64,000 nucleotides of DNA from Cellvibrio sp. 79 (GTDB lineage: Bacteria; Pseudomonadota; Gammaproteobacteria; Pseudomonadales; Cellvibrionaceae), in assembly GCA_003056245.1 (NCBI GenBank), contig MVDH01000001.1:615679-679678 (forward strand). Reading direction: 5' to 3'. Under the pieces are notes generated by a model. It had not been told where the DNA came from and searched no databases. It saw nothing but the letters and a program-made list of their open reading frames with translations. This document shows positions 1-64,000 of this stretch, in pieces. The position numbers were made by a program, and so were the translations under genes. Each line of letters starts with the position of its first letter. The first letter of the stretch is position 1.

Positions 1-2
1 TC

Positions 3-170
3 TCACGCACGGAAGCATTTGGTACCACCGAAGCTCGCACTACAACGACCGAATGGCATCCCACGTTGTACGTAAAAACCAAAGTGATCGAACCAGGAAA
101 GGAAACACTATTTAATTACGATGCCAATGGCCGTTTATTAAATCAATCTACCAATGCATTAAGCAATTAA
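3..170 (+). CDS. C-terminal end of an RHS-type protein (partial)
   Basis: This open frame enters from the left edge and stops at 168-170. The peptide has the run TTTTEWHPTLY and then FNYDANGRLL, which matches the YD-repeat wording of RHS proteins, where a TEWHP-like segment precedes the repeats. It ends 19 bases before the next RHS gene on the same strand. I infer a tandem RHS arrangement, in which this is either the tail of a larger RHS gene or a fragment displaced by recombination. The N-terminus and any toxin tip lie outside the window. Confidence 0.6.
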   Translation, partial: SRTEAFGTTEARTTTTEWHPTLYVKTKVIEPGKETLFNYDANGRLLNQSTNALSN

Positions 171-189
171 TCTGAATAGGGAAATCATA

Positions 190-2862
190 ATGAAATTATT
201 AAACCGATTTTCACTGGGCATTTTTGCGTCGCTGATTGCATTCAATGTGCAAGCACAACAAACCACCAGTTATACATACAATACAGCAGGGCAGGTGTTA
301 ACCGAAGATGGTCCACGTACCGATGTCAGCGATATAACAACTCACACCTACAACGCGCAAGGTTATGTCGCAACAACAACTAATGCGTTAAATCACATAA
401 CGACTTTCAATAGTTACGATGCCAGCGGCAATTTGCTCAACATGACCGATGCAAACGGCGTGGTCAGCGAATTCACCTATCATGATCGCGGTTGGCTATT
501 AAGTTCACGGATAAAACATCCAACCAATAGTGCCCTGGACGCATTAACCAGCTACGGTTACGACGCTGTTGGCCAATTGACCAGCACCACGCTGCCAAAT
601 GGTGTAGTGCTTAATTACGAATACGACGATGCCCGCCGCCTGAAGGCCATTAAAAATAGCCTGAATGAGCGAATTGAATATACGTTGGATGCCGCTGGCA
701 ACCGCACCCAACAAGTCATTAAAAATTCGTCCGGAATTATTAAATATTCGGCTTCTTCTGTGTACGATGAATTGAGCCGGGTGATGAAAGTGCTGGGCAA
801 TAACAACCAGCAAGACAAACACAATTACGATGTAAATAATAATCTCACTGCCACTACTGATGGCAGAAATAATCAAACGCAACAAATTTACGATGCGCTC
901 AATCGTGTTAAAAAAATAATTGATCCAGCATTGGGTGAAACCCAATTTACCTACAACGCACAGGATCAAATCAAAACAGTTACAGATGCGCGCGGTAATA
1001 TCACCACCTATAACTACGATGGCTTGGGTAACCTCAGTTCACAGGTGAGCCCGGACACAGGAACTACCTCATTTACTTATGATGACGCTGGTAATCGTAC
1101 TAGCAGTACAGACGCGCGTGGCATAATTACAAATTACACTTATGACGCTCTCAATCGTCTTACTGCTATTAAATACCCTGCGACCCCTGCGGAAAATATC
1201 AGTTTTATTTATGACACAAGCTCCAGTACCAATTTCGGAATTGGCCGTCTTAACCGTGTCAATAAGACCGGCGTCAATATCGCTTACCTTTACGATTATC
1301 TCGGGCGTGTCACTCAAAAAGACACGACTCCGAACGGTGTGGCAAAAAATATCAAATACAGTTACGACAAAGCGGGCAATATCACCCGGATAATTTATCC
1401 CTCGCTACGTAGCGTGGATTACAGCTATGACAATTTGGGTAGGCTTACCAGTCTCACCACTAAATTGGGTTCCGCAGCGGTACAAACTATTGTTAACAAT
1501 ATTAGCTACCTGCCGTTCGGGCCTGCCACTGGTTATCGCTATGGAAATGGCTTAACACACACCCGAACATTTGATCAGGATTATCGTCTTACCGGCATAC
1601 AGGTGGGCGGTATACTGGGTCGTAGTTATGGATACGACCCTGTCGATAACATCACCAGTGTGGTGAATACATTAAATAGCAGCAAAAGCCAGGCGTACAC
1701 CTACGATGCCCTTAATCGTTTAATCACGGCGAGCGGCAGTTACGGAAATCTGGGTTATACCTATGACTCGGTAGGTAACCGTCTTAGTGAAACGCGAAAT
1801 GGTAGTAGCAGTATTTACACTTATCCGTCTGCCAACAATAAACTCAGTGGCATCACTCGCAGCAGCGGCAATCGCAATTTTGCCTACGATGCCGCAGGTA
1901 ACCCAACAACCAGAACAGCAGACAACAATAGCGCACAAAGCTTCACGTTCAACAATGAGAACCGACTCACTACGGTGAACGTCAATGGTACATTGTCGGC
2001 GACTTATTTATACAACCCGTTAGGCCAACGCGTTGTGAAAACACTGGCTAATGGCACCAAGGAAATTTATCACTACGATGAAGCCGGACAACTGATCAGT
2101 GTTACCAATGCCACTGGCGCAACGTTGCGTGAATATATTTACTGGAATGATCAACAAATTGCATTTATTAATAATGGAATTCTGCACTACGTCCATAATG
2201 ACCACTTGAATACGCCACAGGTTATTACTAATCAAAGTCAGCAAGTAGTGTGGATGGGTGATTACGAACCGTTTGGAAAAGTTGCGGCGAATGCCAACAA
2301 CAGTATCGAAATATTTAGTCGTTTTCCGGGGCAATATGTAGATTCCGAGACGGGTTTGTATTACAACTATTTTCGGGATTATGATCCGAGCATAGGCAAA
2401 TACATTGAATCTGATCCCATTGGGTTAGGTGGAGGTATAAACACATATGCGTATGTGGGTGGGAATCCATTAGTTATTTCAGATCCTTACGGGTTATTTG
2501 CTCCTGCTCGGCCAGCGGTTCGGCCTGCAGTACCAGGTACTAGGTCGGCACCTGGTGTGTGTTTTATCTGTAATATTAACGATCAATTTCCTTCAATTGG
2601 GCCTGAAGTAAATCCTAACGATAATGTAATACCTTTTCCAAAACCGAAGCCTCGTCCGGATAATCAGTGTCCTGCACCTGATGAAGATGGGGATGATAAA
2701 GATCCTTGTGAAGAATGGTTAGATGACTTGGTGGAAATGACTTTGGCTATTAGATTAGGTATCGTTAAAGCGGATGATCTTACAAGGCAGGTTTTAAATA
2801 ACTCGATTAGAAACTTCAAAAGAAGCTGTCCTCATTTAGCTTCTCAAATATCTGGAGTTTGA
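190..2862 (+). CDS. Secreted RHS/YD-repeat protein with a variable C-terminal tip
   Basis: An 890-residue protein. Residues 1-22 look like a signal peptide (ends NVQAQ). About 20 YD-type repeats (YTYDALNRL, YDYLGRV and similar) fill residues 25-690. The RHS core follows at about 690-775 (GQYVDSETGLYYNYFRDYDP, then SDPIGL and NPL). Such repeats build a hollow beta shell around a C-terminal toxin in polymorphic toxin systems. The last ~115 residues are proline-rich, then acidic with paired cysteines (CPAPDEDGDDKDPCEEWLDD), then a helical end (LVEMTLAIRLGIVKADDL). I recognise no known toxin domain there. AGGG lies 9 bases before the ATG. A small gene begins 2 bases after the stop, as expected for a toxin-immunity pair. 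Confidence 0.88.
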   Translation: MKLLNRFSLGIFASLIAFNVQAQQTTSYTYNTAGQVLTEDGPRTDVSDITTHTYNAQGYVATTTNALNHITTFNSYDASGNLLNMTDANGVVSEFTYHDRGWLLSSRIKHPTNSALDALTSYGYDAVGQLTSTTLPNGVVLNYEYDDARRLKAIKNSLNERIEYTLDAAGNRTQQVIKNSSGIIKYSASSVYDELSRVMKVLGNNNQQDKHNYDVNNNLTATTDGRNNQTQQIYDALNRVKKIIDPALGETQFTYNAQDQIKTVTDARGNITTYNYDGLGNLSSQVSPDTGTTSFTYDDAGNRTSSTDARGIITNYTYDALNRLTAIKYPATPAENISFIYDTSSSTNFGIGRLNRVNKTGVNIAYLYDYLGRVTQKDTTPNGVAKNIKYSYDKAGNITRIIYPSLRSVDYSYDNLGRLTSLTTKLGSAAVQTIVNNISYLPFGPATGYRYGNGLTHTRTFDQDYRLTGIQVGGILGRSYGYDPVDNITSVVNTLNSSKSQAYTYDALNRLITASGSYGNLGYTYDSVGNRLSETRNGSSSIYTYPSANNKLSGITRSSGNRNFAYDAAGNPTTRTADNNSAQSFTFNNENRLTTVNVNGTLSATYLYNPLGQRVVKTLANGTKEIYHYDEAGQLISVTNATGATLREYIYWNDQQIAFINNGILHYVHNDHLNTPQVITNQSQQVVWMGDYEPFGKVAANANNSIEIFSRFPGQYVDSETGLYYNYFRDYDPSIGKYIESDPIGLGGGINTYAYVGGNPLVISDPYGLFAPARPAVRPAVPGTRSAPGVCFICNINDQFPSIGPEVNPNDNVIPFPKPKPRPDNQCPAPDEDGDDKDPCEEWLDDLVEMTLAIRLGIVKADDLTRQVLNNSIRNFKRSCPHLASQISGV

Positions 2863-2864
2863 AA

Positions 2865-3146
2865 ATGAAACGTGAATTGGATTCTATGGATATTAATTCG
2901 TTGTTAAAGCTCTTTATGGAAGCAAAAGCGGATACCACCACAGAAAGGGTCAGTGAAATAGCTCAAGCTATTGAGCTTAAGAGCGGGTTCAATATCCTGA
3001 GCGCCTCAGAAAGAGAAATTAAAGTATTATTTGAACGTTTTAAGTCTGACTCTTCACCTATGCTGGTCGGTTTGAACGTTACACCAGAAAAGATAAAGCA
3101 GATCGAAGATAAGGCTTTGGGTAAATTAAATCAAAAAGACAGTTAA
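2865..3146 (+). CDS. Small helical protein, candidate immunity protein for the RHS tip
   Basis: A 93-residue soluble protein with no signal peptide, predicted mostly helical (MDINSLLKLFMEAKADTTTERVSEIA). A TTG two codons upstream overlaps the RHS stop, but the ATG at 2865 is the more natural start. Its position directly behind a variable RHS tip, its size and its composition fit an immunity protein that neutralises the cognate toxin in the cytoplasm. I do not recognise the family, so the role rests on position alone. A terminator-like hairpin follows at 3179. Confidence 0.6.
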   Translation: MKRELDSMDINSLLKLFMEAKADTTTERVSEIAQAIELKSGFNILSASEREIKVLFERFKSDSSPMLVGLNVTPEKIKQIEDKALGKLNQKDS

Positions 3147-3178
3147 CCACAAGAAAAGACGTTATAACTAAACTTTTT

Positions 3179-3203
3179 AAGCCCGGCTCTATGCTGGGCT
3201 TTT
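3179..3203 (+). terminator. Rho-independent terminator after the RHS pair
   Basis: A 9-bp stem (AAGCCCGGC pairing with GCTGGGCTT, including one G-T pair) with a 5-base loop is followed by TTTTA. It closes the RHS/immunity unit. Confidence 0.75.
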
Positions 3204-3516
3204 ATGTTCGCACTGAAAAAGTGGCCAATATCACCAGCAGCCTTGGTACACTTTTCCGGTTTTGGTGGTCAGTCATGGCCAGCAGGCTGTCATTAAGTCC
3301 AGCGCCCGCACTCTGTTAAACCGGGTTTTTCTTTTAAGGCAACTGGTTTATATCAGCTAGTTGAGATTTTTATTGGTTTCCCAATACAATTGGTGCTGGG
3401 CGAAGTAGAAAGAGAGGCTCTCTGAATATATTTGGTAACATTGTCCTGCTAAATCTCCAGAGGCCATTGGTCAATTTATTAATCCATCAGTATCACGCCT
3501 ACCTAAAAAGTGACTT
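3204..3516. other. Gene-free stretch between convergent genes
   Basis: No coding frame here is convincing. The stretch 3225-3290 carries words such as GGTACACTTTTCCGG and TGGTGGTCAGTCATGGCC that remind me of IS21-type element ends. I could not show inverted terminal repeats or a transposase remnant, so a decayed mobile-element scar is only a suggestion. Confidence 0.25.
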
Positions 3517-4866
3517 TTAGTTCACTGAATTCATTAGCAGCTTAAATCTCTGCTCTTCAATTCTAGCTCGGTCTGCCAAACCAGCAGCGCGACAAAGATC
3601 GGGTGAAAACACTCTGGTTTCCGGGGTGTCTTTTAGTATGTTGTCGATTTTGTCCAAGATGTCTTTTGGATCAATACCCGGAGGCACAGCAATGCGTCCA
3701 GTTACAACATGCTTTTCTTCGCTTTTTTTATGTTCGTGATCGATTGCTGCGTTGTGCCAGCAAGCCGAGCACAGGATAGAAAAGTTTTCCGTATGCGAAT
3801 AAATTACTGCATCTTTTTCCAGGTGTTCACTTATATCGCCAAGCTCACCTTCAGCGCTTTGTGTACCTGCAAAATCAAAAAATTGGTAATGATTTTTCCT
3901 GATTGTTGCAAGATGAGGGAAGACTGCAATTTGCTTATCGCCATATTTATGATAGGTGATGGGCGCCCCATCAATTAAAATCACATCACCATAATCAATT
4001 CCTAGATCGTAATACAGAACGCTTCGAATAATGCCGTGACATGGACTTAAACGCTCGATCCAAATTGTTTCCTCTAAACCTGGATCGTCATGATCGGCAT
4101 CACGCTCTGCCAAGGGATATTGTGCAAGTCGCACCTTGCATGAGGGATATCCACCTTCGGGAAGATTAAAACGTCCCATTTCAATTTTCTGACCTATTTT
4201 TTTCCAAATTTGCAGGGCAATTTCACCTTGACCTGATCCGGTAGCGCAAATCCCCAAATTCCATAGTTCGCTATCACCGGGTTCATCTGCCAACTCAATT
4301 GCTTTTTGATTCGCCTTTACGCCTTCGGCAAAGCGACCTCTGGTTTTGAAAAAAAGCCCTTGATTATAGTGAGCCCAGGACGCATCAGGCAGCAACTCTA
4401 CTAAACGCGTATAGCTCTTTTCTGCAATCTCATCATGTTGGCGAGCCATAAGTCGTGCTGTAGATGAAAGCCCTTCAACAATCAGCGCCTCTGTTTTTTC
4501 GTCATTGGCTATCAGGGCCATGTCATGAAGACGTTTTATTATTTGTGTAAACATAGGATGTGTGGGCGGCGGATCATTCAAGTAATCCAGATTCCTGCCT
4601 GCGCTCATTGCATTACCAATAAGGATCGCAATATCGTCATTATTCTTATGGGCTTCAAAAATTTCAGATAATAAATTCAGGGATTGGTCGATGGTGAGAT
4701 GTCCGTTACGGATGACATTAATCAATGCATCTGCAGCAACCTCATTGGAGGCTTGTGCTTTGATTAATGGGGCTAATTTATTCCATGCTTCCTCACTGTT
4801 AGAAATGCCGATGGCAGCATCACGGATTTCTTTAATTTGTTTATCGGTAAGTTTTTTGCCGAACAT
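3517..4866 (-). CDS. TPR-repeat protein of unknown function
   Basis: A 449-residue cytoplasmic protein without a signal peptide. The N-terminal half is helical and includes a clear TPR pair at about residues 150-200 (SYTRLVELLPDASWAHYNQGLFF, then FAEGVKANQKAIELA). The C-terminal half is a different globular region with the lines IWIERLSPCHGIIRSVLYYD and YGDVILIDGAP, and a cysteine cluster (FSILCSACWHNAAIDHEH) that could bind metal. I do not recognise the family. It lies convergent to the RHS pair and upstream of nrtR on the same strand, with 148 bases between, so a link to either is not shown. The ATG has AGGA about 11 bases upstream. Confidence 0.65.
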   Translation of the reverse strand: MFGKKLTDKQIKEIRDAAIGISNSEEAWNKLAPLIKAQASNEVAADALINVIRNGHLTIDQSLNLLSEIFEAHKNNDDIAILIGNAMSAGRNLDYLNDPPPTHPMFTQIIKRLHDMALIANDEKTEALIVEGLSSTARLMARQHDEIAEKSYTRLVELLPDASWAHYNQGLFFKTRGRFAEGVKANQKAIELADEPGDSELWNLGICATGSGQGEIALQIWKKIGQKIEMGRFNLPEGGYPSCKVRLAQYPLAERDADHDDPGLEETIWIERLSPCHGIIRSVLYYDLGIDYGDVILIDGAPITYHKYGDKQIAVFPHLATIRKNHYQFFDFAGTQSAEGELGDISEHLEKDAVIYSHTENFSILCSACWHNAAIDHEHKKSEEKHVVTGRIAVPPGIDPKDILDKIDNILKDTPETRVFSPDLCRAAGLADRARIEEQRFKLLMNSVN

Positions 4867-5014
4867 CTATATCAGATCCTAAAAATAATTGATCTACGAA
4901 ATAATCTTCTTTCTCGAAGGAAATATTATTTATTTGCCGGTTTGGTGATAGCCAGGAAGATGTTGGGCTCTCCAGCTGTAAGTGAATAAGTAATGCCTAT
5001 TCGTGCGCTCATCA

Positions 5015-5752
5015 TCAATCCTCCTCGCTTCCACCAAATGCCCGGATGAAAGCATGTTGCTCGCTACCTTTCCTGGGGCGATACAAGGCTGCAATTCTTC
5101 CTCTCCCTCCTTCGGGTAAACCTTCACCAACTTCTTCGAGCAAATCTGCTGCCTGAATACGGCGGCGGAAAGATTTCTTTTCTATTTCCGTGCCCAAGAG
5201 TTCTTCAAATGCTTGTTGAAGCTGGGTTAGTGTAAATGGGGCATTAAGTACATACACCGGCAAAACGGTGTAACCACTTTTCACTCTGAGCCTTTCTCTT
5301 GCTTGGGTAACGAGTTCAATGTGATCAAAAGCGAGGTTTTGTTTGATAGCGACTTCATAGGGCCACCAACGAGCGTCGGCCACAGTTTCAATAAAATCAG
5401 CGGTGGGTGCATAGGGAATTAATCCCATATAGAGCACCGTTACCGACCATCCTCGCGGATCTCGCTTGGTATTGCCAATGGTGGCCACTTGTTCAAGGTG
5501 CGGCGTTTTTACACCGGTTTTCTCAGTGAGCTTGCGCAACGCCGTTGCGTGCAGGTCTTTATCCTGCTGCTGATTAATAAATCCACCGGGTAATGACCAT
5601 CGGCCCTTTTGGGGAAAGTCTCCACGCTCGACCAGCAAAATATGTAGTTTGCCATCCAACAGGGTGAAAATGGCGATATCCACGGATACTAACGGCACAT
5701 CATAGTCATGGATGTTGTAATGCTTGAGATACTCTTTTTCGGACGTAAACAT
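5015..5752 (-). CDS. nrtR: NrtR, Nudix-related transcriptional repressor of NAD metabolism
   Basis: A 245-residue protein with an N-terminal Nudix fold (residues ~20-150) and a C-terminal winged helix (~160-240), the layout of NrtR. In NrtR the Nudix domain senses ADP-ribose and releases the DNA. The Nudix box starts GGFINQQQDKDLHATALRKL, where the catalytic glutamates of the GX5EX7REUXEEXGU motif are replaced (RKLTEK in place of REUXEE). This argues for a sensor and not an enzyme. It is divergent from NadM-Nudix and lies close to NadV, both classic NrtR targets. The helix-turn-helix part contains SFRRRIQAADLLEEVGEG. Start ATG at 5750-5752. Confidence 0.87.
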   Translation of the reverse strand: MFTSEKEYLKHYNIHDYDVPLVSVDIAIFTLLDGKLHILLVERGDFPQKGRWSLPGGFINQQQDKDLHATALRKLTEKTGVKTPHLEQVATIGNTKRDPRGWSVTVLYMGLIPYAPTADFIETVADARWWPYEVAIKQNLAFDHIELVTQARERLRVKSGYTVLPVYVLNAPFTLTQLQQAFEELLGTEIEKKSFRRRIQAADLLEEVGEGLPEGGRGRIAALYRPRKGSEQHAFIRAFGGSEED

Positions 5753-5835
5753 AGTTGATCGGGGTATCCAAATAAAAATCAGGAAAGGGGTTGTTAATTA
5801 AGTGGCAATACGCCAATAATATGCCCGCCGCTTGG

Positions 5836-5855
5836 TCATAGCAAGAAAACTATGA
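5836..5855. promoter_or_regulatory. Inverted repeat, candidate NrtR operator
   Basis: TCATAG, eight bases, then CTATGA form a perfect dyad in the 173-base space between nrtR and nadM. It lies 80 bases before the preferred nadM start and 83 bases from the nrtR start, so it could control both. Assignment to NrtR is inference from position. Confidence 0.5.
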
Positions 5856-5925
5856 TTAGGCCATGAATAAATTAACGACCAGAAGACAGACTTTTGGTCA
5901 TCTACATCAGCAAGGGTCTTGCGAT

Positions 5926-6984
5926 ATGACACGTCCATTTGATTTCACTGTATTTATTGGTCGCTTCCAGCCATTTCATGCTGGCCACCTGAAAGTTGTT
6001 CAGGAGGGCTTAAAGCAAGCCGATAAATTAATCCTGTTAATCGGTTCTGCATGGCAACCACGTAATACGCGCAATGCCTGGACTCATCAAGAACGCGAAG
6101 AAATGGTGCGTGCCTGCTTGAGCCCGGAAGACAATAACAGACTTTTATGTTTGCCATTAATGGATGTGCCTTACAACGATGAAATTTGGGTTCGTAATGT
6201 GCAATCCACAGTGAACGGGCTGGTGACCGCACATCACGCGACACCTCATCGGTTGGCGAAAATTGCATTGATTGGCCACAAGAAAGATCAAACCGGTTTT
6301 TACCTGAATTTGTTCCCCCAATGGCACAGCATCAGTATTGAAAATCATCGCGCAATTAGCGCAACCCCTGTGCGTGAAGGTTATTTTGTTGGTGATGCCC
6401 AGCAAGTGATTAATGGCATGGTGAGTACCGAAGTATTGCCAGGTGCTGTGGCCAAATACTTGATTGAATTTGCGCACAAAAATGATGGTTATCAACAAGT
6501 GCGCGATGAAGTTCTGTTTATTAAAAAGTATCAGGAAGCCTGGAAAGCAGCTCCTTATGCGCCCACGTTCGTCACTGTCGATTCTGTGGTAGTGCAATCA
6601 GGTCACGTGTTATTGATTGAGCGCCGTGCAAATCCGGGTAAAGGTTTGTGGGCGCTTCCAGGTGGGTTTGTGGATCAAGGCGAGCGTTTACAAGATGCTT
6701 GTTTGCGTGAATTGCGTGAAGAAACCAAATTAAAAGTACCTGCGCCAGTATTGAAAGGTTCAATTAAACGCAGCCAGGTATATGACGACCCTCATAGATC
6801 TGCGCGTGGCCGCACAATAACCCATGCGTTTTACATTGAACTGGAGCCCAATGCAGAGCTGCCTAAAGTCAAAGGCGGCGACGATGCAAAAACTGCTAAA
6901 TGGATTCCACTGAGCGAATTGGACCCGCAGCAAATGTTTGAAGATCACTATTTTATCATTCAAGATTTATTGGGAGCGGTTTGA
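5926..6984 (+). CDS. nadM: Bifunctional NMN adenylyltransferase / Nudix hydrolase
   Basis: The N-terminal domain is a nucleotidyltransferase with GRFQPFHAGH and ISATPVREG; it joins NMN to ATP to make NAD. The C-terminal domain is a Nudix hydrolase with an intact box (GGFVDQGERLQDACLRELRE followed by ETKLKV), which in this fusion cleaves ADP-ribose. An in-frame ATG exists at 5863, but it follows the candidate operator by only 7 bases and has no good ribosome site. The ATG at 5926 has AAGGG 9 bases upstream and begins just before the catalytic motif, giving 352 residues. The next gene starts 2 bases after the stop, so the two are translationally linked. Confidence 0.9.
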   Translation: MTRPFDFTVFIGRFQPFHAGHLKVVQEGLKQADKLILLIGSAWQPRNTRNAWTHQEREEMVRACLSPEDNNRLLCLPLMDVPYNDEIWVRNVQSTVNGLVTAHHATPHRLAKIALIGHKKDQTGFYLNLFPQWHSISIENHRAISATPVREGYFVGDAQQVINGMVSTEVLPGAVAKYLIEFAHKNDGYQQVRDEVLFIKKYQEAWKAAPYAPTFVTVDSVVVQSGHVLLIERRANPGKGLWALPGGFVDQGERLQDACLRELREETKLKVPAPVLKGSIKRSQVYDDPHRSARGRTITHAFYIELEPNAELPKVKGGDDAKTAKWIPLSELDPQQMFEDHYFIIQDLLGAV

Positions 6985-6986
6985 TA

Positions 6987-7826
6987 ATGCTTAAGGAAAT
7001 AGCAATTGCTGATGCTTATGCGGCTGGATTTGAGTTTTCAAATAAAGTGAAAATTCAAAACTACAATAATCTTTCACGTTATGTGCCGCATGACTTATAT
7101 GGTTTTGAAGCGAAATATACAGATGACACCCAGATGTCGATCGCTATTGCTGAATTACTGCTTGGAAACCAAGCGTGGACACCTGAAAGCATAGCCTCAA
7201 GTTTTGTATCTTGCTTTAAGAGAGATCCTCGAAAAGGGTATTCAAAAGGATTCTACGAGCTTCTTTCCCAGATTAGCTCTGGTGCAGAATTACTGGAAAA
7301 AATTAAACCCGATAGTAGCCGCAATGGGGCAGCGATGCGCTCAGTTCCTCTGGGTTATCTGAGTAATAAAATAAATGTTATCCATTACGCAACGGAGCAG
7401 GCAAAAGTTACTCATGATACCCCTATGGGTATATCTTCAAGCTGTGCTGTTGCTTTGGTTGCTCATTTAGGTTTGATATTGAATGGCTCTGTCTCGGATA
7501 TTAGTAAGTTTCTGGAAGCTGAAGGTTTTTCAGGTTGGGATTTAAATTGGCATACAGAGGCCTCGGTTGAGGCGTTCGACACGATTAGTGCCGTATTAAC
7601 ATGTTTGCAATCAACCAGATCTACAAAAGAACTTCTTTGGAATTGCGTTGAGCTGGGTGGAGATACTGATAGTGTTTCAGCAATTGCGGTTGGATTAGCG
7701 GCTTGTTTTACCGAATATAACAAAGATTTGCCTGGCTCGCTTTTTGAGTTGTTAGATGAACCCGTTTATGGATTGAAATTTTTATCCGCACTTGATAACA
7801 AACTCAGTAATAAATTCTGTAAATAA
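6987..7826 (+). CDS. ADP-ribosylglycohydrolase family protein
   Basis: A 279-residue enzyme of the DraG/ARH fold. The magnesium-binding signatures are present: YTDDTQMS near residue 45 and GGDTDSVSA near residue 225, with SRNGAAMRSVPLGYL and THDTP between. The family removes ADP-ribose from proteins or nucleic acids, or cleaves related metabolites. The ATG at 6987 is preferred over an upstream TTG that overlaps the nadM stop; GGGAG lies 10 bases before it inside nadM. It shares a transcript with NadM-Nudix, which can recycle the released ADP-ribose, and with the NADAR gene 17 bases downstream. Confidence 0.87.
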   Translation: MLKEIAIADAYAAGFEFSNKVKIQNYNNLSRYVPHDLYGFEAKYTDDTQMSIAIAELLLGNQAWTPESIASSFVSCFKRDPRKGYSKGFYELLSQISSGAELLEKIKPDSSRNGAAMRSVPLGYLSNKINVIHYATEQAKVTHDTPMGISSSCAVALVAHLGLILNGSVSDISKFLEAEGFSGWDLNWHTEASVEAFDTISAVLTCLQSTRSTKELLWNCVELGGDTDSVSAIAVGLAACFTEYNKDLPGSLFELLDEPVYGLKFLSALDNKLSNKFCK

Positions 7827-7843
7827 CTCGTCTGGAAGATCAA

Positions 7844-8395
7844 ATGGAAATTTATTCTACTCAATCCCTGCAAAAATTAATCGATCAGGGAGGTAAACTT
7901 GAATATGTATTTTTCTGGGGGCATCGGCAATCGGGTAGCAATATTACCAAGAGTTGCTTTAGCCAATGGTTTCCCGCCGGTTTTGCGGTTGATTCCGTTC
8001 AATACAAATCTGCCGAGCATTTTATGATGGCAGAAAAGGCTAAATTATTTGGTGATTCTGATATCCATCAAAAAATTATCGAAGCCGCCACTCCCGACGA
8101 AGCAAAATCATTAGGTAGAAAAGTTAAGGGATTTGTAAGTGATATTTGGGATGAAAAGCGCTTTGATATTGTTGTGAAAGGAAATCTGGCTAAATTTTCA
8201 CAAAATGAGGCGTTAAAAAACTACCTTTTATCAACGGGATCAAAAATACTCGTTGAGGCTAGCCCGGTAGATAGCATCTGGGGTATTGGATTAGCCGAAG
8301 CGGACGAGAGGGCAAAAAGCCCCGCTCTTTGGCAAGGCTTAAACCTACTGGGTTTTGCGTTAATGCAAGCAAGAGATAATTTATTAATACGATAA
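7844..8395 (+). CDS. NADAR (YbiA-like) family protein
   Basis: A 183-residue cytoplasmic protein carrying the NADAR signatures: FSQWFPAGF, YKSAEHFMMAEKAKLF, LGRKVKGF, the KGNLAKFSQN line, and EASPVDSIWGIGL near the C-terminus. It covers the whole single-domain family. NADAR proteins are N-glycosidases acting on riboflavin intermediates (YbiA) or removing ADP-ribose from guanine in nucleic acid. The second role is attractive here because of the ADP-ribosylglycohydrolase 17 bases upstream, but substrate choice cannot be read from the sequence. GGAAG precedes the ATG. Confidence 0.87.
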   Translation: MEIYSTQSLQKLIDQGGKLEYVFFWGHRQSGSNITKSCFSQWFPAGFAVDSVQYKSAEHFMMAEKAKLFGDSDIHQKIIEAATPDEAKSLGRKVKGFVSDIWDEKRFDIVVKGNLAKFSQNEALKNYLLSTGSKILVEASPVDSIWGIGLAEADERAKSPALWQGLNLLGFALMQARDNLLIR

Positions 8396-8458
8396 CTCCA
8401 AATGGCAAGTGTAGATTTCATGGGCACTCTGGTTAAATGTGATTATCACAGGTAATAC

Positions 8459-9799
8459 ATGAAAATATTTGAAATTATTCAGTCGAAAATTAATCAAACA
8501 AAAAGCCCATTTAATAATGGTGCTACAGATACGCAAATTGATGATTTGGAAGTCTGTTTGGGTAAATCACTGCCTTCTTCATACAAAGAGTTTATTCTTG
8601 AGAAAAATGGAGAGGTAGGGGGATTTGGATTATTTCTCGGATTTAGAGTTTTAGACACTGAAGAGATAATTTCTGAATTATCACTCAGTAAATCTGTTTA
8701 TATAGAGTCTGATAACACTAAGTCATCATATGTTAAGGATCAAATCAAAGAGGATTACTTTAATCCATTATGGTTGCCCATAGCCACGGATGATGGAGGA
8801 AATTATATCTCCATAGATTTCGATCCGGGTAGCGCAGGTACCATAGGACAAATTATCTGTCACGGTAGAGATGAGCCTATTCTGTATGTCTTAGCTGATA
8901 GCTTTACGATCTGGTTAAACTTCGTGGTAAGTGAAATAAACAACTGCCAAATAATCGAGACCAATGGTTCTATTCATCTATCCTGGAAAGATGAGTGCCA
9001 TCTTTTCGATTGCCTGCCCGATATGTTGGAGAATTCCAACACTCTTTTGAGTCGCGATCCGAAAGATGAAATGACCTTGGAAAAACCTTGGTTGGACTTT
9101 ATAGAAAAAAATATTGGCCAGCAAAACATACACAAAGTTAAAGAGTTGGTTCTTCTCAGAACAGGCATATCCTCATTACAACCGGTAAGCCTTTTTAAAA
9201 ACTGCACTAAACTCGTTGCAAGTGGATTAACGATTGCAGACTTTCCGTCCTTGTTGGCTGCCGATTGGCTTAAGGTAATATATCTAGCCAAGACGAATCT
9301 GGAGAGCTTGTCCTGTGTTGAAGGTTTCAAACAACTAAAAGTGCTTAGCATTGGCAATACAAATGTAACAAATATTTCTGAGCTGCAATCAATACCTACA
9401 CTGACAGATCTCTCCCTTGAAAATCTTTGCATTTCTGATTATTCACCTCTATTTACTTGTAAAAAACTTCAGTGCTTAACCATTAGTGGGTCAAATTTCT
9501 TTGAGTTTGATCGTTTGGTAGAGTTGAAACACCTAAAAGAGCTTAAGGTTCGCGACCTTAAAATACCTAATATTTTATTTGTTGCCAAACTAAAAAAACT
9601 GGAATCTCTTGAAATTACGGATAAGGATATTATTGATTTCGAGTCGCTAATCGGGCTTGAAAAGTTACGCTACATTTGTTGTCCATACGCAATTTTCGAA
9701 AAAACCAATAAGCTTTTCTCGCAAAAAATCCACTATGCAATTATTGGTGAAATGACAGCCGATGAAGAGCGGTTATGGCATGAATACAGTATGAGATAA
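8459..9799 (+). CDS. SMI1/KNR4 (SUKH) domain protein with leucine-rich repeats
   Basis: A 446-residue protein. Residues ~15-160 form a SUKH domain (IDDLEVCLGKSLPSSYKEFI, then NGEVGG and later LPIATDDGGNYISIDF). Residues ~225-425 carry degenerate leucine-rich repeats of the internalin-like type (LKVLSIGNTNVTNISELQSI, then LTDLSLENLCISDYSPLF). SUKH proteins are commonly immunity proteins against polymorphic toxins, and LRRs are protein-binding surfaces. Base composition is visibly richer in A+T than the NAD genes, hinting at acquisition. It may be the last gene of the nadM transcript (63-base gap) or independent. Confidence 0.75.
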   Translation: MKIFEIIQSKINQTKSPFNNGATDTQIDDLEVCLGKSLPSSYKEFILEKNGEVGGFGLFLGFRVLDTEEIISELSLSKSVYIESDNTKSSYVKDQIKEDYFNPLWLPIATDDGGNYISIDFDPGSAGTIGQIICHGRDEPILYVLADSFTIWLNFVVSEINNCQIIETNGSIHLSWKDECHLFDCLPDMLENSNTLLSRDPKDEMTLEKPWLDFIEKNIGQQNIHKVKELVLLRTGISSLQPVSLFKNCTKLVASGLTIADFPSLLAADWLKVIYLAKTNLESLSCVEGFKQLKVLSIGNTNVTNISELQSIPTLTDLSLENLCISDYSPLFTCKKLQCLTISGSNFFEFDRLVELKHLKELKVRDLKIPNILFVAKLKKLESLEITDKDIIDFESLIGLEKLRYICCPYAIFEKTNKLFSQKIHYAIIGEMTADEERLWHEYSMR

Positions 9800-9869
9800 G
9801 CGCACCTTTTCTATTTATGCCCACCAAACCATGCTTATCATAGCTTTCTGTTATCGAATCAAATTCAAA

Positions 9870-9926
9870 TAGTGTCATTTAGCCAATAAATATGTTGACA
9901 CATTAGTGTCCATTTGCCACTATATT
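9870..9926 (+). promoter_or_regulatory. nadV: nadV promoter region with repeated GTGTC sites
   Basis: TAGTGTCATTT at 9870 is repeated as TAGTGTCCATTT at 9904. The second copy is part of the dyad GACAC-ATTA-GTGTC (9897-9910), which overlaps a good -35 hexamer TTGACA (9895-9900). A weak -10 can be placed at 9918 (17-base spacing) or TATATT at 9921. An operator over a promoter suggests repression. NrtR is the likely owner, although these bases differ from the dyad upstream of nadM. Confidence 0.45.
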
Positions 9927-10024
9927 TCCCACGGATGCAGGAACTGCTTCCAAACAACTGAATAAATACCTTAGCAGCGCTGGATAGACCGGTGCTTAAC
10001 CCCGATGACTGGAGGATTTCCATC

Positions 10025-11419
10025 ATGCAAAACCTGATTCTGAATACCGATTCTTACAAAACCTCTCACTTTGTTCAGTACCCGCAAGGGGCTGAATTTG
10101 TTTCTAGCTATATCGAATCTCGCGGCGGTGTACATGCTTCAACGGTGTTTTTCGGCTTGCAGATGTTTATCAAGCAATACCTGACCAAGCCGATCACTCT
10201 GGCGGATATTGATGAGGCAGAAATGATTTGCGCTGCTCACGGTGTACCGTTTAACCGTGATGGCTGGATGCACATCTTGACTGCTCACAATGGCTACTTG
10301 CCGTTGGAAATCGAAGCTGTACCGGAAGGTACCGACGTTCCAACCGGTAATGTGTTGGTGCAAGTCATTAACACCGACCCGACCTGCGCCTGGTTGACCA
10401 GCTATATCGAAACTGGGTTGTTGCGCGCAGTTTGGTACCCAACCACTGTTGCGACCGTATCTAAAGCCTGCCAGAACATCATTGCCCGTTATCTGGATGA
10501 AACCGCCGATAACCTCAACGGCTTACCTTTCAAGCTCCACGATTTCGGTGCACGCGGTGCCAGTTCTGAAGAGACCGTAGCGATTGGCGGTTTGGCACAC
10601 CTCGTAAACTTTATGGGTACCGATAGCTTTTCTGCTTTGATCGCAGCGCGCCGTTTTTACGGTGCAGATATGGCTGGCTTCTCTATTCCTGCTGCTGAAC
10701 ACAGCACCATCACCAGCTGGGGCCGTGAAGGTGAAACGGCGGCTTACGCCAATATGCTCAAGCAATTCGGTGGCGAGAATAAGTTCGTAGCCGTGGTTAG
10801 CGATTCTTACGATATCTGGAATGCGATTGATAACCTCTGGGGCGGTGAGTTGAAAGCTCAGGTAGAAACCATGGGCGGCACTCTGGTTGTACGCCCGGAT
10901 TCCGGCGAACCGGTAGAAATAGTACCCGAAGCCATTGAACGTTTGATGGCGAAGTTTGGTTACACCACCAACACCAAAGGCTACAAAGTATTGCCTGCTT
11001 GCGTGCGTTTGATCCAGGGCGATGGCGTGTGTGCTACTTCTATCGACGCCATTTTGGCTGAGATGAAAAAACGCGGCTTGAGTGCGGATAACGTTGGTTT
11101 CGGAATGGGCGGCGAGTTGTTGCAAAAAGTAAATCGCGATACTCAGAAATTCGCCATGAAAGCCTCTGCAATTTGCATCAACGGTGAATGGAGGGATGTT
11201 TATAAAGACCCAATCACTGATCAGGGCAAGCGTTCTAAGAAAGGCCGCTTGGCATTAACCAAAATCAACGGCCAGTTCCAAACCGTTGCGCGTAACAGCA
11301 TCAACCCGATAGCGAATGAATTGGTCACTGTATTTAGAAATGGAAAATTAATTACTGAGTACACCTTTGATCAAGTGCGTAACCAGGCGCTTGGCCAAGT
11401 ACAAAACAATGCCGCTTAA
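10025..11419 (+). CDS. nadV: Nicotinamide phosphoribosyltransferase
   Basis: A 464-residue enzyme that makes NMN from nicotinamide and PRPP, which NadM then converts to NAD, a two-step salvage route without deamidation. Family lines seen: NTDSYKTSHFVQYPQGAEFV at the N-terminus, HDFGARGASSEE, AEHSTITSWGREGE, VVSDSYDIWNAI, VVRPDSGEP, IQGDGV and GFGMGGELLQKVNRDTQKF. Length matches NAMPT-type enzymes. A GTG 33 bases upstream is possible, but the ATG at 10025 has GGAGG 9 bases before it. A hairpin with a 10-bp stem (one mismatch) at 11468-11494 follows but lacks a T-run. Confidence 0.93.
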   Translation: MQNLILNTDSYKTSHFVQYPQGAEFVSSYIESRGGVHASTVFFGLQMFIKQYLTKPITLADIDEAEMICAAHGVPFNRDGWMHILTAHNGYLPLEIEAVPEGTDVPTGNVLVQVINTDPTCAWLTSYIETGLLRAVWYPTTVATVSKACQNIIARYLDETADNLNGLPFKLHDFGARGASSEETVAIGGLAHLVNFMGTDSFSALIAARRFYGADMAGFSIPAAEHSTITSWGREGETAAYANMLKQFGGENKFVAVVSDSYDIWNAIDNLWGGELKAQVETMGGTLVVRPDSGEPVEIVPEAIERLMAKFGYTTNTKGYKVLPACVRLIQGDGVCATSIDAILAEMKKRGLSADNVGFGMGGELLQKVNRDTQKFAMKASAICINGEWRDVYKDPITDQGKRSKKGRLALTKINGQFQTVARNSINPIANELVTVFRNGKLITEYTFDQVRNQALGQVQNNAA

Positions 11420-11613
11420 TCAGGAAAACAAAATGTTGAATATATGATATTTCAAACAGATCCAACTGCCCTTGTTGTGCAATGCAACAAAGGCAAGATC
11501 AAGCGACAGGGGGTTGGTTTGTCATTCTTTACTTTGCGTCCGCTACCTCGTTGGTAGTCAGTCCCATGGCGGATCAAGATATACCAGCCACAATATCTGT
11601 CCTGCCATGGCTA

Positions 11614-12558
11614 TCACACCGGATTAACAACAACCCAATACCCATTCCAACGCTGTTTAATACTGAGCGAATAAGTCGCCGCCAGCATTTTCAAACTAAG
11701 ATCTGTGTCCAGTATCGGATATGAACCGGAAATAAATTTTTGTTCAAGCTCCGGCGCGAGTTGGATTACACCTTGACGATAGCGGCCCAATTCTTCCACA
11801 AAATTTCGTAGTGGCATTGCATCGGCGACGAGCATTCCAGTTTCCCAAGCGCTTAGAGTGCGTTGTAATTGCATTGGTTGAATTGGATTTGAGGTGCGGG
11901 TAATTCGTGCTTGCTGGTTGGCAATTAATGTTGTTGCGGGCTGATTGAATTGGCTGGAAAAAATCTGGCTGTAGCCTTCCATTTGTGCGACCAGATCGGT
12001 GTAGGGGGATTGACGTAATAATAATTTACCTTCTATTAAACGCACTTGTGCCGATTTGCCAAGCAATTCGATTGGTGTATTACCTTTTTTATTTTGCAGC
12101 AGTAATTCTCCGTCCAATAAACGCAACTGCCGTAGTTCCGGGTTCCAATATACAGAAGAACGAGTGTTCAATAACAAATGAGTGCCTTCTGTTAACACAA
12201 TGCGTGTCTGTTGGCCGGTTGCTGTTTGAAAGCTGGGGAGCCAATGACTATCGCTATGTAAACTGGCCAATCCTAAACTGATTATTGGAATTCCAATCAT
12301 TGAGGCAGATATTGTCGACATGATTGCGCGGCGATTTAATTGTGCCGGGCGATTCAATGTGTCAAATGCAATATTCGCTGGTAATCCCTGCAGACGATTT
12401 AGCAATTGCGCAGCACTCACCCATGCTTGTTGATGAAGCGGGCTTGATTCACACCAACGTTGGTGTTCTGCTGCTTCGTCAACGTTCAGTGGATGGCTTT
12501 GCATCCGCACCAGCCATTCAGCCGCTTCAGCAATAATATGTTGATCCACATCCGTCAT
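11614..12558 (-). CDS. FecR-like anti-sigma/sensor protein
   Basis: A 314-residue inner-membrane protein. Residues ~1-70 form the cytoplasmic DUF4880-like part with EAAEWLVRMQSHPLNVDEAA and the tryptophan-rich line HQRWCESSPLHQQAWVSA. One membrane segment lies at ~78-98 (IMSTISASMIGIPIISLGLA). The FecR domain follows (GQQTRIVLTEGTHLLLNTRS, then RQLRLLDGELLL). It relays siderophore binding by an outer-membrane receptor to the sigma factor. Its ATG overlaps the stop of the fecI-like gene in ATGA, so translation is coupled. Confidence 0.9.
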   Translation of the reverse strand: MTDVDQHIIAEAAEWLVRMQSHPLNVDEAAEHQRWCESSPLHQQAWVSAAQLLNRLQGLPANIAFDTLNRPAQLNRRAIMSTISASMIGIPIISLGLASLHSDSHWLPSFQTATGQQTRIVLTEGTHLLLNTRSSVYWNPELRQLRLLDGELLLQNKKGNTPIELLGKSAQVRLIEGKLLLRQSPYTDLVAQMEGYSQIFSSQFNQPATTLIANQQARITRTSNPIQPMQLQRTLSAWETGMLVADAMPLRNFVEELGRYRQGVIQLAPELEQKFISGSYPILDTDLSLKMLAATYSLSIKQRWNGYWVVVNPV

Positions 12559-13094
12559 GATTGTTCCTGCGCTTGATCAATTACAGTGGTTAACTCCAGT
12601 GTTAAACATTGGACAAAGGCTTGCTTCATATAGCGCTTTACGGTGATCAGGGCTATTTCCATTTGGTTAGCAATCTCTTCGTATTTTAATCCTTCAATTT
12701 GCGCTAACAAAAATGCGCGACGCACTGGTGTTGGTAATTGGTGTAACATTTGATCGACTGCTTCAAGCATTTCCAATAACTGGTAGCGTAATTCCGGCGA
12801 GGGTGCTTCTTCTTCCGGTAATGCGGCCAGTGCTTCAAGATACGCGCGTTCCAAATCCTTGCGTCTGAACCAATTGACTAACAAACCATGTGCTATCGTG
12901 CGCAAATAAGCACGCGGATTATTGAGTGATTCCTGCTCCGGTTTTGCAAGCAAACGCACAAAGGTGTCTTGCGCTAAATCGGCCGCGTTGTGGCTGCAAC
13001 CCAAACGGCGTTGCAACCACAATTTCAACCAGGGTTGGTGGTCGCGGTAAAGATCTTCCAATGGTGGTAAATGCATTTGCAGATAACTCAGCAA
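12555..13094 (-). CDS. FecI-like ECF sigma factor
   Basis: A 179-residue sigma-70 family protein. Region 2 spans residues ~10-75 (DLAQDTFVRLLAKPE, then NPRAYLRTIAHGLLVNWFRR) and region 4 spans ~110-170 (LPTPVRRAFLLAQIEGLKYE, then EIANQMEIALITVKRYM). Family members direct transcription of siderophore receptor genes when released by their FecR partner. Here sigma and anti-sigma genes follow the receptor genes by 39 bases, so on one transcript the sigma factor could amplify its own production. Confidence 0.91.
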   Translation of the reverse strand: MLSYLQMHLPPLEDLYRDHQPWLKLWLQRRLGCSHNAADLAQDTFVRLLAKPEQESLNNPRAYLRTIAHGLLVNWFRRKDLERAYLEALAALPEEEAPSPELRYQLLEMLEAVDQMLHQLPTPVRRAFLLAQIEGLKYEEIANQMEIALITVKRYMKQAFVQCLTLELTTVIDQAQEQS

Positions 13095-13133
13095 GTTGGA
13101 AGATGATTTTTAATTGCTGCCATATTGTTGTGC

Positions 13134-15278
13134 TTAAAAGCTACCTCGTAAGCTCAATGTGGCATTTAGCGGAGCACCATAAAAATTCTGTCGGCTGGCT
13201 CCGCTGACTTTTTCGTAATATTTTTTATCCAGAACGTTTTCGATGTTCAATGCGAGTTTCCAATGTTCATCAATTTCGTAGCCGCCCATTAATGATGCAA
13301 CCGTGTAGCCAGGTGCTTCAAAGCGAAGGGTGTTGCTACCGCTGTAAAAATCACTCGCGGTGCGTAAACCGCCACCAGCATAAAACCCTTGCAAGATGCC
13401 GCTGCTAAAGTTGTATTTACTCCACAGGTTAACGTTATGCTTTGGAGTAAACGGCGCAAAACTTTGCCCGATCTGGCTAGCCGGTGCGCGCAAATATTCT
13501 GTTTTGGTGTAAGCATAACCGGCAGTCAGTTCCCAATTTGCCGTTAATTGGCCGCTAATTTCTGTTTCAAATCCTTCGCTGCGAACCTCGCCAGCAGCAA
13601 TCGAAAACTGATTATTTTCCGGATCAGGCAGTGCACGGTTTTCATCTTGCAAACGATAGACAGCTGCATGTGCGTTTAACTTGCCCGCCAGGAATTCACC
13701 TTTAATTCCGGCTTCATATTGGCCGCCGGTACGCGGTTTGATTTGTTCGCCGCTTTTGGTTTTGTTGTTTTGCGCTTTAAATATATCGCTATAGCTAACA
13801 TAAAGTGCAATCGCATCATTGATATCAAACATAACAGCGGCGTAAGGTGTAAATTCTTCACTCGCATCATATTTTGGTGTGGCAATCGCTCCGGTATCCG
13901 TGCGAATTTGTTCTGAGTTCCACCAACTCAAACGACCACCGAGCAAAATATTCCAGCGTTCACTGGCTTCGATTTTGCCGCGTGCATAAAAGCCGTGCTG
14001 GTTGGTTTCAGTGTTGGTTGGGCCGCCGGTTGTGACCTTAACCAGGTCAGGTTTTGGTGTGTGGGGATTGTGATTAAAAATGTTGGATGTGGCGCGCGCT
14101 GGTGAAAATACGTAACCGGCGTAGGGAGTACCATTGTCACTGGTGCGGTAATCCGCCCCCACGGTAAATTCATGTTTGCGTTCGCGGGTTTGTATTGTGT
14201 GGCTAAAAAAAATATCAGCGCTGGTATCTTCGAGGTCGGATGGAAACCAAATATTTTCGATAGCGATATTGCCATTAGCTGCAATAGTGCCCGTCGCGCG
14301 AGCACCGGCATAAAGGCGTTCACGTTCTACGTGGCGAACTAATAATTTTAATTGATCGCCGTTGGAAAAATAATGCTCCAGCTCTGCAAACACATCGGAC
14401 GTTTCCATATCCAGTTCGTTCCAGTCAGCGATAATTGCCGTAGCGCGCGGTACATTTACCAGCGTGCCATCAGCATAAGCCGGTAAGCCCTGATCGATAA
14501 CCGAATCAACATTTTGCCAGGTTCCACCGATGGAAAAAATTGTTGCCGGTTGCAGGTTATATTCCAGCGTACCGTATACCACCTGACGCTTCCCAAACAC
14601 GCCATCAAGATAAGAGTTGCGATCGTCAACCGATGTAACCAAACGTCCACGTAAATTACCGGTAGTGTCCAAGGCACCGGTGACATCAGCTTCTGCGCGA
14701 TAAGCGTCCCACGAGCCGGCGCTAATCATGCCCTGGATTTTTGTATCAGCCTGCGCGCGTTTGCGCACAAGGTTAACGGTCACGCCCGGCTCACCGGAGC
14801 CCTGGAATAAACCGGCGGCGCCGCGCTGGATTTCTACGCGTTCAAAAACAACCAGATCGGTATCCGCCATGTTGGCGTTGGTTTGGATATTGATTCCATC
14901 AAGTTGAAAAGTATCGGCAGCGTAACCGCGCGCATTAAATGTATTAAAAAAACCGGCGCCGTCAAATCGTTGTACTGTTACTCCCGTGACATATTTAAGT
15001 GCATCGGGCAGGGTACTGATATTTTGCGCATCGAGTTTTTCGTGGGTTACAACAGTGATGGATTGTGGTGTGTCTTTTATCGTTGCTGCTGTCTTGCCCA
15101 AGGTGGTTTCATTGGTTGTATAACGCTGGTCTGCATCAGCTTCAATTTTTACTGTATTTAATTTTCCGGATTGGTTAGTTGCATTGGTAGCGGATGTTTG
15201 TGCGTGTACCAATGTCGGAGTGAATAGCATTAATGTAAATGCGAGAGGATGAACTTTAAAACAAGGAGAGCAGCGCAT
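13134..15278 (-). CDS. TonB-dependent siderophore receptor
   Basis: A 714-residue outer-membrane receptor. The ATG at 15278 gives a clean signal peptide (ends TPTLVHAQ) and has GGAAAA upstream; the TTG at 15314 is less likely. The plug is at ~60-170 (TIKDTPQSITVVTHEKLDAQ, LPDALKYVTGVTVQRFD, RGYAADTFQLDG, VEIQRGAAGLFQGSGEPG) and the beta-barrel ends in aromatic F, as LSLRGSF. An N-terminal stretch before the plug may be the FecR-contact domain, but it is short. Its gene lies between another receptor (63 bases upstream) and fecI/fecR, which suggests ferric siderophore uptake. The ligand cannot be told. Confidence 0.9.
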   Translation of the reverse strand: MRCSPCFKVHPLAFTLMLFTPTLVHAQTSATNATNQSGKLNTVKIEADADQRYTTNETTLGKTAATIKDTPQSITVVTHEKLDAQNISTLPDALKYVTGVTVQRFDGAGFFNTFNARGYAADTFQLDGINIQTNANMADTDLVVFERVEIQRGAAGLFQGSGEPGVTVNLVRKRAQADTKIQGMISAGSWDAYRAEADVTGALDTTGNLRGRLVTSVDDRNSYLDGVFGKRQVVYGTLEYNLQPATIFSIGGTWQNVDSVIDQGLPAYADGTLVNVPRATAIIADWNELDMETSDVFAELEHYFSNGDQLKLLVRHVERERLYAGARATGTIAANGNIAIENIWFPSDLEDTSADIFFSHTIQTRERKHEFTVGADYRTSDNGTPYAGYVFSPARATSNIFNHNPHTPKPDLVKVTTGGPTNTETNQHGFYARGKIEASERWNILLGGRLSWWNSEQIRTDTGAIATPKYDASEEFTPYAAVMFDINDAIALYVSYSDIFKAQNNKTKSGEQIKPRTGGQYEAGIKGEFLAGKLNAHAAVYRLQDENRALPDPENNQFSIAAGEVRSEGFETEISGQLTANWELTAGYAYTKTEYLRAPASQIGQSFAPFTPKHNVNLWSKYNFSSGILQGFYAGGGLRTASDFYSGSNTLRFEAPGYTVASLMGGYEIDEHWKLALNIENVLDKKYYEKVSGASRQNFYGAPLNATLSLRGSF

Positions 15279-15341
15279 GATTAAATTTTCCGATGGCGGC
15301 CATCCATGGCGCAAATTGGGTGAGTGAAATAATTACAACAA

Positions 15342-17480
15342 TTAGAAATGAACGTTGATTGAAGCTATGATGCTGCGCGGGTTGCCTTGCGCGATACGGT
15401 TGAGGTTGCCGTAAGTTGACGGGTAATAAGTTTCGTCAGTGGCATTGCTGATATTGAGTTGGGCTTTTACTGGCAATTTTGCAACGTCGAATTCATAAGC
15501 GACCATCACATCCAGCAATGTATAAGCGTCCATCATGTAAGGGTACAACGCGGGATTGGTTGCACGCTGTAAACCAAGGCGTTCACTGCGATATACAATT
15601 CCACCACCAATTTGCCAGCCACTTGCACCAAAGTGATAACTGTTCCAGAGACTAGCACCGTTGCGCGGTACGCTGTGTAAACGTTCGCCTTGCATGCGAT
15701 CGGAGCGTGTGTAACGCACGTCGGTATATGCGTACGAAGCAACAATTTTCCAGTAGTCAGTAATTTGGCCACTGAGATCAATTTCCAATCCTTTGCTGGT
15801 TGCTTCACCGGCGAGAATAATTTTGGTGATGTCATTCGGGTCCGCCATGGTTAAATTATCTTTAACCAATTGGAATGCGGCGACGGTAATTCCAACTGCT
15901 GGCGTTAATTCAATTTTTGTTCCGATTTCATATTGATTGGACGTTTGCGGATCAAAAACTATGCCGGCTTGTGCGCTGGTGTTGGACGAACCAAAACCTT
16001 CTACATAACTCGCATAAATGGATGCAGTCGGAATTACTTTATACAAAACACCGCCACGCCATGTGGTCTGCTTGTCACGTGCACCCAAACCGGAAGCGCC
16101 AAAAAAACTGTAATAATCCGCATCGTCGTAACGCAGACCTACCATTATGTGCAAGCGATCATCCAGCATTGCCATTTGATCTTGCACATAGGCGCCGGTA
16201 TTTTTATTGGTGTACCAATATTTGCTGGACGGATGATTTAAATCGTAGGGGGCATCGTTGTGATTTGGATTAAATACATTGGATGGCTGCGCAGTACCGC
16301 CGCTGGCCCAGCCGCCGGAATCGTAATCTTCATCGAAATAATCGATACCCACTAATAAGGTGTGATCGATTGCGCCGGTAGAAAATTTTCCGGTTAAATC
16401 GAGATTGGTTGATGCAATTTGCGCTTCTTCATCATCCCAGCCCCAATAGGTGCGCGTGTAATTTCCGGCGAGGTCGGCGGCACTTAATAACGAGCCTTGA
16501 GCAACGCTGCTGCGATCCACATAAGTGATGCGTTGTTGTAAATTCCAGTTTTCATTGAATTCATGATTCCAGGTTAAAAACCAACTGGTGCTGTCATCCC
16601 GGTAATTATCATCCTTGTCATGCAGGTTGGTGCTGATTGGTACATCAACCGGGCCGTTGGCATTACCGACGGTGCCGTAGGTGAGTGCCCAGGAGCGATC
16701 ATTTTCCTGATATTCCACACCGGTGCGCACACTGGTTTTTTCCGTTGCGTGCCATTCGATTTGTGGTGCAATGTAAACGCGTTTATTTTCAGTGTCGTCT
16801 TTAAATCCATCGCTATTTTCCACCGCTAAATTCACACGGTACAACAGGGTTTGATTTGCAGCGAGTGTGCCATTGGTATCAAGCGTGGTGCGGAAATAAT
16901 TTTCGCTACCGATTTGCTGTTGCAGCTTGGTGAATTCTTCGGCTTGTGGTTTTTTGCTGACACGATTGATCATTCCGCCGGGTTCGATACGGCCATACAT
17001 AATCGCTGATGGTCCCTTCAATACCTCAACGCGTTCCAGCCCCTGTGTTTCCTTTGGTGCGCGTGAGAAATCCTTCACTCCATCCATGTAACTACCGCCG
17101 TAACTGTGTACCTGGAAGCCGCGAATGTTGAATGAATCCATGGTATTGCCGTCCGGTCCCTGGCGAGTGTAGACACCGCTTACGTTTTTAATTGCGTCGC
17201 TAATGGTCAGCACTTGCTGGTCATCCATTAACTCCCGGCTTACTACTTGTACCGAGACTGGGGTCTCCAGCAACGGTGTATCGGTTTTGGTCCCGGTTGC
17301 GCTGCGCTGCGCATGGTAGCCATCTACCGGGCCACCGGCTGCTTCTGCATCGGCTTCAACTTTGACGGTTTTAAGCACCCGGATTTGTTCCAACTGGGTA
17401 TCGTTTTGGGCGAATACCGGTGTTGCTAAATACAATGCGAGGGTGAGGGGATGGAGCAAAAATGAGTGTGAATGAGACAT
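15342..17480 (-). CDS. TonB-dependent siderophore receptor
   Basis: A 712-residue outer-membrane receptor from the ATG at 17480, with signal peptide MSHSHSFLLHPLTLALYLA. An in-frame extension of 69 residues upstream has no secretion signal at its start and is rejected. The plug shows TPLLETPVSVQVVSRELMDD, ISDAIKNVSGVYTRQGPDGN, FNIRGFQVHSYGG, LERVEVLKGPSAIMYGRIEP; the barrel ends RSIIASINVHF. The line VEVLKGPSAIMYG is typical of ferrichrome- or catecholate-type receptors. First gene of a receptor-receptor-sigma-antisigma run, with a Fur-like box upstream. Confidence 0.91.
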   Translation of the reverse strand: MSHSHSFLLHPLTLALYLATPVFAQNDTQLEQIRVLKTVKVEADAEAAGGPVDGYHAQRSATGTKTDTPLLETPVSVQVVSRELMDDQQVLTISDAIKNVSGVYTRQGPDGNTMDSFNIRGFQVHSYGGSYMDGVKDFSRAPKETQGLERVEVLKGPSAIMYGRIEPGGMINRVSKKPQAEEFTKLQQQIGSENYFRTTLDTNGTLAANQTLLYRVNLAVENSDGFKDDTENKRVYIAPQIEWHATEKTSVRTGVEYQENDRSWALTYGTVGNANGPVDVPISTNLHDKDDNYRDDSTSWFLTWNHEFNENWNLQQRITYVDRSSVAQGSLLSAADLAGNYTRTYWGWDDEEAQIASTNLDLTGKFSTGAIDHTLLVGIDYFDEDYDSGGWASGGTAQPSNVFNPNHNDAPYDLNHPSSKYWYTNKNTGAYVQDQMAMLDDRLHIMVGLRYDDADYYSFFGASGLGARDKQTTWRGGVLYKVIPTASIYASYVEGFGSSNTSAQAGIVFDPQTSNQYEIGTKIELTPAVGITVAAFQLVKDNLTMADPNDITKIILAGEATSKGLEIDLSGQITDYWKIVASYAYTDVRYTRSDRMQGERLHSVPRNGASLWNSYHFGASGWQIGGGIVYRSERLGLQRATNPALYPYMMDAYTLLDVMVAYEFDVAKLPVKAQLNISNATDETYYPSTYGNLNRIAQGNPRSIIASINVHF

Positions 17481-17654
17481 TGTTATCCCGGCTTTGATAT
17501 CTGAGGGCGCGTCCGTGATGCCGATAAAGTCGATGTTTGGTGAATTGGCTGGGTTTGTATGGCGCTGGCGCGGGGTAATCCGGCGATGGGCATAACACAG
17601 CCAGTTCACAGGAGGTTTCAGTTGCAAAACGAAAATTTGAATCAAATGAAATTT

Positions 17655-17670
17655 AATCTCATATGAGATT
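17655..17670. promoter_or_regulatory. Perfect 16-bp palindrome upstream of the receptor operon
   Basis: AATCTCATATGAGATT reads identically on both strands. It lies 175 bases before the receptor start and 44 bases downstream of the Fur-like box, so it sits in the leader or core promoter. No regulator can be named from the sequence. Confidence 0.5.
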
Positions 17671-17713
17671 GGTTGGCACTTTATCAAGAAAGTGTTGTCG
17701 GGTAAATCATTAA

Positions 17714-17728
17714 TGAGAATTATTGTTA
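17714..17728. promoter_or_regulatory. Fur-like box
   Basis: TGAGAATTATTGTTA matches 11 of 14 defined positions of the 7-1-7 Fur site TGATAATnATTATCA. It fits iron repression of the receptor-fecI-fecR transcript. The gene start lies 234 bases away. Confidence 0.55.
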
Positions 17729-17809
17729 TTTATGGCTATTTGAAGTGACCGATAAATCGAATACACAAAAAGGGAGGTTAACCAGGATATGAAGAAGGGT
17801 GGGAATTGG

Positions 17810-17845
17810 AACAAAATACCGGCAAATGAGGGATTCATTTGCCGG
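17810..17845 (-). terminator. Terminator of the TauE/SafE-type gene
   Basis: An 11-bp perfect stem (CCGGCAAATGA with TCATTTGCCGG, loop of 5) is followed on the minus strand by TATTTTGTT. Confidence 0.7.
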
Positions 17846-17867
17846 ATTGAGATGTTTTAGAAGGGGA

Positions 17868-18833
17868 TCAGGAAATAAGTGCTTTGTATAAATTAAACAG
17901 TGAGATCCCGCTAATCAGTAAACCCACCAGAATCAGCAAGGTTCTGGTTGAAAACTTCTTACAGGCGTAGGCAGCGAAAGGTGCCGCGAACAAACCGCCG
18001 ATGATCAAACCGGCAACCACATGCCAGATGGTTTCATCCACCAGGATAAATAAAGAAGCAGCACTGGTTAGTGTCAGGAAAAACTCGGCAAAGTTTACCG
18101 AACCGATGGTAGTGCGGGGATCGTGGCCGGTACCAACCAGAGTCGTTGTCACTACCGGCCCCCAGCCGCCACCGCCTGATGTATCTACAAATCCCCCGAG
18201 CAATGCCAGTTTGGCAACGTGTTTCGGTTCGCTTTTACGGGTAGCGATGTGTTTGCGGAAGGCTTTACTCAGTACGTAAACGCCCATCAACAATAAATAG
18301 ACGGTGATGAATGGTTTGAGGGTTTTGCCGTCGATTTGGGTCACCAGCAAAGCACCGAGCAGGCCGCCGATAATGCCAGGGATCAATAAGCGCAAGAATA
18401 ATTTCTTATCCACATTGCCGAATTTGGCATGGGATATCCCTGATACGCCGGTAGTAAACACTTCTGCCATATGTACGGATGCACTGGCTAACGCCGGTGA
18501 GGCACCCGTCGCCAGCAGGAAACTGGTGGAAGTCAGGCCATAAGCCATGCCTAAAGCGCCATCGACGATTTGCGCCAAAAGACCAACAAGCAGGGCGTTC
18601 CAGAACATGGAGTCGTCGAGTGTGGTTTTGATGGAGTTGATTCCATCTTGCCAACTGCTTCCAAATAGTGTGGCAGCGCCAAGGGCAACCAAGCCAATTA
18701 ACGTAAGGGTGGCAAACCACACTGCTGTACGAATCACGGGGTGAAGGGGAATTTGTTCGACAGGAGGAAGGCCGAGTGCTTCGTGTTCCTGGTTTACAGG
18801 GCTATCAGATAAATCGAGATCGCGAATTTTCAT
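17868..18833 (-). CDS. TauE/SafE (TSUP) family membrane permease, probable sulfur-compound transporter
   Basis: A 321-residue protein with about eight membrane segments. Two family repeats are seen: VGLLAQIVDGALGMAYGLTS in the first half and LGGFVDTSGGGGWGPVVTTT in the second. TSUP members export or import sulfite, sulfoacetate, taurine-derived products or similar anions. The ATG at 18833 begins MKIRDLDL; a TTG at 18875 would add 14 polar residues. Its promoter carries the same box as the yezD genes and metY, tying it to sulfur nutrition. The direction of transport is unknown. Confidence 0.82.
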   Translation of the reverse strand: MKIRDLDLSDSPVNQEHEALGLPPVEQIPLHPVIRTAVWFATLTLIGLVALGAATLFGSSWQDGINSIKTTLDDSMFWNALLVGLLAQIVDGALGMAYGLTSTSFLLATGASPALASASVHMAEVFTTGVSGISHAKFGNVDKKLFLRLLIPGIIGGLLGALLVTQIDGKTLKPFITVYLLLMGVYVLSKAFRKHIATRKSEPKHVAKLALLGGFVDTSGGGGWGPVVTTTLVGTGHDPRTTIGSVNFAEFFLTLTSAASLFILVDETIWHVVAGLIIGGLFAAPFAAYACKKFSTRTLLILVGLLISGISLFNLYKALIS

Positions 18834-18901
18834 TATTACGGTCCAGTTGTCTGGTTGGTTATGCTGTTGCTGCAAAGAATGCGCTTTGTAAGCGTGGTCG
18901 C

Positions 18902-18956
18902 ATCCTAACCAGTCACCTTAATCATTGGAAATACTGAGTTTTTATGTGCTTATAAC
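18902..18956 (-). promoter_or_regulatory. Promoter with shared sulfur box (TauE/SafE gene)
   Basis: On the minus strand the box GTTATAAGCACATAAAA ends its core GTTATAAGC at 18948. A -10 TAGGAT lies at 18907-18902, exactly 40 bases on. The outer part of the box (AATACTGA on the plus strand) also matches the yezD promoters. The -35 is poor, as expected for an activator-dependent promoter. Confidence 0.6.
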
Positions 18957-19089
18957 TTTTGGTGTGAGTGCATTTGGTTCTAAGCAAAGACCAAAAAAAT
19001 CCTTTTCGATCTGTAACCAGCCGCCTACCATTACTTCTCTTACAAGCTGTTGTTAACAGCACATCTACCAAAAGCCAAAGGAGGCGAGA

Positions 19090-19728
19090 ATGAGCTTACG
19101 TTTAGGTGATGAAGCACCCGATTTTGTGCAGGAGTCCACACAGGGCCCGATTAGTTTTCATCAATGGCTTGGCGATAGTTGGGGCGTGTTGTTTTCCCAC
19201 CCGGCGGATTTCACCCCGGTGTGCACCACCGAATTGGGCCTGACGGCTAAATTGAAAGAAGAATTTACCAAGCGCAATGTGAAAGCCATTGCGCTCAGCG
19301 TTGACCCTGTGGACTCCCACAATAAATGGATCAATGACATCAATGAAACCCAACTGACCCAGGTAAACTTCCCGATCCTCGCTGATGCGGATCGCAAAGT
19401 CTCCAGCCTCTACGACATGATTCACCCGAATGCCAACGCAACGTTGACTGTGCGTTCGCTGTTTATCATCGACCCGGCGAAAAAAATCCGTTTGATCATT
19501 ACTTATCCCGCCAGCACGGGTCGCAACTTTGATGAAATTTTGCGTGTGATTGATTCGTTGCAATTAACCGAGCATCACAAAGTGGCCACTCCGGGCAATT
19601 GGAAACCGGGCGAAGACGTAGTGATTGTTCCATCGTTGCAAGATGCGGATGAAATTGCGCGTCGTTTCCCTAAGGGCTACAAAGCAGTTAAACCTTATCT
19701 GCGACTCACTCCGGATCCACGCGGATAA
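19090..19728 (+). CDS. 1-Cys peroxiredoxin (Prx6 type)
   Basis: A 212-residue thiol peroxidase. The active site is PADFTPVCTTELG with the peroxidatic cysteine at residue 45; no other cysteine occurs in the protein, so this is a 1-Cys enzyme. The C-terminal extension (PGNWKPGEDVVIVPSLQDAD, then PYLRLTPDP) is that of Prx6-type proteins. It reduces peroxides in the cytoplasm with an external thiol. GGAGG lies just before the ATG. It is divergent from the TauE/SafE gene and ends in two hairpins. Confidence 0.92.
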   Translation: MSLRLGDEAPDFVQESTQGPISFHQWLGDSWGVLFSHPADFTPVCTTELGLTAKLKEEFTKRNVKAIALSVDPVDSHNKWINDINETQLTQVNFPILADADRKVSSLYDMIHPNANATLTVRSLFIIDPAKKIRLIITYPASTGRNFDEILRVIDSLQLTEHHKVATPGNWKPGEDVVIVPSLQDADEIARRFPKGYKAVKPYLRLTPDPRG

Positions 19729-19744
19729 TTTTCGCGGTCATGCA

Positions 19745-19770
19745 ATTTTTTATCCTCACGGATAAAAAAT
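19745..19770 (+). other. Hairpin before the terminator
   Basis: ATTTTTTATCC and GGATAAAAAAT form a perfect 11-bp stem with a 4-base loop just after the peroxiredoxin stop. It probably protects the 3' end or acts as a first weak terminator. Confidence 0.5.
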
Positions 19771-19782
19771 AATGGTAAATAT

Positions 19783-19814
19783 AACAAGGGCGCCGGATGC
19801 GCCCTTGTTTTTTT
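19783..19814 (+). terminator. Rho-independent terminator of the peroxiredoxin gene
   Basis: AACAAGGGCGC pairs perfectly with GCGCCCTTGTT around CGGAT, followed by a T-run to 19814. Confidence 0.92.
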
Positions 19815-19840
19815 ATTGAAAAATATTTTGGTAAACAATA

Positions 19841-20398
19841 ATGACAACAAAATATGTGGTCGACGCCAACTATCGTTTTATTGCCGCCTATCAAGAAGTG
19901 AATGCGCGCATTAACCAGCGCCAGCAGGCACTTGCATTGTATGTGACCTTGGTCGTAAGTTTGCTGGCGGCATTAGTTGCACTTAAACCCAGTGAAAGTA
20001 ATACGCAAGTTCCTATCGAATGGTTGCTGGCGGGTTTTCCGGTGGCGTCTATTTGTCTCGCATTTTTAAATTACAAAGCTGAGCGCGCTATTTCCAACTT
20101 GCGCCGGTTTTTATCGGCACTGGAACAATTAAATGATGCCCATGAACAATTGCCCAGTTACAACACCCATGAAAAATGGTCGCAGGGCGCCAATAAAGCG
20201 CGACGCTTTCATGACTATGCGGCGATTATTCTGGTGATTGGTGGAAATGCGATTGGCTTGGGCGCGGCGGCAAAAATTTATCCGGAACGGATCAGTGAAA
20301 TGTCGATTGCGTTATGGCTATCCATAGCCGTGGCTTTGATTTCGGTGCTCTTGCTTTTTATTACGCCCAAATGGAGCTACAAGCCCGAAGGTTCCTGA
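19841..20398 (+). CDS. Small integral membrane protein of unknown function
   Basis: A 185-residue protein with two hydrophobic pairs: residues ~32-75 (ALYVTLVVSLLAALVAL and IEWLLAGFPVASICLAFL) and ~128-178 (YAAIILVIGGNAIGLGAAAK and IALWLSIAVALISVLLLF). A charged helical loop lies between (RAISNLRRFLSALEQLNDAH). The first 30 residues are helical and polar. I do not recognise the family. It follows the peroxiredoxin terminator and is convergent with metY. Confidence 0.65.
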   Translation: MTTKYVVDANYRFIAAYQEVNARINQRQQALALYVTLVVSLLAALVALKPSESNTQVPIEWLLAGFPVASICLAFLNYKAERAISNLRRFLSALEQLNDAHEQLPSYNTHEKWSQGANKARRFHDYAAIILVIGGNAIGLGAAAKIYPERISEMSIALWLSIAVALISVLLLFITPKWSYKPEGS

Positions 20399-20415
20399 AT
20401 TAAATATTAATCAAT

Positions 20416-20443
20416 AAAAAACGCAGCAATCGCTGCGTTTTTT
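20416..20443. terminator. Bidirectional terminator between convergent genes
   Basis: A 12-bp stem, A6-CGCAGC with GCTGCG-T6 and loop AATC, works on both strands and serves the membrane-protein gene and metY. Confidence 0.88.
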
Positions 20444-20473
20444 ATTTAACTGATTAAGCGTTTTGGAAAATTT

Positions 20474-21763
20474 TTATACTTTTTCCAGTGCTTGTTTCAA
20501 GTCATCAAACAAATCATCGATGTGTTCTATACCAATCGATAATCTCACTGTATCCACACCAACTCCCGCCTTCGCCAATTCTTCCGGGGATAATTGGCGA
20601 TGCGTAGTGGAAGCTGGGTGAGTTGCCAGGGATTTCGCATCACCAATATTTACGAGGCGAGTGAACAATTGCAGCGCATCAAGAAAGCGGGCACCGGCTT
20701 CGCGGCTATCGTCTGCCTTAAGTCCGAACGTTAATAAGCCGGATGCTTTCCCTCCCAGATATTTACGTGCAAGTTCATGGTATTTATTACCTGGCAAACC
20801 CGCATAATTTACCCAGCTCACTTTTGGATGTTGCTGTAAATATTCAGCAATTTTTTGGGTGTTGTCATTAATGCGCTCAAGGCGCAAGGCTAGAGTTTCA
20901 ATGCCCTGCAAAATCAGGAATGCATTAAAGGGCGAAAGTGCTGCACCGGTATTACGCAGTGGTACAACGCGGGCGCGGCCAATATAAGCGGCGGCACCAA
21001 GCGCTTCGGTATAAACCACACCGTGGTAACTCACATCCGGCTCATTCAAGCGTTTGAATTTTTCTTTGTAGTTTGCCCACGGGAATTTACCGGAATCAAC
21101 AATGGCACCAGCGACCGTTGTACCGTGACCACCTAAATATTTTGTAAGTGAATGCACAACGATATCAGCACCATGTTCAATCGGTCGCAATAAATAGGGC
21201 GTTGCAACGGTGTTATCAACAATCAATGGAACGCCGTGACGATGGGCAATTTCAGCAATACGGGCAATGTCGGTGACATTGCCTTGTGGGTTGCCTAAGG
21301 ACTCCACAAAAATTGCTTTAGTGCGTTCATCAATCAAAGGCTCAAAACTATCCGGGTTTTCATGATCCGCGAAGCGGGTAGTAATTCCGTATTGCGGTAA
21401 GGTGTGCGCAAATAAATTGTAGGTGCCGCCATACAGTGCAGTGGATGAGACGATATTGTCGCCAGCTTCTGCGATGGTTTGTATGGCATAAGTAACGGCC
21501 GCTTGACCTGATGCCAGTGCCAATGCCGCAATACCACCCTCCAGTGCGGCAACGCGTTTTTCCAACACATCATTAGTGGGATTCATAATGCGGGTATAAA
21601 TATTCCCCGCGACTTTTAAATCAAATAAATCCGCGCCATGTTGCGCGCTATCGAAAGCGTAAGCCACCGTTTGGTAAATAGGCACGGCAACCGATTTGGT
21701 GGTTGGGTCCGGTGTGTAACCGGCGTGTACCGATTGAGTTTCAAATTTCCAATTCTCAGACAT
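20474..21763 (-). CDS. metY: O-acetylhomoserine sulfhydrylase
   Basis: A 429-residue PLP enzyme of the Cys/Met metabolism family. It joins sulfide (or methanethiol) to O-acetylhomoserine to give homocysteine (or methionine). Seen: FETQSVHAGYTPDPTTKSVA at the N-terminus, YTRIMNPTNDVLEKRVAALE, the PLP lysine in VHSLTKYLGGHGT, and the sulfhydrylase-type insertion GVVYTEALGAAAYIGRARVV. Length of 420-430 residues separates it from the shorter MetB/MetC enzymes. GGAGC lies upstream of the ATG. It carries the shared sulfur box, which fits direct sulfide assimilation. Confidence 0.92.
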   Translation of the reverse strand: MSENWKFETQSVHAGYTPDPTTKSVAVPIYQTVAYAFDSAQHGADLFDLKVAGNIYTRIMNPTNDVLEKRVAALEGGIAALALASGQAAVTYAIQTIAEAGDNIVSSTALYGGTYNLFAHTLPQYGITTRFADHENPDSFEPLIDERTKAIFVESLGNPQGNVTDIARIAEIAHRHGVPLIVDNTVATPYLLRPIEHGADIVVHSLTKYLGGHGTTVAGAIVDSGKFPWANYKEKFKRLNEPDVSYHGVVYTEALGAAAYIGRARVVPLRNTGAALSPFNAFLILQGIETLALRLERINDNTQKIAEYLQQHPKVSWVNYAGLPGNKYHELARKYLGGKASGLLTFGLKADDSREAGARFLDALQLFTRLVNIGDAKSLATHPASTTHRQLSPEELAKAGVGVDTVRLSIGIEHIDDLFDDLKQALEKV

Positions 21764-21816
21764 GAAATGCTCCGTTTTATGCGTATTTATTGCTGTGAAA
21801 AAAACAGTGAAAATGG

Positions 21817-21871
21817 ATTCTAATGATCCGTTTTATTTTTCTGAACTTCAATTAATTCATAAGCTTATACC
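21817..21871 (-). promoter_or_regulatory. metY: Promoter with shared sulfur box (metY)
   Basis: On the minus strand GGTATAAGCTTATGA lies with its core GGTATAAGC ending at 21863, exactly 40 bases before a -10 TAGAAT (21822-21817). The inner palindrome ATAAGCTTAT is at 21859-21868. The leader is about 47 bases. Confidence 0.55.
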
Positions 21872-22113
21872 ATTTTTTCAATACACATTTTGCTGCTAAA
21901 ACATGCCCACCACTGCTTTGTTTTGAACAGGATTTTTCATGGCTAACCCGAAAAATCTGCTGAATATTCAGCAACTTTTCTGCTTGTAAATCAACAATTA
22001 AATACAGCGATTGGCGTGGTTGATACAAAAATTTTTAGATTTAGCGTAGTGGCCGTTGAATAAGCCGCTTATTTTCAAGGATTTAAACGATCGCATTAAA
22101 AAAATAATTTTTT

Positions 22114-22129
22114 TGGCACGCTTGCTGCA
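22114..22129 (+). promoter_or_regulatory. Sigma-54 (-24/-12) promoter of tonB-exbB-exbD
   Basis: TGGCACGCTTGCTGCA matches 11 of 12 defined bases of TGGCACG-N4-TTGCW, with GG-N10-GC spacing. Transcription would start near 22140, giving a leader of about 113 bases. Confidence 0.65.
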
Positions 22130-22252
22130 AAACCCCTCACAACTGCGAATGGTTATGCCAGCACACAATGATGGGTAAACGTTCGGAAATGTGATTTTTT
22201 TGTTATCGCCACAAGCGATTTCTGTGAGCCCCCAACCGGGCGGGAGAGATTT

Positions 22253-23032
22253 ATGAGTGCCCCTGCATACTCTGAACCCTATAGTTATGACCGCCGCCAT
22301 GCGCGTCATCAATTGCGTAGCACCCAACCTGTAACAGCACCGCGCAAATCAGCGGATATCGTTAAATTAATTCCACGTGAATACAGCCGTGAAAAACAAA
22401 TTGAACTGGTGTATCCGAAATATCGCGGTGCATTAGGTATTTTGGCGTTGGCCCTCATTGTTGGTTTGCACTTTGGCGGTTTTGCTTATTTTTATTTCAA
22501 ACCGAAAGCAGAAGTGCCTATTACCAAAGCGGAAATTCCACCGATGACCGTAGAGCTTTATCGCCCGCCGGTAGAGCAACCGCCACCACCGGTAATTCCT
22601 CCGCCGGAAGAGGTTCCGCCGCCACCAAAAGTGGAAAAGCCAAAGCCGAAACCGGTTGAAAAACCGAAGCCCGTGCCTGTTCAGCAAGTAGTAGAAACTC
22701 CACCACCTCCACCGCAGCCGGTTGCGCCGCCACCGCCGCCGCCAATTACTCCGGCCACTGCAAATCCTGGTTATTTGCGTAACCCGGCACCGGAATATCC
22801 TGAACTGGCAGTGGAGCGTGGTTGGGAAGGTACCGTGATTCTGAATGTACATGTATTGGGAAATGGCAAACCATCATCGGTTGAAGTGAAAACATCCAGC
22901 GGTCGCAATGTGTTGGATAGTGCTGCCGTACAAACTGTAAGACGCTGGTCTTTTGTCCCTGCCAAGCAAGGTGAGACACCGGTAGATTCATGGGTAGAAG
23001 TGCCCATCGATTTCAAATTATCCAACTCATAA
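22253..23032 (+). CDS. tonB: TonB energy-transducing protein
   Basis: A 259-residue periplasm-spanning protein. A cytoplasmic N-terminus of about 60 residues precedes one membrane anchor (~62-84, GILALALIVGLHFGGFAYFY). A long proline-rich and charged spacer follows at ~95-165 (PPPPKVEKPKPKPVEKPKPV), then a TonB C-terminal domain (~170-259: YPELAVERGWEGTVILNVHV and RRWSFVPAK). It carries proton-motive energy to outer-membrane receptors, of which four are encoded in this window. GGGAGAG precedes the ATG. First gene of tonB-exbB-exbD. Confidence 0.93.
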   Translation: MSAPAYSEPYSYDRRHARHQLRSTQPVTAPRKSADIVKLIPREYSREKQIELVYPKYRGALGILALALIVGLHFGGFAYFYFKPKAEVPITKAEIPPMTVELYRPPVEQPPPPVIPPPEEVPPPPKVEKPKPKPVEKPKPVPVQQVVETPPPPPQPVAPPPPPPITPATANPGYLRNPAPEYPELAVERGWEGTVILNVHVLGNGKPSSVEVKTSSGRNVLDSAAVQTVRRWSFVPAKQGETPVDSWVEVPIDFKLSNS

Positions 23033-23105
23033 TGGTTGCGATTTTTTGTTCTTAAAATTTAATTTGTCGCCTTTTAAAATTTATCTGTTGTAAGGAATAA
23101 AGATT

Positions 23106-23855
23106 ATGTCTGAGTTGTACCAACACATTGTTGAATGGACCTTGTGGGCCCTTATCGCGTTTTCAATTGTTACCTGGACACTGATTGTCATTAAAGCGAT
23201 TCAACACATTACCTTATCGCGCCAGAACCGCCGCTTCACCAAAACGTTCTGGTCATCGGCTGATTTACACGCAGCTGCATCCTTTGAAAAATATGTAGGT
23301 GCAACTGCACGTGTCGCCGCAGCAGGTTTCCAAACCTTGCGCAATGCAGATTCCAGCACTGCCACTGATTTGGAACACAGTTGGGATCGTCAGGATTTAT
23401 TGGAGCGCCATTTACGCCAACAAATCCAGAAAGAGCGTCGTTCATTGGAAAACGGTCTAGCAATTCTCGCGTCTATTGGTAACACCGCTCCGTTCGTAGG
23501 TTTGTTCGGCACTGTGTTTGGGATTATCCAGGCACTTACCCAAATTACCGCAAGCAAATCAGCGAGTATTGAAATCGTTGCCGGTCCGATTGGTGAGGCA
23601 TTGATTGCAACGGGCATTGGTATTGCGGTAGCTGTGCCTTCCGTATTGGCTTACAACTTCTTCTTGCGTCGCGTGAAATTAATTGCTGCAGATCTGGATG
23701 ATTTTGCGACTGACTTTGTAAGCTTGGTACAAAAAGCGGGTTTCCGTATTAAAGCATCTGCTCCTGTCGTTAAAGCTGCACAAATTCAACCGGAGCGCGA
23801 TGGTAGCAAATCTGAATTAAACAAAACCGACAACGGTAAAGAGGTATTTGCATAA
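23106..23855 (+). CDS. exbB: ExbB proton-channel protein
   Basis: A 249-residue MotA/TolQ/ExbB family protein with three membrane segments: ~12-32 (WTLWALIAFSIVTWTLIVIK), ~125-150 and ~165-190. The family signatures are ERRSLENGLAILASIGNTAP, then FVGLFGTVFGIIQALTQI, and IGEALIATGIGIAVAVPSVL. With ExbD it forms the proton-driven motor for TonB. A C-terminal tail of about 45 polar residues (EPERDGSKSELNKT-like) is unusual in length. The last base of its stop is shared with the exbD start. Confidence 0.94.
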   Translation: MSELYQHIVEWTLWALIAFSIVTWTLIVIKAIQHITLSRQNRRFTKTFWSSADLHAAASFEKYVGATARVAAAGFQTLRNADSSTATDLEHSWDRQDLLERHLRQQIQKERRSLENGLAILASIGNTAPFVGLFGTVFGIIQALTQITASKSASIEIVAGPIGEALIATGIGIAVAVPSVLAYNFFLRRVKLIAADLDDFATDFVSLVQKAGFRIKASAPVVKAAQIQPERDGSKSELNKTDNGKEVFA

Positions 23856-24268
23856 TGGCAGTTTCCAGTAGCAGTGATAGCGATGAAGTATTAAGTGAAA
23901 TTAACATTACGCCGATGGTGGATGTAATGTTGGTACTGCTGGTAGTGTTCATTATTACCGCACCGCTGATGACCAATGCGATTAATGTAAACTTACCGGA
24001 TACCGAAACCACGGTAAAAATCGAAGAGCCGAAAAAACCTTTGGTGTTGAGTGTTGATGCTGAAGGAAAAATTTATCTGGATAAGGATGAATACTCACTG
24101 GAAATTATCCGGCAGGAACTGGAAAGCCGTAAAGCAGCAGATCCGGAATTGCGTTTGAATCTGAATGCTGATGAAACGGTGGATTACGGAGTGGTCGCCA
24201 AGGTGATGGTGTTAGTGGAAAAGGCTGGTATTGAACGACTTTCAGTAGTAACCGAAGCGGGCAATTAA
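23855..24268 (+). CDS. exbD: ExbD proton-channel protein
   Basis: A 137-residue protein with one membrane segment at ~19-40. The functional aspartate lies in INITPMVDVMLVLLVVFIIT. A periplasmic domain (DEYSLEIIRQELESRKAADP, then VEKAGIERLSVVTEAGN) follows. It completes the TonB motor; the ATG overlaps the exbB stop. Confidence 0.94.
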   Translation: MAVSSSSDSDEVLSEINITPMVDVMLVLLVVFIITAPLMTNAINVNLPDTETTVKIEEPKKPLVLSVDAEGKIYLDKDEYSLEIIRQELESRKAADPELRLNLNADETVDYGVVAKVMVLVEKAGIERLSVVTEAGN

Positions 24269-24282
24269 TCCAGTCGGTAAAT

Positions 24283-24320
24283 AAAAAACCTCCGGATTGT
24301 TAAAAATCCGGAGGTTTTTT
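24283..24320. terminator. Bidirectional terminator between exbD and chrA
   Basis: A6-CCTCCGGATT pairs with AATCCGGAGG-T6 (16-bp stem, short loop), usable on both strands; it overlaps the chrA stop by two bases. Confidence 0.92.
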
Positions 24321-25677
24321 ACGCAAAAAATAAACTTTTACAGAGACCAATCAACGCACAAGTAGCGATCACTTTAATTACCCCTACTTTAAAACGGAAC
24401 AGCGCAACACCCGCGCCTATGGCGATTACCGCCGAAATCCAATCAAATTCCCCTTCAAATCCTGTTGGCCACAATACGTGATAACCAAAAAACAAAGCGA
24501 GATTTAAAATAACACCAACTACGGCGGCGGTAATTGCCGTTAATGGTGCAGTAAATTTTATATCGTTATGTGTGCTTTCAATTAATGGTGCACCGGCAAA
24601 GATAAAAACAAACGACGGTAAAAATGTAAACCAGGTAACAACGCTCGCTGCTACTGCGCCAGCGATAAATAACATATCCGGTCCAAATACCGCTTTCACA
24701 TAACCGCCTACAAAACCCGCAAACGCAACCACCATAATTAATGGGCCGGGGGTTGTTTCCCCCAAAGCTAAACCATCAATCATTTGTGTTGGCGTTAACC
24801 ATCCGTAATGAGTGACTGCACCCTGATATACATAGGGCAATACGGCATAGGCCCCACCAAAAGTAAGCAATGCAGCAGTGGTAAAAAACCAGGCCATTTG
24901 GGTCAGCGTATGTTCCCAGCCAAAACTGCTCCAGAGTAAGCCGAGTGGTACAGCCCATAACAATAAACCAATTGCGATTACCAACAGCAAACGCGACCAG
25001 CTAAATAATCCATGCGCTGGCGTTGGTGTGTGATCATCAATTAATGCTGCACCATAATGTTTATTTGCTTTTCCATGTCCGCCACCGGATTTGAAATATT
25101 CCGGTTTGTATTTTCCGCCGATGTAACCAATTAATGCCGCTGCGATCACGATATAGGGGAAAGGAACATGCAGTGCAAAAATGGCCACAAATGCAGCGGC
25201 AGCAATGGCCCATAACCAATTATTATTTAATGCGCGCGAGCCGATACGATGTGCAGCGTGTAAAACAATGGCGGTAACAGCTGGCTTGATTCCATAAAAC
25301 AATCCTGCGACCCAACTCACGTCGCCATACGCAATATAAACCCAGGAAAGCGCAATCAAAATAAATAGGGACGGCAACACAAATAAAACACCGGCGATAA
25401 TCCCACCCCAGGTTTTGTGCATTAGCCAACCGATATATGTTGCCAGTTGTTGCGCTTCCGGACCGGGTAATAGCATGCAGTAATTCAGTGCATGTAAAAA
25501 TCGTTTCTCACTGATCCAGCGGCGGCGCTCAACCAATTCCTGGTGCATGATCGCAATTTGCCCGGCTGGGCCACCAAAACTGATAAAACCGAGTTTCAGC
25601 CAAAATAAAAATGCTTCGCCGATACTTACAGGCTTCGGAATATCGGTGGAGGTAGTAATAGAAAGGTTTTCGCTCAT
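24319..25677 (-). CDS. chrA: Chromate transporter ChrA
   Basis: A 452-residue membrane protein made of two homologous CHR halves. The first half has FGGPAGQIAIMHQELVERRR and LPGPEAQQLATYIGW; the second has FGGAYAVLPYVYQGAVTHYG and GETTPGPLIMVVAFAGFVGG. It exports chromate with proton exchange. Chromate enters cells through sulfate transporters, which are encoded 7 kb away. It starts 2 bases after the chrB stop, so the two are co-translated. Confidence 0.93.
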   Translation of the reverse strand: MSENLSITTSTDIPKPVSIGEAFLFWLKLGFISFGGPAGQIAIMHQELVERRRWISEKRFLHALNYCMLLPGPEAQQLATYIGWLMHKTWGGIIAGVLFVLPSLFILIALSWVYIAYGDVSWVAGLFYGIKPAVTAIVLHAAHRIGSRALNNNWLWAIAAAAFVAIFALHVPFPYIVIAAALIGYIGGKYKPEYFKSGGGHGKANKHYGAALIDDHTPTPAHGLFSWSRLLLVIAIGLLLWAVPLGLLWSSFGWEHTLTQMAWFFTTAALLTFGGAYAVLPYVYQGAVTHYGWLTPTQMIDGLALGETTPGPLIMVVAFAGFVGGYVKAVFGPDMLFIAGAVAASVVTWFTFLPSFVFIFAGAPLIESTHNDIKFTAPLTAITAAVVGVILNLALFFGYHVLWPTGFEGEFDWISAVIAIGAGVALFRFKVGVIKVIATCALIGLCKSLFFA

Positions 25678-25679
25678 GG

Positions 25680-26633
25680 TTATTCCTTATTGCTGAATGC
25701 GGAAAAAAGCGCATCGAAGATTGATATTGCCGCTATTAAAAGTTGATCGTCATCGGTGATGCTATCGCGCAAGCCCCATAAAATTTGTTCCAATCCACTG
25801 GCCTCTTGTGGTTGGAATCCACCTGCATCCAGATAATGGATAATTGCAGCCAAGCGTTTTAATTCCGGTTGTTCCAGTGCAAAACTGGCGAGCAACACTT
25901 CAAATGAAACCAGGTTATTCAGGTGGGTAAAACGCGCACCATCAAAATCAAAACCCAATGCATCGTCCGGACAATCAGCGGGTGTGTCCAACCAGATAAA
26001 ACGTGCAGAAGAATCAATAAAACGACGTATCAACCAGGCGCTTGCAAGTCTGTCGACCCAAGGCCGCTTACGTGTGGCCCAAATCCGATGTTGAAAATCA
26101 GCTATTGAGAGTTGTGCGATTTCACCAGTATTTCCTTCAGGTTCATCGGGAGATAATTGTCGATTTAATTTCTTTTCTAGCGCCTGCAATGCATCTTGCG
26201 TTTTCATTTGTTGATCACTGGGGAAAAAATCTATTGCCGTTATGGATGAAAAGTTTTTACGCAATTTGCGTAATTGCTTGAGCGATTCGGCTAGGGTTTG
26301 TTGTGAAAGTTGTTGTTGCAGTTGTGTGAGTTCGGTTAGCAGATTCTGGTAATCAACGGTGCGCTCAAACAGAGGGATAAAATCTGGACACAGGGTTGGC
26401 GACTCCAGATGATCGACTCCCGTTTCAGTAACCAATACCTGCGCAGTCCCCTGATTTAATTGCACATCCCGGGCAATGTCATCCAGCAATTGCTGATGTT
26501 CCGGGCTGTAGGGCAATAGATAAACCCCGTCGCGCAGAACAGCTGCACCTGCGGCTTTAACAGCACGCCACACCCGCATTCTGGCTGTGGCGTTATGCGT
26601 GGCTAGAGAGGCAATCAGTAATATCCATTTCAT
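25680..26633 (-). CDS. chrB: Chromate resistance protein ChrB
   Basis: A 317-residue protein with the two-part ChrB layout. The N-terminal part (residues 1-170) begins MKWILLIASLATHNATARMR and has VWRAVKAAGAAVLRDGVYLL. The C-terminal part (~178-317) has WATRKRPWVDRLASAWLIRR, the line FDFDGARFTHLNN and the pair HYLDAGG. ChrB is a chromate-sensing regulator of chrA. Directly upstream by 79 bases, on the same strand, is a TonB receptor gene without an obvious terminator between. Confidence 0.9.
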   Translation of the reverse strand: MKWILLIASLATHNATARMRVWRAVKAAGAAVLRDGVYLLPYSPEHQQLLDDIARDVQLNQGTAQVLVTETGVDHLESPTLCPDFIPLFERTVDYQNLLTELTQLQQQLSQQTLAESLKQLRKLRKNFSSITAIDFFPSDQQMKTQDALQALEKKLNRQLSPDEPEGNTGEIAQLSIADFQHRIWATRKRPWVDRLASAWLIRRFIDSSARFIWLDTPADCPDDALGFDFDGARFTHLNNLVSFEVLLASFALEQPELKRLAAIIHYLDAGGFQPQEASGLEQILWGLRDSITDDDQLLIAAISIFDALFSAFSNKE

Positions 26634-26712
26634 AATTTGTAGGCTATGTTACAAAATTTGAAGCGGATATTACCTGTTTAACGCAGAAAGTGAAACTCGG
26701 AAGTAGTCGCTA

Positions 26713-28809
26713 TTAGAATCGATACTCGATTTTTGCGCGCACAGTACGCGGCTCGGCCGGATGATAGTGCAAGTCTTCTACACCTTCCTCCGGTTCACCG
26801 GGCAAACGGGAAGCGTAGTAGTAATCGATATCGTGTTCATCGCTGTCGAGCAGGTTATGAATTTCCAATTCAACAGTAGTTTTTTCCCAGCGATAACCAA
26901 TGCCAAGATTTACTGTGCTGGTAGAGTTTGCTTTTATTTGATCAAAGCTTTCCAGAACGCGGGCACCAAAATAGCGGTAACGCAGAGATCCTTGCCAGCC
27001 TTTATTGTTGCCGCCATAACTGATGCCAGTACTGGCTACAAAAGGCACAGAGCCATCGACATATTTACCTTCTTCCTGGGTGTTTTCAGCAAAGCGGGCG
27101 CGGGTCCATGCTAATTCCACATCGAGGTTCCAGGACGAATCAAACCAGAAATAACTCGCGATTTCTGCACCGGTGCGTTTGGATGCACGGCTGGCTTCGT
27201 TGTGACCGGCATCGCCGATAAAAATTAATTCTGATTCGGATTCCAGATACCACAGGGAAGTAGAAATATTAAAACGTTGTTGATCAAATAAACGCACACC
27301 GATCTCCGCACCTTTGGACGGAACAATCAATTCCACTGCATTGGCAGGTTCCAATGAAACCGGATCAACCGTGAGTGTCGCACCGCGCGCATCATTGGAA
27401 TGGAAACCCTGGCCAGCGTTAATAAATCCTTCAAGTGAATCGCTAAATAAGTAAGTGGCTCCGGCTTTCAGGCTGAATTTTCCCTGCGATGCCTCGCCGC
27501 TGTTTTCATTGATATTGCTGTTTACATCGACGGTAAAATAATCATAGCGGCCCCCTAAGTGCGCACTGAATTTATCAGTAACACTGATCGTACTTTGCGC
27601 AAAAATTCCGCCGGATGTTTCATTAACAGAATCTTCGCGTACCGTGCTGATTGTCTCCCGTACTTTGGTTTTGTATAAACCGACCTTGCCTATATCGTCG
27701 TAGCGAAATTCACCACCGACAATATTGGTAACAGGTTTATCTAACCATTCAGATTCCCAATGATGTGAAACTGCACCTCCGTAAATATTGCGCTCGTCTT
27801 CCTGTTTGTATTGATCGCCATTCACAGGATCATCAAGGAAGTAAGTAAAGTCGGCGATCAATTGCAAGTCAGAATGAATTGCATAGGCATTGGCTTTCCA
27901 GAATTCATTATTCCATTGGCTGGATAAACTAAAACGGCTTGATTCACCACCGTTGGTCGTATTCAGCGAGCCATATTCGTCAATGATGCCTTGCTCAACA
28001 GCACGAGCAGGAATTTGATCGGGCGAATTCCAGCTATTCTCATAACCCATTATTGTGAGCGTAAAGTTTCCGTCGGTTAATGGATTAACATAACGTGCGT
28101 TAACAGCGGTTTTATCAATATCTTCATTTAAACTGGTCCAGGGTCCATCAGATACCTGGCGTTCTGCTCCCAGCAATAAACGACCTTGGGTCAGCTCAAC
28201 TTCACCCGCACCTAGCAACCGGCCGTAATTATTTTCACCGCCGGTAAATGCCAGCAAATTTTTATCCAGGCGATTTTTCAATTTGAACGCTGCTGCACCC
28301 GCGCCGGAGAAATCACCGACCTCGGCGTAGTAGGCGCCTTTGCGATAATCAATACTGCCAATTAATTCCGGGATAATAAAATTCAAATCGGTGTAACCCT
28401 GGCCATGGCCGTGGGTGCGCATATTGATCGGCATGCCGTCGATACTGCTATTGAAATCTGTGCCGTGGTCCAGGTTAAACCCGCGCAAAAAATATTGGTT
28501 AGCTTTACCGGAGCCGCTGTGTTGGGTAACTACCATGCCGGGAACAAATTCCAATATTTCACCGGTACGCAATACCGGGCGATTCTCAATATCAGCACTG
28601 CCGACTGTTCCTTCTGCCGCAGAAAGTTTTTTGCCGATTTGGTTTACCTGATGACCCAGAACAACAACAGTTTCCAGTTGGGTATTTTTTGTTTCTGTTT
28701 TAGCAACCGTTAACGCTGCGTCATTATTGGTAATATCGGCAGCAACAACAGGCGTTGTACTAGTGGCGAGCGCAAGGGCGAGAGGTAAAGGTTTCAATAA
28801 ATATTTCAT
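26713..28809 (-). CDS. TonB-dependent receptor, ligand unknown
   Basis: A 698-residue outer-membrane receptor with signal peptide MKYLLKPLPLALALATSTTP. The start at 28809 (or 28815, with AGG 5 bases before) is chosen over a longer frame that begins with aromatic residues. The plug has LETVVVLGHQ, AEGTVGSADIENRPVLRTGE, FVPGMVVTQHSGSGKANQYF and RGFNLDHGTDFNSSIDGMPI, followed by a histidine run (RTHGHGQGY). The barrel ends EPRTVRAKIEYRF. Receptors with the RGFNLDHGTDF line are a separate group from siderophore receptors; the histidines hint at a metal or metal complex, which is inference. It lies ahead of chrB-chrA and behind two regulators. Confidence 0.87.
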   Translation of the reverse strand: MKYLLKPLPLALALATSTTPVVAADITNNDAALTVAKTETKNTQLETVVVLGHQVNQIGKKLSAAEGTVGSADIENRPVLRTGEILEFVPGMVVTQHSGSGKANQYFLRGFNLDHGTDFNSSIDGMPINMRTHGHGQGYTDLNFIIPELIGSIDYRKGAYYAEVGDFSGAGAAAFKLKNRLDKNLLAFTGGENNYGRLLGAGEVELTQGRLLLGAERQVSDGPWTSLNEDIDKTAVNARYVNPLTDGNFTLTIMGYENSWNSPDQIPARAVEQGIIDEYGSLNTTNGGESSRFSLSSQWNNEFWKANAYAIHSDLQLIADFTYFLDDPVNGDQYKQEDERNIYGGAVSHHWESEWLDKPVTNIVGGEFRYDDIGKVGLYKTKVRETISTVREDSVNETSGGIFAQSTISVTDKFSAHLGGRYDYFTVDVNSNINENSGEASQGKFSLKAGATYLFSDSLEGFINAGQGFHSNDARGATLTVDPVSLEPANAVELIVPSKGAEIGVRLFDQQRFNISTSLWYLESESELIFIGDAGHNEASRASKRTGAEIASYFWFDSSWNLDVELAWTRARFAENTQEEGKYVDGSVPFVASTGISYGGNNKGWQGSLRYRYFGARVLESFDQIKANSTSTVNLGIGYRWEKTTVELEIHNLLDSDEHDIDYYYASRLPGEPEEGVEDLHYHPAEPRTVRAKIEYRF

Positions 28810-29138
28810 GCACATGAACCTGAAAGTAAAAAACTGGAAGTAAAGAGCCAGAAAGTAAAACCAAAAAACTAATTGGCGATAACCCAGAGTGTGCAAAATG
28901 AAACAGATAATCCAGTTAAGTACAGTTATCTCCAGCAGAATTAACGTTAATAAGTAAATCTAAAAGCCTTTTCAAACAAAAAGCGTTGTAGATAATTGGA
29001 TTAAATAAATATAAAGGGTTTTAAATCAGGTGTTTTAAGAAATTGGACGGTTAAAAATAGATAAATTAAAAGTAGAGAAGCTTGAGAATCGCAAGCTTAA
29101 AGTGTAAAAATTAAAAATGGAGAAGTTAATGCCGGAAG
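28810..29138. other. A+T-rich gap before the receptor gene
   Basis: No coding frame. A 7-bp stem (AAGCTTG 29078-29084 with CAAGCTT 29092-29098) may be a weak terminator for the upstream regulator on the minus strand. The remainder is A-rich and presumably holds the receptor promoter; no -24/-12 element or sulfur box was found in it. Confidence 0.4.
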
Positions 29139-30386
29139 TTATTTGGCTAATGGTAACGACTTGATACTGACAGGTTGTGCGGTCCCGATATTCTGCCCAA
29201 CAGCATTCGCCTGATAGACCGCCTCAAAAAATGGCGAGGAATTCTTTTCGGTAATGCTTTTTAATGAGCCACCATCGCTGACAATGTTAGCCAATTCAAT
29301 TAAACCCGCATCGCGCAAGCCAGCTACGATGACAAATCGATTATCTGCGGGGCCGGTAAAACTGGACAGGTAAGCATAATGTTGTTGCGTATTAGCCGGT
29401 GCCCCGGGAATGCCGCGTGCATTGATATAGCGAGTTCCGGTTTCTTTATCAACCAATTCATCAAAGCCACCATCACCCACCGCAAAATGTGAATGGGCAA
29501 ATACCTGATCGGATAATAATCCTAAACCGCTTAAATGACCGATATACACAATGTTGTTATTGCGTAATTGTTCGGCAGTTAATTGTGAGGCCATTACTGT
29601 TTGTACAGGATGCCGCGCATTATTAATAATCGGGCTGATTTTATTGAGCGCTTGTGCAGAGCTGGTAGGCAGGTAACTTAAGCTGATATCGAATTTGTGT
29701 TCTGCCTGTTCAGGATAAAGTTGTAAATAACTGGCAAGGTCAATAGGGGAGTTGATATCAAAATCGCGCACCAAGCGATTGACGTTGGAACCGTTATCAC
29801 TTTCAGCAAAAATATAATAATCACCGACAACAAGTAGTGTGGGTTTATTATCGGCAAGCAATGGTTGCCACAAAATACTGTCGCGAACTTGATTGAGGTT
29901 GGTCGGAGCAGGCCAGAAATACAATAACGCCAAATTAATTAATAACAATGTAGCGATAATTCCGCCCATAAATCCACGTGTTATGCGAACCCCGGGTAAA
30001 GCCGGGTTAGTGGCAGCACTGTTTATTGTGTCAGGGATATTTTCCTGGGGCTGTAAAATAAAACGGTATTCGCCTTTGGGTAGTTGCAACCGATGTGAAA
30101 AGGATTTCCCTTCATCATCATAAAAATCATCAAGCTTGCGTCGCAGTTTATGCATATAAACGCGAACCAACGCATCCTGGGTTACATCAAAATTTTCTTC
30201 GCGCCCTAGGCCCTCTATCGCAATTTCCAATTCTTTGGGGATTTTATTGGTTAGATAACATTGATAAAGATATTCAAATAAACTGTGCAGGTGTGTACTG
30301 CGCGCAAGAATGCCGCTTGAACGAATTCGCGCGGCATGGACTTCCAATTGCTGTGATGCACTTTCGTTGTCGATTAGTAATTCCAT
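29139..30386 (-). CDS. ToxR/CadC-like membrane-bound transcriptional regulator
   Basis: A 415-residue protein with an N-terminal OmpR-type winged helix (residues ~15-112: DVTQDALVRVYMHKLRRKLD, then HRLQLPKGEYRFIL). One membrane segment lies at ~136-158 (GFMGGIIATLLLINLALLYF). A periplasmic domain of about 250 residues follows (LLVVGDYYIFAE, then the line NARGIPGAPANTQQHYAYLS). This layout is that of regulators which sense an envelope signal and bind DNA from the membrane. The winged helix lacks the usual N-terminal strand order of CadC, so family placement is approximate. It starts 10 bases after the stop of the sigma-54 activator gene, as an operon. Confidence 0.72.
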   Translation of the reverse strand: MELLIDNESASQQLEVHAARIRSSGILARSTHLHSLFEYLYQCYLTNKIPKELEIAIEGLGREENFDVTQDALVRVYMHKLRRKLDDFYDDEGKSFSHRLQLPKGEYRFILQPQENIPDTINSAATNPALPGVRITRGFMGGIIATLLLINLALLYFWPAPTNLNQVRDSILWQPLLADNKPTLLVVGDYYIFAESDNGSNVNRLVRDFDINSPIDLASYLQLYPEQAEHKFDISLSYLPTSSAQALNKISPIINNARHPVQTVMASQLTAEQLRNNNIVYIGHLSGLGLLSDQVFAHSHFAVGDGGFDELVDKETGTRYINARGIPGAPANTQQHYAYLSSFTGPADNRFVIVAGLRDAGLIELANIVSDGGSLKSITEKNSSPFFEAVYQANAVGQNIGTAQPVSIKSLPLAK

Positions 30387-30396
30387 CGTTTAACTA

Positions 30397-31716
30397 TTAA
30401 CTCGCGAAGCTGGCATCCAGTGATGACAATTGCTTGTCATTGCCTACAGGGCGATTGTCTAGTGGATGATCGTCCAGTGAATGGTTGTCAATATGTTTAC
30501 TGAACGCGGTATCCACTAACAAACCATGGCGCTTCAACAGTGTGCGCATTACATTGCGTGAAATACCGAGCAATGCCGATGCATGAACCTGATTGGAACG
30601 AACATGGGCGAAGGCTTCATGCACTATCAAACTTTCCAGGTTATCAAAATGATTGCCATTACCTTGTTCACTGAATAAGCGACGCAATTGTTTGGCAATC
30701 GCAGTCATTGGGTCATCGCCATCACCCGAGCTGTTGCCATTGGAATTGGCAGCATGGTTGCCAAAACCATTGGTGTAATTACCGGGATAAGGCAAGGTAT
30801 TGTTAGCTGCCTGCGGTGGTTGCTGATTAAATGGTTGCGTAAATTGCGGCGCATGAACCGGTTGTGGGACTTGCTGGAAATGATTGCCCGTATTCCAGCC
30901 GCCGGTCACTTTTAAATGTGATGCTTCAATCTTGTCACCACTGGCAACCAACAACGCAAAATGCACCACATTTTCCAATTCACGAATGTTACCCGGCCAT
31001 GAGTAATGCAATAGCAGTTCAACCGCTTGCGGTGAAAATTGTGGCAAGCGATGCCCCATTTTTTGCGCGTAGGTTTTCAGGAAATGCTCGGCCAGCGGCA
31101 TTACATCACCGGGGCGTTCACGCAGTGGCGGTAATTTTACGTGCGCGATATTGATGCGGTACAACAAATCGCGGCGGAAATGCCCGGCGGATACGGCGTA
31201 ATCCAGATCCACGTTGGTTGCAGCAATCAAACGCACATTCACTGGAATTGATTTGCGCGAGCCAATACGCACAACTTCTTTTTCCTGCAATACACGCAAG
31301 AGTTTTACTTGCAGGGGCAGGGGAAGATCACCAATTTCATCGAGAAATAAAGTGCCTTCGTTGGCAGCTTCAAACCAGCCTTCGCGTTTACCCACGGCGC
31401 CGGTAAATGCCCCTGCTTCATGACCAAACAATTCGCTTTCTGCCAACTGATCACTGATCGCGCCGCAGTTAACGGCAAGGAAAGGCCCTTTACGGCCACT
31501 TAATAAATGGATGTGGCGCGCAACCAATTCCTTACCAGTCCCTGTTTCACCACCAATCAATACCGGTGCTTCACTGGGCGCAATTCGCTCGATGTATTCG
31601 AGCAAGGTTGCAGATATGGGATCAGAAAAGACCAAGGCTTTTGCCCTTACCGACAAGGGTTGCGCATTGCCTCCTTCCAGGGATAAAAGAACCGGTTGTT
31701 TAAGTTCCTGGCTCAC
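30397..31716 (-). CDS. SfnR-like sigma-54-dependent activator
   Basis: A 439-residue enhancer-binding protein with almost no N-terminal regulatory domain (about 25 residues). The AAA+ core has Walker [10 protein letters not shown], the sigma-54 contact loop GAFTGA, Walker [11 protein letters not shown] and the arginine-finger region [21 protein letters not shown] Gln/Asn-rich linker (~285-335) leads to a Fis-type helix-turn-helix ([20 protein letters not shown]). The short N-terminus and core wording resemble SfnR of pseudomonads, which serves sulfone and sulfur-starvation genes. The start is GTG with GAGG 8 bases before. Its promoter carries a variant of the shared sulfur box. It is followed by the ToxR-like gene. 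Confidence 0.84.
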
Positions 31717-31879
31717 GATGATTCCTCAAAAAGTTTTTAGCCCAAATAAAATTGTTATGACGTGTAGGTGTTTCGAACCGTAATGACCGTTTGTTAATTT
31801 TTTTGTAACGCTCTTAACTTTTAATGGCACGCTAACGTAGCGCTAAACAGAAAGTGCTAACTGGTAAATTTGTGTAAGC

Positions 31880-31935
31880 ATTCTATGCGTTAAATTGCAC
31901 ACTTAAGAAGGAATTTAAATCTATAAACTTATAAC
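31880..31935 (-). promoter_or_regulatory. Promoter with variant sulfur box (SfnR-like gene)
   Basis: On the minus strand GTTATAAGTTTATAG lies 41 bases before a -10 TAGAAT (31885-31880). Spacing differs by one base from the four other copies in this window. Confidence 0.42.
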
Positions 31936-32076
31936 AAAATTACTAACGAAAAATATCGCCAATACGGTTATAAGCCAAAGTGAATTTAGGTGCAGTGTTT
32001 GCCATCGAAGTGATTAAAAATAAGCAGAATTTACTAAAAAATAGCCAGACAATCTGCACTAAAAAATAGCAAGCAA

Positions 32077-32106
32077 CAAAAAGGCGGTGACTTGCGTCAC
32101 CGCCTT
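32077..32106 (-). terminator. Terminator of the sulfate ABC operon
   Basis: AAGGCGGTGAC and GTCACCGCCTT form a perfect 11-bp stem with loop TTGC; the minus strand continues TTTTTG. Confidence 0.88.
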
Positions 32107-32135
32107 AACATTGCGCTTAAAAAGCGTGAGAAAAA

Positions 32136-33194
32136 TTATTTCTGCAAGAATATTTTGGAGATGGTCGGGCGGGCGAATACCTTTGCACCCACACTCAGGT
32201 TAAGTGAACGTTCCTGGGCCCGCGGTAACTCTACATGCAGTACATCGCTATTAAGCTGGTGCTGCAATTCAATGCGCAACACTGAACCCGCAGTGCTGAC
32301 ATGGGCTACTTGCGCGGCAATAGCGCCATCGCTTGCTTGTTCGCTCAATTCAATATCATGTGGGCGCACGTACGCAATCGCTGCATGATCATCAATGCCA
32401 TTGTGCTCCGGTGCCGGTAATTTGTAATCGCCAATGTGCGCCCAACCATTATTCACACGACTGTGGAATAAATTGACCTGGCCGATAAAGTCGTACACAA
32501 ATGGACTGGCCGGATTGTTGTAAATATCGTCCGGTGTGCCGATTTGCTCGATCTGGCCCTTGTTGAGCACCACAATTTTATCGGCTACTTCCATGGCTTC
32601 TTCCTGATCGTGCGTTACAAAAATGGAAGTGATGTGCAATTCATCGTGCAAGCGACGCAACCAGCGACGCAAATCCTTACGCACTTTTGCATCCAATGCA
32701 CCGAAGGGTTCATCCAGCAATAATACTTTTGGTTCGACGGCAAGCGCACGCGCTAGCGCAATACGTTGGCGCTGGCCACCGGATAATTGGTGCGGGTAAC
32801 GATCTGCCAGCCAATCCAGTTGTACCAGTTCCAATAATTCGTGCACACGTTTGTTAATAAATTCTTTCGTGGGGCGCGTTTCTTTCGGGCGTACGGTTAA
32901 ACCGAATGCGACATTATCGAATACCGTCATATGCCGGAAGAGCGCGTAATGCTGGAATACGAAACCGACATTGCGCTCGCGTACGTGTACATTGGTTGCA
33001 TCCTCACCGTGGAAGAGTACGCTGCCTGCATCCGGATTTTCCAAACCGGCAATAATCCGTAACAGCGTGGTTTTTCCGCAGCCGGATGGGCCGAGCAGGG
33101 CTACCAGTTCGCCGGTGGGGAAATCCAGTGAAACATTATTTAACGCGGTAAAACTACCGAAATGTTTATGTAAGTTGCGGACTTGAATGCTCAT
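32136..33194 (-). CDS. cysA: Sulfate/thiosulfate ABC transporter ATP-binding protein
   Basis: A 352-residue ABC ATPase: Walker [11 protein letters not shown]-loop [12 protein letters not shown], signature [15 protein letters not shown], Walker [14 protein letters not shown], switch [11 protein letters not shown]-terminal TOBE-like domain (~240-352) is typical of CysA. It powers sulfate and thiosulfate import with CysT and CysW and is the last gene of the operon; CysW ends 43 bases upstream. Confidence 0.94.
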
Positions 33195-33237
33195 AGAGTT
33201 TTCTCGTTAATTAAGAGTTCGCAATAAAACGAATGCA

Positions 33238-34134
33238 TTATTGAGCGTTTGCCGCGCGTACGGCCAGCTCATGTTCACGCGCTGCTTTCCATTCCAGCAG
33301 GCTTTTCAATACCAGTGTTACCAGTGCTAATAACGCCAATAGCGAAGCAACAGCGAAGGCAGCGGCAAATTGATATTCGTTGTACAAAATTTCGATATGC
33401 AATGGCAGCGTATTGGTTTGTTCGCGAATTTTTCCGGAGACCACACTCACCGCACCGAATTCACCCATCGCCCGTGCATTACATAAAATCATGCCATACA
33501 GCAGTGCCCATTTAACCGAAGGCAAGGTGACTCGCCAAAACATCTTCCAACCACTGGCACCTAACGTAATCGCCGCTTCCTCTTGCTCTTTTCCCTGTTC
33601 TTGCATTAGCGGAATTAATTCGCGCGCAACAAAAGGGAAAGTGATAAACACTGTTGCGAGTACGATACCGGGAACCGCAAACATAATTTGAATATCATGG
33701 TCGCCGAGCCACGGGCCGAAAAATCCCTGGCGGCCAAACAGCAACATATAAATCAAACCGGCAATCACCGGTGAGACAGCGAAGGGTAGATCGATCAGGG
33801 TGATGACAAATTGTTTGCCACGGAAATCGAATTTAGCAATCGCCCAAGCTGCCGCCAAACCAAAAATTACGTTACAAGGTACGGCAATAGCGGCGGCGAT
33901 AAGCGTCAGTTTTATCGCGTGCGCGGCAGCAGGTTCACTCACTGATGCCAGGTAAACATCGATACCTTTGGCAAACGCTTCTTTGAAAACCACTACCAAT
34001 GGTAAAAATAAAAACAACGCTAAAAATGTCAACGCCGTAGTAATCAACACAATGCGTACCCAGGCAGCTTCGCTAGTGGCGGCGTGCGCAGTACCGGTTT
34101 TGCGGTTACCTAATGATGAAATTGCACCAGCCAT
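33238..34134 (-). CDS. cysW: Sulfate ABC transporter permease CysW
   Basis: A 298-residue inner-membrane permease with six segments. The EAA loop that contacts CysA reads [20 protein letters not shown]. The ATG at 34134 lies 2 bases after the cysT stop and has AGGAGG inside the end of cysT; an upstream TTG is rejected. It pairs with CysT to form the sulfate channel. Confidence 0.93.
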
Positions 34135-34136
34135 GA

Positions 34137-35021
34137 TCAGCCTCCTGTACGCTTGTGGCTCCAATGCTGGAGCAAGTTAATGAGTAATAATAAAACGAAA
34201 GAAAACACCAGCATGACCGTACCCAATGCGGCAGCACCGGCGTAATCAAATTGTTCCAGTTTGGTCATGATTAGCAGAGGAGTAATTTCTGTTTTATAAG
34301 GCATGTTGCCGCTGATAAAAACAACGGAACCGTATTCGCCAATTGCGCGTGCAAACGCGAGTGCGAAACCTGTTAATAACGAAGGTAATAATGCGGGGAG
34401 TAATACGCGGCTAAATGTTTGCCAGCGCGACGCGCCCAAACTTGCTGCAGCTTCTTCAACTTCTGATTCGAGATCCGCTAATACCGGTTGCACGGTACGC
34501 ACAACGAACGGTAATCCGATAAAGGTCAGTGCAACAGTAACACCTAACCAGGTGTAAGCAATTTTAATATCCGCAAGCCAAAACCATTGGCCAACCCAGC
34601 CCTTGGTAGTGTAAAGCGCGGTGAGTGCAATACCGGCAACGGCGGTAGGTAATGCAAACGGTAAATCAACCAACGCATCAATAACGCGCTTGCCAAAAAA
34701 ATCGTAACGCACTAATACCCATGCGACGATCAAACCAAAAAATAAATTAATACCGGCAGCGGTAAATGCAGCGCCAAAAGTGAGTCTATAGCTGGCAAGT
34801 GCCCGCGGATTACTAATGACAGCCCAGAGTTCCGGCAAACTTAACTCTAATGCTTTGAGTACGAGTCCAGCGAGGGGAATAAATACAATCAGACTGGCAT
34901 AAAGTGCGGCGAGTCCGAGTGACAAACCAAAACCCGGTAGCACCGATTTTTTTACCCAGCCTTTTTTAGCGCTGGGATAAGGCGGCGCTGATGCCAACGC
35001 CGTAGCGGTAATTTCACTCAT
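34137..35021 (-). CDS. cysT: Sulfate ABC transporter permease CysT
   Basis: A 294-residue permease with six membrane segments and the EAA loop [20 protein letters not shown]. The line [20 protein letters not shown] forms the first segment after a polar start, and [17 protein letters not shown] is a CysT/CysW family line. It begins 246 bases after the sbp stop; the gap is filled by hairpin repeats. Confidence 0.93.
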
Positions 35022-35068
35022 GTACAACTCTCTAATTTAGTACCTGTGGTCAGGAAACTGGTTTTTAC

Positions 35069-35270
35069 CCCCTCCCAACCTCCCCCTTTGCAAGGGGGAG
35101 GAGCTAAAACGTCTCACCTGTTCAAGTGCGGAGTCACACTCCCTCCCTTTTTCAAGGGGAGGGCTGGGGTGGGGTTGCATTTTCTCCTCCCATTTTTAGG
35201 GGGAGGGCTGGGGTAGGGTTGCATTTCTCCTCCCTTTCTTTTTAAGGGGAGGACCAAGGTGGGGTTGTTA
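35069..35270. repeat. Array of G/C-rich hairpin repeats between sbp and cysT
   Basis: Four imperfect units each contain a CTCCC/GGGAG hairpin. The first is CCTCCCCCTT-TGC-AAGGGGGAGG at 35079-35101. The next three start near 35139, 35183 and 35227 and end with GGGCTGGGGTGGGGTTGCAT or a close variant. They lie inside the predicted sbp-cysTWA transcript. Such GGGGAGGG elements recur between genes in many bacterial genomes. The array slightly overlaps the sbp stop. Confidence 0.8.
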
Positions 35271-36263
35271 CTGATAAATCTGATCGAAAATTCCACCATC
35301 ACCGAAATGTTCCGGCTGTGCTTTTACCCAACCACCGAAATCATCGATAGTAACCAGCGTCAGTTTCGGGAAAGTTTTTGCGTAAGCTTCAGCAACTTGT
35401 GGATCGCGTGGACGGTAGTAATTTTTTGCCGCGATGTTTTGGCCTTCTTTGGTGTAAAGATATTGCAAGTAAGCCTTAGCCACTTCGCTAGTACCGTTGG
35501 CTTTTGCGTTTTCATCAACCACAGCAACAGATGGCTCTGCAAGAATCGAAATACTTGGAACAACAATTTCTACTTCATCTGCACCAAGTTCATTTACTGC
35601 AAGGAACGCTTCGTTCTCCCAGGTGATCAGCACATCACCGATGCCACGTTGCACGAACGTTGTGGTTGAGCCGCGAGCACCGGTATCCAATACTGGAACG
35701 TTTTTAAACAGATCGCGCAAAAATGCTTGTGCACCGGCTTTGTCTTTACCTTGTTTCTTTTCGGCAAATGCCCATGCTGCCAAATAATTCCAGCGCGCAC
35801 CGCCAGAGGTTTTTGGGTTAGGGGTAATTACTTCTACACCTTTCTTAACCAGGTCATCCCAATCTTTAATATTTTTTGGATTGCCTTTGCGCACCAAAAA
35901 TACGATGGTTGATGTGTAGGGCGCAGAGTTGTTCGGTAATTTTGTTACCCAGTCTTTTGGTAACAGATTACCAATGCTAGCGATAGGATCAATGTCACCG
36001 GCCAATGCGAGAGTGACTACATCCGCTTTCAAACCATCGATTACTGCGCGTGACTGCGCACCGGAACCACCGTGTGATTGATCCACATGCACGTTATCGC
36101 CCGTTTTTTCTTTCCAGTGTTTAGCAAACGCGGCATTGAATTCGCGATAAAGTTCGCGCGTTGGGTCATAGGATACGTTCAACAAATTAATATCTTTTGC
36201 AAGCACGCTACCGGCCAGTAAACTGGCGGCGATAACGGTAATTGATCGTGCAATAAATTTCAT
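35268..36263 (-). CDS. sbp: Periplasmic sulfate-binding protein (copy 1)
   Basis: A 331-residue protein with a signal peptide (ends [10 protein letters not shown]). Mature lines are [40 protein letters not shown] and [20 protein letters not shown], the standard sulfate-binding signature. It delivers sulfate to CysTWA. The second copy at 39896-40903 is closely related. It follows porin 1 by 31 bases, which suggests porin-sbp-cysTWA as one transcript. Confidence 0.93.
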
Positions 36264-36294
36264 AATCTCATGCTCTCTGAAATAATTTTGATAA

Positions 36295-37530
36295 TTAGAA
36301 ACGGAAATCCAGACCTATCGCCGACGCTGTATCAGTCGTGGCTTTGGTGCTGATTTTTGCATCGCCTTCTACTTCAACACTGGCAACAGAGGCGAACACG
36401 CGCGCGTTGGGGTTGAAGTTGTAATCCAGGCCCACAATTACACCTTCCAGATCAACATCTTTGAAACTGGTGTTGGTTGGTGTCGTGGAGGAATTTGCGT
36501 ATTGGATTTTTGCTAACCATGGGCCAGCAATTTTCCATTGTGCGTTAACGATAAAACCGTCTTGTTCTTTAAAGGCGTTGTTGGTAGCTACACCGTCCCA
36601 TTCGGAAAGCGGGTTGGTAGCTCCGCCAGTGGTACCTACAAATGTGGTAAGGCCACCCAGTGAATCGACACCTTCTTCATGTGCTTCGGCTTTTTGGTAA
36701 ATTCCACCAATTTTTACCGGGCCAACTGTAAATTCACCGACTGCGCGGATGGCATCAGTAGTTGCTATGTTTGAATCAACACCAACACCTACATACCATT
36801 TTGCTTTGCCGTAAGTAATCGATGCTGATTTTCCAGAAGCAAATCCATTATCGTCTTGCTTGCTGGTGATTTCGCCTGCATTGTTTTTTACCGGAATCCC
36901 GGTTTCTTCACCTTGAATTGCAGCGATGTTTACTTCAAGACCGCCAAGCAAAATAGGGGAGGTGTATTGAATTACGTTATCAGGACGGTTCTCACCCACA
37001 ATATAAGTGCCGATATCACCCAACGGCGAATCGTTGAAGCGGTCAAGGTCGGTACGCAGTACCGGATTTGTTTGCAGGGTTTTTAACGGGCTATCGTTTT
37101 TGCCCGCCAAAATAGAGCCCCAGGAGCCGCGCAGGCCACCAAAAATATTACGCTGGGTTAATTCACGGTTATTTGCATTCGTACCATTGTCAACGTCGAT
37201 GCCGTATTCAAGGCGGTAGAAAACTTGCACGCTGGATGTTGCATCAAAATCACCTTGCACACCAAAGCGTGAACCGGTGCTTTCCAATGCAAATGTATCC
37301 AATTCGGCAGTGGTGCCAGTTGCACCGGTGACGGGTGCTGCTGACGAGAAATTAATTTTTTCCAAATCATATTGATTGGCTGTTAAATGAATTTTTCCAT
37401 ATAGGGTCGGAAAACCTGCAAATGCATTGGCCGAAAGGGCAGCACCAATAATCAATGCCAATGAATTATGTTTGAAACTGTTGCTTTTGACTTGCGATCG
37501 CACAACCGACCACTTGCTTTGAAATGACAT
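36295..37530 (-). CDS. Outer-membrane porin (copy 1), sulfur operon
   Basis: A 411-residue porin of the general gram-negative type. The start ATG at 37530 has GGAG upstream; an extra 9 residues from an earlier codon are unlikely. The secretion signal ends NAFAG, then [20 protein letters not shown] begins the barrel. The lines [40 protein letters not shown] and [20 protein letters not shown] are shared almost word for word with copy 2. The barrel ends AIGLDFRF. Co-location with sbp argues for passage of sulfate or organosulfur anions. Confidence 0.87.
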
Positions 37531-37634
37531 GCTAATCTCCAGTTTTTCACAAATCACATCCGGTGGTCCGGTGAGTGGTATTTATTGATGGTTTTTTAAA
37601 AAGTTTTTAAATTTTGTATGTAAGCAATACCGAT

Positions 37635-37826
37635 TTATTTGGTGTTGACACCTTTTTCCCAGCGTTTTTTTTCGCGCCGTTCAATCTGCACTACCTGACC
37701 ATTGTGAACCTGAATTTCCAACGAACCGAATTGAATAAATGCCAGTTGTTGTTTGATTTCTTCGAGAATTTCATCGGCAACATCGTTAGCGGATGGGCCT
37801 GCCTGCTCTGTGCGGTGAGTTCCCAT
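37635..37826 (-). CDS. YezD/OscA-type small protein (copy 1)
   Basis: A 63-residue protein, start ATG 37826 with AGAGG 6 bases before; longer readings lack a ribosome site. Its body VADEILEEIKQQLAFIQFGS leads into LEIQVHNGQVVQIERREKKR, the DUF2292 (YezD) pattern. In pseudomonads the related oscA gene lies next to sbp, is needed in sulfur starvation and affects chromate resistance. Both contexts are present here. The molecular role is unknown. Confidence 0.82.
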   Translation of the reverse strand: MGTHRTEQAGPSANDVADEILEEIKQQLAFIQFGSLEIQVHNGQVVQIERREKKRWEKGVNTK

Positions 37827-37874
37827 AATGACCTCTTGTTCATTTCTCCAGAGTGATTTCTGAAGTCTGGCGCC

Positions 37875-37930
37875 ATCATAGGGTGCGCCCATTAAAACTA
37901 AAAATACTGATTTTTTATTAGCTTATAACG
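37875..37930 (-). promoter_or_regulatory. Promoter with shared sulfur box (yezD copy 1)
   Basis: A 31-base block at 37900-37930 is identical to 39670-39700. On the minus strand its core GTTATAAGC ends at 37921, 40 bases before a -10 TATGAT (37880-37875). Bases around the -10 (CCCTATGATGGCGCC) are also shared. The -35 is poor, so an activator is likely. Confidence 0.7.
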
Positions 37931-38021
37931 GTGTGATGATGGCTATAGGGATCAAATAAATTGCAGGGACTCAGGTTGCATTACGCATCCTTGCGTAGCT
38001 TCTCGATTTGACGGCCGAATT

Positions 38022-39299
38022 TTAGAAGCGGAAATCAATGCCCACTGCAGCAATGTTGTCGGTGGTTGCTTTAGTGCTGATGGCGGCATCGCCTTGTGCT
38101 TCAACGTCGGCGTAGTAAGTGAAGATGCGGGTTACATCATTAAGGGCATAATCAAGACCCAACGCCAATGCATCCAGTTCTACGTCTTTGTAAGCGGTAT
38201 TGATCGGGGTTGATGTGCTGTTAGCGTATTGGAACTTGGCAGACCATGGGCCGCTGATTTTCCACACACCGTTTAACACGTAACCATCTTGCTCTTTATA
38301 TGAAGTGTGGTTGGTTCCGCTGCTCGCTGTACCATCCCATTCACCCAACGGGTTTATTCCATATTGCGTACCAGTATTGGTAGGAGTCGCGTTGACGAAG
38401 CTGGTAAAACCACCCAGAACGTCTGTATCGTCATGGCGTTCAGCGGTTTGATAAATTGCTCCCAGTTTGACCGGGCCTAATGTCACTTCACCTACTACAC
38501 GCGCAACATCGCTGGTAGCTACGTTGCTTTCATAGGCTGCACCGACAAACCAGCCGGTTTTGCCATAACCAACCGAAATGGACTGGCCAGATGCGAATTC
38601 ATTATCGTCCTGGGCACTGGTTACCTGACCCTGGTTATTTTTCACGGCAACACCGGTTTCTTCAGACTGGATAGCAGCGATGTTGATCTCCAGGCCTCCC
38701 AACAATATAGGAGAGGTGTATTGGATAACGTTATCCGGGCGGTTTTCGCCAACAAGGTAAGTGCCGATATCGGCTAACGGAGCTTCGTTAAAACGGTCGA
38801 TGTCAGTTTTTTGTACTGCTGGTACAAAGGAATTTTTTACGATAGTGCCATTGCGGCCAGCCAATGAGCGCAACGGGGTATCATTTTTACCTGCCAGAAT
38901 CGCACCCCACTCACCGCGAATTCCACCAAATATATTACGTTGAACCAACTCGCGGGTATTGGTGTTGGTGCCATTGTCGAAGTCCACACCGTACTCAATA
39001 CGATAGAAAACGTTCACACCTGCTGCTGCATCAAAGTCGCCCTGTACACCCAGGCGTGAACCGATACTTTCCACATTGAAGTTGTCCAGTTCGGGAGTTG
39101 TGTTGGTAGCGCCGGTAAGAGCAGTAGGGGTGCTAAAGTCCAGTTTTTCAAAATCGTATTGGCCAGCAGTAATTTGTACTTTTCCGTACAGGGTTGGGAA
39201 GCCAGCGAAAGCGTTAACCGATAACGCCAGGCCAAGGGCAGTAAATAAAGTCTTGCGCGGAAAGCGCGTTGGGGCCACGGCGTGAGTAAATAATGACAT
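38022..39299 (-). CDS. Outer-membrane porin (copy 2)
   Basis: A 425-residue porin, paralogue of copy 1. The signal peptide ends SVNAFAG, and FPTLYGKVQITAGQYDFEKL follows. It differs mainly by an insertion in an external loop (RSLAGRNGTIVKNSFVPAVQ) and a longer loop around GGFTSFVNATPTNTGTQYGI, which may change selectivity. The barrel ends AVGIDFRF. The ribosome site and first codons match copy 1 (CGGAGATTAGC then ATG). It lies 105 bases behind yezD copy 2. Confidence 0.87.
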   Translation of the reverse strand: MSLFTHAVAPTRFPRKTLFTALGLALSVNAFAGFPTLYGKVQITAGQYDFEKLDFSTPTALTGATNTTPELDNFNVESIGSRLGVQGDFDAAAGVNVFYRIEYGVDFDNGTNTNTRELVQRNIFGGIRGEWGAILAGKNDTPLRSLAGRNGTIVKNSFVPAVQKTDIDRFNEAPLADIGTYLVGENRPDNVIQYTSPILLGGLEINIAAIQSEETGVAVKNNQGQVTSAQDDNEFASGQSISVGYGKTGWFVGAAYESNVATSDVARVVGEVTLGPVKLGAIYQTAERHDDTDVLGGFTSFVNATPTNTGTQYGINPLGEWDGTASSGTNHTSYKEQDGYVLNGVWKISGPWSAKFQYANSTSTPINTAYKDVELDALALGLDYALNDVTRIFTYYADVEAQGDAAISTKATTDNIAAVGIDFRF

Positions 39300-39404
39300 G
39301 CTAATCTCCGAAAATGATTGTCACAGCCGGTTATCCGGTCAGTGTTTTATTTACGTTTTATTAAGAAAATATTGAGCAAAAATAAATGGAAAAACTCACT
39401 GGAA

Positions 39405-39581
39405 TTAACGGGCATTTGTGCCTTTGTCCCAACGCTTTTTCTCACGGCTTTCCAGTTGCACGACTTGGCCATTGTGGATTTGGATTTCCACGGAACCGTA
39501 ACGAATATGCGCTAACTGACGTTTAATCTCGGCTAATACATCTTCGATACTGTTGGCGATTTCTGAACGATGGGTTCCCAT
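39405..39581 (-). CDS. YezD/OscA-type small protein (copy 2)
   Basis: A 58-residue protein not longer than the usual annotation cut-off. It reads MGTHRSEIANSIEDVLAEIK and continues with VEIQIHNGQVVQLESREKKR and a WDKGTNAR end. It is a paralogue of copy 1, sharing MGTHR, the HNGQVVQ core and the KKRW end. CGAGG lies 6 bases before the ATG. With porin 2 it forms a duplicate of the yezD-porin unit. Confidence 0.83.
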   Translation of the reverse strand: MGTHRSEIANSIEDVLAEIKRQLAHIRYGSVEIQIHNGQVVQLESREKKRWDKGTNAR

Positions 39582-39644
39582 AACAACCTCGCAGGAAATT
39601 AGTCTGTGCGTTATTCAGGCGCATAAATTCCTGAATTCGGCGCA

Positions 39645-39700
39645 ATCATAGGGACGATGGTTATAAACGAAAAATACTGATTTTTTATTAGCTTATAACG
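39645..39700 (-). promoter_or_regulatory. Promoter with shared sulfur box (yezD copy 2)
   Basis: The same 31-base block as at copy 1 (39670-39700), again 40 bases from GTTATAAGC to the -10 TATGAT (39650-39645). Sequence between block and -10 differs, so the conserved parts stand out as functional. Confidence 0.7.
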
Positions 39701-39781
39701 AAGTTTTTTATCGCCGGGCGTACAGTTTGTTTATCAGCAATAAACTGTTTTAAAGTAAGCAAAATAAAAATCAATGTGTTT

Positions 39782-39811
39782 AAAAAACAACACTCGCACA
39801 AGGCGAGTGTT
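39782..39811 (-). terminator. Terminator of sbp copy 2
   Basis: AACACTCGC pairs with GCGAGTGTT around a 5-base loop; the minus strand runs on into GTTTTTT. Confidence 0.85.
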
Positions 39812-39895
39812 AATTTTGTTGAATTTTTGTACCAATTTGAAAGCGATGTTTAGCGCTATCCAATCGAAAAAAAATCATTTCATTGCAACAAATTT

Positions 39896-40903
39896 TTATG
39901 ATTTTGGGGCTTCATAAATTTTGTCGAAGACACCACCATCACCAAAGTGTTGTGGTTGTGCTTTATCCCAGCCACCGAAGTCTGCGATGGTGGTGAATTC
40001 GATTGTCGGGAAGTTTTTGGCAAACGCTTTAGCTACTTGCGGGTCGCGTGGGCGGTAGAAGTTTTTGGCCGCAATTTCCTGGCCTTCTTTGGTGTATAGG
40101 TATTTCAGGTAAGCATCAGCCACTTCGGTGGTGCCTTTAGCCGTCGAGTTTTTGCTAACTACCGCGACTGGTGGTTCCGCCAGAATAGAAATGGATGGAT
40201 AAACAATTTCAATTTCATCGCTGCCAGCTTCCTGAATAGCAAGGTGCGCTTCGTTTTCCCATGCAAGGAGCACATCACCAATACCGCGTTGTACGAAAGT
40301 GGTCGTTGAGCCGCGTGCGCCGGAATCCAGCACTGGAACATTTTTATAGAGTTTTTTTACAAACTCTTGTGCTGCGGTATCAGAGCCTTCTTTCTTTTTG
40401 GCGTATGCCCATGCGGCCAAATAATTCCAGCGTGCGCCGCCAGAGGTTTTCGGGTTAGGGGTAATTACTTCAACACCGGATTTAACCAGGTCATTCCAGT
40501 CTTCAATTTTCTTTGGGTTACCTTTGCGAACCAGAAACACAATAGTAGAAGTGTAGGGTGCGCTATTGTTGGGGAGCAGTGATGCCCAGTTATCCGGAAG
40601 CAGCTTGCCATTTTTAGCGAGCGGGCTGATATCACCAGCCAATGCAAGGGTTACCACGTCTGCTTTTAAACCATCCAGTACTGCACGCGCCTGACTGCCA
40701 GAGCCACCGTGGGATTGCTCTACTTTTACATCATCACCGGTTTTCTCTTTCCAGTGTTTGGAAAAAGCAGTATTGAATTCGCGATACAGTTCGCGTGTTG
40801 GATCATAGGATACATTCAGTAGCGTGACTTCTTTAGCGAAGCTCGCGGAGCTGATTAACAGGGTTACCGCAATTAACGCGGCCTTCTTACTAAACAATTT
40901 CAT
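39896..40903 (-). CDS. sbp: Periplasmic sulfate-binding protein (copy 2)
   Basis: A 335-residue paralogue of copy 1, with signal peptide ending SSASFAK and the same signatures ([60 protein letters not shown]). It is a single gene with its own terminator and a -24/-12 element upstream, while copy 1 is in the cys operon. It probably supplies the same CysTWA importer under a different signal or with different anion preference. Confidence 0.92.
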
Positions 40904-41023
40904 AACGATTCCTTAGGGGCAATTCGACAAATGAATGTCAACAGATTAATGACGTAGACTAATAGTTAATGAGTGAGCTATCCCTACTGACATGTTCGCG
41001 TATTCCTTCGTTAATCCGGGTAT

Positions 41024-41039
41024 TGCCAGATTTGTGCCA
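41024..41039 (-). promoter_or_regulatory. Sigma-54 (-24/-12) promoter of sbp copy 2
   Basis: On the minus strand TGGCACAAATCTGGCA matches 10 of 12 defined bases with GG-N10-GC spacing. It lies about 120 bases before the sbp start. Confidence 0.55.
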
Positions 41040-41321
41040 GTCATTCTTGCAAGAAAATTCTGTGCAAATAAAAACACTTTGTTTTAAATGACAAACCAAA
41101 AAGAATAAGTAGTTGTGATGCCGCGTGAGGTCAGTTTTGAATATGGCAAGGCTATAAAAATCAACGCACTAAAATATATTTTTAAAATTTTCAGCGCGCT
41201 GTTTTGATAATAAGCCACAGCGAAAAAGTTATAGATCTGTTTGAAAATAAACTATTCAGTGAATGTTTGTTGCTTAATTCAATGCAATAAGTTTCGCCAT
41301 GTGTTGAATTTGTAGCAATTA

Positions 41322-41337
41322 GTAAGGGCGGTCTTAC
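41322..41337. promoter_or_regulatory. Dyad, possible activator site
   Basis: GTAAG and CTTAC flank GGCGGT, 115-130 bases upstream of the plus-strand -24 element, a usual distance for an enhancer site of a sigma-54 activator. Assignment is weak. Confidence 0.25.
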
Positions 41338-41451
41338 CAGGTGGCAATCGTTGATATTTAAACAGCATTCTTTGCGCCATACAGGCCTGCTGTGGCTTTT
41401 ACGACAGAAAACCTGTGTGGATTGAGCACTTTTGTACAACAACAAAAAATC

Positions 41452-41467
41452 TGGCATACCGGTTGCT
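41452..41467 (+). promoter_or_regulatory. Sigma-54 (-24/-12) promoter of the TonB receptor gene
   Basis: TGGCATACCGGTTGCT matches 10 of 12 defined bases, with an intact -12 TTGCT and GG-N10-GC spacing. Transcription would begin near 41478, some 50 bases before the ATG. Confidence 0.62.
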
Positions 41468-41528
41468 GTAGGGCTTCGCACAGTCATTCTTTTATAAGCC
41501 ACACTCAAATCCGTTGCGGAGATTTTTA

Positions 41529-44117
41529 ATGAAAAGTTTTAATGCTGCCGCGCAGCAGGTGTCTTCTTTTTTTGCTCCAACAAAAACAGCCAGATTTCAA
41601 AAAAACTCTGTTTTTAAGCGTAAATTACTCAGCCATTTTATCGGTAGTGTATTAGCAGCCGGCGTTGCCGTTCCTGAATTAGCGCTTGCGCAGGAATCCT
41701 CCAAGCAAACTTTTTCGTTGGAAGCTGTTGTGGTTACTGCACGTAACCGCGAGGAAATTGCGCAAAAAGTTCCTCTGCCTGTATCCGTTGTAGGTGGAAA
41801 AACGCTGGATCGCGATAACGTTGTATCGGTAAATGATCTGGTTAAAAAAGTACCTAATCTCGGCGTATTCGGCAGCAACCCGCGACAAACCAGTATTTCA
41901 TTGCGTGGTATTGGCAAGAATGCAGCGAACGATACGATGGAGCCCAGCGTTGGTGTAATTGTTGACGGTGTAGTGAGTTCTTATGTGGGGCAATCCTGGA
42001 ATGATTTTATCGATCTTGATCGCATTGAAGTTATTCGCGGTCCACAAGGAACATTGTTGGGTAAGAACACCACATTGGGTGTAGTCAATATCGTCACCAA
42101 GGGACCAAGTTTTAAACCGGGTTACAGTTATGAGGTGCGCTATGGTGAATACAACGAGCTGGGCGGGAAAGTGTCTGGCACTGGCGCTATTGTTGATGAT
42201 TTGATTGCCTATCGCGGTTCAATTTTCTTTAACAAGAAAGACGGTGTGCTGGATAACACCTGGCAATCAGGTCCCGAAACCTGGAACGAAACCAATCGCG
42301 TTGGTGGTCGTTTGCAATTCCTGGTTACTCCTGATGAAACATTATCGGCGCGTATTATTCTCGACAGTATTCAATCGGTGGAAAATGGCAATAAATCATT
42401 ACTAGTCGATAATGGTCCATCGACATTTGCAGATGGTGAAACCAGAGCCACAACATTCTTTAGCCGTTTGCAGCGCGATTATTTTAATAATGCTGACGGC
42501 ACCAAATACCAGCCTGTTTTTAAAGGCGGAGAGTTTGGTGATAATAAAATTGAAGATTCACAAGCGCGCCCACAACGTACCGAGCAAGGCGGCGTTTCAG
42601 TTGAGTTGAAAAAAATTCTTAGCGATGAATACTCGCTCACATCCATTACTGCTTATCGCGAGCAACACTTCGATATTAAAAATGGTGGCGTCACTCGTTT
42701 TGATATCGGTAATGGTGGCCAGCAATTGTGGAATGACCAAACATCACAAGAGTTTCGTTTGAATTATAAGGGTGATAAAAATTACGACTATCAAGTCGGC
42801 TTGTATTATCTCGATGCCGAAGTGTATTCAGATGACCCTACTTATTATGGAGCCGATGCGGCGGCATTTAATGCGAGCAATGCGCAGTGGAATTCGTTAA
42901 AAGCGCCAAAATATCGAGGCTTGTTAACGGATGCACAACGCGGTGTTTATCGTTCTTATGTATTAAATCCTACTACCGAAAGTTATGCCGCCTTTGGTCA
43001 GGTGAACTGGCACTTCACTGAAAAAGCCACCTTAACACTCGGCTTGCGCGATACCTATGAAAATAAAGATGGTCGTAACCGCCGTGAGTTGGATCGCGCA
43101 GGAACTGCATTGACCAATGCAACCGGCAGCGATAACTCCAAAGCAATAAATTACGGCCTGGATTTAACTAACACGGCCGATCTGGCTGCATGGAATGCTG
43201 CAAAAGCGCTTTATCGTTCGGCAATTGGCACTGGCAGTGCGGGTGATAAAGGAATTTATGATTGGATCGAAGGTGATTCAATTAGTGATAATTCTATTGC
43301 GTGGTTGGTTAGCCCGAGTTATCAATTAACGAATGATGTATTGGTTTATGCATCCTTATCTTCGGGTGAAAAATCAGGTGCAGTAGAATTTGATAGCGAT
43401 TCAGCCAGTGCAACTTACGGTCAGCCACTCAATGTAAAACCCGAAAAAGCAGAAAATGTCGAATTGGGTTTCAAGAGTTTATTACTGGATCGCCGGTTAT
43501 TAATTAACGCGAATCTTTATTATACCCAGCTTACTGATTACCAAAGTAACCTGACGGTAATTGATAGAAGCCAGGAGCCTGAGGTATTGCGTAGTTACCT
43601 GGGAAATATTCCTGGTGTAACAGCAAAAGGTATCGAATTTGAAACGGCGTTTGCAGTAGCGCCTGGTTTGAACATTAATCTTTCCGGTGCTTATAATCGT
43701 GCAACCTATGATGAGTTTTTCACCACCTTGCCGGATATTTCTGCCACTAAATTGGCTGACTATTCTGGCAAGCAGTTGCACGGTGCGCCTAAGGTAACAC
43801 TCGCGTACGGTCTGGATTATACGTATCAATTGAGTGATGGTTATGGCTTAAACTTTTTCCTGTCCAATGCCTATCGTTCCGCAGCGTATTTGCAGCCCAG
43901 TCAATCTGAATATACGTTGCAGAAAGCCTATAACGTAACTGACGGTGGCGTGGCGCTGGATCGTGCCAATGGTAAGTATCGTATTTCGTTTATCGTTAAA
44001 AATCTTTTCGATGAGCATTATAAAACGGGCGGTAATACTTATAGCGGCACTAATGCGGTGACTGAGCAACCCGGTTATGGGCGTGCGTTCAGTTTTTCAT
44101 TCCGCTCCAATTTTTAA
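41529..44117 (+). CDS. TonB-dependent receptor, probable organosulfur or sulfur-starvation receptor
   Basis: An 862-residue outer-membrane receptor. The ATG at 41529 has GGAG 7 bases upstream; an earlier TTG adds five residues. A long N-terminus (~55 residues, ends PELALAQ) acts as signal. The plug has LEAVVVTARNREEIAQKVPL, VNDLVKKVPNLGVF, TSISLRGIGKNAANDTMEPS, IDLDRIEVIRGPQGTLLGKN and TTLGVVNIVTKGP. The barrel ends GRAFSFSFRSNF. The ligand is unknown; the neighbouring sbp and sigma-54 control suggest a sulfur-containing nutrient such as a sulfate ester or sulfonate, by inference. Confidence 0.88.
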   Translation: MKSFNAAAQQVSSFFAPTKTARFQKNSVFKRKLLSHFIGSVLAAGVAVPELALAQESSKQTFSLEAVVVTARNREEIAQKVPLPVSVVGGKTLDRDNVVSVNDLVKKVPNLGVFGSNPRQTSISLRGIGKNAANDTMEPSVGVIVDGVVSSYVGQSWNDFIDLDRIEVIRGPQGTLLGKNTTLGVVNIVTKGPSFKPGYSYEVRYGEYNELGGKVSGTGAIVDDLIAYRGSIFFNKKDGVLDNTWQSGPETWNETNRVGGRLQFLVTPDETLSARIILDSIQSVENGNKSLLVDNGPSTFADGETRATTFFSRLQRDYFNNADGTKYQPVFKGGEFGDNKIEDSQARPQRTEQGGVSVELKKILSDEYSLTSITAYREQHFDIKNGGVTRFDIGNGGQQLWNDQTSQEFRLNYKGDKNYDYQVGLYYLDAEVYSDDPTYYGADAAAFNASNAQWNSLKAPKYRGLLTDAQRGVYRSYVLNPTTESYAAFGQVNWHFTEKATLTLGLRDTYENKDGRNRRELDRAGTALTNATGSDNSKAINYGLDLTNTADLAAWNAAKALYRSAIGTGSAGDKGIYDWIEGDSISDNSIAWLVSPSYQLTNDVLVYASLSSGEKSGAVEFDSDSASATYGQPLNVKPEKAENVELGFKSLLLDRRLLINANLYYTQLTDYQSNLTVIDRSQEPEVLRSYLGNIPGVTAKGIEFETAFAVAPGLNINLSGAYNRATYDEFFTTLPDISATKLADYSGKQLHGAPKVTLAYGLDYTYQLSDGYGLNFFLSNAYRSAAYLQPSQSEYTLQKAYNVTDGGVALDRANGKYRISFIVKNLFDEHYKTGGNTYSGTNAVTEQPGYGRAFSFSFRSNF

Positions 44118-44449
44118 GTAAAAATTGATACGAGATTGCCCGCACATGATAATTATTGTGTGCGGGCTTTTTATATCAGGTTTTTATCTGCAATGAGGCG
44201 CGGTAATTATTAGCAAATCTGCTAAAACCCAGGGTTCGGTAATCTACCTGGATTAGAAGCAATGTGAATTTTTGTTAATGTTGAAACTTTTTCTGGTTAA
44301 TTGCTTCGATTCAAGGTAATCCTAAGCACATTCCTATAAATTGGTGTTGGATCATAATTTTTCACTACAAGAAAAACGCTTGATAGTCCTTTTAATAGCC
44401 CTGTTAATAGTCCTTTCGAACATTTTAGAAATACCAAAAGAGAGTCTGA
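44118..44449. other. Gap between the receptor and dsbD-like gene
   Basis: Contains the receptor terminator at 44138-44172, then about 270 A+T-rich bases with no coding frame. The DsbD-like gene promoter must lie here, but no strong hexamers stand out. Confidence 0.5.
44138..44172 (+). terminator. Terminator of the TonB receptor gene
   Basis: GCCCGCACA pairs with TGTGCGGGC, followed by TTTTTA. Confidence 0.88.
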
Positions 44450-46585
44450 ATGTTATCCGGATTTGGAAAATTATTAAGTATAAGTGGTGCATTGCTGATA
44501 AGCGCTGTAGTGCAAAGCCAGCAAGATGCATCAAGCGTCACTGATAAAGCCGCAACCCCACAAGTGCAGGCACAATTGGTTGCCTCGGTAAATGCGGTGG
44601 TGCCAGGTAGTGAAATTTATGTAGGGGTAAACCAACAAATCATCCCACATTGGCACACATACTGGATTAATCCCGGCGATTCAGGCAATGCCACTACCAT
44701 TAGCTGGACGTTGCCGGAAGGTGCAGTAGCCAGTGAAATTATATGGCCTGCACCAAGCCGCTTTTCCATGGGGCCAATTACTAATTATGCCTACGAAAAA
44801 AATGTCACGCTGTTAAACAAAATTTCTATTCCATCATCTATTGCAGTAGGTGAGACCTTCACGGCGCGTGCGTTGGTAGATTGGTTGGTGTGTGAAGAAG
44901 AGTGCATTCCGCAACAAGTGGAATTGGCGTTATCGTTACCGGTTGTCGGAAGCGCAAATGAAACGGGCACTGGCAGTCCATTGATTGCAGAAGCCCAGGC
45001 GCGCGTGCCAGTTGCGAGCCCATGGACGGTGACAGCGCAACAAAGTGCGATTGATAGTGAAACCGGGCAGGGCAAATTATATTTGCATGTTGGTTTGTCA
45101 AAAGATCAGCTCGCGCAAGTACAGGACATCTGGTTTTATCCGTACGATTGGGGGCGAATTCGTCAAAGTGAGCTGCAAGTTCGCAAAAATGTTGCAGACG
45201 GAATTCAAATTGAAATTCCCACCGGTGAAGCTCCAGCAGGGATTGGTGACAGCCTGACCGGTGTGTTGGTGATTAAAGAACAACAGGGAATTGCACGCGG
45301 TTATGAAATTAGCACTCCGGTGAAAGCGTTGGCCAATAGTCAAACTACAACAGAATTTGCAATTGGATTTGCAGGTGCATTGTTGTTTGCGTTGCTCGGT
45401 GGCGTGATTCTGAATTTAATGCCCTGTGTATTTCCGGTGTTATCGATTAAAGCGTTATCGCTGGTTAGTCATTCCAATTATTCTGCGGTAGAAATTCGTC
45501 GGCAGGGATATGTTTACACACTCGGTGTGCTGGCGAGTTTTGCTGTTCTCGCTTTATTGCTAATTTTATTAAAAGCGGGTGGCAATCACGTTGGATGGGG
45601 CTTTCAATTTCAATCGCCGATTTTTGTGTTGCTAGTTGCCTATTTATTATTTGCAGTAGGTTTGAGTTTGTCCGGTGTGTTTTTTGTTGGCGGTTCTGTT
45701 GCAGGTGTAGGTTCATCATTAACAGAAAAGCCTGGTTATAGCGGTAGCTTTTTTACCGGCGTACTGGCAACCGTAGTCGCCACACCCTGTACAGCGCCAT
45801 TTATGGCAGCAGCGTTAGGTTATGCTGTGGCACAACCACCATTAAAATTGCTCGCGATATTTTTAAGCCTCGGCTCGGGTTTGGCGTTGCCTTATTTGTT
45901 ATTGAGTTGCTGGCCGCGTTTACAGCGCTGGCTGCCGCGCCCCGGCTTGTGGATGGAGCGCGCTAAACAATTATTGGCATTTCCGATGTACGCCGCTGCA
46001 ATCTGGCTCGTTTGGGTATTGGTGCAACAAGCGGGCGTTGATTCGGTGATCATCGCATTGGGTGGTATGTTACTGATTGCTATAGCCGCCTGGGTTTATG
46101 ACAGCACCCGCACCTCAACGAATGGAAAACGCGGCCTCGGTAATATTTCTGCACTGGCATTGGTTTTGCTCGCTGTTGGGTTTGGTGGTCTGCAAGTGAA
46201 TTCACCTGCTAATGCTGCACAAAAGGAAGCAGTGACAGCTAAAAATTGGGAAGCCTATAGCGATGAACGTTTGCAATCATTGCTGGCAGAGGGAAAACCG
46301 GTTTTTTTAAATTTTACGGCGTCATGGTGTATCAGCTGTTTGGTAAATGAGCGTGTTGCGTTGAGTACCGATACGGTGAAAAAACAATTTGAACAACAGG
46401 GCATCGTTTATTTGAAAGGGGATTGGACCAATAAAGATCCGGAAATCACTGCATTCCTGAAAAAGTTTAACCGCAGTGGTGTGCCGCTTTATGTGTTTTA
46501 TCCCGCCGGGCAAGCGGATGGTCCTAAAGAATTGCCACAAATACTCACGCCCGATTTGGTTGTCTCAGCAGTGAGTGGACAATAA
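44450..46585 (+). CDS. DsbD-family protein-disulfide reductase
   Basis: A 711-residue protein. Signal and periplasmic N-terminal domain occupy residues 1-295 (HWHTYWINPGDSGNATTISW; a cysteine pair in VDWLVCEEECIPQQVELAL). A core of about eight membrane segments spans ~300-560 with the transmembrane cysteines in LNLMPCVFPVLSIKALSLVS and ATVVATPCTAPFMAAALGYA. A C-terminal thioredoxin-like domain has TASWCISC. It carries electrons from cytoplasmic thioredoxin to periplasmic thiols. The N-terminal domain is the longer ScsB-like kind. AGAGAG precedes the ATG; a redoxin gene follows by 75 bases. Confidence 0.88.
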   Translation: MLSGFGKLLSISGALLISAVVQSQQDASSVTDKAATPQVQAQLVASVNAVVPGSEIYVGVNQQIIPHWHTYWINPGDSGNATTISWTLPEGAVASEIIWPAPSRFSMGPITNYAYEKNVTLLNKISIPSSIAVGETFTARALVDWLVCEEECIPQQVELALSLPVVGSANETGTGSPLIAEAQARVPVASPWTVTAQQSAIDSETGQGKLYLHVGLSKDQLAQVQDIWFYPYDWGRIRQSELQVRKNVADGIQIEIPTGEAPAGIGDSLTGVLVIKEQQGIARGYEISTPVKALANSQTTTEFAIGFAGALLFALLGGVILNLMPCVFPVLSIKALSLVSHSNYSAVEIRRQGYVYTLGVLASFAVLALLLILLKAGGNHVGWGFQFQSPIFVLLVAYLLFAVGLSLSGVFFVGGSVAGVGSSLTEKPGYSGSFFTGVLATVVATPCTAPFMAAALGYAVAQPPLKLLAIFLSLGSGLALPYLLLSCWPRLQRWLPRPGLWMERAKQLLAFPMYAAAIWLVWVLVQQAGVDSVIIALGGMLLIAIAAWVYDSTRTSTNGKRGLGNISALALVLLAVGFGGLQVNSPANAAQKEAVTAKNWEAYSDERLQSLLAEGKPVFLNFTASWCISCLVNERVALSTDTVKKQFEQQGIVYLKGDWTNKDPEITAFLKKFNRSGVPLYVFYPAGQADGPKELPQILTPDLVVSAVSGQ

Positions 46586-46660
46586 TTTTTCAACGTGTTT
46601 TTTTAATTTAGTACTGTGAATTTTTTATTTTTCATTAACCCGTAACGTAAGGAGATTTTT

Positions 46661-47284
46661 ATGTCATTCCGTCAATCTGCAAAAGTTGCTTTGGCTAGCC
46701 TCGCTTTCGCGCTGGTATCTACCCAGGCAATGGCTGAACCGGTTGTTGATAAAGCAGCGCCCGCTTTTTCCGGGAAAGCGGCCGATGGTTCAACCATTAA
46801 TCTGGCCGATTTGAAAGGGAAAACCGTGGTGCTGGAATGGACTAACCACGATTGCCCGTACGTAGTAAAACACTACGATAAAAGCGGTAACATCCCTGCA
46901 TTGCAAAAAGAAGCTGTCGCGCAAGGTGTTGTATGGTTGCAAGTAATTTCATCTGCGCCAGGCAAGCAAGGCAATGTGGATGGAGCAACAGCAATCAGCC
47001 TGAATAAAAAACGCGGTGCGGCTCCATCAAACACTATTCTTGATCCGGAAGGTACTATCGGAAAACTCTACAATGCACAAACCAGCCCGCATTTCTTTAT
47101 CATTAATCCGGAGGGCACGCTTGTTTACAAAGGTGGTGTGGATAGTATTAAAACTGCAAATGAAGCCGATATTCCTAAAGCCAAGCCATACGTAAAAGAA
47201 GCGTTGGAAGCATTAGCTGCCGGTAAGAAAATTCCAAACCCGAGCACTGCGCCATACGGTTGCTCAATTAAATACGCAGGCTAA
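46661..47284 (+). CDS. Periplasmic redoxin/thioredoxin-like protein
   Basis: A 207-residue protein with a signal peptide (ends STQAMAEP). The redoxin fold has VDKAAPAFSGKAADGSTINL, then LEWTNHDCPYVVKHYDKSGN, where the single reactive cysteine replaces a CXXC pair, and SPHFFIINPEGTLVYKGG. A second cysteine occurs near the end (APYGCSIKY). It lies behind the DsbD-like gene and is probably its partner, as a peroxiredoxin-like reductant in the periplasm. AAGGAG precedes the ATG. Confidence 0.85.
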   Translation: MSFRQSAKVALASLAFALVSTQAMAEPVVDKAAPAFSGKAADGSTINLADLKGKTVVLEWTNHDCPYVVKHYDKSGNIPALQKEAVAQGVVWLQVISSAPGKQGNVDGATAISLNKKRGAAPSNTILDPEGTIGKLYNAQTSPHFFIINPEGTLVYKGGVDSIKTANEADIPKAKPYVKEALEALAAGKKIPNPSTAPYGCSIKYAG

Positions 47285-47303
47285 TTATCCCGTTGTATTT
47301 TCT

Positions 47304-47337
47304 AAAAAACGGGTCGCTTTTGCGGCCCGTTTTTTTA
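47304..47337 (+). terminator. Terminator of the redoxin gene
   Basis: A6-CGGGTCGC and GCGGCCCG-T7 form a stem with one mismatch and a short loop. Confidence 0.88.
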
Positions 47338-47523
47338 TCAGCAATTGACTGTTGCCATATCAGCATGTTTATTATTTTTATGTTTTAAAATAAACAGCTG
47401 GTATTTTTTCGAGTAAGTAATCTGTCGTTATTACTTCAAAAATTCTCATAAAATCAAACGTTTAATTTTTTCTGCATTAGAAATCACAATCCTTTTCAAT
47501 TCTGGCTCAATACTTGCGATAAC

Positions 47524-47688
47524 ACCTTGCCGATTAATGACCGGCAAGGCGAACCCTATCGCCTTTGCCCGTGAAAGCCGGTTGCACTTGTTGCTCGACA
47601 TGTTGTTTTTGCGGGCACAGGGACGGTAGCGACGCCTAACGCTAATCTTGACCGGCGAAGGCCCACAACACCGGAGCCGGTCTTTTTT
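47524..47688 (+). ncRNA. Possible small RNA or structured leader
   Basis: Seen in order: CCTTGCCG/CGGCAAGG (47524-47548, 9-base loop), GCGA/TCGC (47548-47561), then GACCGGC (47650) pairing with GCCGGTC (47676) directly before T6 (47683-47688), which is a terminator-like end. A TTGACT hexamer at 47345 could start a transcript. The next gene starts 60 bases after the T-run, so this is either a short RNA or an attenuating leader. It matches no RNA family that I recognise. Confidence 0.35.
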
Positions 47689-47747
47689 CGGCCTTAACTT
47701 TCTTGCCATACTTTTATTTCAATTAAAGCCTTTGAGGAACCAGGTTT

Positions 47748-48746
47748 ATGATGAATTCTTTTCCGCGTTTGCCAAACCCGTTGGGCAAAGCCATTAAACA
47801 TTTGGTTGCTGCTGCATTAGTTGCGCCCGTATTTATTTCGGCAGCAGCATTTGCTGTCGATGCAAAAACGCCGGCAATTCCCGGCGTTGTTAAAGAAGGT
47901 ACTGCGGTACAATTTATCAAGGAAGGCTTTGAAGGCACCGAAGGACCTATTGCTGCACCGGATGGCAGTTTTTTATTTACTGAAACGCGCGCAAATCGCA
48001 TCACCAAAATTGCACCGGACAATACCATTTCCACCTTTTTGGAAAATTCAAACGGCTCCAACGGTTTGGCATTTGCACCTAATGGCGATTTGATTACTGT
48101 GCAGGTCAACAACAATCAAGTAGGGGTAGTGTATCCAAAAGGCCGCGAAAAAGTTCTGGTAAAAGATTTTGAAGGTCAGGGCTTCCAGCGCACCAATGAT
48201 TTGGTCCTGGCAAAAAATGGCGGTGTTTATTTTACCGATAGCGGCCCCGGCCAGGATGTGAAAGCTGAACCAAAAACCGGTGTGTATTACATCAGCCCTG
48301 AAGGTAAAACCAAACGCGTTGTTGGCATCAATGAAATTGAGCGTCCCAACGGCATTCAATTAAGCCGCGATGAAAAAACACTGTACGTTGCTAACACTGG
48401 CGGCGAATACGTATTGTCCTATGCAATCAAAGCCGATGGCTCATTAAGTGATCGTAAAAACTTTGCGAAAATCCCTAACGGCCTGCAAAAAAATGAGCAA
48501 GGTGCATTATCCAGTGGTGCTGATGGTTTAGCGATTGATGCGGACGGCCGTTTGTACGTAACCTCTAACACGGGTGTTGATGTATTTGATGATAAAGGTA
48601 AATTCCTTGGTGGAATCCCCGTGCCGCATAAACCCCAAAATGTCGCTTTCGCCGGTAAAGATAAGAAAACCCTTTATATCGTGGGCCGCGGTGCGGCGTA
48701 TAAAGTAGATGTGTTGACTGCCGGTTTTGCCGGACGTGTTAAATAG
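47748..48746 (+). CDS. SMP-30/gluconolactonase-like secreted beta-propeller protein
   Basis: A 332-residue protein; the N-terminus (VAAALVAPVFISAAAFAVDA) is a secretion signal. The propeller has FEGTEGPIAAPDGSFLFTET, the line NGSNGLAFAPNGDLI, the lactonase signature RTNDLVLAKNGGVYFTDSGP, IERPNGIQLSRDEKTLYVAN, and GADGLAIDADGRLYV. Metal-binding Glu, Asn and Asp of the family are present. It may hydrolyse a sugar lactone in the periplasm; substrate unknown. GAGG precedes the start, where two ATG codons are adjacent. Confidence 0.86.
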   Translation: MMNSFPRLPNPLGKAIKHLVAAALVAPVFISAAAFAVDAKTPAIPGVVKEGTAVQFIKEGFEGTEGPIAAPDGSFLFTETRANRITKIAPDNTISTFLENSNGSNGLAFAPNGDLITVQVNNNQVGVVYPKGREKVLVKDFEGQGFQRTNDLVLAKNGGVYFTDSGPGQDVKAEPKTGVYYISPEGKTKRVVGINEIERPNGIQLSRDEKTLYVANTGGEYVLSYAIKADGSLSDRKNFAKIPNGLQKNEQGALSSGADGLAIDADGRLYVTSNTGVDVFDDKGKFLGGIPVPHKPQNVAFAGKDKKTLYIVGRGAAYKVDVLTAGFAGRVK

Positions 48747-48783
48747 TATTGAAAAACTAATGCCTTTTAGTTGTCCCTATGTT

Positions 48784-48811
48784 GCTGGCAGTGTCCCTGC
48801 CAGCTTTTTTT
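48784..48811 (+). terminator. Terminator of the SMP-30-like gene
   Basis: GCTGGCAG and CTGCCAGC form an 8-bp stem with loop TGTCC, followed by T7. It lies inside the longer reading of the next gene and so supports the later start at 48833. Confidence 0.9.
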
Positions 48812-48832
48812 ATAATGTCCAGGGAGCCTGCA

Positions 48833-49726
48833 ATGACTCGCAAAACAGCTGACGATTTTCATCCGGAAGTATTAAAACTTTTTGATCAATATGTTCACGG
48901 TCAGGCATCGCGGCGCGATTTCCTTACCGGTGCGGCCAAATATGCGGCGCTTGCCGGCGTCACTGCCACTGGCTTGCTTGCAGCTCTCACCCCGCAATTT
49001 GCAGCAGCACAACAAGTAAAACCTGACGATTCACGCATCAAGGCGACTTACGTAGAAATTGATTCGCCAAATGGCAACGGCAAGGTACGCGGTTATCTGG
49101 TGAAGCCTGCAAAAGTAACTGGAAAATTACCAACCGTATTGGTTGTGCACGAAAATCGTGGCTTAAATCCCCATATTGAAGATATTACTCGTCGCATTGC
49201 CCTGGATAACTTTATTGCCTTTGCACCGGACGCATTGTTTACGTTGGGTGGATATCCCGGTGATGAAGATAAAGCACGCGAATTGTTTCAGAAGCTCGAT
49301 CAAACCAAAACCCAGGAAGATTTTGTCAACGCCGCTAATTATCTGAAAAAATTGCCAGATGCAAATGGCAAAGTCGGTGCTGTTGGGTTCTGCTACGGCG
49401 GAGGAATTTCCAATTTCCTCGCCACCCGTTTGCCGGATTTGGGAGCTGCTGTACCTTTCTATGGTCGTCAGCCAGACGCAGCTGATGTTGCAAAAATCAA
49501 AGCACCATTATTGATTCATTATGCTGGTGTGGATGAGCGTATTAATGCCGGTTGGCCTGCTTATGAAGCTGCGTTGAAAGCGTCTAAAGTCAATTACCAG
49601 GCATTTATCTATGAAGGAGCGCAGCACGGTTTTAATAACGATACGACACCGCGTTTTGATGAAAAAGCGGCCAAACTGGCGTGGGGTAGAACTATCGATT
49701 TTTTCAACAAGCACTTGCGTGCGTGA
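48833..49726 (+). CDS. Tat-exported dienelactone hydrolase family protein
   Basis: A 297-residue alpha/beta hydrolase. The ATG at 48833 has AGGGAG 7 bases upstream. A twin-arginine signal lies at ~25-55 (SRRDFLTGAAKYAALAGV). The dienelactone hydrolase triad is visible: cysteine in GAVGFCYGGGISNF, aspartate in YAGVDERINAGW and histidine in EGAQHGFNN. The line VLVVHENRGLNPHIEDITRR is standard for the family. It hydrolyses an ester or lactone in the periplasm; substrate unknown. A neighbouring lactonase-like gene suggests related substrates. Confidence 0.9.
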   Translation: MTRKTADDFHPEVLKLFDQYVHGQASRRDFLTGAAKYAALAGVTATGLLAALTPQFAAAQQVKPDDSRIKATYVEIDSPNGNGKVRGYLVKPAKVTGKLPTVLVVHENRGLNPHIEDITRRIALDNFIAFAPDALFTLGGYPGDEDKARELFQKLDQTKTQEDFVNAANYLKKLPDANGKVGAVGFCYGGGISNFLATRLPDLGAAVPFYGRQPDAADVAKIKAPLLIHYAGVDERINAGWPAYEAALKASKVNYQAFIYEGAQHGFNNDTTPRFDEKAAKLAWGRTIDFFNKHLRA

Positions 49727-49768
49727 TGCTAGCGGTATTTAGCATCGCTCAATTATTTTTCTTAACGA

Positions 49769-49800
49769 AACCCCATTGCAGAAGTGTGATGGGGTTTTTT
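49769..49800 (+). terminator. Terminator of the hydrolase gene
   Basis: AACCCCAT and ATGGGGTT form an 8-bp stem with a 12-base loop, followed by TTTT. Confidence 0.82.
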
Positions 49801-49980
49801 ATGTATCGCAAAAATCATCATTTTCCTGTTTAAATCCGGTCATTTGCCGTTGGTTTTTCTGCTTATAAATAAACAGTTTTCTCGTTATTAATCTTTGCAT
49901 GCAATTCCGCTGTTTCAGTTATTACAAAAAATCCTTAGAAATCAAATCGCTAAACGAAATTTTAAAAATAATGTAGAAAA

Positions 49981-50001
49981 AGCAACAGAAATTCTGTTGC
50001 T
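49981..50001. promoter_or_regulatory. 21-base perfect inverted repeat
   Basis: AGCAACAGAA and TTCTGTTGCT flank a single A. Its last base is the first base of the sigma-54 element, so a bound protein would abut or block RNA polymerase. Confidence 0.65.
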
Positions 50002-50016
50002 GGTATGGCGCTTGCT
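50001..50016 (+). promoter_or_regulatory. Sigma-54 (-24/-12) promoter of the rhodanese operon
   Basis: TGGTATGGCGCTTGCT matches 10 of 12 defined bases with intact -12 TTGCT and GG-N10-GC spacing. The gene start lies 93 bases downstream. Confidence 0.5.
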
Positions 50017-50108
50017 CTACCGGGTTTATACAGAGTGTTTTTGTGATGCCCCTGTGAGGACATAGATGCTCTGTTAGCTATCTCTTAATTCGTTTAGGAA
50101 TTCCTGTT

Positions 50109-50576
50109 ATGAAATTGTTTGTGAAATTACTGGCGATAATCACCCTTGTTGTTGCTGCTCCGGGCTTTGCACAAGATGCTACTAAAACGGCACAACCTGC
50201 AGCGAAATATGAAGCGAAAAGTCCGAAGTTAAATCGTGTACAAATTGAGAAATTGTTAGCCAATCCGGAACAGCTGGTGCTTATTGATCTACGTCGTCCG
50301 GATGAGTTAAGCAGAATCGGCGGCTTTGCCGTTTATCTCAGCATTCAATTAGCTGATCTGGAAAAGAACCTCGCGTTTATTCCTAAAGACCGCACCATAG
50401 TGACCGTTTCCAATCACGCCGGGCGTGCGTTGCGTGGCGCGGATCTATTGGCAGAAAAAGGTTTTAACGTGGCTGGCGCTGCCGGTATACAGGATTACGA
50501 AGAAGAGGGTGGTTGGGTAAACCGTGTGGCCGCTCCTGTGAAGAAAGAATTTACGAATTTATTTCCTAATGATTAA
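50109..50576 (+). CDS. Periplasmic rhodanese-like protein lacking the catalytic cysteine
   Basis: A 155-residue secreted protein; the signal ends VVAAPGFAQ. The rhodanese fold has LVLIDLRRPDELSRIGGFAV and RTIVTVSNHAGRALRGADLL. The active-site loop CXXGXR is replaced by NHAGRA, so there is no cysteine to carry sulfur and normal sulfurtransferase activity is unlikely. It may bind a partner or sense. First of five closely spaced genes (gaps 27 to 75 bases). Confidence 0.82.
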   Translation: MKLFVKLLAIITLVVAAPGFAQDATKTAQPAAKYEAKSPKLNRVQIEKLLANPEQLVLIDLRRPDELSRIGGFAVYLSIQLADLEKNLAFIPKDRTIVTVSNHAGRALRGADLLAEKGFNVAGAAGIQDYEEEGGWVNRVAAPVKKEFTNLFPND

Positions 50577-50603
50577 TGTCCTCGAATCAATTTAATTGCG
50601 TTA

Positions 50604-51116
50604 ATGAGTCAAAAAATGAGTGCCTCCGATTTATTGCAAACTATGTATGACTCACCGCTGGGAACATCCCTGGCCGAGTCGCTTTATGTGTATCCGTTGG
50701 TGGAAGGAACTCATCTGTTAAGCCTTGCATTGTCATTTGGATTAATTGTGCTGACTGATTTGCGCTTGACGGGATTTATTTTTAAAACTTTACCTGTGCA
50801 TATTCTGCTGCATCAATTGCGCCCCTGGCTAATAGGTGGATTCACTATCACTTTTGCAACCGGAATCTTACTAACCTTTGCTGCTGGCCCTGGTTTGGTT
50901 GAAGCTCCCATCTTTCCGCTGAAGCTGCTATTTATTTTTCTCGCCGGTTTAAATGCGCTTTGGTTTGAATTGAAATTTGGTCGGAATGCGGGTGAGTGGG
51001 GGGCTGAGGCGGTATTGCCAGCCGGTGCGCAAGTAGCGGGTTGGATTTCGTTGGTAAGCTGGAGCCTCGTTGTGATCTTAGGTCGATTAATTCCCTATCT
51101 TGATTCCGGTTTCTAA
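50604..51116 (+). CDS. DUF6644-like membrane protein (first of two)
   Basis: A 170-residue protein with four or five membrane segments. The first has YVYPLVEGTHLLSLALSFGL, with a histidine inside the membrane, followed by DLRLTGF. Another line is LRPWLIGGFTITFATGILLT. The histidines in hydrophobic segments resemble heme ligands of membrane cytochromes, which is inference. It is related to the next gene (shared H..G..L...NLRLLG-like line), pointing to tandem duplication. Start uncertain: a second ATG at 50616 is in frame. Confidence 0.68.
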   Translation: MSQKMSASDLLQTMYDSPLGTSLAESLYVYPLVEGTHLLSLALSFGLIVLTDLRLTGFIFKTLPVHILLHQLRPWLIGGFTITFATGILLTFAAGPGLVEAPIFPLKLLFIFLAGLNALWFELKFGRNAGEWGAEAVLPAGAQVAGWISLVSWSLVVILGRLIPYLDSGF

Positions 51117-51182
51117 TTAAAAGCCGGTGGCTTCTTAATATGCATTAGCGAAAGGCAAGCCGGTGAAAACGAAGAGATAAAC

Positions 51183-51662
51183 ATGAGTACAGAAACAATT
51201 TTTCAAGCAATTCAAAATAGCAGTGTTGCAGTTTCCCTGGGGCAGGCTCCGTTAATTTTCGGCATCCTGGCCCAGCTATTCCATATTGCCGGTTTGGTAT
51301 TGGTGCTCACTTCAATCCTGTTAGTGAATTTGCGCTTGTTAGGTGTGGGATTGATCCATTTCACTGCGCCGCAATTAGCCAATTACACCAAGCCATTTGT
51401 CTTAACCGGCTTGGTATTTCTGGTGTTGTCCGGTGTGTTTATGCTCGCGCCCAGTGCGGCGTTATACGAACCCAATCCCGCCTTCTGGTTCAAGATGAAA
51501 TTATTTGTGGTGGCATTGGTAATTCAATATTCACTGTATCGCAAAGTCGCTACGGCAGAAAATCCCCGGCGCTGGCTCGCCATTTTCACCGCAATTATTT
51601 CGCTCCTGTTGTGGTTTGGTGTAGGGCTTGCGGGCAGGGCGATAGGATTCATCGCTGCATAG
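51183..51662 (+). CDS. DUF6644-like membrane protein (second of two)
   Basis: A 159-residue membrane protein, distant paralogue of the gene before. It has AQLFHIAGLVLVLTSILLVN then LRLLGVG, and TKPFVLTGLVFLVLSGVFML then FWFKMKLFVVALVIQY, matching the order of segments in its neighbour. A membrane histidine is kept. The pair could form a heterodimer that moves electrons to or from the CXXCH lipoprotein encoded downstream. Confidence 0.68.
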   Translation: MSTETIFQAIQNSSVAVSLGQAPLIFGILAQLFHIAGLVLVLTSILLVNLRLLGVGLIHFTAPQLANYTKPFVLTGLVFLVLSGVFMLAPSAALYEPNPAFWFKMKLFVVALVIQYSLYRKVATAENPRRWLAIFTAIISLLLWFGVGLAGRAIGFIAA

Positions 51663-51737
51663 ACAATTCAAAAAATCGCAAAAAATTATTAATTCAGAAA
51701 TTTATTTTTTAACACTAAAGACCAAGAGGAAATAACG

Positions 51738-52460
51738 ATGAAATTGAAAACCCTTGCCCTGTGTACCAGTTTGTTTTCTGCTGGTATTGCTTTTTCCAGT
51801 TTACCGGTCGCAGCGCAGCAACCACCACGTCCGCAGGCGCCGCAAATTACCCCAGAAGAAGCGTTGCAAAAATTCAGTTTTTTTACCACCAGCACAGGTC
51901 TTGGTAAAGGCGCAAATTTGGGTGGTTTGGCGGGCGCTGATGCCCATTGCCAGGCGCTTGCCAAAGCGGCCGGTGCGGGCAATAAAACCTGGCGCGCTTA
52001 CTTAAGTACACAAGCTGCTGATGGCAAACCTGCTATCAACGCGCGCGATCGTATTGGTAAAGGTCCATGGTACAACGTGAAGGGTGCATTGATTGCAAAC
52101 GATGTTGGCCATCTGCATGGCGATACCCTGGCGCAAGCACAATTGGGTAGCAACCTTACGCGCAACCAGGCGTTAACTGAAAAAGGTGAGCGCGTATTGG
52201 GTGCTGGTGATACTCCAAATCAACACGATATTCTTACTGGTTCAAAAACGGATGGAACGGCATTTACCGATTCGGCTGACCATACCTGTAAAAACTACAC
52301 CAGCAATGCGACTGATGGCTCGGTACAAGTAGGTCACTTTGATCGCACCGGTGGTGGCAATGCATCCTGGAACTCTGCGCACCCAAGCCGTGGTTGCACC
52401 CAGGAAAATCTGGTTGGCACTGGTGGTGCAGGTTTGTTCTATTGCTTTGTTGCCAATTAA
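51738..52460 (+). CDS. Secreted lectin-like protein
   Basis: A 240-residue secreted protein (signal ends SSLPVAAQ). A short proline-rich stretch leads to FSFFTTSTGLGKGANLGGLA, then GADAHCQALAKAAGAGNKTW and RAYLSTQAADGKPAINARDR. Four further cysteines include HTCKNY, SRGCTQENL and LFYCF, arranged as in a C-type-lectin-like fold. Family members are often called lectins in databases, but binding is unproven. It is fourth in the operon. Confidence 0.72.
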   Translation: MKLKTLALCTSLFSAGIAFSSLPVAAQQPPRPQAPQITPEEALQKFSFFTTSTGLGKGANLGGLAGADAHCQALAKAAGAGNKTWRAYLSTQAADGKPAINARDRIGKGPWYNVKGALIANDVGHLHGDTLAQAQLGSNLTRNQALTEKGERVLGAGDTPNQHDILTGSKTDGTAFTDSADHTCKNYTSNATDGSVQVGHFDRTGGGNASWNSAHPSRGCTQENLVGTGGAGLFYCFVAN

Positions 52461-52532
52461 TTTGCGCTGCTGGTTCAGCGGCACCGTTATTGGTAATAAC
52501 GCTTTAATAAAAGATATTGAGTTGAAAAGTGT

Positions 52533-53177
52533 ATGAAAAAAATGCAGCGTAAATTGAATTTGGTTGCAACGCTTGCGCTGCTAGTGTCTACCTCTGCTTG
52601 CACTGAACAAGCAGAGGTGGCTGCGACACCTGCTACTGATAAACCGACACTGGTCGTCGAGTCGAGTGTCGCCCAGACGAATGTCGCCCAGACGAGTGTC
52701 GCCCAGACGAATTTCAGGCCGCAGGCAACACTACAAGAAATTATGCTGTCGGTCATTGATCCCAATATTGATCCTATCTGGAATTCCATTTCTACCGTAA
52801 GCACTGCTGAAGGTGTGGAGGAAATTCGTCCGCAAACTGATGAGGATTGGTTAACGCTACGCAACCATGCGATTACCTTGCGGGAAGTGGCTAATTTGTT
52901 AGTAATTCCGGGCCGTAAGGTTGCACATCCGGAAGTGAGTACCTCTACGCATCACACGGAGCTACATGCAGAAGCGATTGAAGCGTTAATTAAAGCGCAA
53001 TGGCCAATATTTATAGAGCGCGCCCACGCTTTACAGGATGCTGCCGATTTAGCAGTTAAGGCGATCGACGCAAAAGATGTAGATAGGCTGGAAGAGGTGG
53101 GCGGTATTATCGAGCACACCTGCGAAACCTGCCATTCTCAATTCTGGTATCCGGATGACAAGCATCCAGGTAATTAA
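52533..53177 (+). CDS. Lipoprotein with a C-terminal CXXCH heme motif
   Basis: A 214-residue protein with a lipobox (LLVSTSAC, cysteine ~23), so it is membrane-anchored in the periplasm. A low-complexity stretch follows with a tandem repeat (SVAQTNVAQTSVAQT). The body is helical (ANLLVIPGRKVAHPE, ALIKAQWPIFIERAHALQDA). The end has HTCETCHSQFWYP, residues 197-201, a covalent heme c site placed at the C-terminus as in cytochrome c-prime-like four-helix proteins. It is the last gene of the operon and fits an electron-transfer role with the two membrane proteins. Confidence 0.8.
   Translation: MKKMQRKLNLVATLALLVSTSACTEQAEVAATPATDKPTLVVESSVAQTNVAQTSVAQTNFRPQATLQEIMLSVIDPNIDPIWNSISTVSTAEGVEEIRPQTDEDWLTLRNHAITLREVANLLVIPGRKVAHPEVSTSTHHTELHAEAIEALIKAQWPIFIERAHALQDAADLAVKAIDAKDVDRLEEVGGIIEHTCETCHSQFWYPDDKHPGN
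52665..52709 (+). repeat. Three 15-base in-frame tandem repeats
   Basis: Units AGTGTCGCCCAGACG, AATGTCGCCCAGACG and AGTGTCGCCCAGACG encode a VAQT-type linker. Copy number may vary between strains without frameshift. Confidence 0.85.
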
Positions 53178-53185
53178 ATGAGTGA

Positions 53186-53217
53186 TTGCCAATTGCATGT
53201 TGCGATTGGCAATTTTT
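53186..53217 (+). terminator. Terminator of the rhodanese operon
   Basis: TTGCCAAT and ATTGGCAA form an 8-bp stem, followed by TTTTT. Confidence 0.85.
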
Positions 53218-53352
53218 CCTGTTTATTTTCCACCAGTTGATAGTTGCCAATTTATTAAATATTGTTTAATTCCCATCAAAAAAATTCGCTTCATACTTAA
53301 CACCCTGTAATTTTTCCCTGCAACCCCTGATTAAAACGTTATTTTTTCTGGC

Positions 53353-53368
53353 TGGCGCGGTTGTTGCA
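53353..53368 (+). promoter_or_regulatory. Sigma-54 (-24/-12) promoter of the PepSY operon
   Basis: TGGCGCGGTTGTTGCA matches 11 of 12 defined bases with GG-N10-GC spacing. Start of transcription near 53379 leaves a 20-base leader with GGAG before the ATG. Confidence 0.65.
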
Positions 53369-53399
53369 CTCTGCAAAATACTTTTTGGAGATGTGAATT

Positions 53400-53699
53400 A
53401 TGGCTACTAATAAAAAATCATCTGAGGAAGATTTAACGCGTTATCGCTGGGAAGTCTTCGGCCGTTGCCTGATTGCCGTGGTTGGTGGTTATGCTTTTAC
53501 CATTGCCTTGCGTATTTTTTTAACCCAGGCATTACCCATCGCTAAAAGCAGCGCGGTGATGACAGCTAATTTGCTGAGCTTTGCAATTTACACCATTGCC
53601 ATTATCTGGGTTTTTTCCGTTAAAGCGTTTCGTCAACTCTGGTGGGGTTTGGCTGGTAGTACCATTTTTTTAGTATTTGTACTTTTATTTTTAGAATAA
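53400..53699 (+). CDS. DUF3649-type small membrane protein
   Basis: A 99-residue protein with three hydrophobic segments (GRCLIAVVGGYAFTIALRIF, VMTANLLSFAIYTIAIIWVF and GSTIFLVFVLLFL). It precedes a PepSY protein and a DUF3325 protein, the usual three-gene unit linked to iron or siderophore uptake in proteobacteria. Its exact role is unknown. Confidence 0.8.
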   Translation: MATNKKSSEEDLTRYRWEVFGRCLIAVVGGYAFTIALRIFLTQALPIAKSSAVMTANLLSFAIYTIAIIWVFSVKAFRQLWWGLAGSTIFLVFVLLFLE

Positions 53700-53717
53700 C
53701 GTTAGAGGGCTTAATCG

Positions 53718-55313
53718 ATGAAAAACGGATTTCGTCAATCCATGGCCTGGTTGCATACCTGGACCGGATTAGTGGTGGGTTGGGTATTATTTTTTGTATT
53801 TGTCACCGGCAACCTGGGCCGTTTTGATACGGAAATAGACCAGTGGATGAAGCCGGAAGTCATTCCGCAGCCGGTGCCTATCGCGCAGGAAATCGGTGCT
53901 GCACAGCAACGATTAACGCAGCAGGCAGCGGGCGCCGAACGTTGGACTATTTACCCCACCACTAATCGCGATACACCCTATTTACGTATTACCTGGGATA
54001 CCGAAGTGAAACCGGGGCAAGCATTAAAACGCGGTGAGGAATTTATCGATTCATCAACGGCAACGCCGCTGGATACCCGCGCCACGGGTGGCGGGCAATT
54101 GCTATATAAAATGCATTACGCACTGGCCTATATGCCGCGCTCGGTGAGTAATTGGGTTATCGGCATTTGCAGCATGTTTATGTTGGTAGCGATCATCAGC
54201 GGTGTAATCACGCACAAAAAAATATTTACCGATTTCTTTACCTTTCGCCCCAACAAAGGCCAGCGTTCCTGGTTGGATCTTCACGCCGTATTGGCCGTGT
54301 TGACCTTGCCGTTCTTTTTTATGATTACCTATACCGGCTTATTATTTTTTCTGTCGACATTGGTGCCCGGAATTGTCGGCGCCAATTACGGTTTTGGTGA
54401 AAAGAATCGCCAGCAATTTAACGATGAGCTGGCTGCGCGCGAATATAAATTGGATCGTGCAGAATCCAGTGCCCCATTAATTTCCCTAAGCCAGCTAACG
54501 GCGGAAGCAGAGCGTCGCTGGGGAGAAGGGCAAGTGCGCACGGTGGAAATTCATTACCCCGGTAATCAACATGCGCAAGCGGTTGTAACTCGCCAGATTG
54601 TTTCGCCACTGCGTTCTACGGAAGAGCTCGTGTTCAATGCGACCAATGGGGAACTGATTGCAGAGCAGTCTGCGACAACGGCGGCTCCACGTACTTTTTA
54701 TGAAACTGTACAAGGGTTGCATGAGAGTTTATTCGCCGGTTGGTGGTTGCGGTGGTTGTATTTCCTCTCTGGCTTGGCCGGTGTAGCCATTATTGGTTCG
54801 GGTTTAATTTTATGGATCGTCAAGCGCCGCCCAAAACAACTTAAACAAGCAGAGGGGCCGGATTTTGGTCATCGTTTAGTGGAAGGGCTGAATGTCGGTA
54901 CTATTGCAGGTTTACATATTGCTATTGCGGCTTACTTTTTTGCGAACCGTTTATTACCTGTCGATCTGGCGGAACGCAATGAGTGGGAAGTGCACGTGAT
55001 GTTTAGCGTTTGGTTAATTGCACTGCTACATCCGGTGGTGCGCCCGATTAACCGCGCATGGATAGAGCAATTGTGGGTTGCTGCTGCCGCATTTTTATTA
55101 TTGCCAGTAGTCAATGCGGTAACTACCGGGCGCGATTTAATTCAGAGCCTGCAACAAGGGGATTGGGTATTTGCCGGTTTTGATTTGGTATCTATCGCTA
55201 CCGCCATTTTATTTGCAGTTGCCGCATTGAAGTTGCAACAACGTGAACAGCAGCAAGCTAGTGCACCTGCAAAAACCCGCGTTAATCGTGTTGTACAGGA
55301 GGCGAGTGCGTAA
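53718..55313 (+). CDS. PepSY-associated transmembrane (PiuB-like) protein
   Basis: A 531-residue inner-membrane protein with four PepSY_TM segments: AWLHTWTGLVVGWVLFFVFV at the N-terminus, VIGICSMFMLVAIISGVITH, LDLHAVLAVLTLPFFFMITY, and GWWLRWLYFLSGLAGVAIIG. The histidine in each segment is typical of the family. The C-terminal third carries extra hydrophobic segments. Members are proposed to be ferric-siderophore reductases, which fits the TonB receptors in this window. It overlaps no gene but ends exactly at the next ATG. Confidence 0.9.
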   Translation: MKNGFRQSMAWLHTWTGLVVGWVLFFVFVTGNLGRFDTEIDQWMKPEVIPQPVPIAQEIGAAQQRLTQQAAGAERWTIYPTTNRDTPYLRITWDTEVKPGQALKRGEEFIDSSTATPLDTRATGGGQLLYKMHYALAYMPRSVSNWVIGICSMFMLVAIISGVITHKKIFTDFFTFRPNKGQRSWLDLHAVLAVLTLPFFFMITYTGLLFFLSTLVPGIVGANYGFGEKNRQQFNDELAAREYKLDRAESSAPLISLSQLTAEAERRWGEGQVRTVEIHYPGNQHAQAVVTRQIVSPLRSTEELVFNATNGELIAEQSATTAAPRTFYETVQGLHESLFAGWWLRWLYFLSGLAGVAIIGSGLILWIVKRRPKQLKQAEGPDFGHRLVEGLNVGTIAGLHIAIAAYFFANRLLPVDLAERNEWEVHVMFSVWLIALLHPVVRPINRAWIEQLWVAAAAFLLLPVVNAVTTGRDLIQSLQQGDWVFAGFDLVSIATAILFAVAALKLQQREQQQASAPAKTRVNRVVQEASA

Positions 55314-55637
55314 ATGCTATTTTCTGCGATTGTAGTGTATGTCGGTTTTGCGTTATTGGCGCTCAATAAAAATCGTCATTTGCAACAGATTTGGCCCAGC
55401 CGTGAATTGCACGAGGATGTGAAGCTGGCGTTGGATACTATTGGCTGGTTGTTGTTGGCGGTGGCCGTTGTGTATCAAGTGTATATCAGCGGATTTGGTA
55501 ATGGCCTGGTTGAATACACGGCGGTACTGAGTATTTCCGGATTGATATTGGTATTTCAATTCAGTTATTGGCCTCGCTCGGTTTTGGCAATAGGGCTGCT
55601 TGAGCGCGTGACCGAAAAATCGTTACCAACAAAGTAA
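55314..55637 (+). CDS. DUF3325-type membrane protein
   Basis: A 107-residue protein with three membrane segments: AIVVYVGFALLALNKNRHLQ, LDTIGWLLLAVAVVYQVYIS and VEYTAVLSISGLILVFQFSY. It starts directly after the PepSY gene and finishes the three-gene unit. Function unknown. Confidence 0.8.
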   Translation: MLFSAIVVYVGFALLALNKNRHLQQIWPSRELHEDVKLALDTIGWLLLAVAVVYQVYISGFGNGLVEYTAVLSISGLILVFQFSYWPRSVLAIGLLERVTEKSLPTK

Positions 55638-55791
55638 ATGGATAAAAGGAATTAACAAAAAAAACCTGGATCAGGATGCACATATTCAAGGAGGCAATGT
55701 TTAAACAAACAATATTTAAATAAATAGTGAAACGCTAGCGATAAAAATACCGTCGAAAAATCGGCAGTAAAAAGTATATGAGGTTTATTAA

Positions 55792-56412
55792 TTGGCTAAC
55801 CAACATTCTGTAACGCGCACCGCGAGTGCGCGCATTCCCATCAAATACGGTGATTTTCAACTCTGCTATTACACCAACACCGAAGACAATAAAGAACATC
55901 TCGCGTTTTACCTGGGAGAGCTGGATGGTGCTGAAGAAGTGCTTGTTCGCGTGCATTCGGAATGTTTCACCGGGGATGTGCTGGGTTCCTTGCGTTGTGA
56001 TTGTGGGGAACAATTAAATCGCGCATTGGAAGCCGTTGCTAAAGCCGGGCGTGGTGTCGTGGTTTATTTACGGCAGGAAGGTCGCGGTATAGGCCTGGAA
56101 CAAAAACTACGCGCCTATAATTTGCAAGACCTGGGGTATGACACGGTGGATGCCAATTTAATGTTGGGGCACGGTGCCGATGAGCGGCGTTATTGGCTGG
56201 CAGCGGCGATACTCAGCGATTTGGGCGTACAGTCGATAAAATTGCTGACCAATAATCCGGAAAAAATACGCGCCCTGACTGCTGAAGGTGTGCAAGTTGC
56301 CGGGCGTGTTCCAATTGAAGCCGGACTCAATAGTGAAAATGAAAGTTACCTATTTACCAAGGCAACCCGGATGGATCATTTATTGGTAAATACAGTCAAT
56401 TTCCGAAATTAA
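55792..56412 (+). CDS. ribA: GTP cyclohydrolase II
   Basis: A 206-residue enzyme that opens GTP as the first step of riboflavin synthesis. The zinc cysteines are in CFTGDVLGSLRCDCGEQLNR, the catalytic region is VVYLRQEGRGIGLEQKLRAY and LMLGHGADERRYWLAAAILS, and the end is LTNNPEKIRALTAEGVQV. No DHBP synthase domain is fused. The start is TTG with GAGG 8 bases before it, since no in-frame ATG lies near. It stands alone. Confidence 0.93.
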   Translation: MANQHSVTRTASARIPIKYGDFQLCYYTNTEDNKEHLAFYLGELDGAEEVLVRVHSECFTGDVLGSLRCDCGEQLNRALEAVAKAGRGVVVYLRQEGRGIGLEQKLRAYNLQDLGYDTVDANLMLGHGADERRYWLAAAILSDLGVQSIKLLTNNPEKIRALTAEGVQVAGRVPIEAGLNSENESYLFTKATRMDHLLVNTVNFRN

Positions 56413-56416
56413 TGAG

Positions 56417-56444
56417 TTGGCGTTTGTTAGATAATAAACGCCAA
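56417..56444 (+). terminator. Hairpin after ribA
   Basis: TTGGCGTTT and AAACGCCAA form a 9-bp stem; only GAAATTT follows, so termination would be weak. Confidence 0.5.
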
Positions 56445-56628
56445 GAAATTTCATCATTAGCAAACCGATTTACCTGTCAAAAACGATAAAAATAATAAAA
56501 GAACTGCATCACATTAACGTGCTAAGCCTTGTAAATAAACACAGGAAGCCTATACAGAAAACTTTTTTTAAATAATCTGGCCACGGGTTAGTACCCAAAT
56601 ACCAGTTTTAATTTAAAGGAATTTTTCT

Positions 56629-58386
56629 ATGTTACATAAAAATAAAAGCTTCACTCTTTCGGCTACTACATCAATTCTTACACTACTTGCCAGCGGCTTT
56701 TTATTGGTAAATGAGGTGGCGGCCCAGGTTGTAATTCAAAAACCGGGGGCAGTAAAAGATTCAGCAGAAGCGGGTCGAATGGTAGCGCAATATGACAAGG
56801 TTACTGTGATTGGTGCGATGCAGGATACCTTGTTAAAAAATGGTGAAACACCGGCTTTCGGTAATCCAGTCGGTTCACAAGGTGCTGTGTATGTATTTGA
56901 AGATGCACAGTCAACGCCTAAAGCAACTTACCAATTTCCAGGCAATGACAATTATTTCCGGCAAACCGGTGCGCGCGTTGCGGCCTCGGGAAAATGGCTC
57001 GCATTCACTGATACCAACACGGGCTCCGGTGCATCAGCGAATGTTTATATTGTTGGTAAAGATGGAAATAACCAGTGGCGCACGTGTCCATCCGGAATCG
57101 ATGGAATTGATTGCAGTGGCTCGGTAGATGTGAACGGTGTAAACACGGGGAAGGCGTTAAAGTCTATTGCGTTTGATCCAAGTATAAGTCCGTCTGCAAA
57201 ATCCTATCTAAGCCAAAACATTGCGATATCGGATAATTATCTGGTGACCGCAAATGTGGCTGCGGGTGTGCTGGATTTTTATCGTTATGACACTAGCCAA
57301 AATAAATGGATAAAAGAATGGACTTACGATGATCCGGTTGACGATAACAAAACCGGTTCGGATATCGCCATCGACGGCGAACGGGTTGTAGTCTCCGCGC
57401 CTCTATATAATAGTGCTGCGGGACGCTTTTACGCATTTGAAAGAAATGCAAGCACTCAGCAATGGCAATTAACCCATACGGTTAATGGCTCCGGCTCAAC
57501 ATCAAATCTTGCGGGTTCGCTGGATTTCCACAACACACGCATTCTCGCTAAAGTTGGTACAACAGCGGTTGCCTATTATCGCTTTGAGGGGCCAGATATT
57601 AATTTAAAGAATATTTTTACTACCCCCAGCGATGTTTATGAGGTCGCTCTTTTTAATGATACGGCAGTAGTTTCATATGGTGGCGGCACCAGTAACGCAT
57701 TCGGAACTTACAAATTAAATACCGTAACCAATGTGTGGGGACTCGTGCAAAATATCCCAATTTCTGTGGTGCCTGCCGGTCCTGGTAATACAAGTTTGGC
57801 ACACCGCGATATCGATTTACATCAAAATAATATTGCAATCGGTTGGCCAGGCCGTGGGGCATTGAATAGTAATAATGTTGTTGTTAACAATGTTGGTGCA
57901 GTGGTGTTGAAAGATTTCTCAGCCAGCAATTGCAAATCGGTAATTAACCTGGTTCCCAATTGCAGTTTTGATATTCCGACAGCAACCAATTGGAGTTTAT
58001 TAACCTACAACGGTGCTAATGCCTCGCCGAATTACAGCAATGGCGAATTAAAAACTACTATCAATGATGATGGCTATGACTTCTGGCATATCCAGGCGCG
58101 CACTGCAGTCAAATTGGCTTCTGCCGGAACTTACACCTTACGTTTCAACGCGCGTGCAGATTGGACTCGTTCGATTGTGGTAAATCTCGGGCACAATGGC
58201 ACTAGCGATAATAATTGGCAGAGCTACGCTCAGAATACCGTTACTTTGTCTGCGCATATGCAAACCTATACGTTGACACTTAACTCCATCCCCCAGGATT
58301 TAAATGCGGTGCTCGATTTTAATTTTGGTAATGCCGGCAACTCACAGGTGACAATTGATGAGATTTATTTGTCACGCAATCCATAG
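56629..58386 (+). CDS. Secreted beta-propeller protein with a C-terminal CBM-like domain
   Basis: A 585-residue secreted protein (signal ends NEVAAQ). Residues ~35-435 form a repeat region of the FG-GAP or propeller kind (GAVYVFEDAQ, NYFRQTGARVAASGKWLAFT, the line GSDIAIDGERVVVSAPLYNS). Residues ~445-585 look like a CBM4/9-type jelly roll (NLVPNCSFDIPTATNWSLLT, GTYTLRFNARADWTRSIVVN, then VTIDEIYLSRNP). It may attach to a polysaccharide. No catalytic motif is seen. Confidence 0.75.
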   Translation: MLHKNKSFTLSATTSILTLLASGFLLVNEVAAQVVIQKPGAVKDSAEAGRMVAQYDKVTVIGAMQDTLLKNGETPAFGNPVGSQGAVYVFEDAQSTPKATYQFPGNDNYFRQTGARVAASGKWLAFTDTNTGSGASANVYIVGKDGNNQWRTCPSGIDGIDCSGSVDVNGVNTGKALKSIAFDPSISPSAKSYLSQNIAISDNYLVTANVAAGVLDFYRYDTSQNKWIKEWTYDDPVDDNKTGSDIAIDGERVVVSAPLYNSAAGRFYAFERNASTQQWQLTHTVNGSGSTSNLAGSLDFHNTRILAKVGTTAVAYYRFEGPDINLKNIFTTPSDVYEVALFNDTAVVSYGGGTSNAFGTYKLNTVTNVWGLVQNIPISVVPAGPGNTSLAHRDIDLHQNNIAIGWPGRGALNSNNVVVNNVGAVVLKDFSASNCKSVINLVPNCSFDIPTATNWSLLTYNGANASPNYSNGELKTTINDDGYDFWHIQARTAVKLASAGTYTLRFNARADWTRSIVVNLGHNGTSDNNWQSYAQNTVTLSAHMQTYTLTLNSIPQDLNAVLDFNFGNAGNSQVTIDEIYLSRNP

Positions 58387-58460
58387 CAACACCGGGAAAA
58401 TCAGCAGGGGATTCCTTGCTGGTTTTTTCCATTAAAAATAATTTACGTAGCAGTAAAAAT

Positions 58461-58487
58461 AAAAATCCCGGTTTGGCCGGGATTTTT
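58461..58487. terminator. Bidirectional terminator between convergent genes
   Basis: A5-TCCCGG and CCGGGA-T5 form an 11-bp stem with loop TTTGG, serving the secreted protein gene and the efflux operon. Confidence 0.88.
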
Positions 58488-58507
58488 TCATGGGTATTCG
58501 TTTTCTT

Positions 58508-59779
58508 CTAACGCGCAGGTGCCGCGGGTTTCCATTCCGTGGTTTTTACCAATTCATTTTCCACCAGTTGATCGGGTGGGCTAACCACCAGTGTATCGCT
58601 GGTGCTAATACCTTCCAGCACTTCAACATCGCGGCCCAAATCGCGGCCAATTTTTACATTGCGAAAGCTGATTTTACTATCCGGTTCCACTACAGCGATG
58701 CGTTGGAATTGATCGCGAATAATTAACGTTGCGGCGGGCACGACCAATGTTTCCACACCGCTGGTGACAGGAATATTTACTTCGGCGTACGCGCCGGGAA
58801 GCAATGTTGCGTTAGGGTTTGGTAATAATAAATCGACCTGGCGTGAACGAGTACTGGGGTCGATGCCACCGGCGATTCGTTCAATACGGGCTTCCAGTGC
58901 ACCTTGTTGTTCGCGCAAGGTTAATTCGACTTCTGCATTTAACCGTAAACCATCAGCAAACGATTGCGGAACCCAGATGCTCGCGCGTAATGGATCAGTT
59001 TGCGTGATGGCAAATAATTCCTTGCTGCCTTGCGCAACATAGTCGCCGATTTCGATACTACGACGCGTGATAATGCCATCGAAAGGCGCGCGGATATTGC
59101 GAAAACTTTCGACATTGCCCAATCGTTTTACATTGGCATCGGCAGCATTTAAATCGGCGCGCGCGCGACGAACCAGACTGCGTTTTTCATCCAGATCCTG
59201 CGGTGAAATTGCGCTTTCACGCTGGGCGAGGCTATCCCAGCGATTCAGTGTTTTCTCCGCAAACTCCAACTGCGCTGCAATTTGTTCGCGCTCGGCACGC
59301 GCTTGTGCAAGCTCCTGTTCTTGTTCAGGCGTGTCCAGGGTAGCAAGCAGGTCGCCGCGCCTGGCGTAATCGCCAATACCTTTATGCCATTGGGAAACAT
59401 AACCGTTGGTGCGCGCATAAATAACCGCTTCCGTATTGCCACGCAAACTGGTGGGCAAGCGCAGGTTTTGCTGTAATGCACCGGGCTTTGCTTTGGTCGT
59501 TAAAACAGTGCGCTCCAGCGTTGCGGCGGTGTAATCGTGCAATGCGTTGGTATCGCGCTGATTGACCAACGCGCGCGTTGCGCCGCTTATCAATAACAAT
59601 CCAATGAGCGCAAACGCAACGCGCTTGGTAGTGAGTATCGAGTGTGCGCTGTTTTGATAGATTATTGCCTGCTCATGTGTTGAGTCAGCCCCATTATTTG
59701 AGGCAGTGGAAAAGTGATCCCGCTCGTCGGGATATACAGTGTCCGTTTCATCCTTTGGTAAAGGGTGATAATCATTCAT
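58508..59779 (-). CDS. RND efflux periplasmic adaptor subunit
   Basis: A 423-residue membrane-fusion protein. A cytoplasmic N-terminus of about 50 residues leads to one membrane segment (VAFALIGLLLISGATRALV), then barrel-sandwich (YVSQWHKGIGDYARRGDLLA), a coiled-coil hairpin (~150-215, TPEQEQELAQARAEREQIAA) and beta-barrel parts (ISFRNVKIGRDLGRDVEVLE). It links the pump to an outer-membrane channel not encoded here. It follows the permease by 44 bases on one transcript. Confidence 0.9.
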   Translation of the reverse strand: MNDYHPLPKDETDTVYPDERDHFSTASNNGADSTHEQAIIYQNSAHSILTTKRVAFALIGLLLISGATRALVNQRDTNALHDYTAATLERTVLTTKAKPGALQQNLRLPTSLRGNTEAVIYARTNGYVSQWHKGIGDYARRGDLLATLDTPEQEQELAQARAEREQIAAQLEFAEKTLNRWDSLAQRESAISPQDLDEKRSLVRRARADLNAADANVKRLGNVESFRNIRAPFDGIITRRSIEIGDYVAQGSKELFAITQTDPLRASIWVPQSFADGLRLNAEVELTLREQQGALEARIERIAGGIDPSTRSRQVDLLLPNPNATLLPGAYAEVNIPVTSGVETLVVPAATLIIRDQFQRIAVVEPDSKISFRNVKIGRDLGRDVEVLEGISTSDTLVVSPPDQLVENELVKTTEWKPAAPAR

Positions 59780-59823
59780 TGGTTTTGCACTCGTATAAAA
59801 ATATTTTTAAATTCTTGTGTTAA

Positions 59824-62800
59824 TTAGTTGCTGGCAAGCGATGAAAATCCGGGGGATTTCTGTGCGCGATTGTTCAGGAACTGATGCAGGCTGGCGAATA
59901 CCAGCGGCACAAATACCAATGTCGATATTGTGGCAAATAATAAGCCGCCGATAACCGCGCGCCCGAGTGGTGCATTTTGTTCGCCGCCCTGACCCAAACC
60001 CAATGCCATGGGCAACATACCCACAATCATCGCGCAGGCAGTCATTAATACCGGGCGCAAACGGGTAGTGGCAGCTTCCAGTGCCGCTGCAACGGGTGAC
60101 ATTCCTTCCTGCAAACAGGTACGTGCAAATGAAACCAGCAAAATACTATTCGCTGTCGCCACACCCATTGTCATAATGGTTCCAGTGAGTGCAGGCACAC
60201 TGAGGGTGGTGCCGGTGATAAATAACATCCATCCAATACCGGCGAGGGCGGCGGGCAGGGCGCTGATAATAATCAAGGGGTCAAGCCAGCTTTGGAAATT
60301 GACAACAACCAAAAAATAAACCAGCACGATTGCAATCAAAATTCCCGCGCTTAAACCAGTGAATGCTTCATTCAGGGTTTCAATCTGGCCGCGTACTTTA
60401 ATGTCGACTCCACGCGGTAAATTTTTTTGTGTTTTTATTACTAATTCATTAATGTCCCTGCTGATTGAACCCAGATCGCGATCCTGAAAATTTGCATGGA
60501 TATTAATCATGTTGAAATTGTTGTAGCGATTAACGGCAGAAACTTGTGACGTGCGTTTATAAGTCACTACATTGCCCAGCAATTGTTGTTTGCCATCACT
60601 GCCTTTACCGATGGGAATGCCCATCAGCTCGTCAATGGAATCCATTTCGATTTCAATGGTTTTTGCGCCGATGTTATAGGTATTACCATTCGCCTCATTC
60701 AGCCAATAGGTGGGCGTGGTTTGCATGCTCCCGCTAAGCGAGATCATCATATTTTCCGCTACATTGCGCGCGCTTAATCCCAATTGTTGCAATTGGGTTC
60801 GATTCATTTCCAGTGATAATGTGGGTTTGCTCCAGCGTTGATAAACGTGCGCATCTACAATGCCCGGAATTTTGCGCAGCTCATTATTGAATGCCGCAAC
60901 GATAGGTAAAATTTCATTGGGTTTGCCGCCAATAAATTGCACATCAATTGGTGCGGGAATGCCAAAGTTCAGTGTCTGGCTAATCTGGTCCGCTGGTTGG
61001 AAAAAGAATTCTACGTGGGGGAAACGTTTAGGTAAGGTGAGGCGCAATTGTTTCATTATTGCGTTGCTGTTCATCTCTCCCTGCTTGAAGCTGAACATAA
61101 TTTCCGAATCAGCGGATTCCGCCGTTCCCGAGTTACCATTCAGTGTGTTGATGGTACTGTATGGCCCGCCGATAATATCCAGGATATCACCCATTTGTTC
61201 TGCTGGAATCGTCGCACGAATTTCATGGTGGATTTCATTGATCAACGCTGGCATTTGCTCCAGGCGCGTACCGGAAGGCGCTCGCACGTGCAAGCGCAAT
61301 TGACCACTGTCCACCACCGGGAATAAATCCTGCCCAAGCATTGGAAACAATCCGGTAGACAATACACAAAAACCAAAAAATGCCAGCATAAAACGTTTGC
61401 GTTTTTCCAGCAGGCTTGCGATGAGCTGTGCGAAGTTGCTGCGGAAAATTTCGAAGCCGTGATTAAATTTATGGTGAATTTTTGCAAAGGGATTTTTAGA
61501 GGCTTTGTGCGTAGCTGTTGAATGATTGTCATGGCTAATAGTGGGTTTATGATTGACCATCATAAACATCACCAGCGTCGGAATCAGTGTACGGGAAATT
61601 ATGTAAGAGGCGATCATTGCAAATACTACCGCTTGCCCAAGCGGGACAAATAAATAACTGGCAATTCCATCCAGGAAAAACATCGGCACAAATACAATAC
61701 AAATACATAAGGTGGAGACAAACGCAGGCACAGCAATTTCCTGGGCTCCGTCCAGGATCGCCTGTAGCGGCGGTTTACCCAATGCCATTTGCCGTTCGAC
61801 GTTTTCAATTTCTACTGTGGCGTCATCTACCAGAATACCTACTGCCAATGCCAGCCCGCCGAGTGTCATGAGATTGATGGTTTGCCCGATTAAATGCAGG
61901 CAAATCAGCGAAACCATAATTGACAAAGGAATGGAAACCGCAATGATCAATGTGCTGCGCCAGTTGCCAAGGAATAATAAAATCAGGCTGGCAGTCAGCA
62001 GCGCCGCAATTAATCCTTCATGCATGACATTGCTGATCGCGGCTTTTACAAAAATGGATTGATCAAACATTAGTTTGATATCAATTCCTTCCGGCATTTT
62101 GGAAAGTATTTCCTGAATGGAATTTTTAATATGATCGACCGCTTCAATGGTGGATACACCACCAAAAGCCAAGACCGAATTGAGCACACTGCGCGAACCA
62201 TTTTGACGGGCAATTGTGGGGGCAGGTAAGAAACCATCGCGGACATTGGCTACATCGCGCAGCAGGATAGTGCGGCCGCGTTCGCTCCGAATGGGAATGG
62301 AGCCTATTTCTTCAATGGTAGCGATGGCACCATTAAGTTTGATATCAAATTCACTATCGCCCACTTTCATTGTGCCGGTGGGAAGAATTAAATTTTGTGC
62401 TCCCATGGCGGCAACAATTTCAGCGGGTGTCAGGTTATTTGCCAGCATTGATGCTGCATTGATATCAACCGATATCTGGCGTGAACGGGAACCGTAGGGG
62501 AAGGTGAGAGACAATCCTTTTTTGCTGGAAACAATAGGCCGTAAAACGTTGCCAGCCGCATCACCAATTTCAATATCAGAAAGGGTAACGCTGGAAATAC
62601 TTAATTGCACCACAGGTAATTCCGATGCGGACCAGGCTCGCACACGGCCAGCCTGTGTTCCCTGCGGCATACCACGTGCCGCACCATTCGCGCTCATCGT
62701 GGTTTGTGTCAGGGCCGCGTTAATATCGGTTCCCGGTTGGAAAAATACTTTCACAATGCCAAGGCCAGCTACGGAAAAAGATTCCGTATGCTCGATATTG

Positions 62801-63027
62801 TCCACTGCCTGCCCAAGTTCGCGTTCTGCTTGTGACGTAATCCGCTCAGACATTTCTTTTGCAGTGAGCCCGCGGTACTCCCACATCTCGGCCACTACAG
62901 GGATATTAATTTGCGGGAAAATATCGGTGGGCATACGCACCAGTACAAAGGGCATAGCCAATAAAATCAAAATCGCCGCCACAATAAACGTATGGGGGCG
63001 ACGCAGGGCGATGTTAACTATCCACAT
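59824..63027 (-). CDS. RND efflux transporter permease
   Basis: A 1067-residue AcrB-family pump with twelve membrane segments. Seen: FVLVRMPTDIFPQINIPVVA at the N-terminus, LGGLALAVGILVDDATVEIE with the paired aspartates of segment 4, LRPVLMTACAMIVGMLPMAL and APLGRAVIGGLLFATISTLV near the end. A short histidine/serine-rich loop (SHDNHSTATHKASKNP) lies near residue 500. It exports drugs or other toxic compounds with protons; substrate unknown. First gene of the pair. Confidence 0.92.
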   Translation of the reverse strand: MWIVNIALRRPHTFIVAAILILLAMPFVLVRMPTDIFPQINIPVVAEMWEYRGLTAKEMSERITSQAERELGQAVDNIEHTESFSVAGLGIVKVFFQPGTDINAALTQTTMSANGAARGMPQGTQAGRVRAWSASELPVVQLSISSVTLSDIEIGDAAGNVLRPIVSSKKGLSLTFPYGSRSRQISVDINAASMLANNLTPAEIVAAMGAQNLILPTGTMKVGDSEFDIKLNGAIATIEEIGSIPIRSERGRTILLRDVANVRDGFLPAPTIARQNGSRSVLNSVLAFGGVSTIEAVDHIKNSIQEILSKMPEGIDIKLMFDQSIFVKAAISNVMHEGLIAALLTASLILLFLGNWRSTLIIAVSIPLSIMVSLICLHLIGQTINLMTLGGLALAVGILVDDATVEIENVERQMALGKPPLQAILDGAQEIAVPAFVSTLCICIVFVPMFFLDGIASYLFVPLGQAVVFAMIASYIISRTLIPTLVMFMMVNHKPTISHDNHSTATHKASKNPFAKIHHKFNHGFEIFRSNFAQLIASLLEKRKRFMLAFFGFCVLSTGLFPMLGQDLFPVVDSGQLRLHVRAPSGTRLEQMPALINEIHHEIRATIPAEQMGDILDIIGGPYSTINTLNGNSGTAESADSEIMFSFKQGEMNSNAIMKQLRLTLPKRFPHVEFFFQPADQISQTLNFGIPAPIDVQFIGGKPNEILPIVAAFNNELRKIPGIVDAHVYQRWSKPTLSLEMNRTQLQQLGLSARNVAENMMISLSGSMQTTPTYWLNEANGNTYNIGAKTIEIEMDSIDELMGIPIGKGSDGKQQLLGNVVTYKRTSQVSAVNRYNNFNMINIHANFQDRDLGSISRDINELVIKTQKNLPRGVDIKVRGQIETLNEAFTGLSAGILIAIVLVYFLVVVNFQSWLDPLIIISALPAALAGIGWMLFITGTTLSVPALTGTIMTMGVATANSILLVSFARTCLQEGMSPVAAALEAATTRLRPVLMTACAMIVGMLPMALGLGQGGEQNAPLGRAVIGGLLFATISTLVFVPLVFASLHQFLNNRAQKSPGFSSLASN

Positions 63028-63186
63028 AATGAAGAATGTTTCTTTAGAAGCAATGGCGAGGGGAAATGTTGTATTCCCGCCTTATCAGCAATAAATGCGC
63101 CATTTGTGGATTGCAGGAAATTGAGCGGTTGAGTATGGTTAGCAATAACTCAAGTGTTTTAAAATAAACAGGTGGCTCATGAATAG

Positions 63187-63201
63187 CTGTTTATTAAACA
63201 G
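63187..63201. promoter_or_regulatory. 15-base perfect palindrome
   Basis: CTGTTTA and TAAACAG flank a single T, in the 231-base space between the divergent efflux operon and the beta-lactamase-like gene. A repressor site for either or both is possible. Confidence 0.45.
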
Positions 63202-63258
63202 TGAGTATGTCCGCTGCGGGCGGTCCAAAACTGAATGTTGATTGATATGGAGAGGTCT

Positions 63259-64000
63259 GTGAGAATTTTATTTGCGTTTTTGTTGTTATTACCTTTGACA
63301 GCGGCGGCCGACATTTGCAAAACGATAAAACCAATCGATACCACTAAAATTACAGCCAAAGATGATGTTCGCGAAATTACTTTTATCGCGGTTGACTTGA
63401 AGAGCAGGGACTGCCATGTCATCAATAAAAATGGCCTGACAGTGCGGCACGGACCTTATTCGACTTTCAAAATTCCCCACACATTTATTGCGCTGGAAAC
63501 GGGTGCTGTTAAATCGGTGGATGAGCGTATCGAGTGGGATCAGGTTAGATATCCAGCACAATCATTTTGGCCTGATACATGGAAGCAAGACCAGTCCCTG
63601 GCAACTGCGTTCAAGCGCTCTGCTGTTTGGTACTACCAGGCTTTGGTTCCCCGTATTAAACCCAAACAATATAAAAAATGGTTAGCCAAATTTCATTATG
63701 GTAACCAGACCTTCACCCCGGGTAGTGATCAGTTCTGGTTAAACAGTGAAATAAAAATATCAGCCGAAGAACAAGTAGGTTTTATTGTCTGCTTGCTTAA
63801 AAAACGTTGCGGTGTAAAACCTGAAACGTTGTCTTTATTTGAATCCATTGCATTGCAGGAAACAAAAAATAATTTTTCACTTTATGCAAAGACAGGCACA
63901 GGGCCACTGGATCCAAATAATTTTAATGGGGCTTTTGAAGGCTGGTATGTGGGGTATGTGAAAGATAAACAGGGTAATGCGTTAACGGCTTTTGCAATTT
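63259..64000 (+). CDS. Class D (OXA-type) beta-lactamase-like protein (partial)
   Basis: An open frame that runs off the right edge after 247 residues. The first ~17 residues form a signal peptide (LFAFLLLLPLTAAAD). Class D motifs appear in order with usual spacing: STFK at 68-71 (nucleophile serine and the lysine that is carboxylated), SAV at 121-123, YGN at 147-149, FWLNSEIKISAEEQ near 160 and KTG at 211-213. The GTG at 63259 has GGAG 6 bases before it; an in-frame ATG at 63247 is the alternative. It could hydrolyse penicillins in the periplasm. It is divergent from the efflux operon. The stop is outside the window. Confidence 0.9.
   Translation, partial: MRILFAFLLLLPLTAAADICKTIKPIDTTKITAKDDVREITFIAVDLKSRDCHVINKNGLTVRHGPYSTFKIPHTFIALETGAVKSVDERIEWDQVRYPAQSFWPDTWKQDQSLATAFKRSAVWYYQALVPRIKPKQYKKWLAKFHYGNQTFTPGSDQFWLNSEIKISAEEQVGFIVCLLKKRCGVKPETLSLFESIALQETKNNFSLYAKTGTGPLDPNNFNGAFEGWYVGYVKDKQGNALTAFAI

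Follow-up and report, generated by a model that had tools for sequence, protein, structure and literature searches.

Several sulfur genes of Cellvibrio sp. 79 are preceded by a common control site, at a set distance from the putative transcription start, which is most likely where CysB binds. The site is an element of about 31 bp at about -61 to -31. Twenty-one genomes of the genus have it, as do 80 loci of the Pseudomonas group, and in both the -10 lies 48 (sometimes 49) bases from the first base of its core. The element is located upstream of oscA, TauE, metY, a sigma-54 activator, a serine hydrolase, sulfate/thiosulfate uptake genes and a type 2A encapsulin operon. As a full account, the best explanation is that this box is the operator of the cysteine and sulfur regulator CysB, which we consider highly probable.

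The box and its spacing in the window

Five matches to GKTATAAGYNNAT were found in the window (the whole stretch of 64,000 nt that was analysed) against 0.10 expected, each upstream of a gene and all on the minus strand (39687-39699, 37917-37929, 31923-31935, 21859-21871 and 18944-18956). The preliminary description had placed a common box in these five promoters, and all five were confirmed. None of 100 dinucleotide shuffles reached five matches (mean 0.10, maximum 1), a figure that flatters the pattern because it was written after the sites had been seen. From the last base of the 9-base core it is 40 bases to the -10 in four promoters and 41 in the fifth, that of the SfnR-like gene, in agreement with what had been described, and the -10 hexamers likewise read as reported.

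The boxes identified by pattern and spacing are all on the minus strand, as are their -10s and genes. For oscA copy 1 (yezD, DUF2292; 39405..39581) the box, which is kept across the genus, is at 39669..39699, with TATGAT at 39645..39650, 48 bases from the core start. The box of oscA copy 2 (yezD, DUF2292; 37635..37826, start codon at 37826) is at 37899..37929 with TATGAT at 37875..37880. The claim that these two promoters share 31 identical bases proved correct on direct reading of the sequence. Both copies match DUF2292 (PF10055) at 54 bits against a Pfam cut-off of 22, and their sole NCBIfam match is OscA (NF033785), at 53.2 and 49.1 bits, below the curated cut-off of 85 bits. Genes for a sulfate ABC transporter (substrate-binding protein, two permeases and CysA; 32136..36263, minus strand) are found downstream of a porin and oscA copy 2. 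A sigma-54 activator (30397..31716), for which SfnR-like is the earlier label, is preceded by a box at 31905..31935 and TAGAAT at 31880..31885, 49 bases from the core start. The weakest of the five boxes (21841..21871, TAGAAT at 21817..21822) precedes metY, an O-acetylhomoserine/O-acetylserine sulfhydrylase gene (20474..21763). That of the TauE/SafE-type sulfite exporter gene (17868..18875) is at 18926..18956 with TAGGAT at 18902..18907.

The earlier list of sites overlooked a sixth, degenerate box on the plus strand (18977..19007, core start 18978), with TACCAT at 48 bases (19026..19031). It is divergent from the TauE box and faces a peroxiredoxin gene (19090..19728, plus strand), which we take to be of the LsfA-like 1-Cys kind. 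The same divergent arrangement is also present in genomes G001 and G004 and absent in G013. Counted from the -10, and thus relative to putative start sites, the core begins at about -60 and the element ends at about -31.

The shorter core KTATAAGYNNAT alone was not enriched in a genome-wide scan (29 matches, versus 57 for a reversed control pattern), and therefore spacing and profiles were used instead. Counted from the first base of the core, TANNAT lies at 48 or 49 bases in all five core matches in the window and in none of the 24 others in the genome, so that the spacing to the -10 tells the window sites from the remainder.

Conservation within and beyond the genus

Two profiles were used: R1, built without metY, and R2. 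Each contains the -10, so the spacing at profile-found sites is partly selected. All 21 genomes of the genus gave R1 matches at E≤5, and in 20 of them the best E was under 0.001; new promoters came to light before genes for sulfate/thiosulfate uptake, before TauE genes and in the encapsulin region. The held-out metY promoter was missing from the R1 matches; the metY box ranked sixth in the window with a matrix made without it. In the own genome, eight sites had E≤3.5e-6 with R2, and the best after these was at 0.027. A match at a Fiu-kind TonB receptor on contig 11 (E of 0.11 with R1, 0.49 with R2) was set aside as a likely chance match. Two of the 24 oscA promoters of the genus (G012, G015) are degenerate. 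The preliminary description had looked to relatives for conservation, and the element does recur at sulfur genes genus-wide.

Information content was calculated from 96 sites, which include 10 of the 51 Pseudomonas serine hydrolase sites and 7 of the 80 oscA sites and leave out the cysI-like row L350. The best box columns hold 1-2 bits, and the spacer columns (31-43) at most 0.31 bits. In the T-N11-A inverted-repeat test for LysR sites, many read TTAT-N6-ATAA or AATA-N9-TATT. Pairing was about that expected from column composition, the greatest excess being 0.60 versus 0.46 at a single position pair across site classes. A dyad, in which two inverted repeats overlap with an offset of one turn, was also tried and is at best weakly favoured, by that one pair.

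Degenerate boxes were also found at cysD and a cysI-like gene, in part of the genomes. TATAAT occurs at exactly 48 bases from a variant box upstream of cysD, a classical CysB target, in 13 of 20 genomes, and TA...T at 48 bases from a variant box upstream of a cysI-like gene in 13 of 21. The regular expressions were composed after the upstream letters had been viewed, with the -10 forming no part of them. They found no box at cysD in 7 of 20 genomes, one of which (G001) has a box by eye. At the cysI-like gene, 7 of 21 genomes gave none, and one further row (L350) was mis-anchored. The cysD set comprises 20 aligned close matches, omitting four at 61-62% identity (among them the only match from G020), and the cysI-like set the 21 closest, omitting three at 58-59% identity. 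No convincing box was found at the own-genome cysH-like promoter by matrix scan and inspection.

Outside the genus, the six best R2 matches were upstream of cysH-type (3), TauE (2) and cysD (1) genes, those at cysH-type genes coming from three genomes of other genera. With stricter filters, 39 of 61 genomes of the family had no R2 match at E≤0.05. A sulfur gene was not shown at 13 of the 22 matches examined; 24 matches were listed, 22 had loci and 15 a downstream frame, and 13 of these frames were scanned, some by Pfam only or NCBIfam only, with L192 and L196 excluded.

In the Pseudomonas group, a -10 was found at 48 or 49 bases in 79 of 80 oscA loci (the last anchor was taken in the eight loci with two). 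In 51 of the 80, R2 detects a divergent promoter, and in every one of these a serine hydrolase match on the divergent strand begins at most 75 bases past the end of the R2 match. Fifty of the 51 were anchored, with the -10 at 48 bases in 43 and at 49 in four; the other three lack a -10 at 47-50, their anchor being too far upstream by eye. The Pseudomonas oscA-sbp promoter resembles that described here in its gene family, in a downstream half of TATTTTT or near variants, and in a -10 at 48 or 49. Its upstream half differs, however, mostly reading TATATAAA where the boxes here have TTATAAGC, and its downstream half sits within a TTCTTAAA...TTTTTAAGAA palindrome. Pseudomonas oscA and the sulfate-binding gene have been described as a single transcription unit (PMC3596284), and PMC2996968 connects them with starvation for sulfate and with chromate stress.

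CysB and other candidate regulators

The genome encodes one clear CysB, which is 63.6% identical to that of E. coli over 324 aa (51 of the first 66 residues are identical) and has PDB CysB chains as its best matches (E to 5.4e-141). CysB-activated promoters of Salmonella and E. coli have a poor -35. The title of Endoh 2003 reportedly calls SfnR CysB-regulated. According to PMC11329422, CysB activation sites are centred 50-60 bp upstream of the start; the sites of Salmonella and E. coli (cysP CBS-P1, cysJIH, cysK) resemble the box in lying at that distance before sulfur genes and in extending over two half-sites. The geometry of the box, which agrees with that of the published sites, together with a single clear CysB in the genome, makes CysB the best candidate. 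The preliminary description had proposed a CysB-like sulfur regulator, and the presence of the box at sulfur genes in the genus, in other genera and in Pseudomonas argues for that proposal.

Here the letters and the -10 spacing are sharply conserved, in contrast to the enterobacterial consensus, which the same source calls very weak; likeness to enterobacterial sites is therefore a poor defining feature of CysB operators. Across E. coli loci totalling 66 kb (cysK, cysP, cysJIH, cysDNC, tau, ssu, sbp, tcyP and cysB), R2 gave no match at E≤10. A 31-column matrix separated nine E. coli sulfur promoters only marginally from 22 others (one-sided p = 0.043), with the best target score, that of cysB, 228 bases upstream. 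E. coli was thus abandoned as a bridge to known sites, and because its cys loci gave no profile match the regulator's name is one that we infer. By eye, the upstream regions of E. coli tcyP and sbp contain GGAATAAGC and GTTATAGCC, which are a lead only. A sharp CysB consensus for Pseudomonas was not found in the literature, in a search mostly outside subscription journals.

Chance likeness combined with the shared descent of duplicated promoters would account for the two oscA promoters, a visible duplication with their identical bases, and would fit the lack of enrichment of the core pattern alone. We regard this explanation as already refuted, given that promoters with no relation to one another (metY, cysD, encapsulin, serine hydrolase) have the same spacing with spacer letters that vary, and that it recurs in Pseudomonas. 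Being AT-rich, at a set distance from the -10 and with a downstream half that overlaps the -35 position, the box might also be a UP-like element or the odd -35 region of one sigma factor's promoters, and not an operator. This is very improbable, as the core at about -60 is conserved by sequence (1.6-2.0 bits in columns 2-5 and 10) and the strongest matches are upstream of sulfur genes, whereas a UP element would not be expected to be confined to one metabolic function.

It is also unlikely that the box, though a sulfur-starvation operator, belongs to a different regulator (of LysR type or unrelated), CysB having no part or an indirect one. The genome has 24 LysR-substrate-domain matches, four of them outside the comparison with CysB; the CysB targets of E. 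coli lack profile matches; and the strong sites tend to lie at scavenging genes rather than at those of core biosynthesis, a preference that the targets of Cbl in E. coli show as well. Against this, only one of the 20 LysR regulators compared is near CysB (the runner-up has 28.5% identity over 256 aa), cysD and the cysI-like gene have degenerate boxes of identical phasing, and profile matches precede cysH-type and cysD genes in other genera.

If the regulator is CysB, a shortage of sulfide would let the inducer N-acetylserine (or O-acetylserine) build up, and a CysB tetramer would bind the box. The bound element would be the 31 bp or so from about -61 to -31, which reads (G)TTATAAGC-N2-AT in its upstream half and, some two helical turns further, (A)N-T-A/C-TTT in its downstream half. 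Bound CysB would substitute for the missing -35 hexamer and allow RNA polymerase to open the -10, the distance from box to -10 being fixed at 48 bases or, less commonly, 49. Among the genes served, those for starvation (oscA together with sulfate uptake, TauE, the sigma-54 activator, metY, the serine hydrolase and the encapsulin operon) would have strong sites, and cysD and the cysI-like gene degenerate sites of the same phasing.

The encapsulin operon and the possible reach of the regulon

The encapsulin operon consists of genes for a rhodanese, a serine acetyltransferase-like protein, a type 2A encapsulin (PF19307) and a cysteine desulfurase; divergent from it are a conserved protein of unknown family and a class II amidotransferase. 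Among the 11 encapsulin-bearing genomes of the genus, boxes lie 48 bases from the -10s of the operon in 10 and of the divergent genes in all 11. For the 276-aa protein that lies beside the operon in the own genome, searches of Pfam, NCBIfam and PHROGs gave no match at the thresholds applied. We think it reasonably likely that one fixed-phase CysB operator serves both tiers of sulfur genes, in a regulon that includes this sulfur nanocompartment (the operon and its divergent genes).

SrpI of Synechococcus elongatus likewise belongs to the type 2A encapsulins (PF19307), goes together with a cysteine desulfurase, and rises under sulfate starvation according to PMC8049743. A title cited there names CysR for plasmid sulfur genes of that cyanobacterium, whereas here the box is of CysB type and, unlike at SrpI, rhodanese and serine acetyltransferase-like genes lie between box and encapsulin.

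The box is an ordinary kind of site in an unusually clear form. Its key letters and -10 phasing are nearly invariant across the genus and recognisable in Pseudomonas, so that the recognition and activation mode of CysB can be tested site by site. Moreover, the same site precedes protein-shell genes of the kind made by a cyanobacterium when sulfate is scarce. The encapsulin promoters suggest which regulator may control a type 2A encapsulin operon outside the cyanobacteria, and point to the uncharacterised 276-aa protein as part of the sulfur response.

A box at a fixed distance from the -10 element

The five boxes and the spacing claimed in the preliminary description are present in the sequence as described. 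The pattern GKTATAAGYNNAT gave 5 matches on both strands of the 64-kb window, where 100 shuffles averaged 0.10. The gap between box and -10 is 40, 40, 40, 40 and 41 bases; measured, as hereafter, from the start of KTATAAGY (its K) to the start of the -10, the spacing is 48 in four of the promoters and 49 in that of the SfnR-like gene. The core by itself is uninformative, because KTATAAGYNNAT matches the whole genome 29 times compared with 57 for the reversed pattern. TANNAT at 48/49 accompanies 5/5 core matches in the window and 0/24 elsewhere in the genome.

A class-balanced matrix of 31 columns, excluding the -10, ranked the five known sites 1-5 in the window. These five had contributed to the matrix, whereas a sixth site, on the plus strand, had not (score 21.1; seventh-ranked 9.1). 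It is adjacent to the TauE box and divergent from it, and precedes a peroxiredoxin gene (19090) with TACCAT as its -10 at 48, an arrangement present in genomes G001 and G004 and absent in G013. With each class left out in turn, the known sites ranked 2nd (oscA), 4th (TauE), 4th (SfnR-like) and 6th (metY) among ~128,000 window positions.

Among the genes behind the boxes, TauE/SafE matches Pfam PF01925 and metY matches TIGR01326 above cut-off. The sole NCBIfam match of both DUF2292 genes is OscA, below its curated cut-off, and copy 2 lies upstream of porin and sulfate transporter genes (Sbp, two permeases, CysA). A sigma-54 AAA+ domain was found in the SfnR-like protein, 'SfnR' being the label of the preliminary description. 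The gene at 19090, annotated simply as peroxiredoxin, is probably LsfA. In a study of sulfur-starved P. aeruginosa (PMC12581299), msu, ssu and cys genes rose, as did LsfA, a 1-Cys peroxiredoxin (>45-fold). Genes for a porin, OscA and a sulfate-binding protein occur as two adjoining sets at window positions 35268-40903, compared with a single oscA match in 12 other genomes of the genus. A 711-aa protein at 44450-46585 resembles DsbD and TsoB, a rhodanese/DsbD fusion, with scores far under the curated cut-offs.

Conservation and further sites in the genus

DUF2292 is present in 19/57 genomes searched. The exact KTATAAGYNNAT box precedes 22/24 oscA copies of the genus. The oscA boxes of G012 and G015 are degenerate, yet TAGTAT is kept at 48, and 19 of the 20 oscA sites measured have the -10 at 48 and one at 49 (G018). 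Spacing is 48 at all seven TauE sites measured and 49 in 4/5 genomes for the SfnR-like promoter. The metY box is kept, slightly altered, in G013 and G014; metY of G004 gave a weak profile match only.

The class-balanced consensus of 96 sites from 15 classes is G-TTATAAGCT-N-ATAAA...A-N-T-C/A-TTT, with columns 4, 10 and 25 near-invariant and spacer columns 31-43 at <=0.31 bit. The -10 stands at 48 in 88/96 sites and at 49 in 8/96, although spacing in profile-found sites is partly preselected, the -10 being part of both profiles; no such preselection applies to the oscA, cysD, cysI-like and Pseudomonas oscA sites.

The first profile (R1; 28 oscA, TauE and SfnR-like promoters) found matches at E<=5 in 21/21 genomes of the genus, where the best E per genome ran from 5.9e-17 to 0.0011; the held-out metY site of the window's own genome was absent from its match list. 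New sites appeared before porin genes (G018, and G015 with a thiosulfate-type binding protein and ABC permease farther downstream), in G003 before an ABC permease that diverges from a serine hydrolase, in the encapsulin region, and in G005 before a TonB receptor, after which come a sulfate-binding-like protein and a sigma-54 activator. G003 and G009 have frames similar in size to those of the G005 locus. At loci L121, L122 and L123 a strong box precedes a TonB receptor gene; a sulfate-binding-like protein and sigma-54 activator lie downstream at L121, which suggests uptake of a sulfur compound via TonB, and the frames at L122 and L123, compared by size, are similar. The second profile (R2; 37 promoters, new classes included) found 8 own-genome sites with E<=3.5e-6 (both oscA copies, TauE, serine hydrolase, 276-aa gene, rhodanese operon, SfnR-like, metY), the next being at 0.027; as all 8 were training sites, the gap beneath them is the informative part.

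Box-like sites were also seen before some core cysteine genes. The best matrix site of the own cysD (CysD by NCBIfam) lies 117 bases upstream of the start codon and scores 17.8 (runner-up in the locus 8.8). Across the genus, a GGAATAA[AC]CTTAGAA-type box with TATAAT exactly at 48 precedes cysD in 13/20 genomes, and a further such box was seen by eye in G001. The gene here called cysI-like (554 aa, sulfite/nitrite reductase-like) has a GGAACAARCTTAG-type box with TA...T at 48 in 13/21 genomes; its own-genome site scores only 5.5 (rank 3 in the locus). No convincing box was found upstream of the own cysH-like gene. A second CysD-type match, 61-62% identical, occurs in G001, G004 and G019, and one of this kind is the sole CysD match of G020 (loci L328-L331).

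A SrpI-like type 2A encapsulin occurs in 11/21 genus genomes. The own genome has, in this order, a rhodanese gene, a serine acetyltransferase-like gene (EpsC model above cut-off, CysE below), encapsulin, and a partial frame at the end of the examined stretch whose best match, below cut-off, is the family 2A encapsulin cysteine desulfurase cargo; judged from this order, the rhodanese to desulfurase-like genes probably form one operon. Its promoter reads ATTATAAGGATATAGAGATATATTCTTTCC with TATAGT at 48. By regular expression, the box with -10 at 48 is found in 10/11 encapsulin genomes, and a degenerate form was recognised by eye in G015. The divergent promoter, upstream of a 276-aa protein gene (L117:2732-3562, own contig 1, about 731.2-732.1 kb) and the class II amidotransferase gene that follows it, has the box with -10 at 48 in 11/11; no encapsulin match was found in G001 and G017, though their divergent box with -10 at 48 is present. 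Searches of Pfam, NCBIfam and PHROGs gave no match for the 276-aa protein at the thresholds applied; across the 12 other genomes of the genus that were examined, its relatives show 55-97% identity.

The box beyond the genus

A search of 61 family genomes with R2 listed 24 hits (E<=0.05) in genomes outside the genus, 22 of them with loci. The six best (E<=0.0054) precede cysH-type genes (three), TauE (two) and cysD (one), and three weaker hits are also upstream of cysD. The other 13 comprise four before scanned genes without sulfur annotation (a flagellin, a CitMHS-type transporter, two without match), two before genes outside the scan and seven without a downstream frame. Under stricter large-search filters, 39/61 genomes had zero hits. 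A weak hit (E 0.014) lies upstream of a CitMHS/TrkA-C transporter at L193 in G077.

For the Pseudomonas group the analysis covered 80 OscA loci, the best 80 among 555, drawn from Pseudomonas, Stutzerimonas, Azotobacter and related records. Anchored on the downstream half of the box, 79/80 have a -10 (TA...T) at 48 or 49. R2, whose training set contained none of these loci, gave 101 matches at E<=1 in the 80. The 50 on the oscA strand are mostly partial and weak (best 5.7e-4); the 51 divergent ones range from E 2.6e-8 to 0.19. All 51 divergent matches have a relative of the serine hydrolase of the own genome on their strand, its match starting 14 bases before to 75 after the end of the R2 hit; three of these hydrolases match Pfam PF06821. 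Relatives of the sigma-54 activator occur in 43 of these 51 loci, with 56-57% identity over about 265 residues in five rows examined. In the Pseudomonas-group oscA upstream regions (L211-L290) the downstream half of the box lies within a strongly conserved TTCTTAAA...TTTTTAAGAAT palindrome, which the window's oscA sites lack.

A candidate CysB-like regulator

There are 24 LysR-substrate-domain matches in the own genome. One of 20 LysR regulators compared is CysB-like, with 63.6% identity to E. coli CysB over 324 aa and 51 of the first 66 residues identical; its best PDB relatives are CysB chains. The title of Endoh et al. 2003 reportedly describes SfnR as CysB-regulated. Published CysB activation sites are centred 50-60 bp upstream of the transcription start, and their consensus is termed very weak (PMC11329422). 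Two results count against CysB: R2 had zero matches in E. coli cys loci totalling 66 kb, and the matrix separated 9 target from 22 control E. coli promoters by a marginal difference. Taken together, the reading of the box as the site of a CysB-like regulator, put forward in the preliminary description, is well supported, with CysB as the likely regulator.

The box is a clear case of an already known kind. The encapsulin operon is perhaps new, and the sharpness of the element and its constant phasing may be new as well; no paper in the literature searched contains both 'encapsulin' and 'CysB'.
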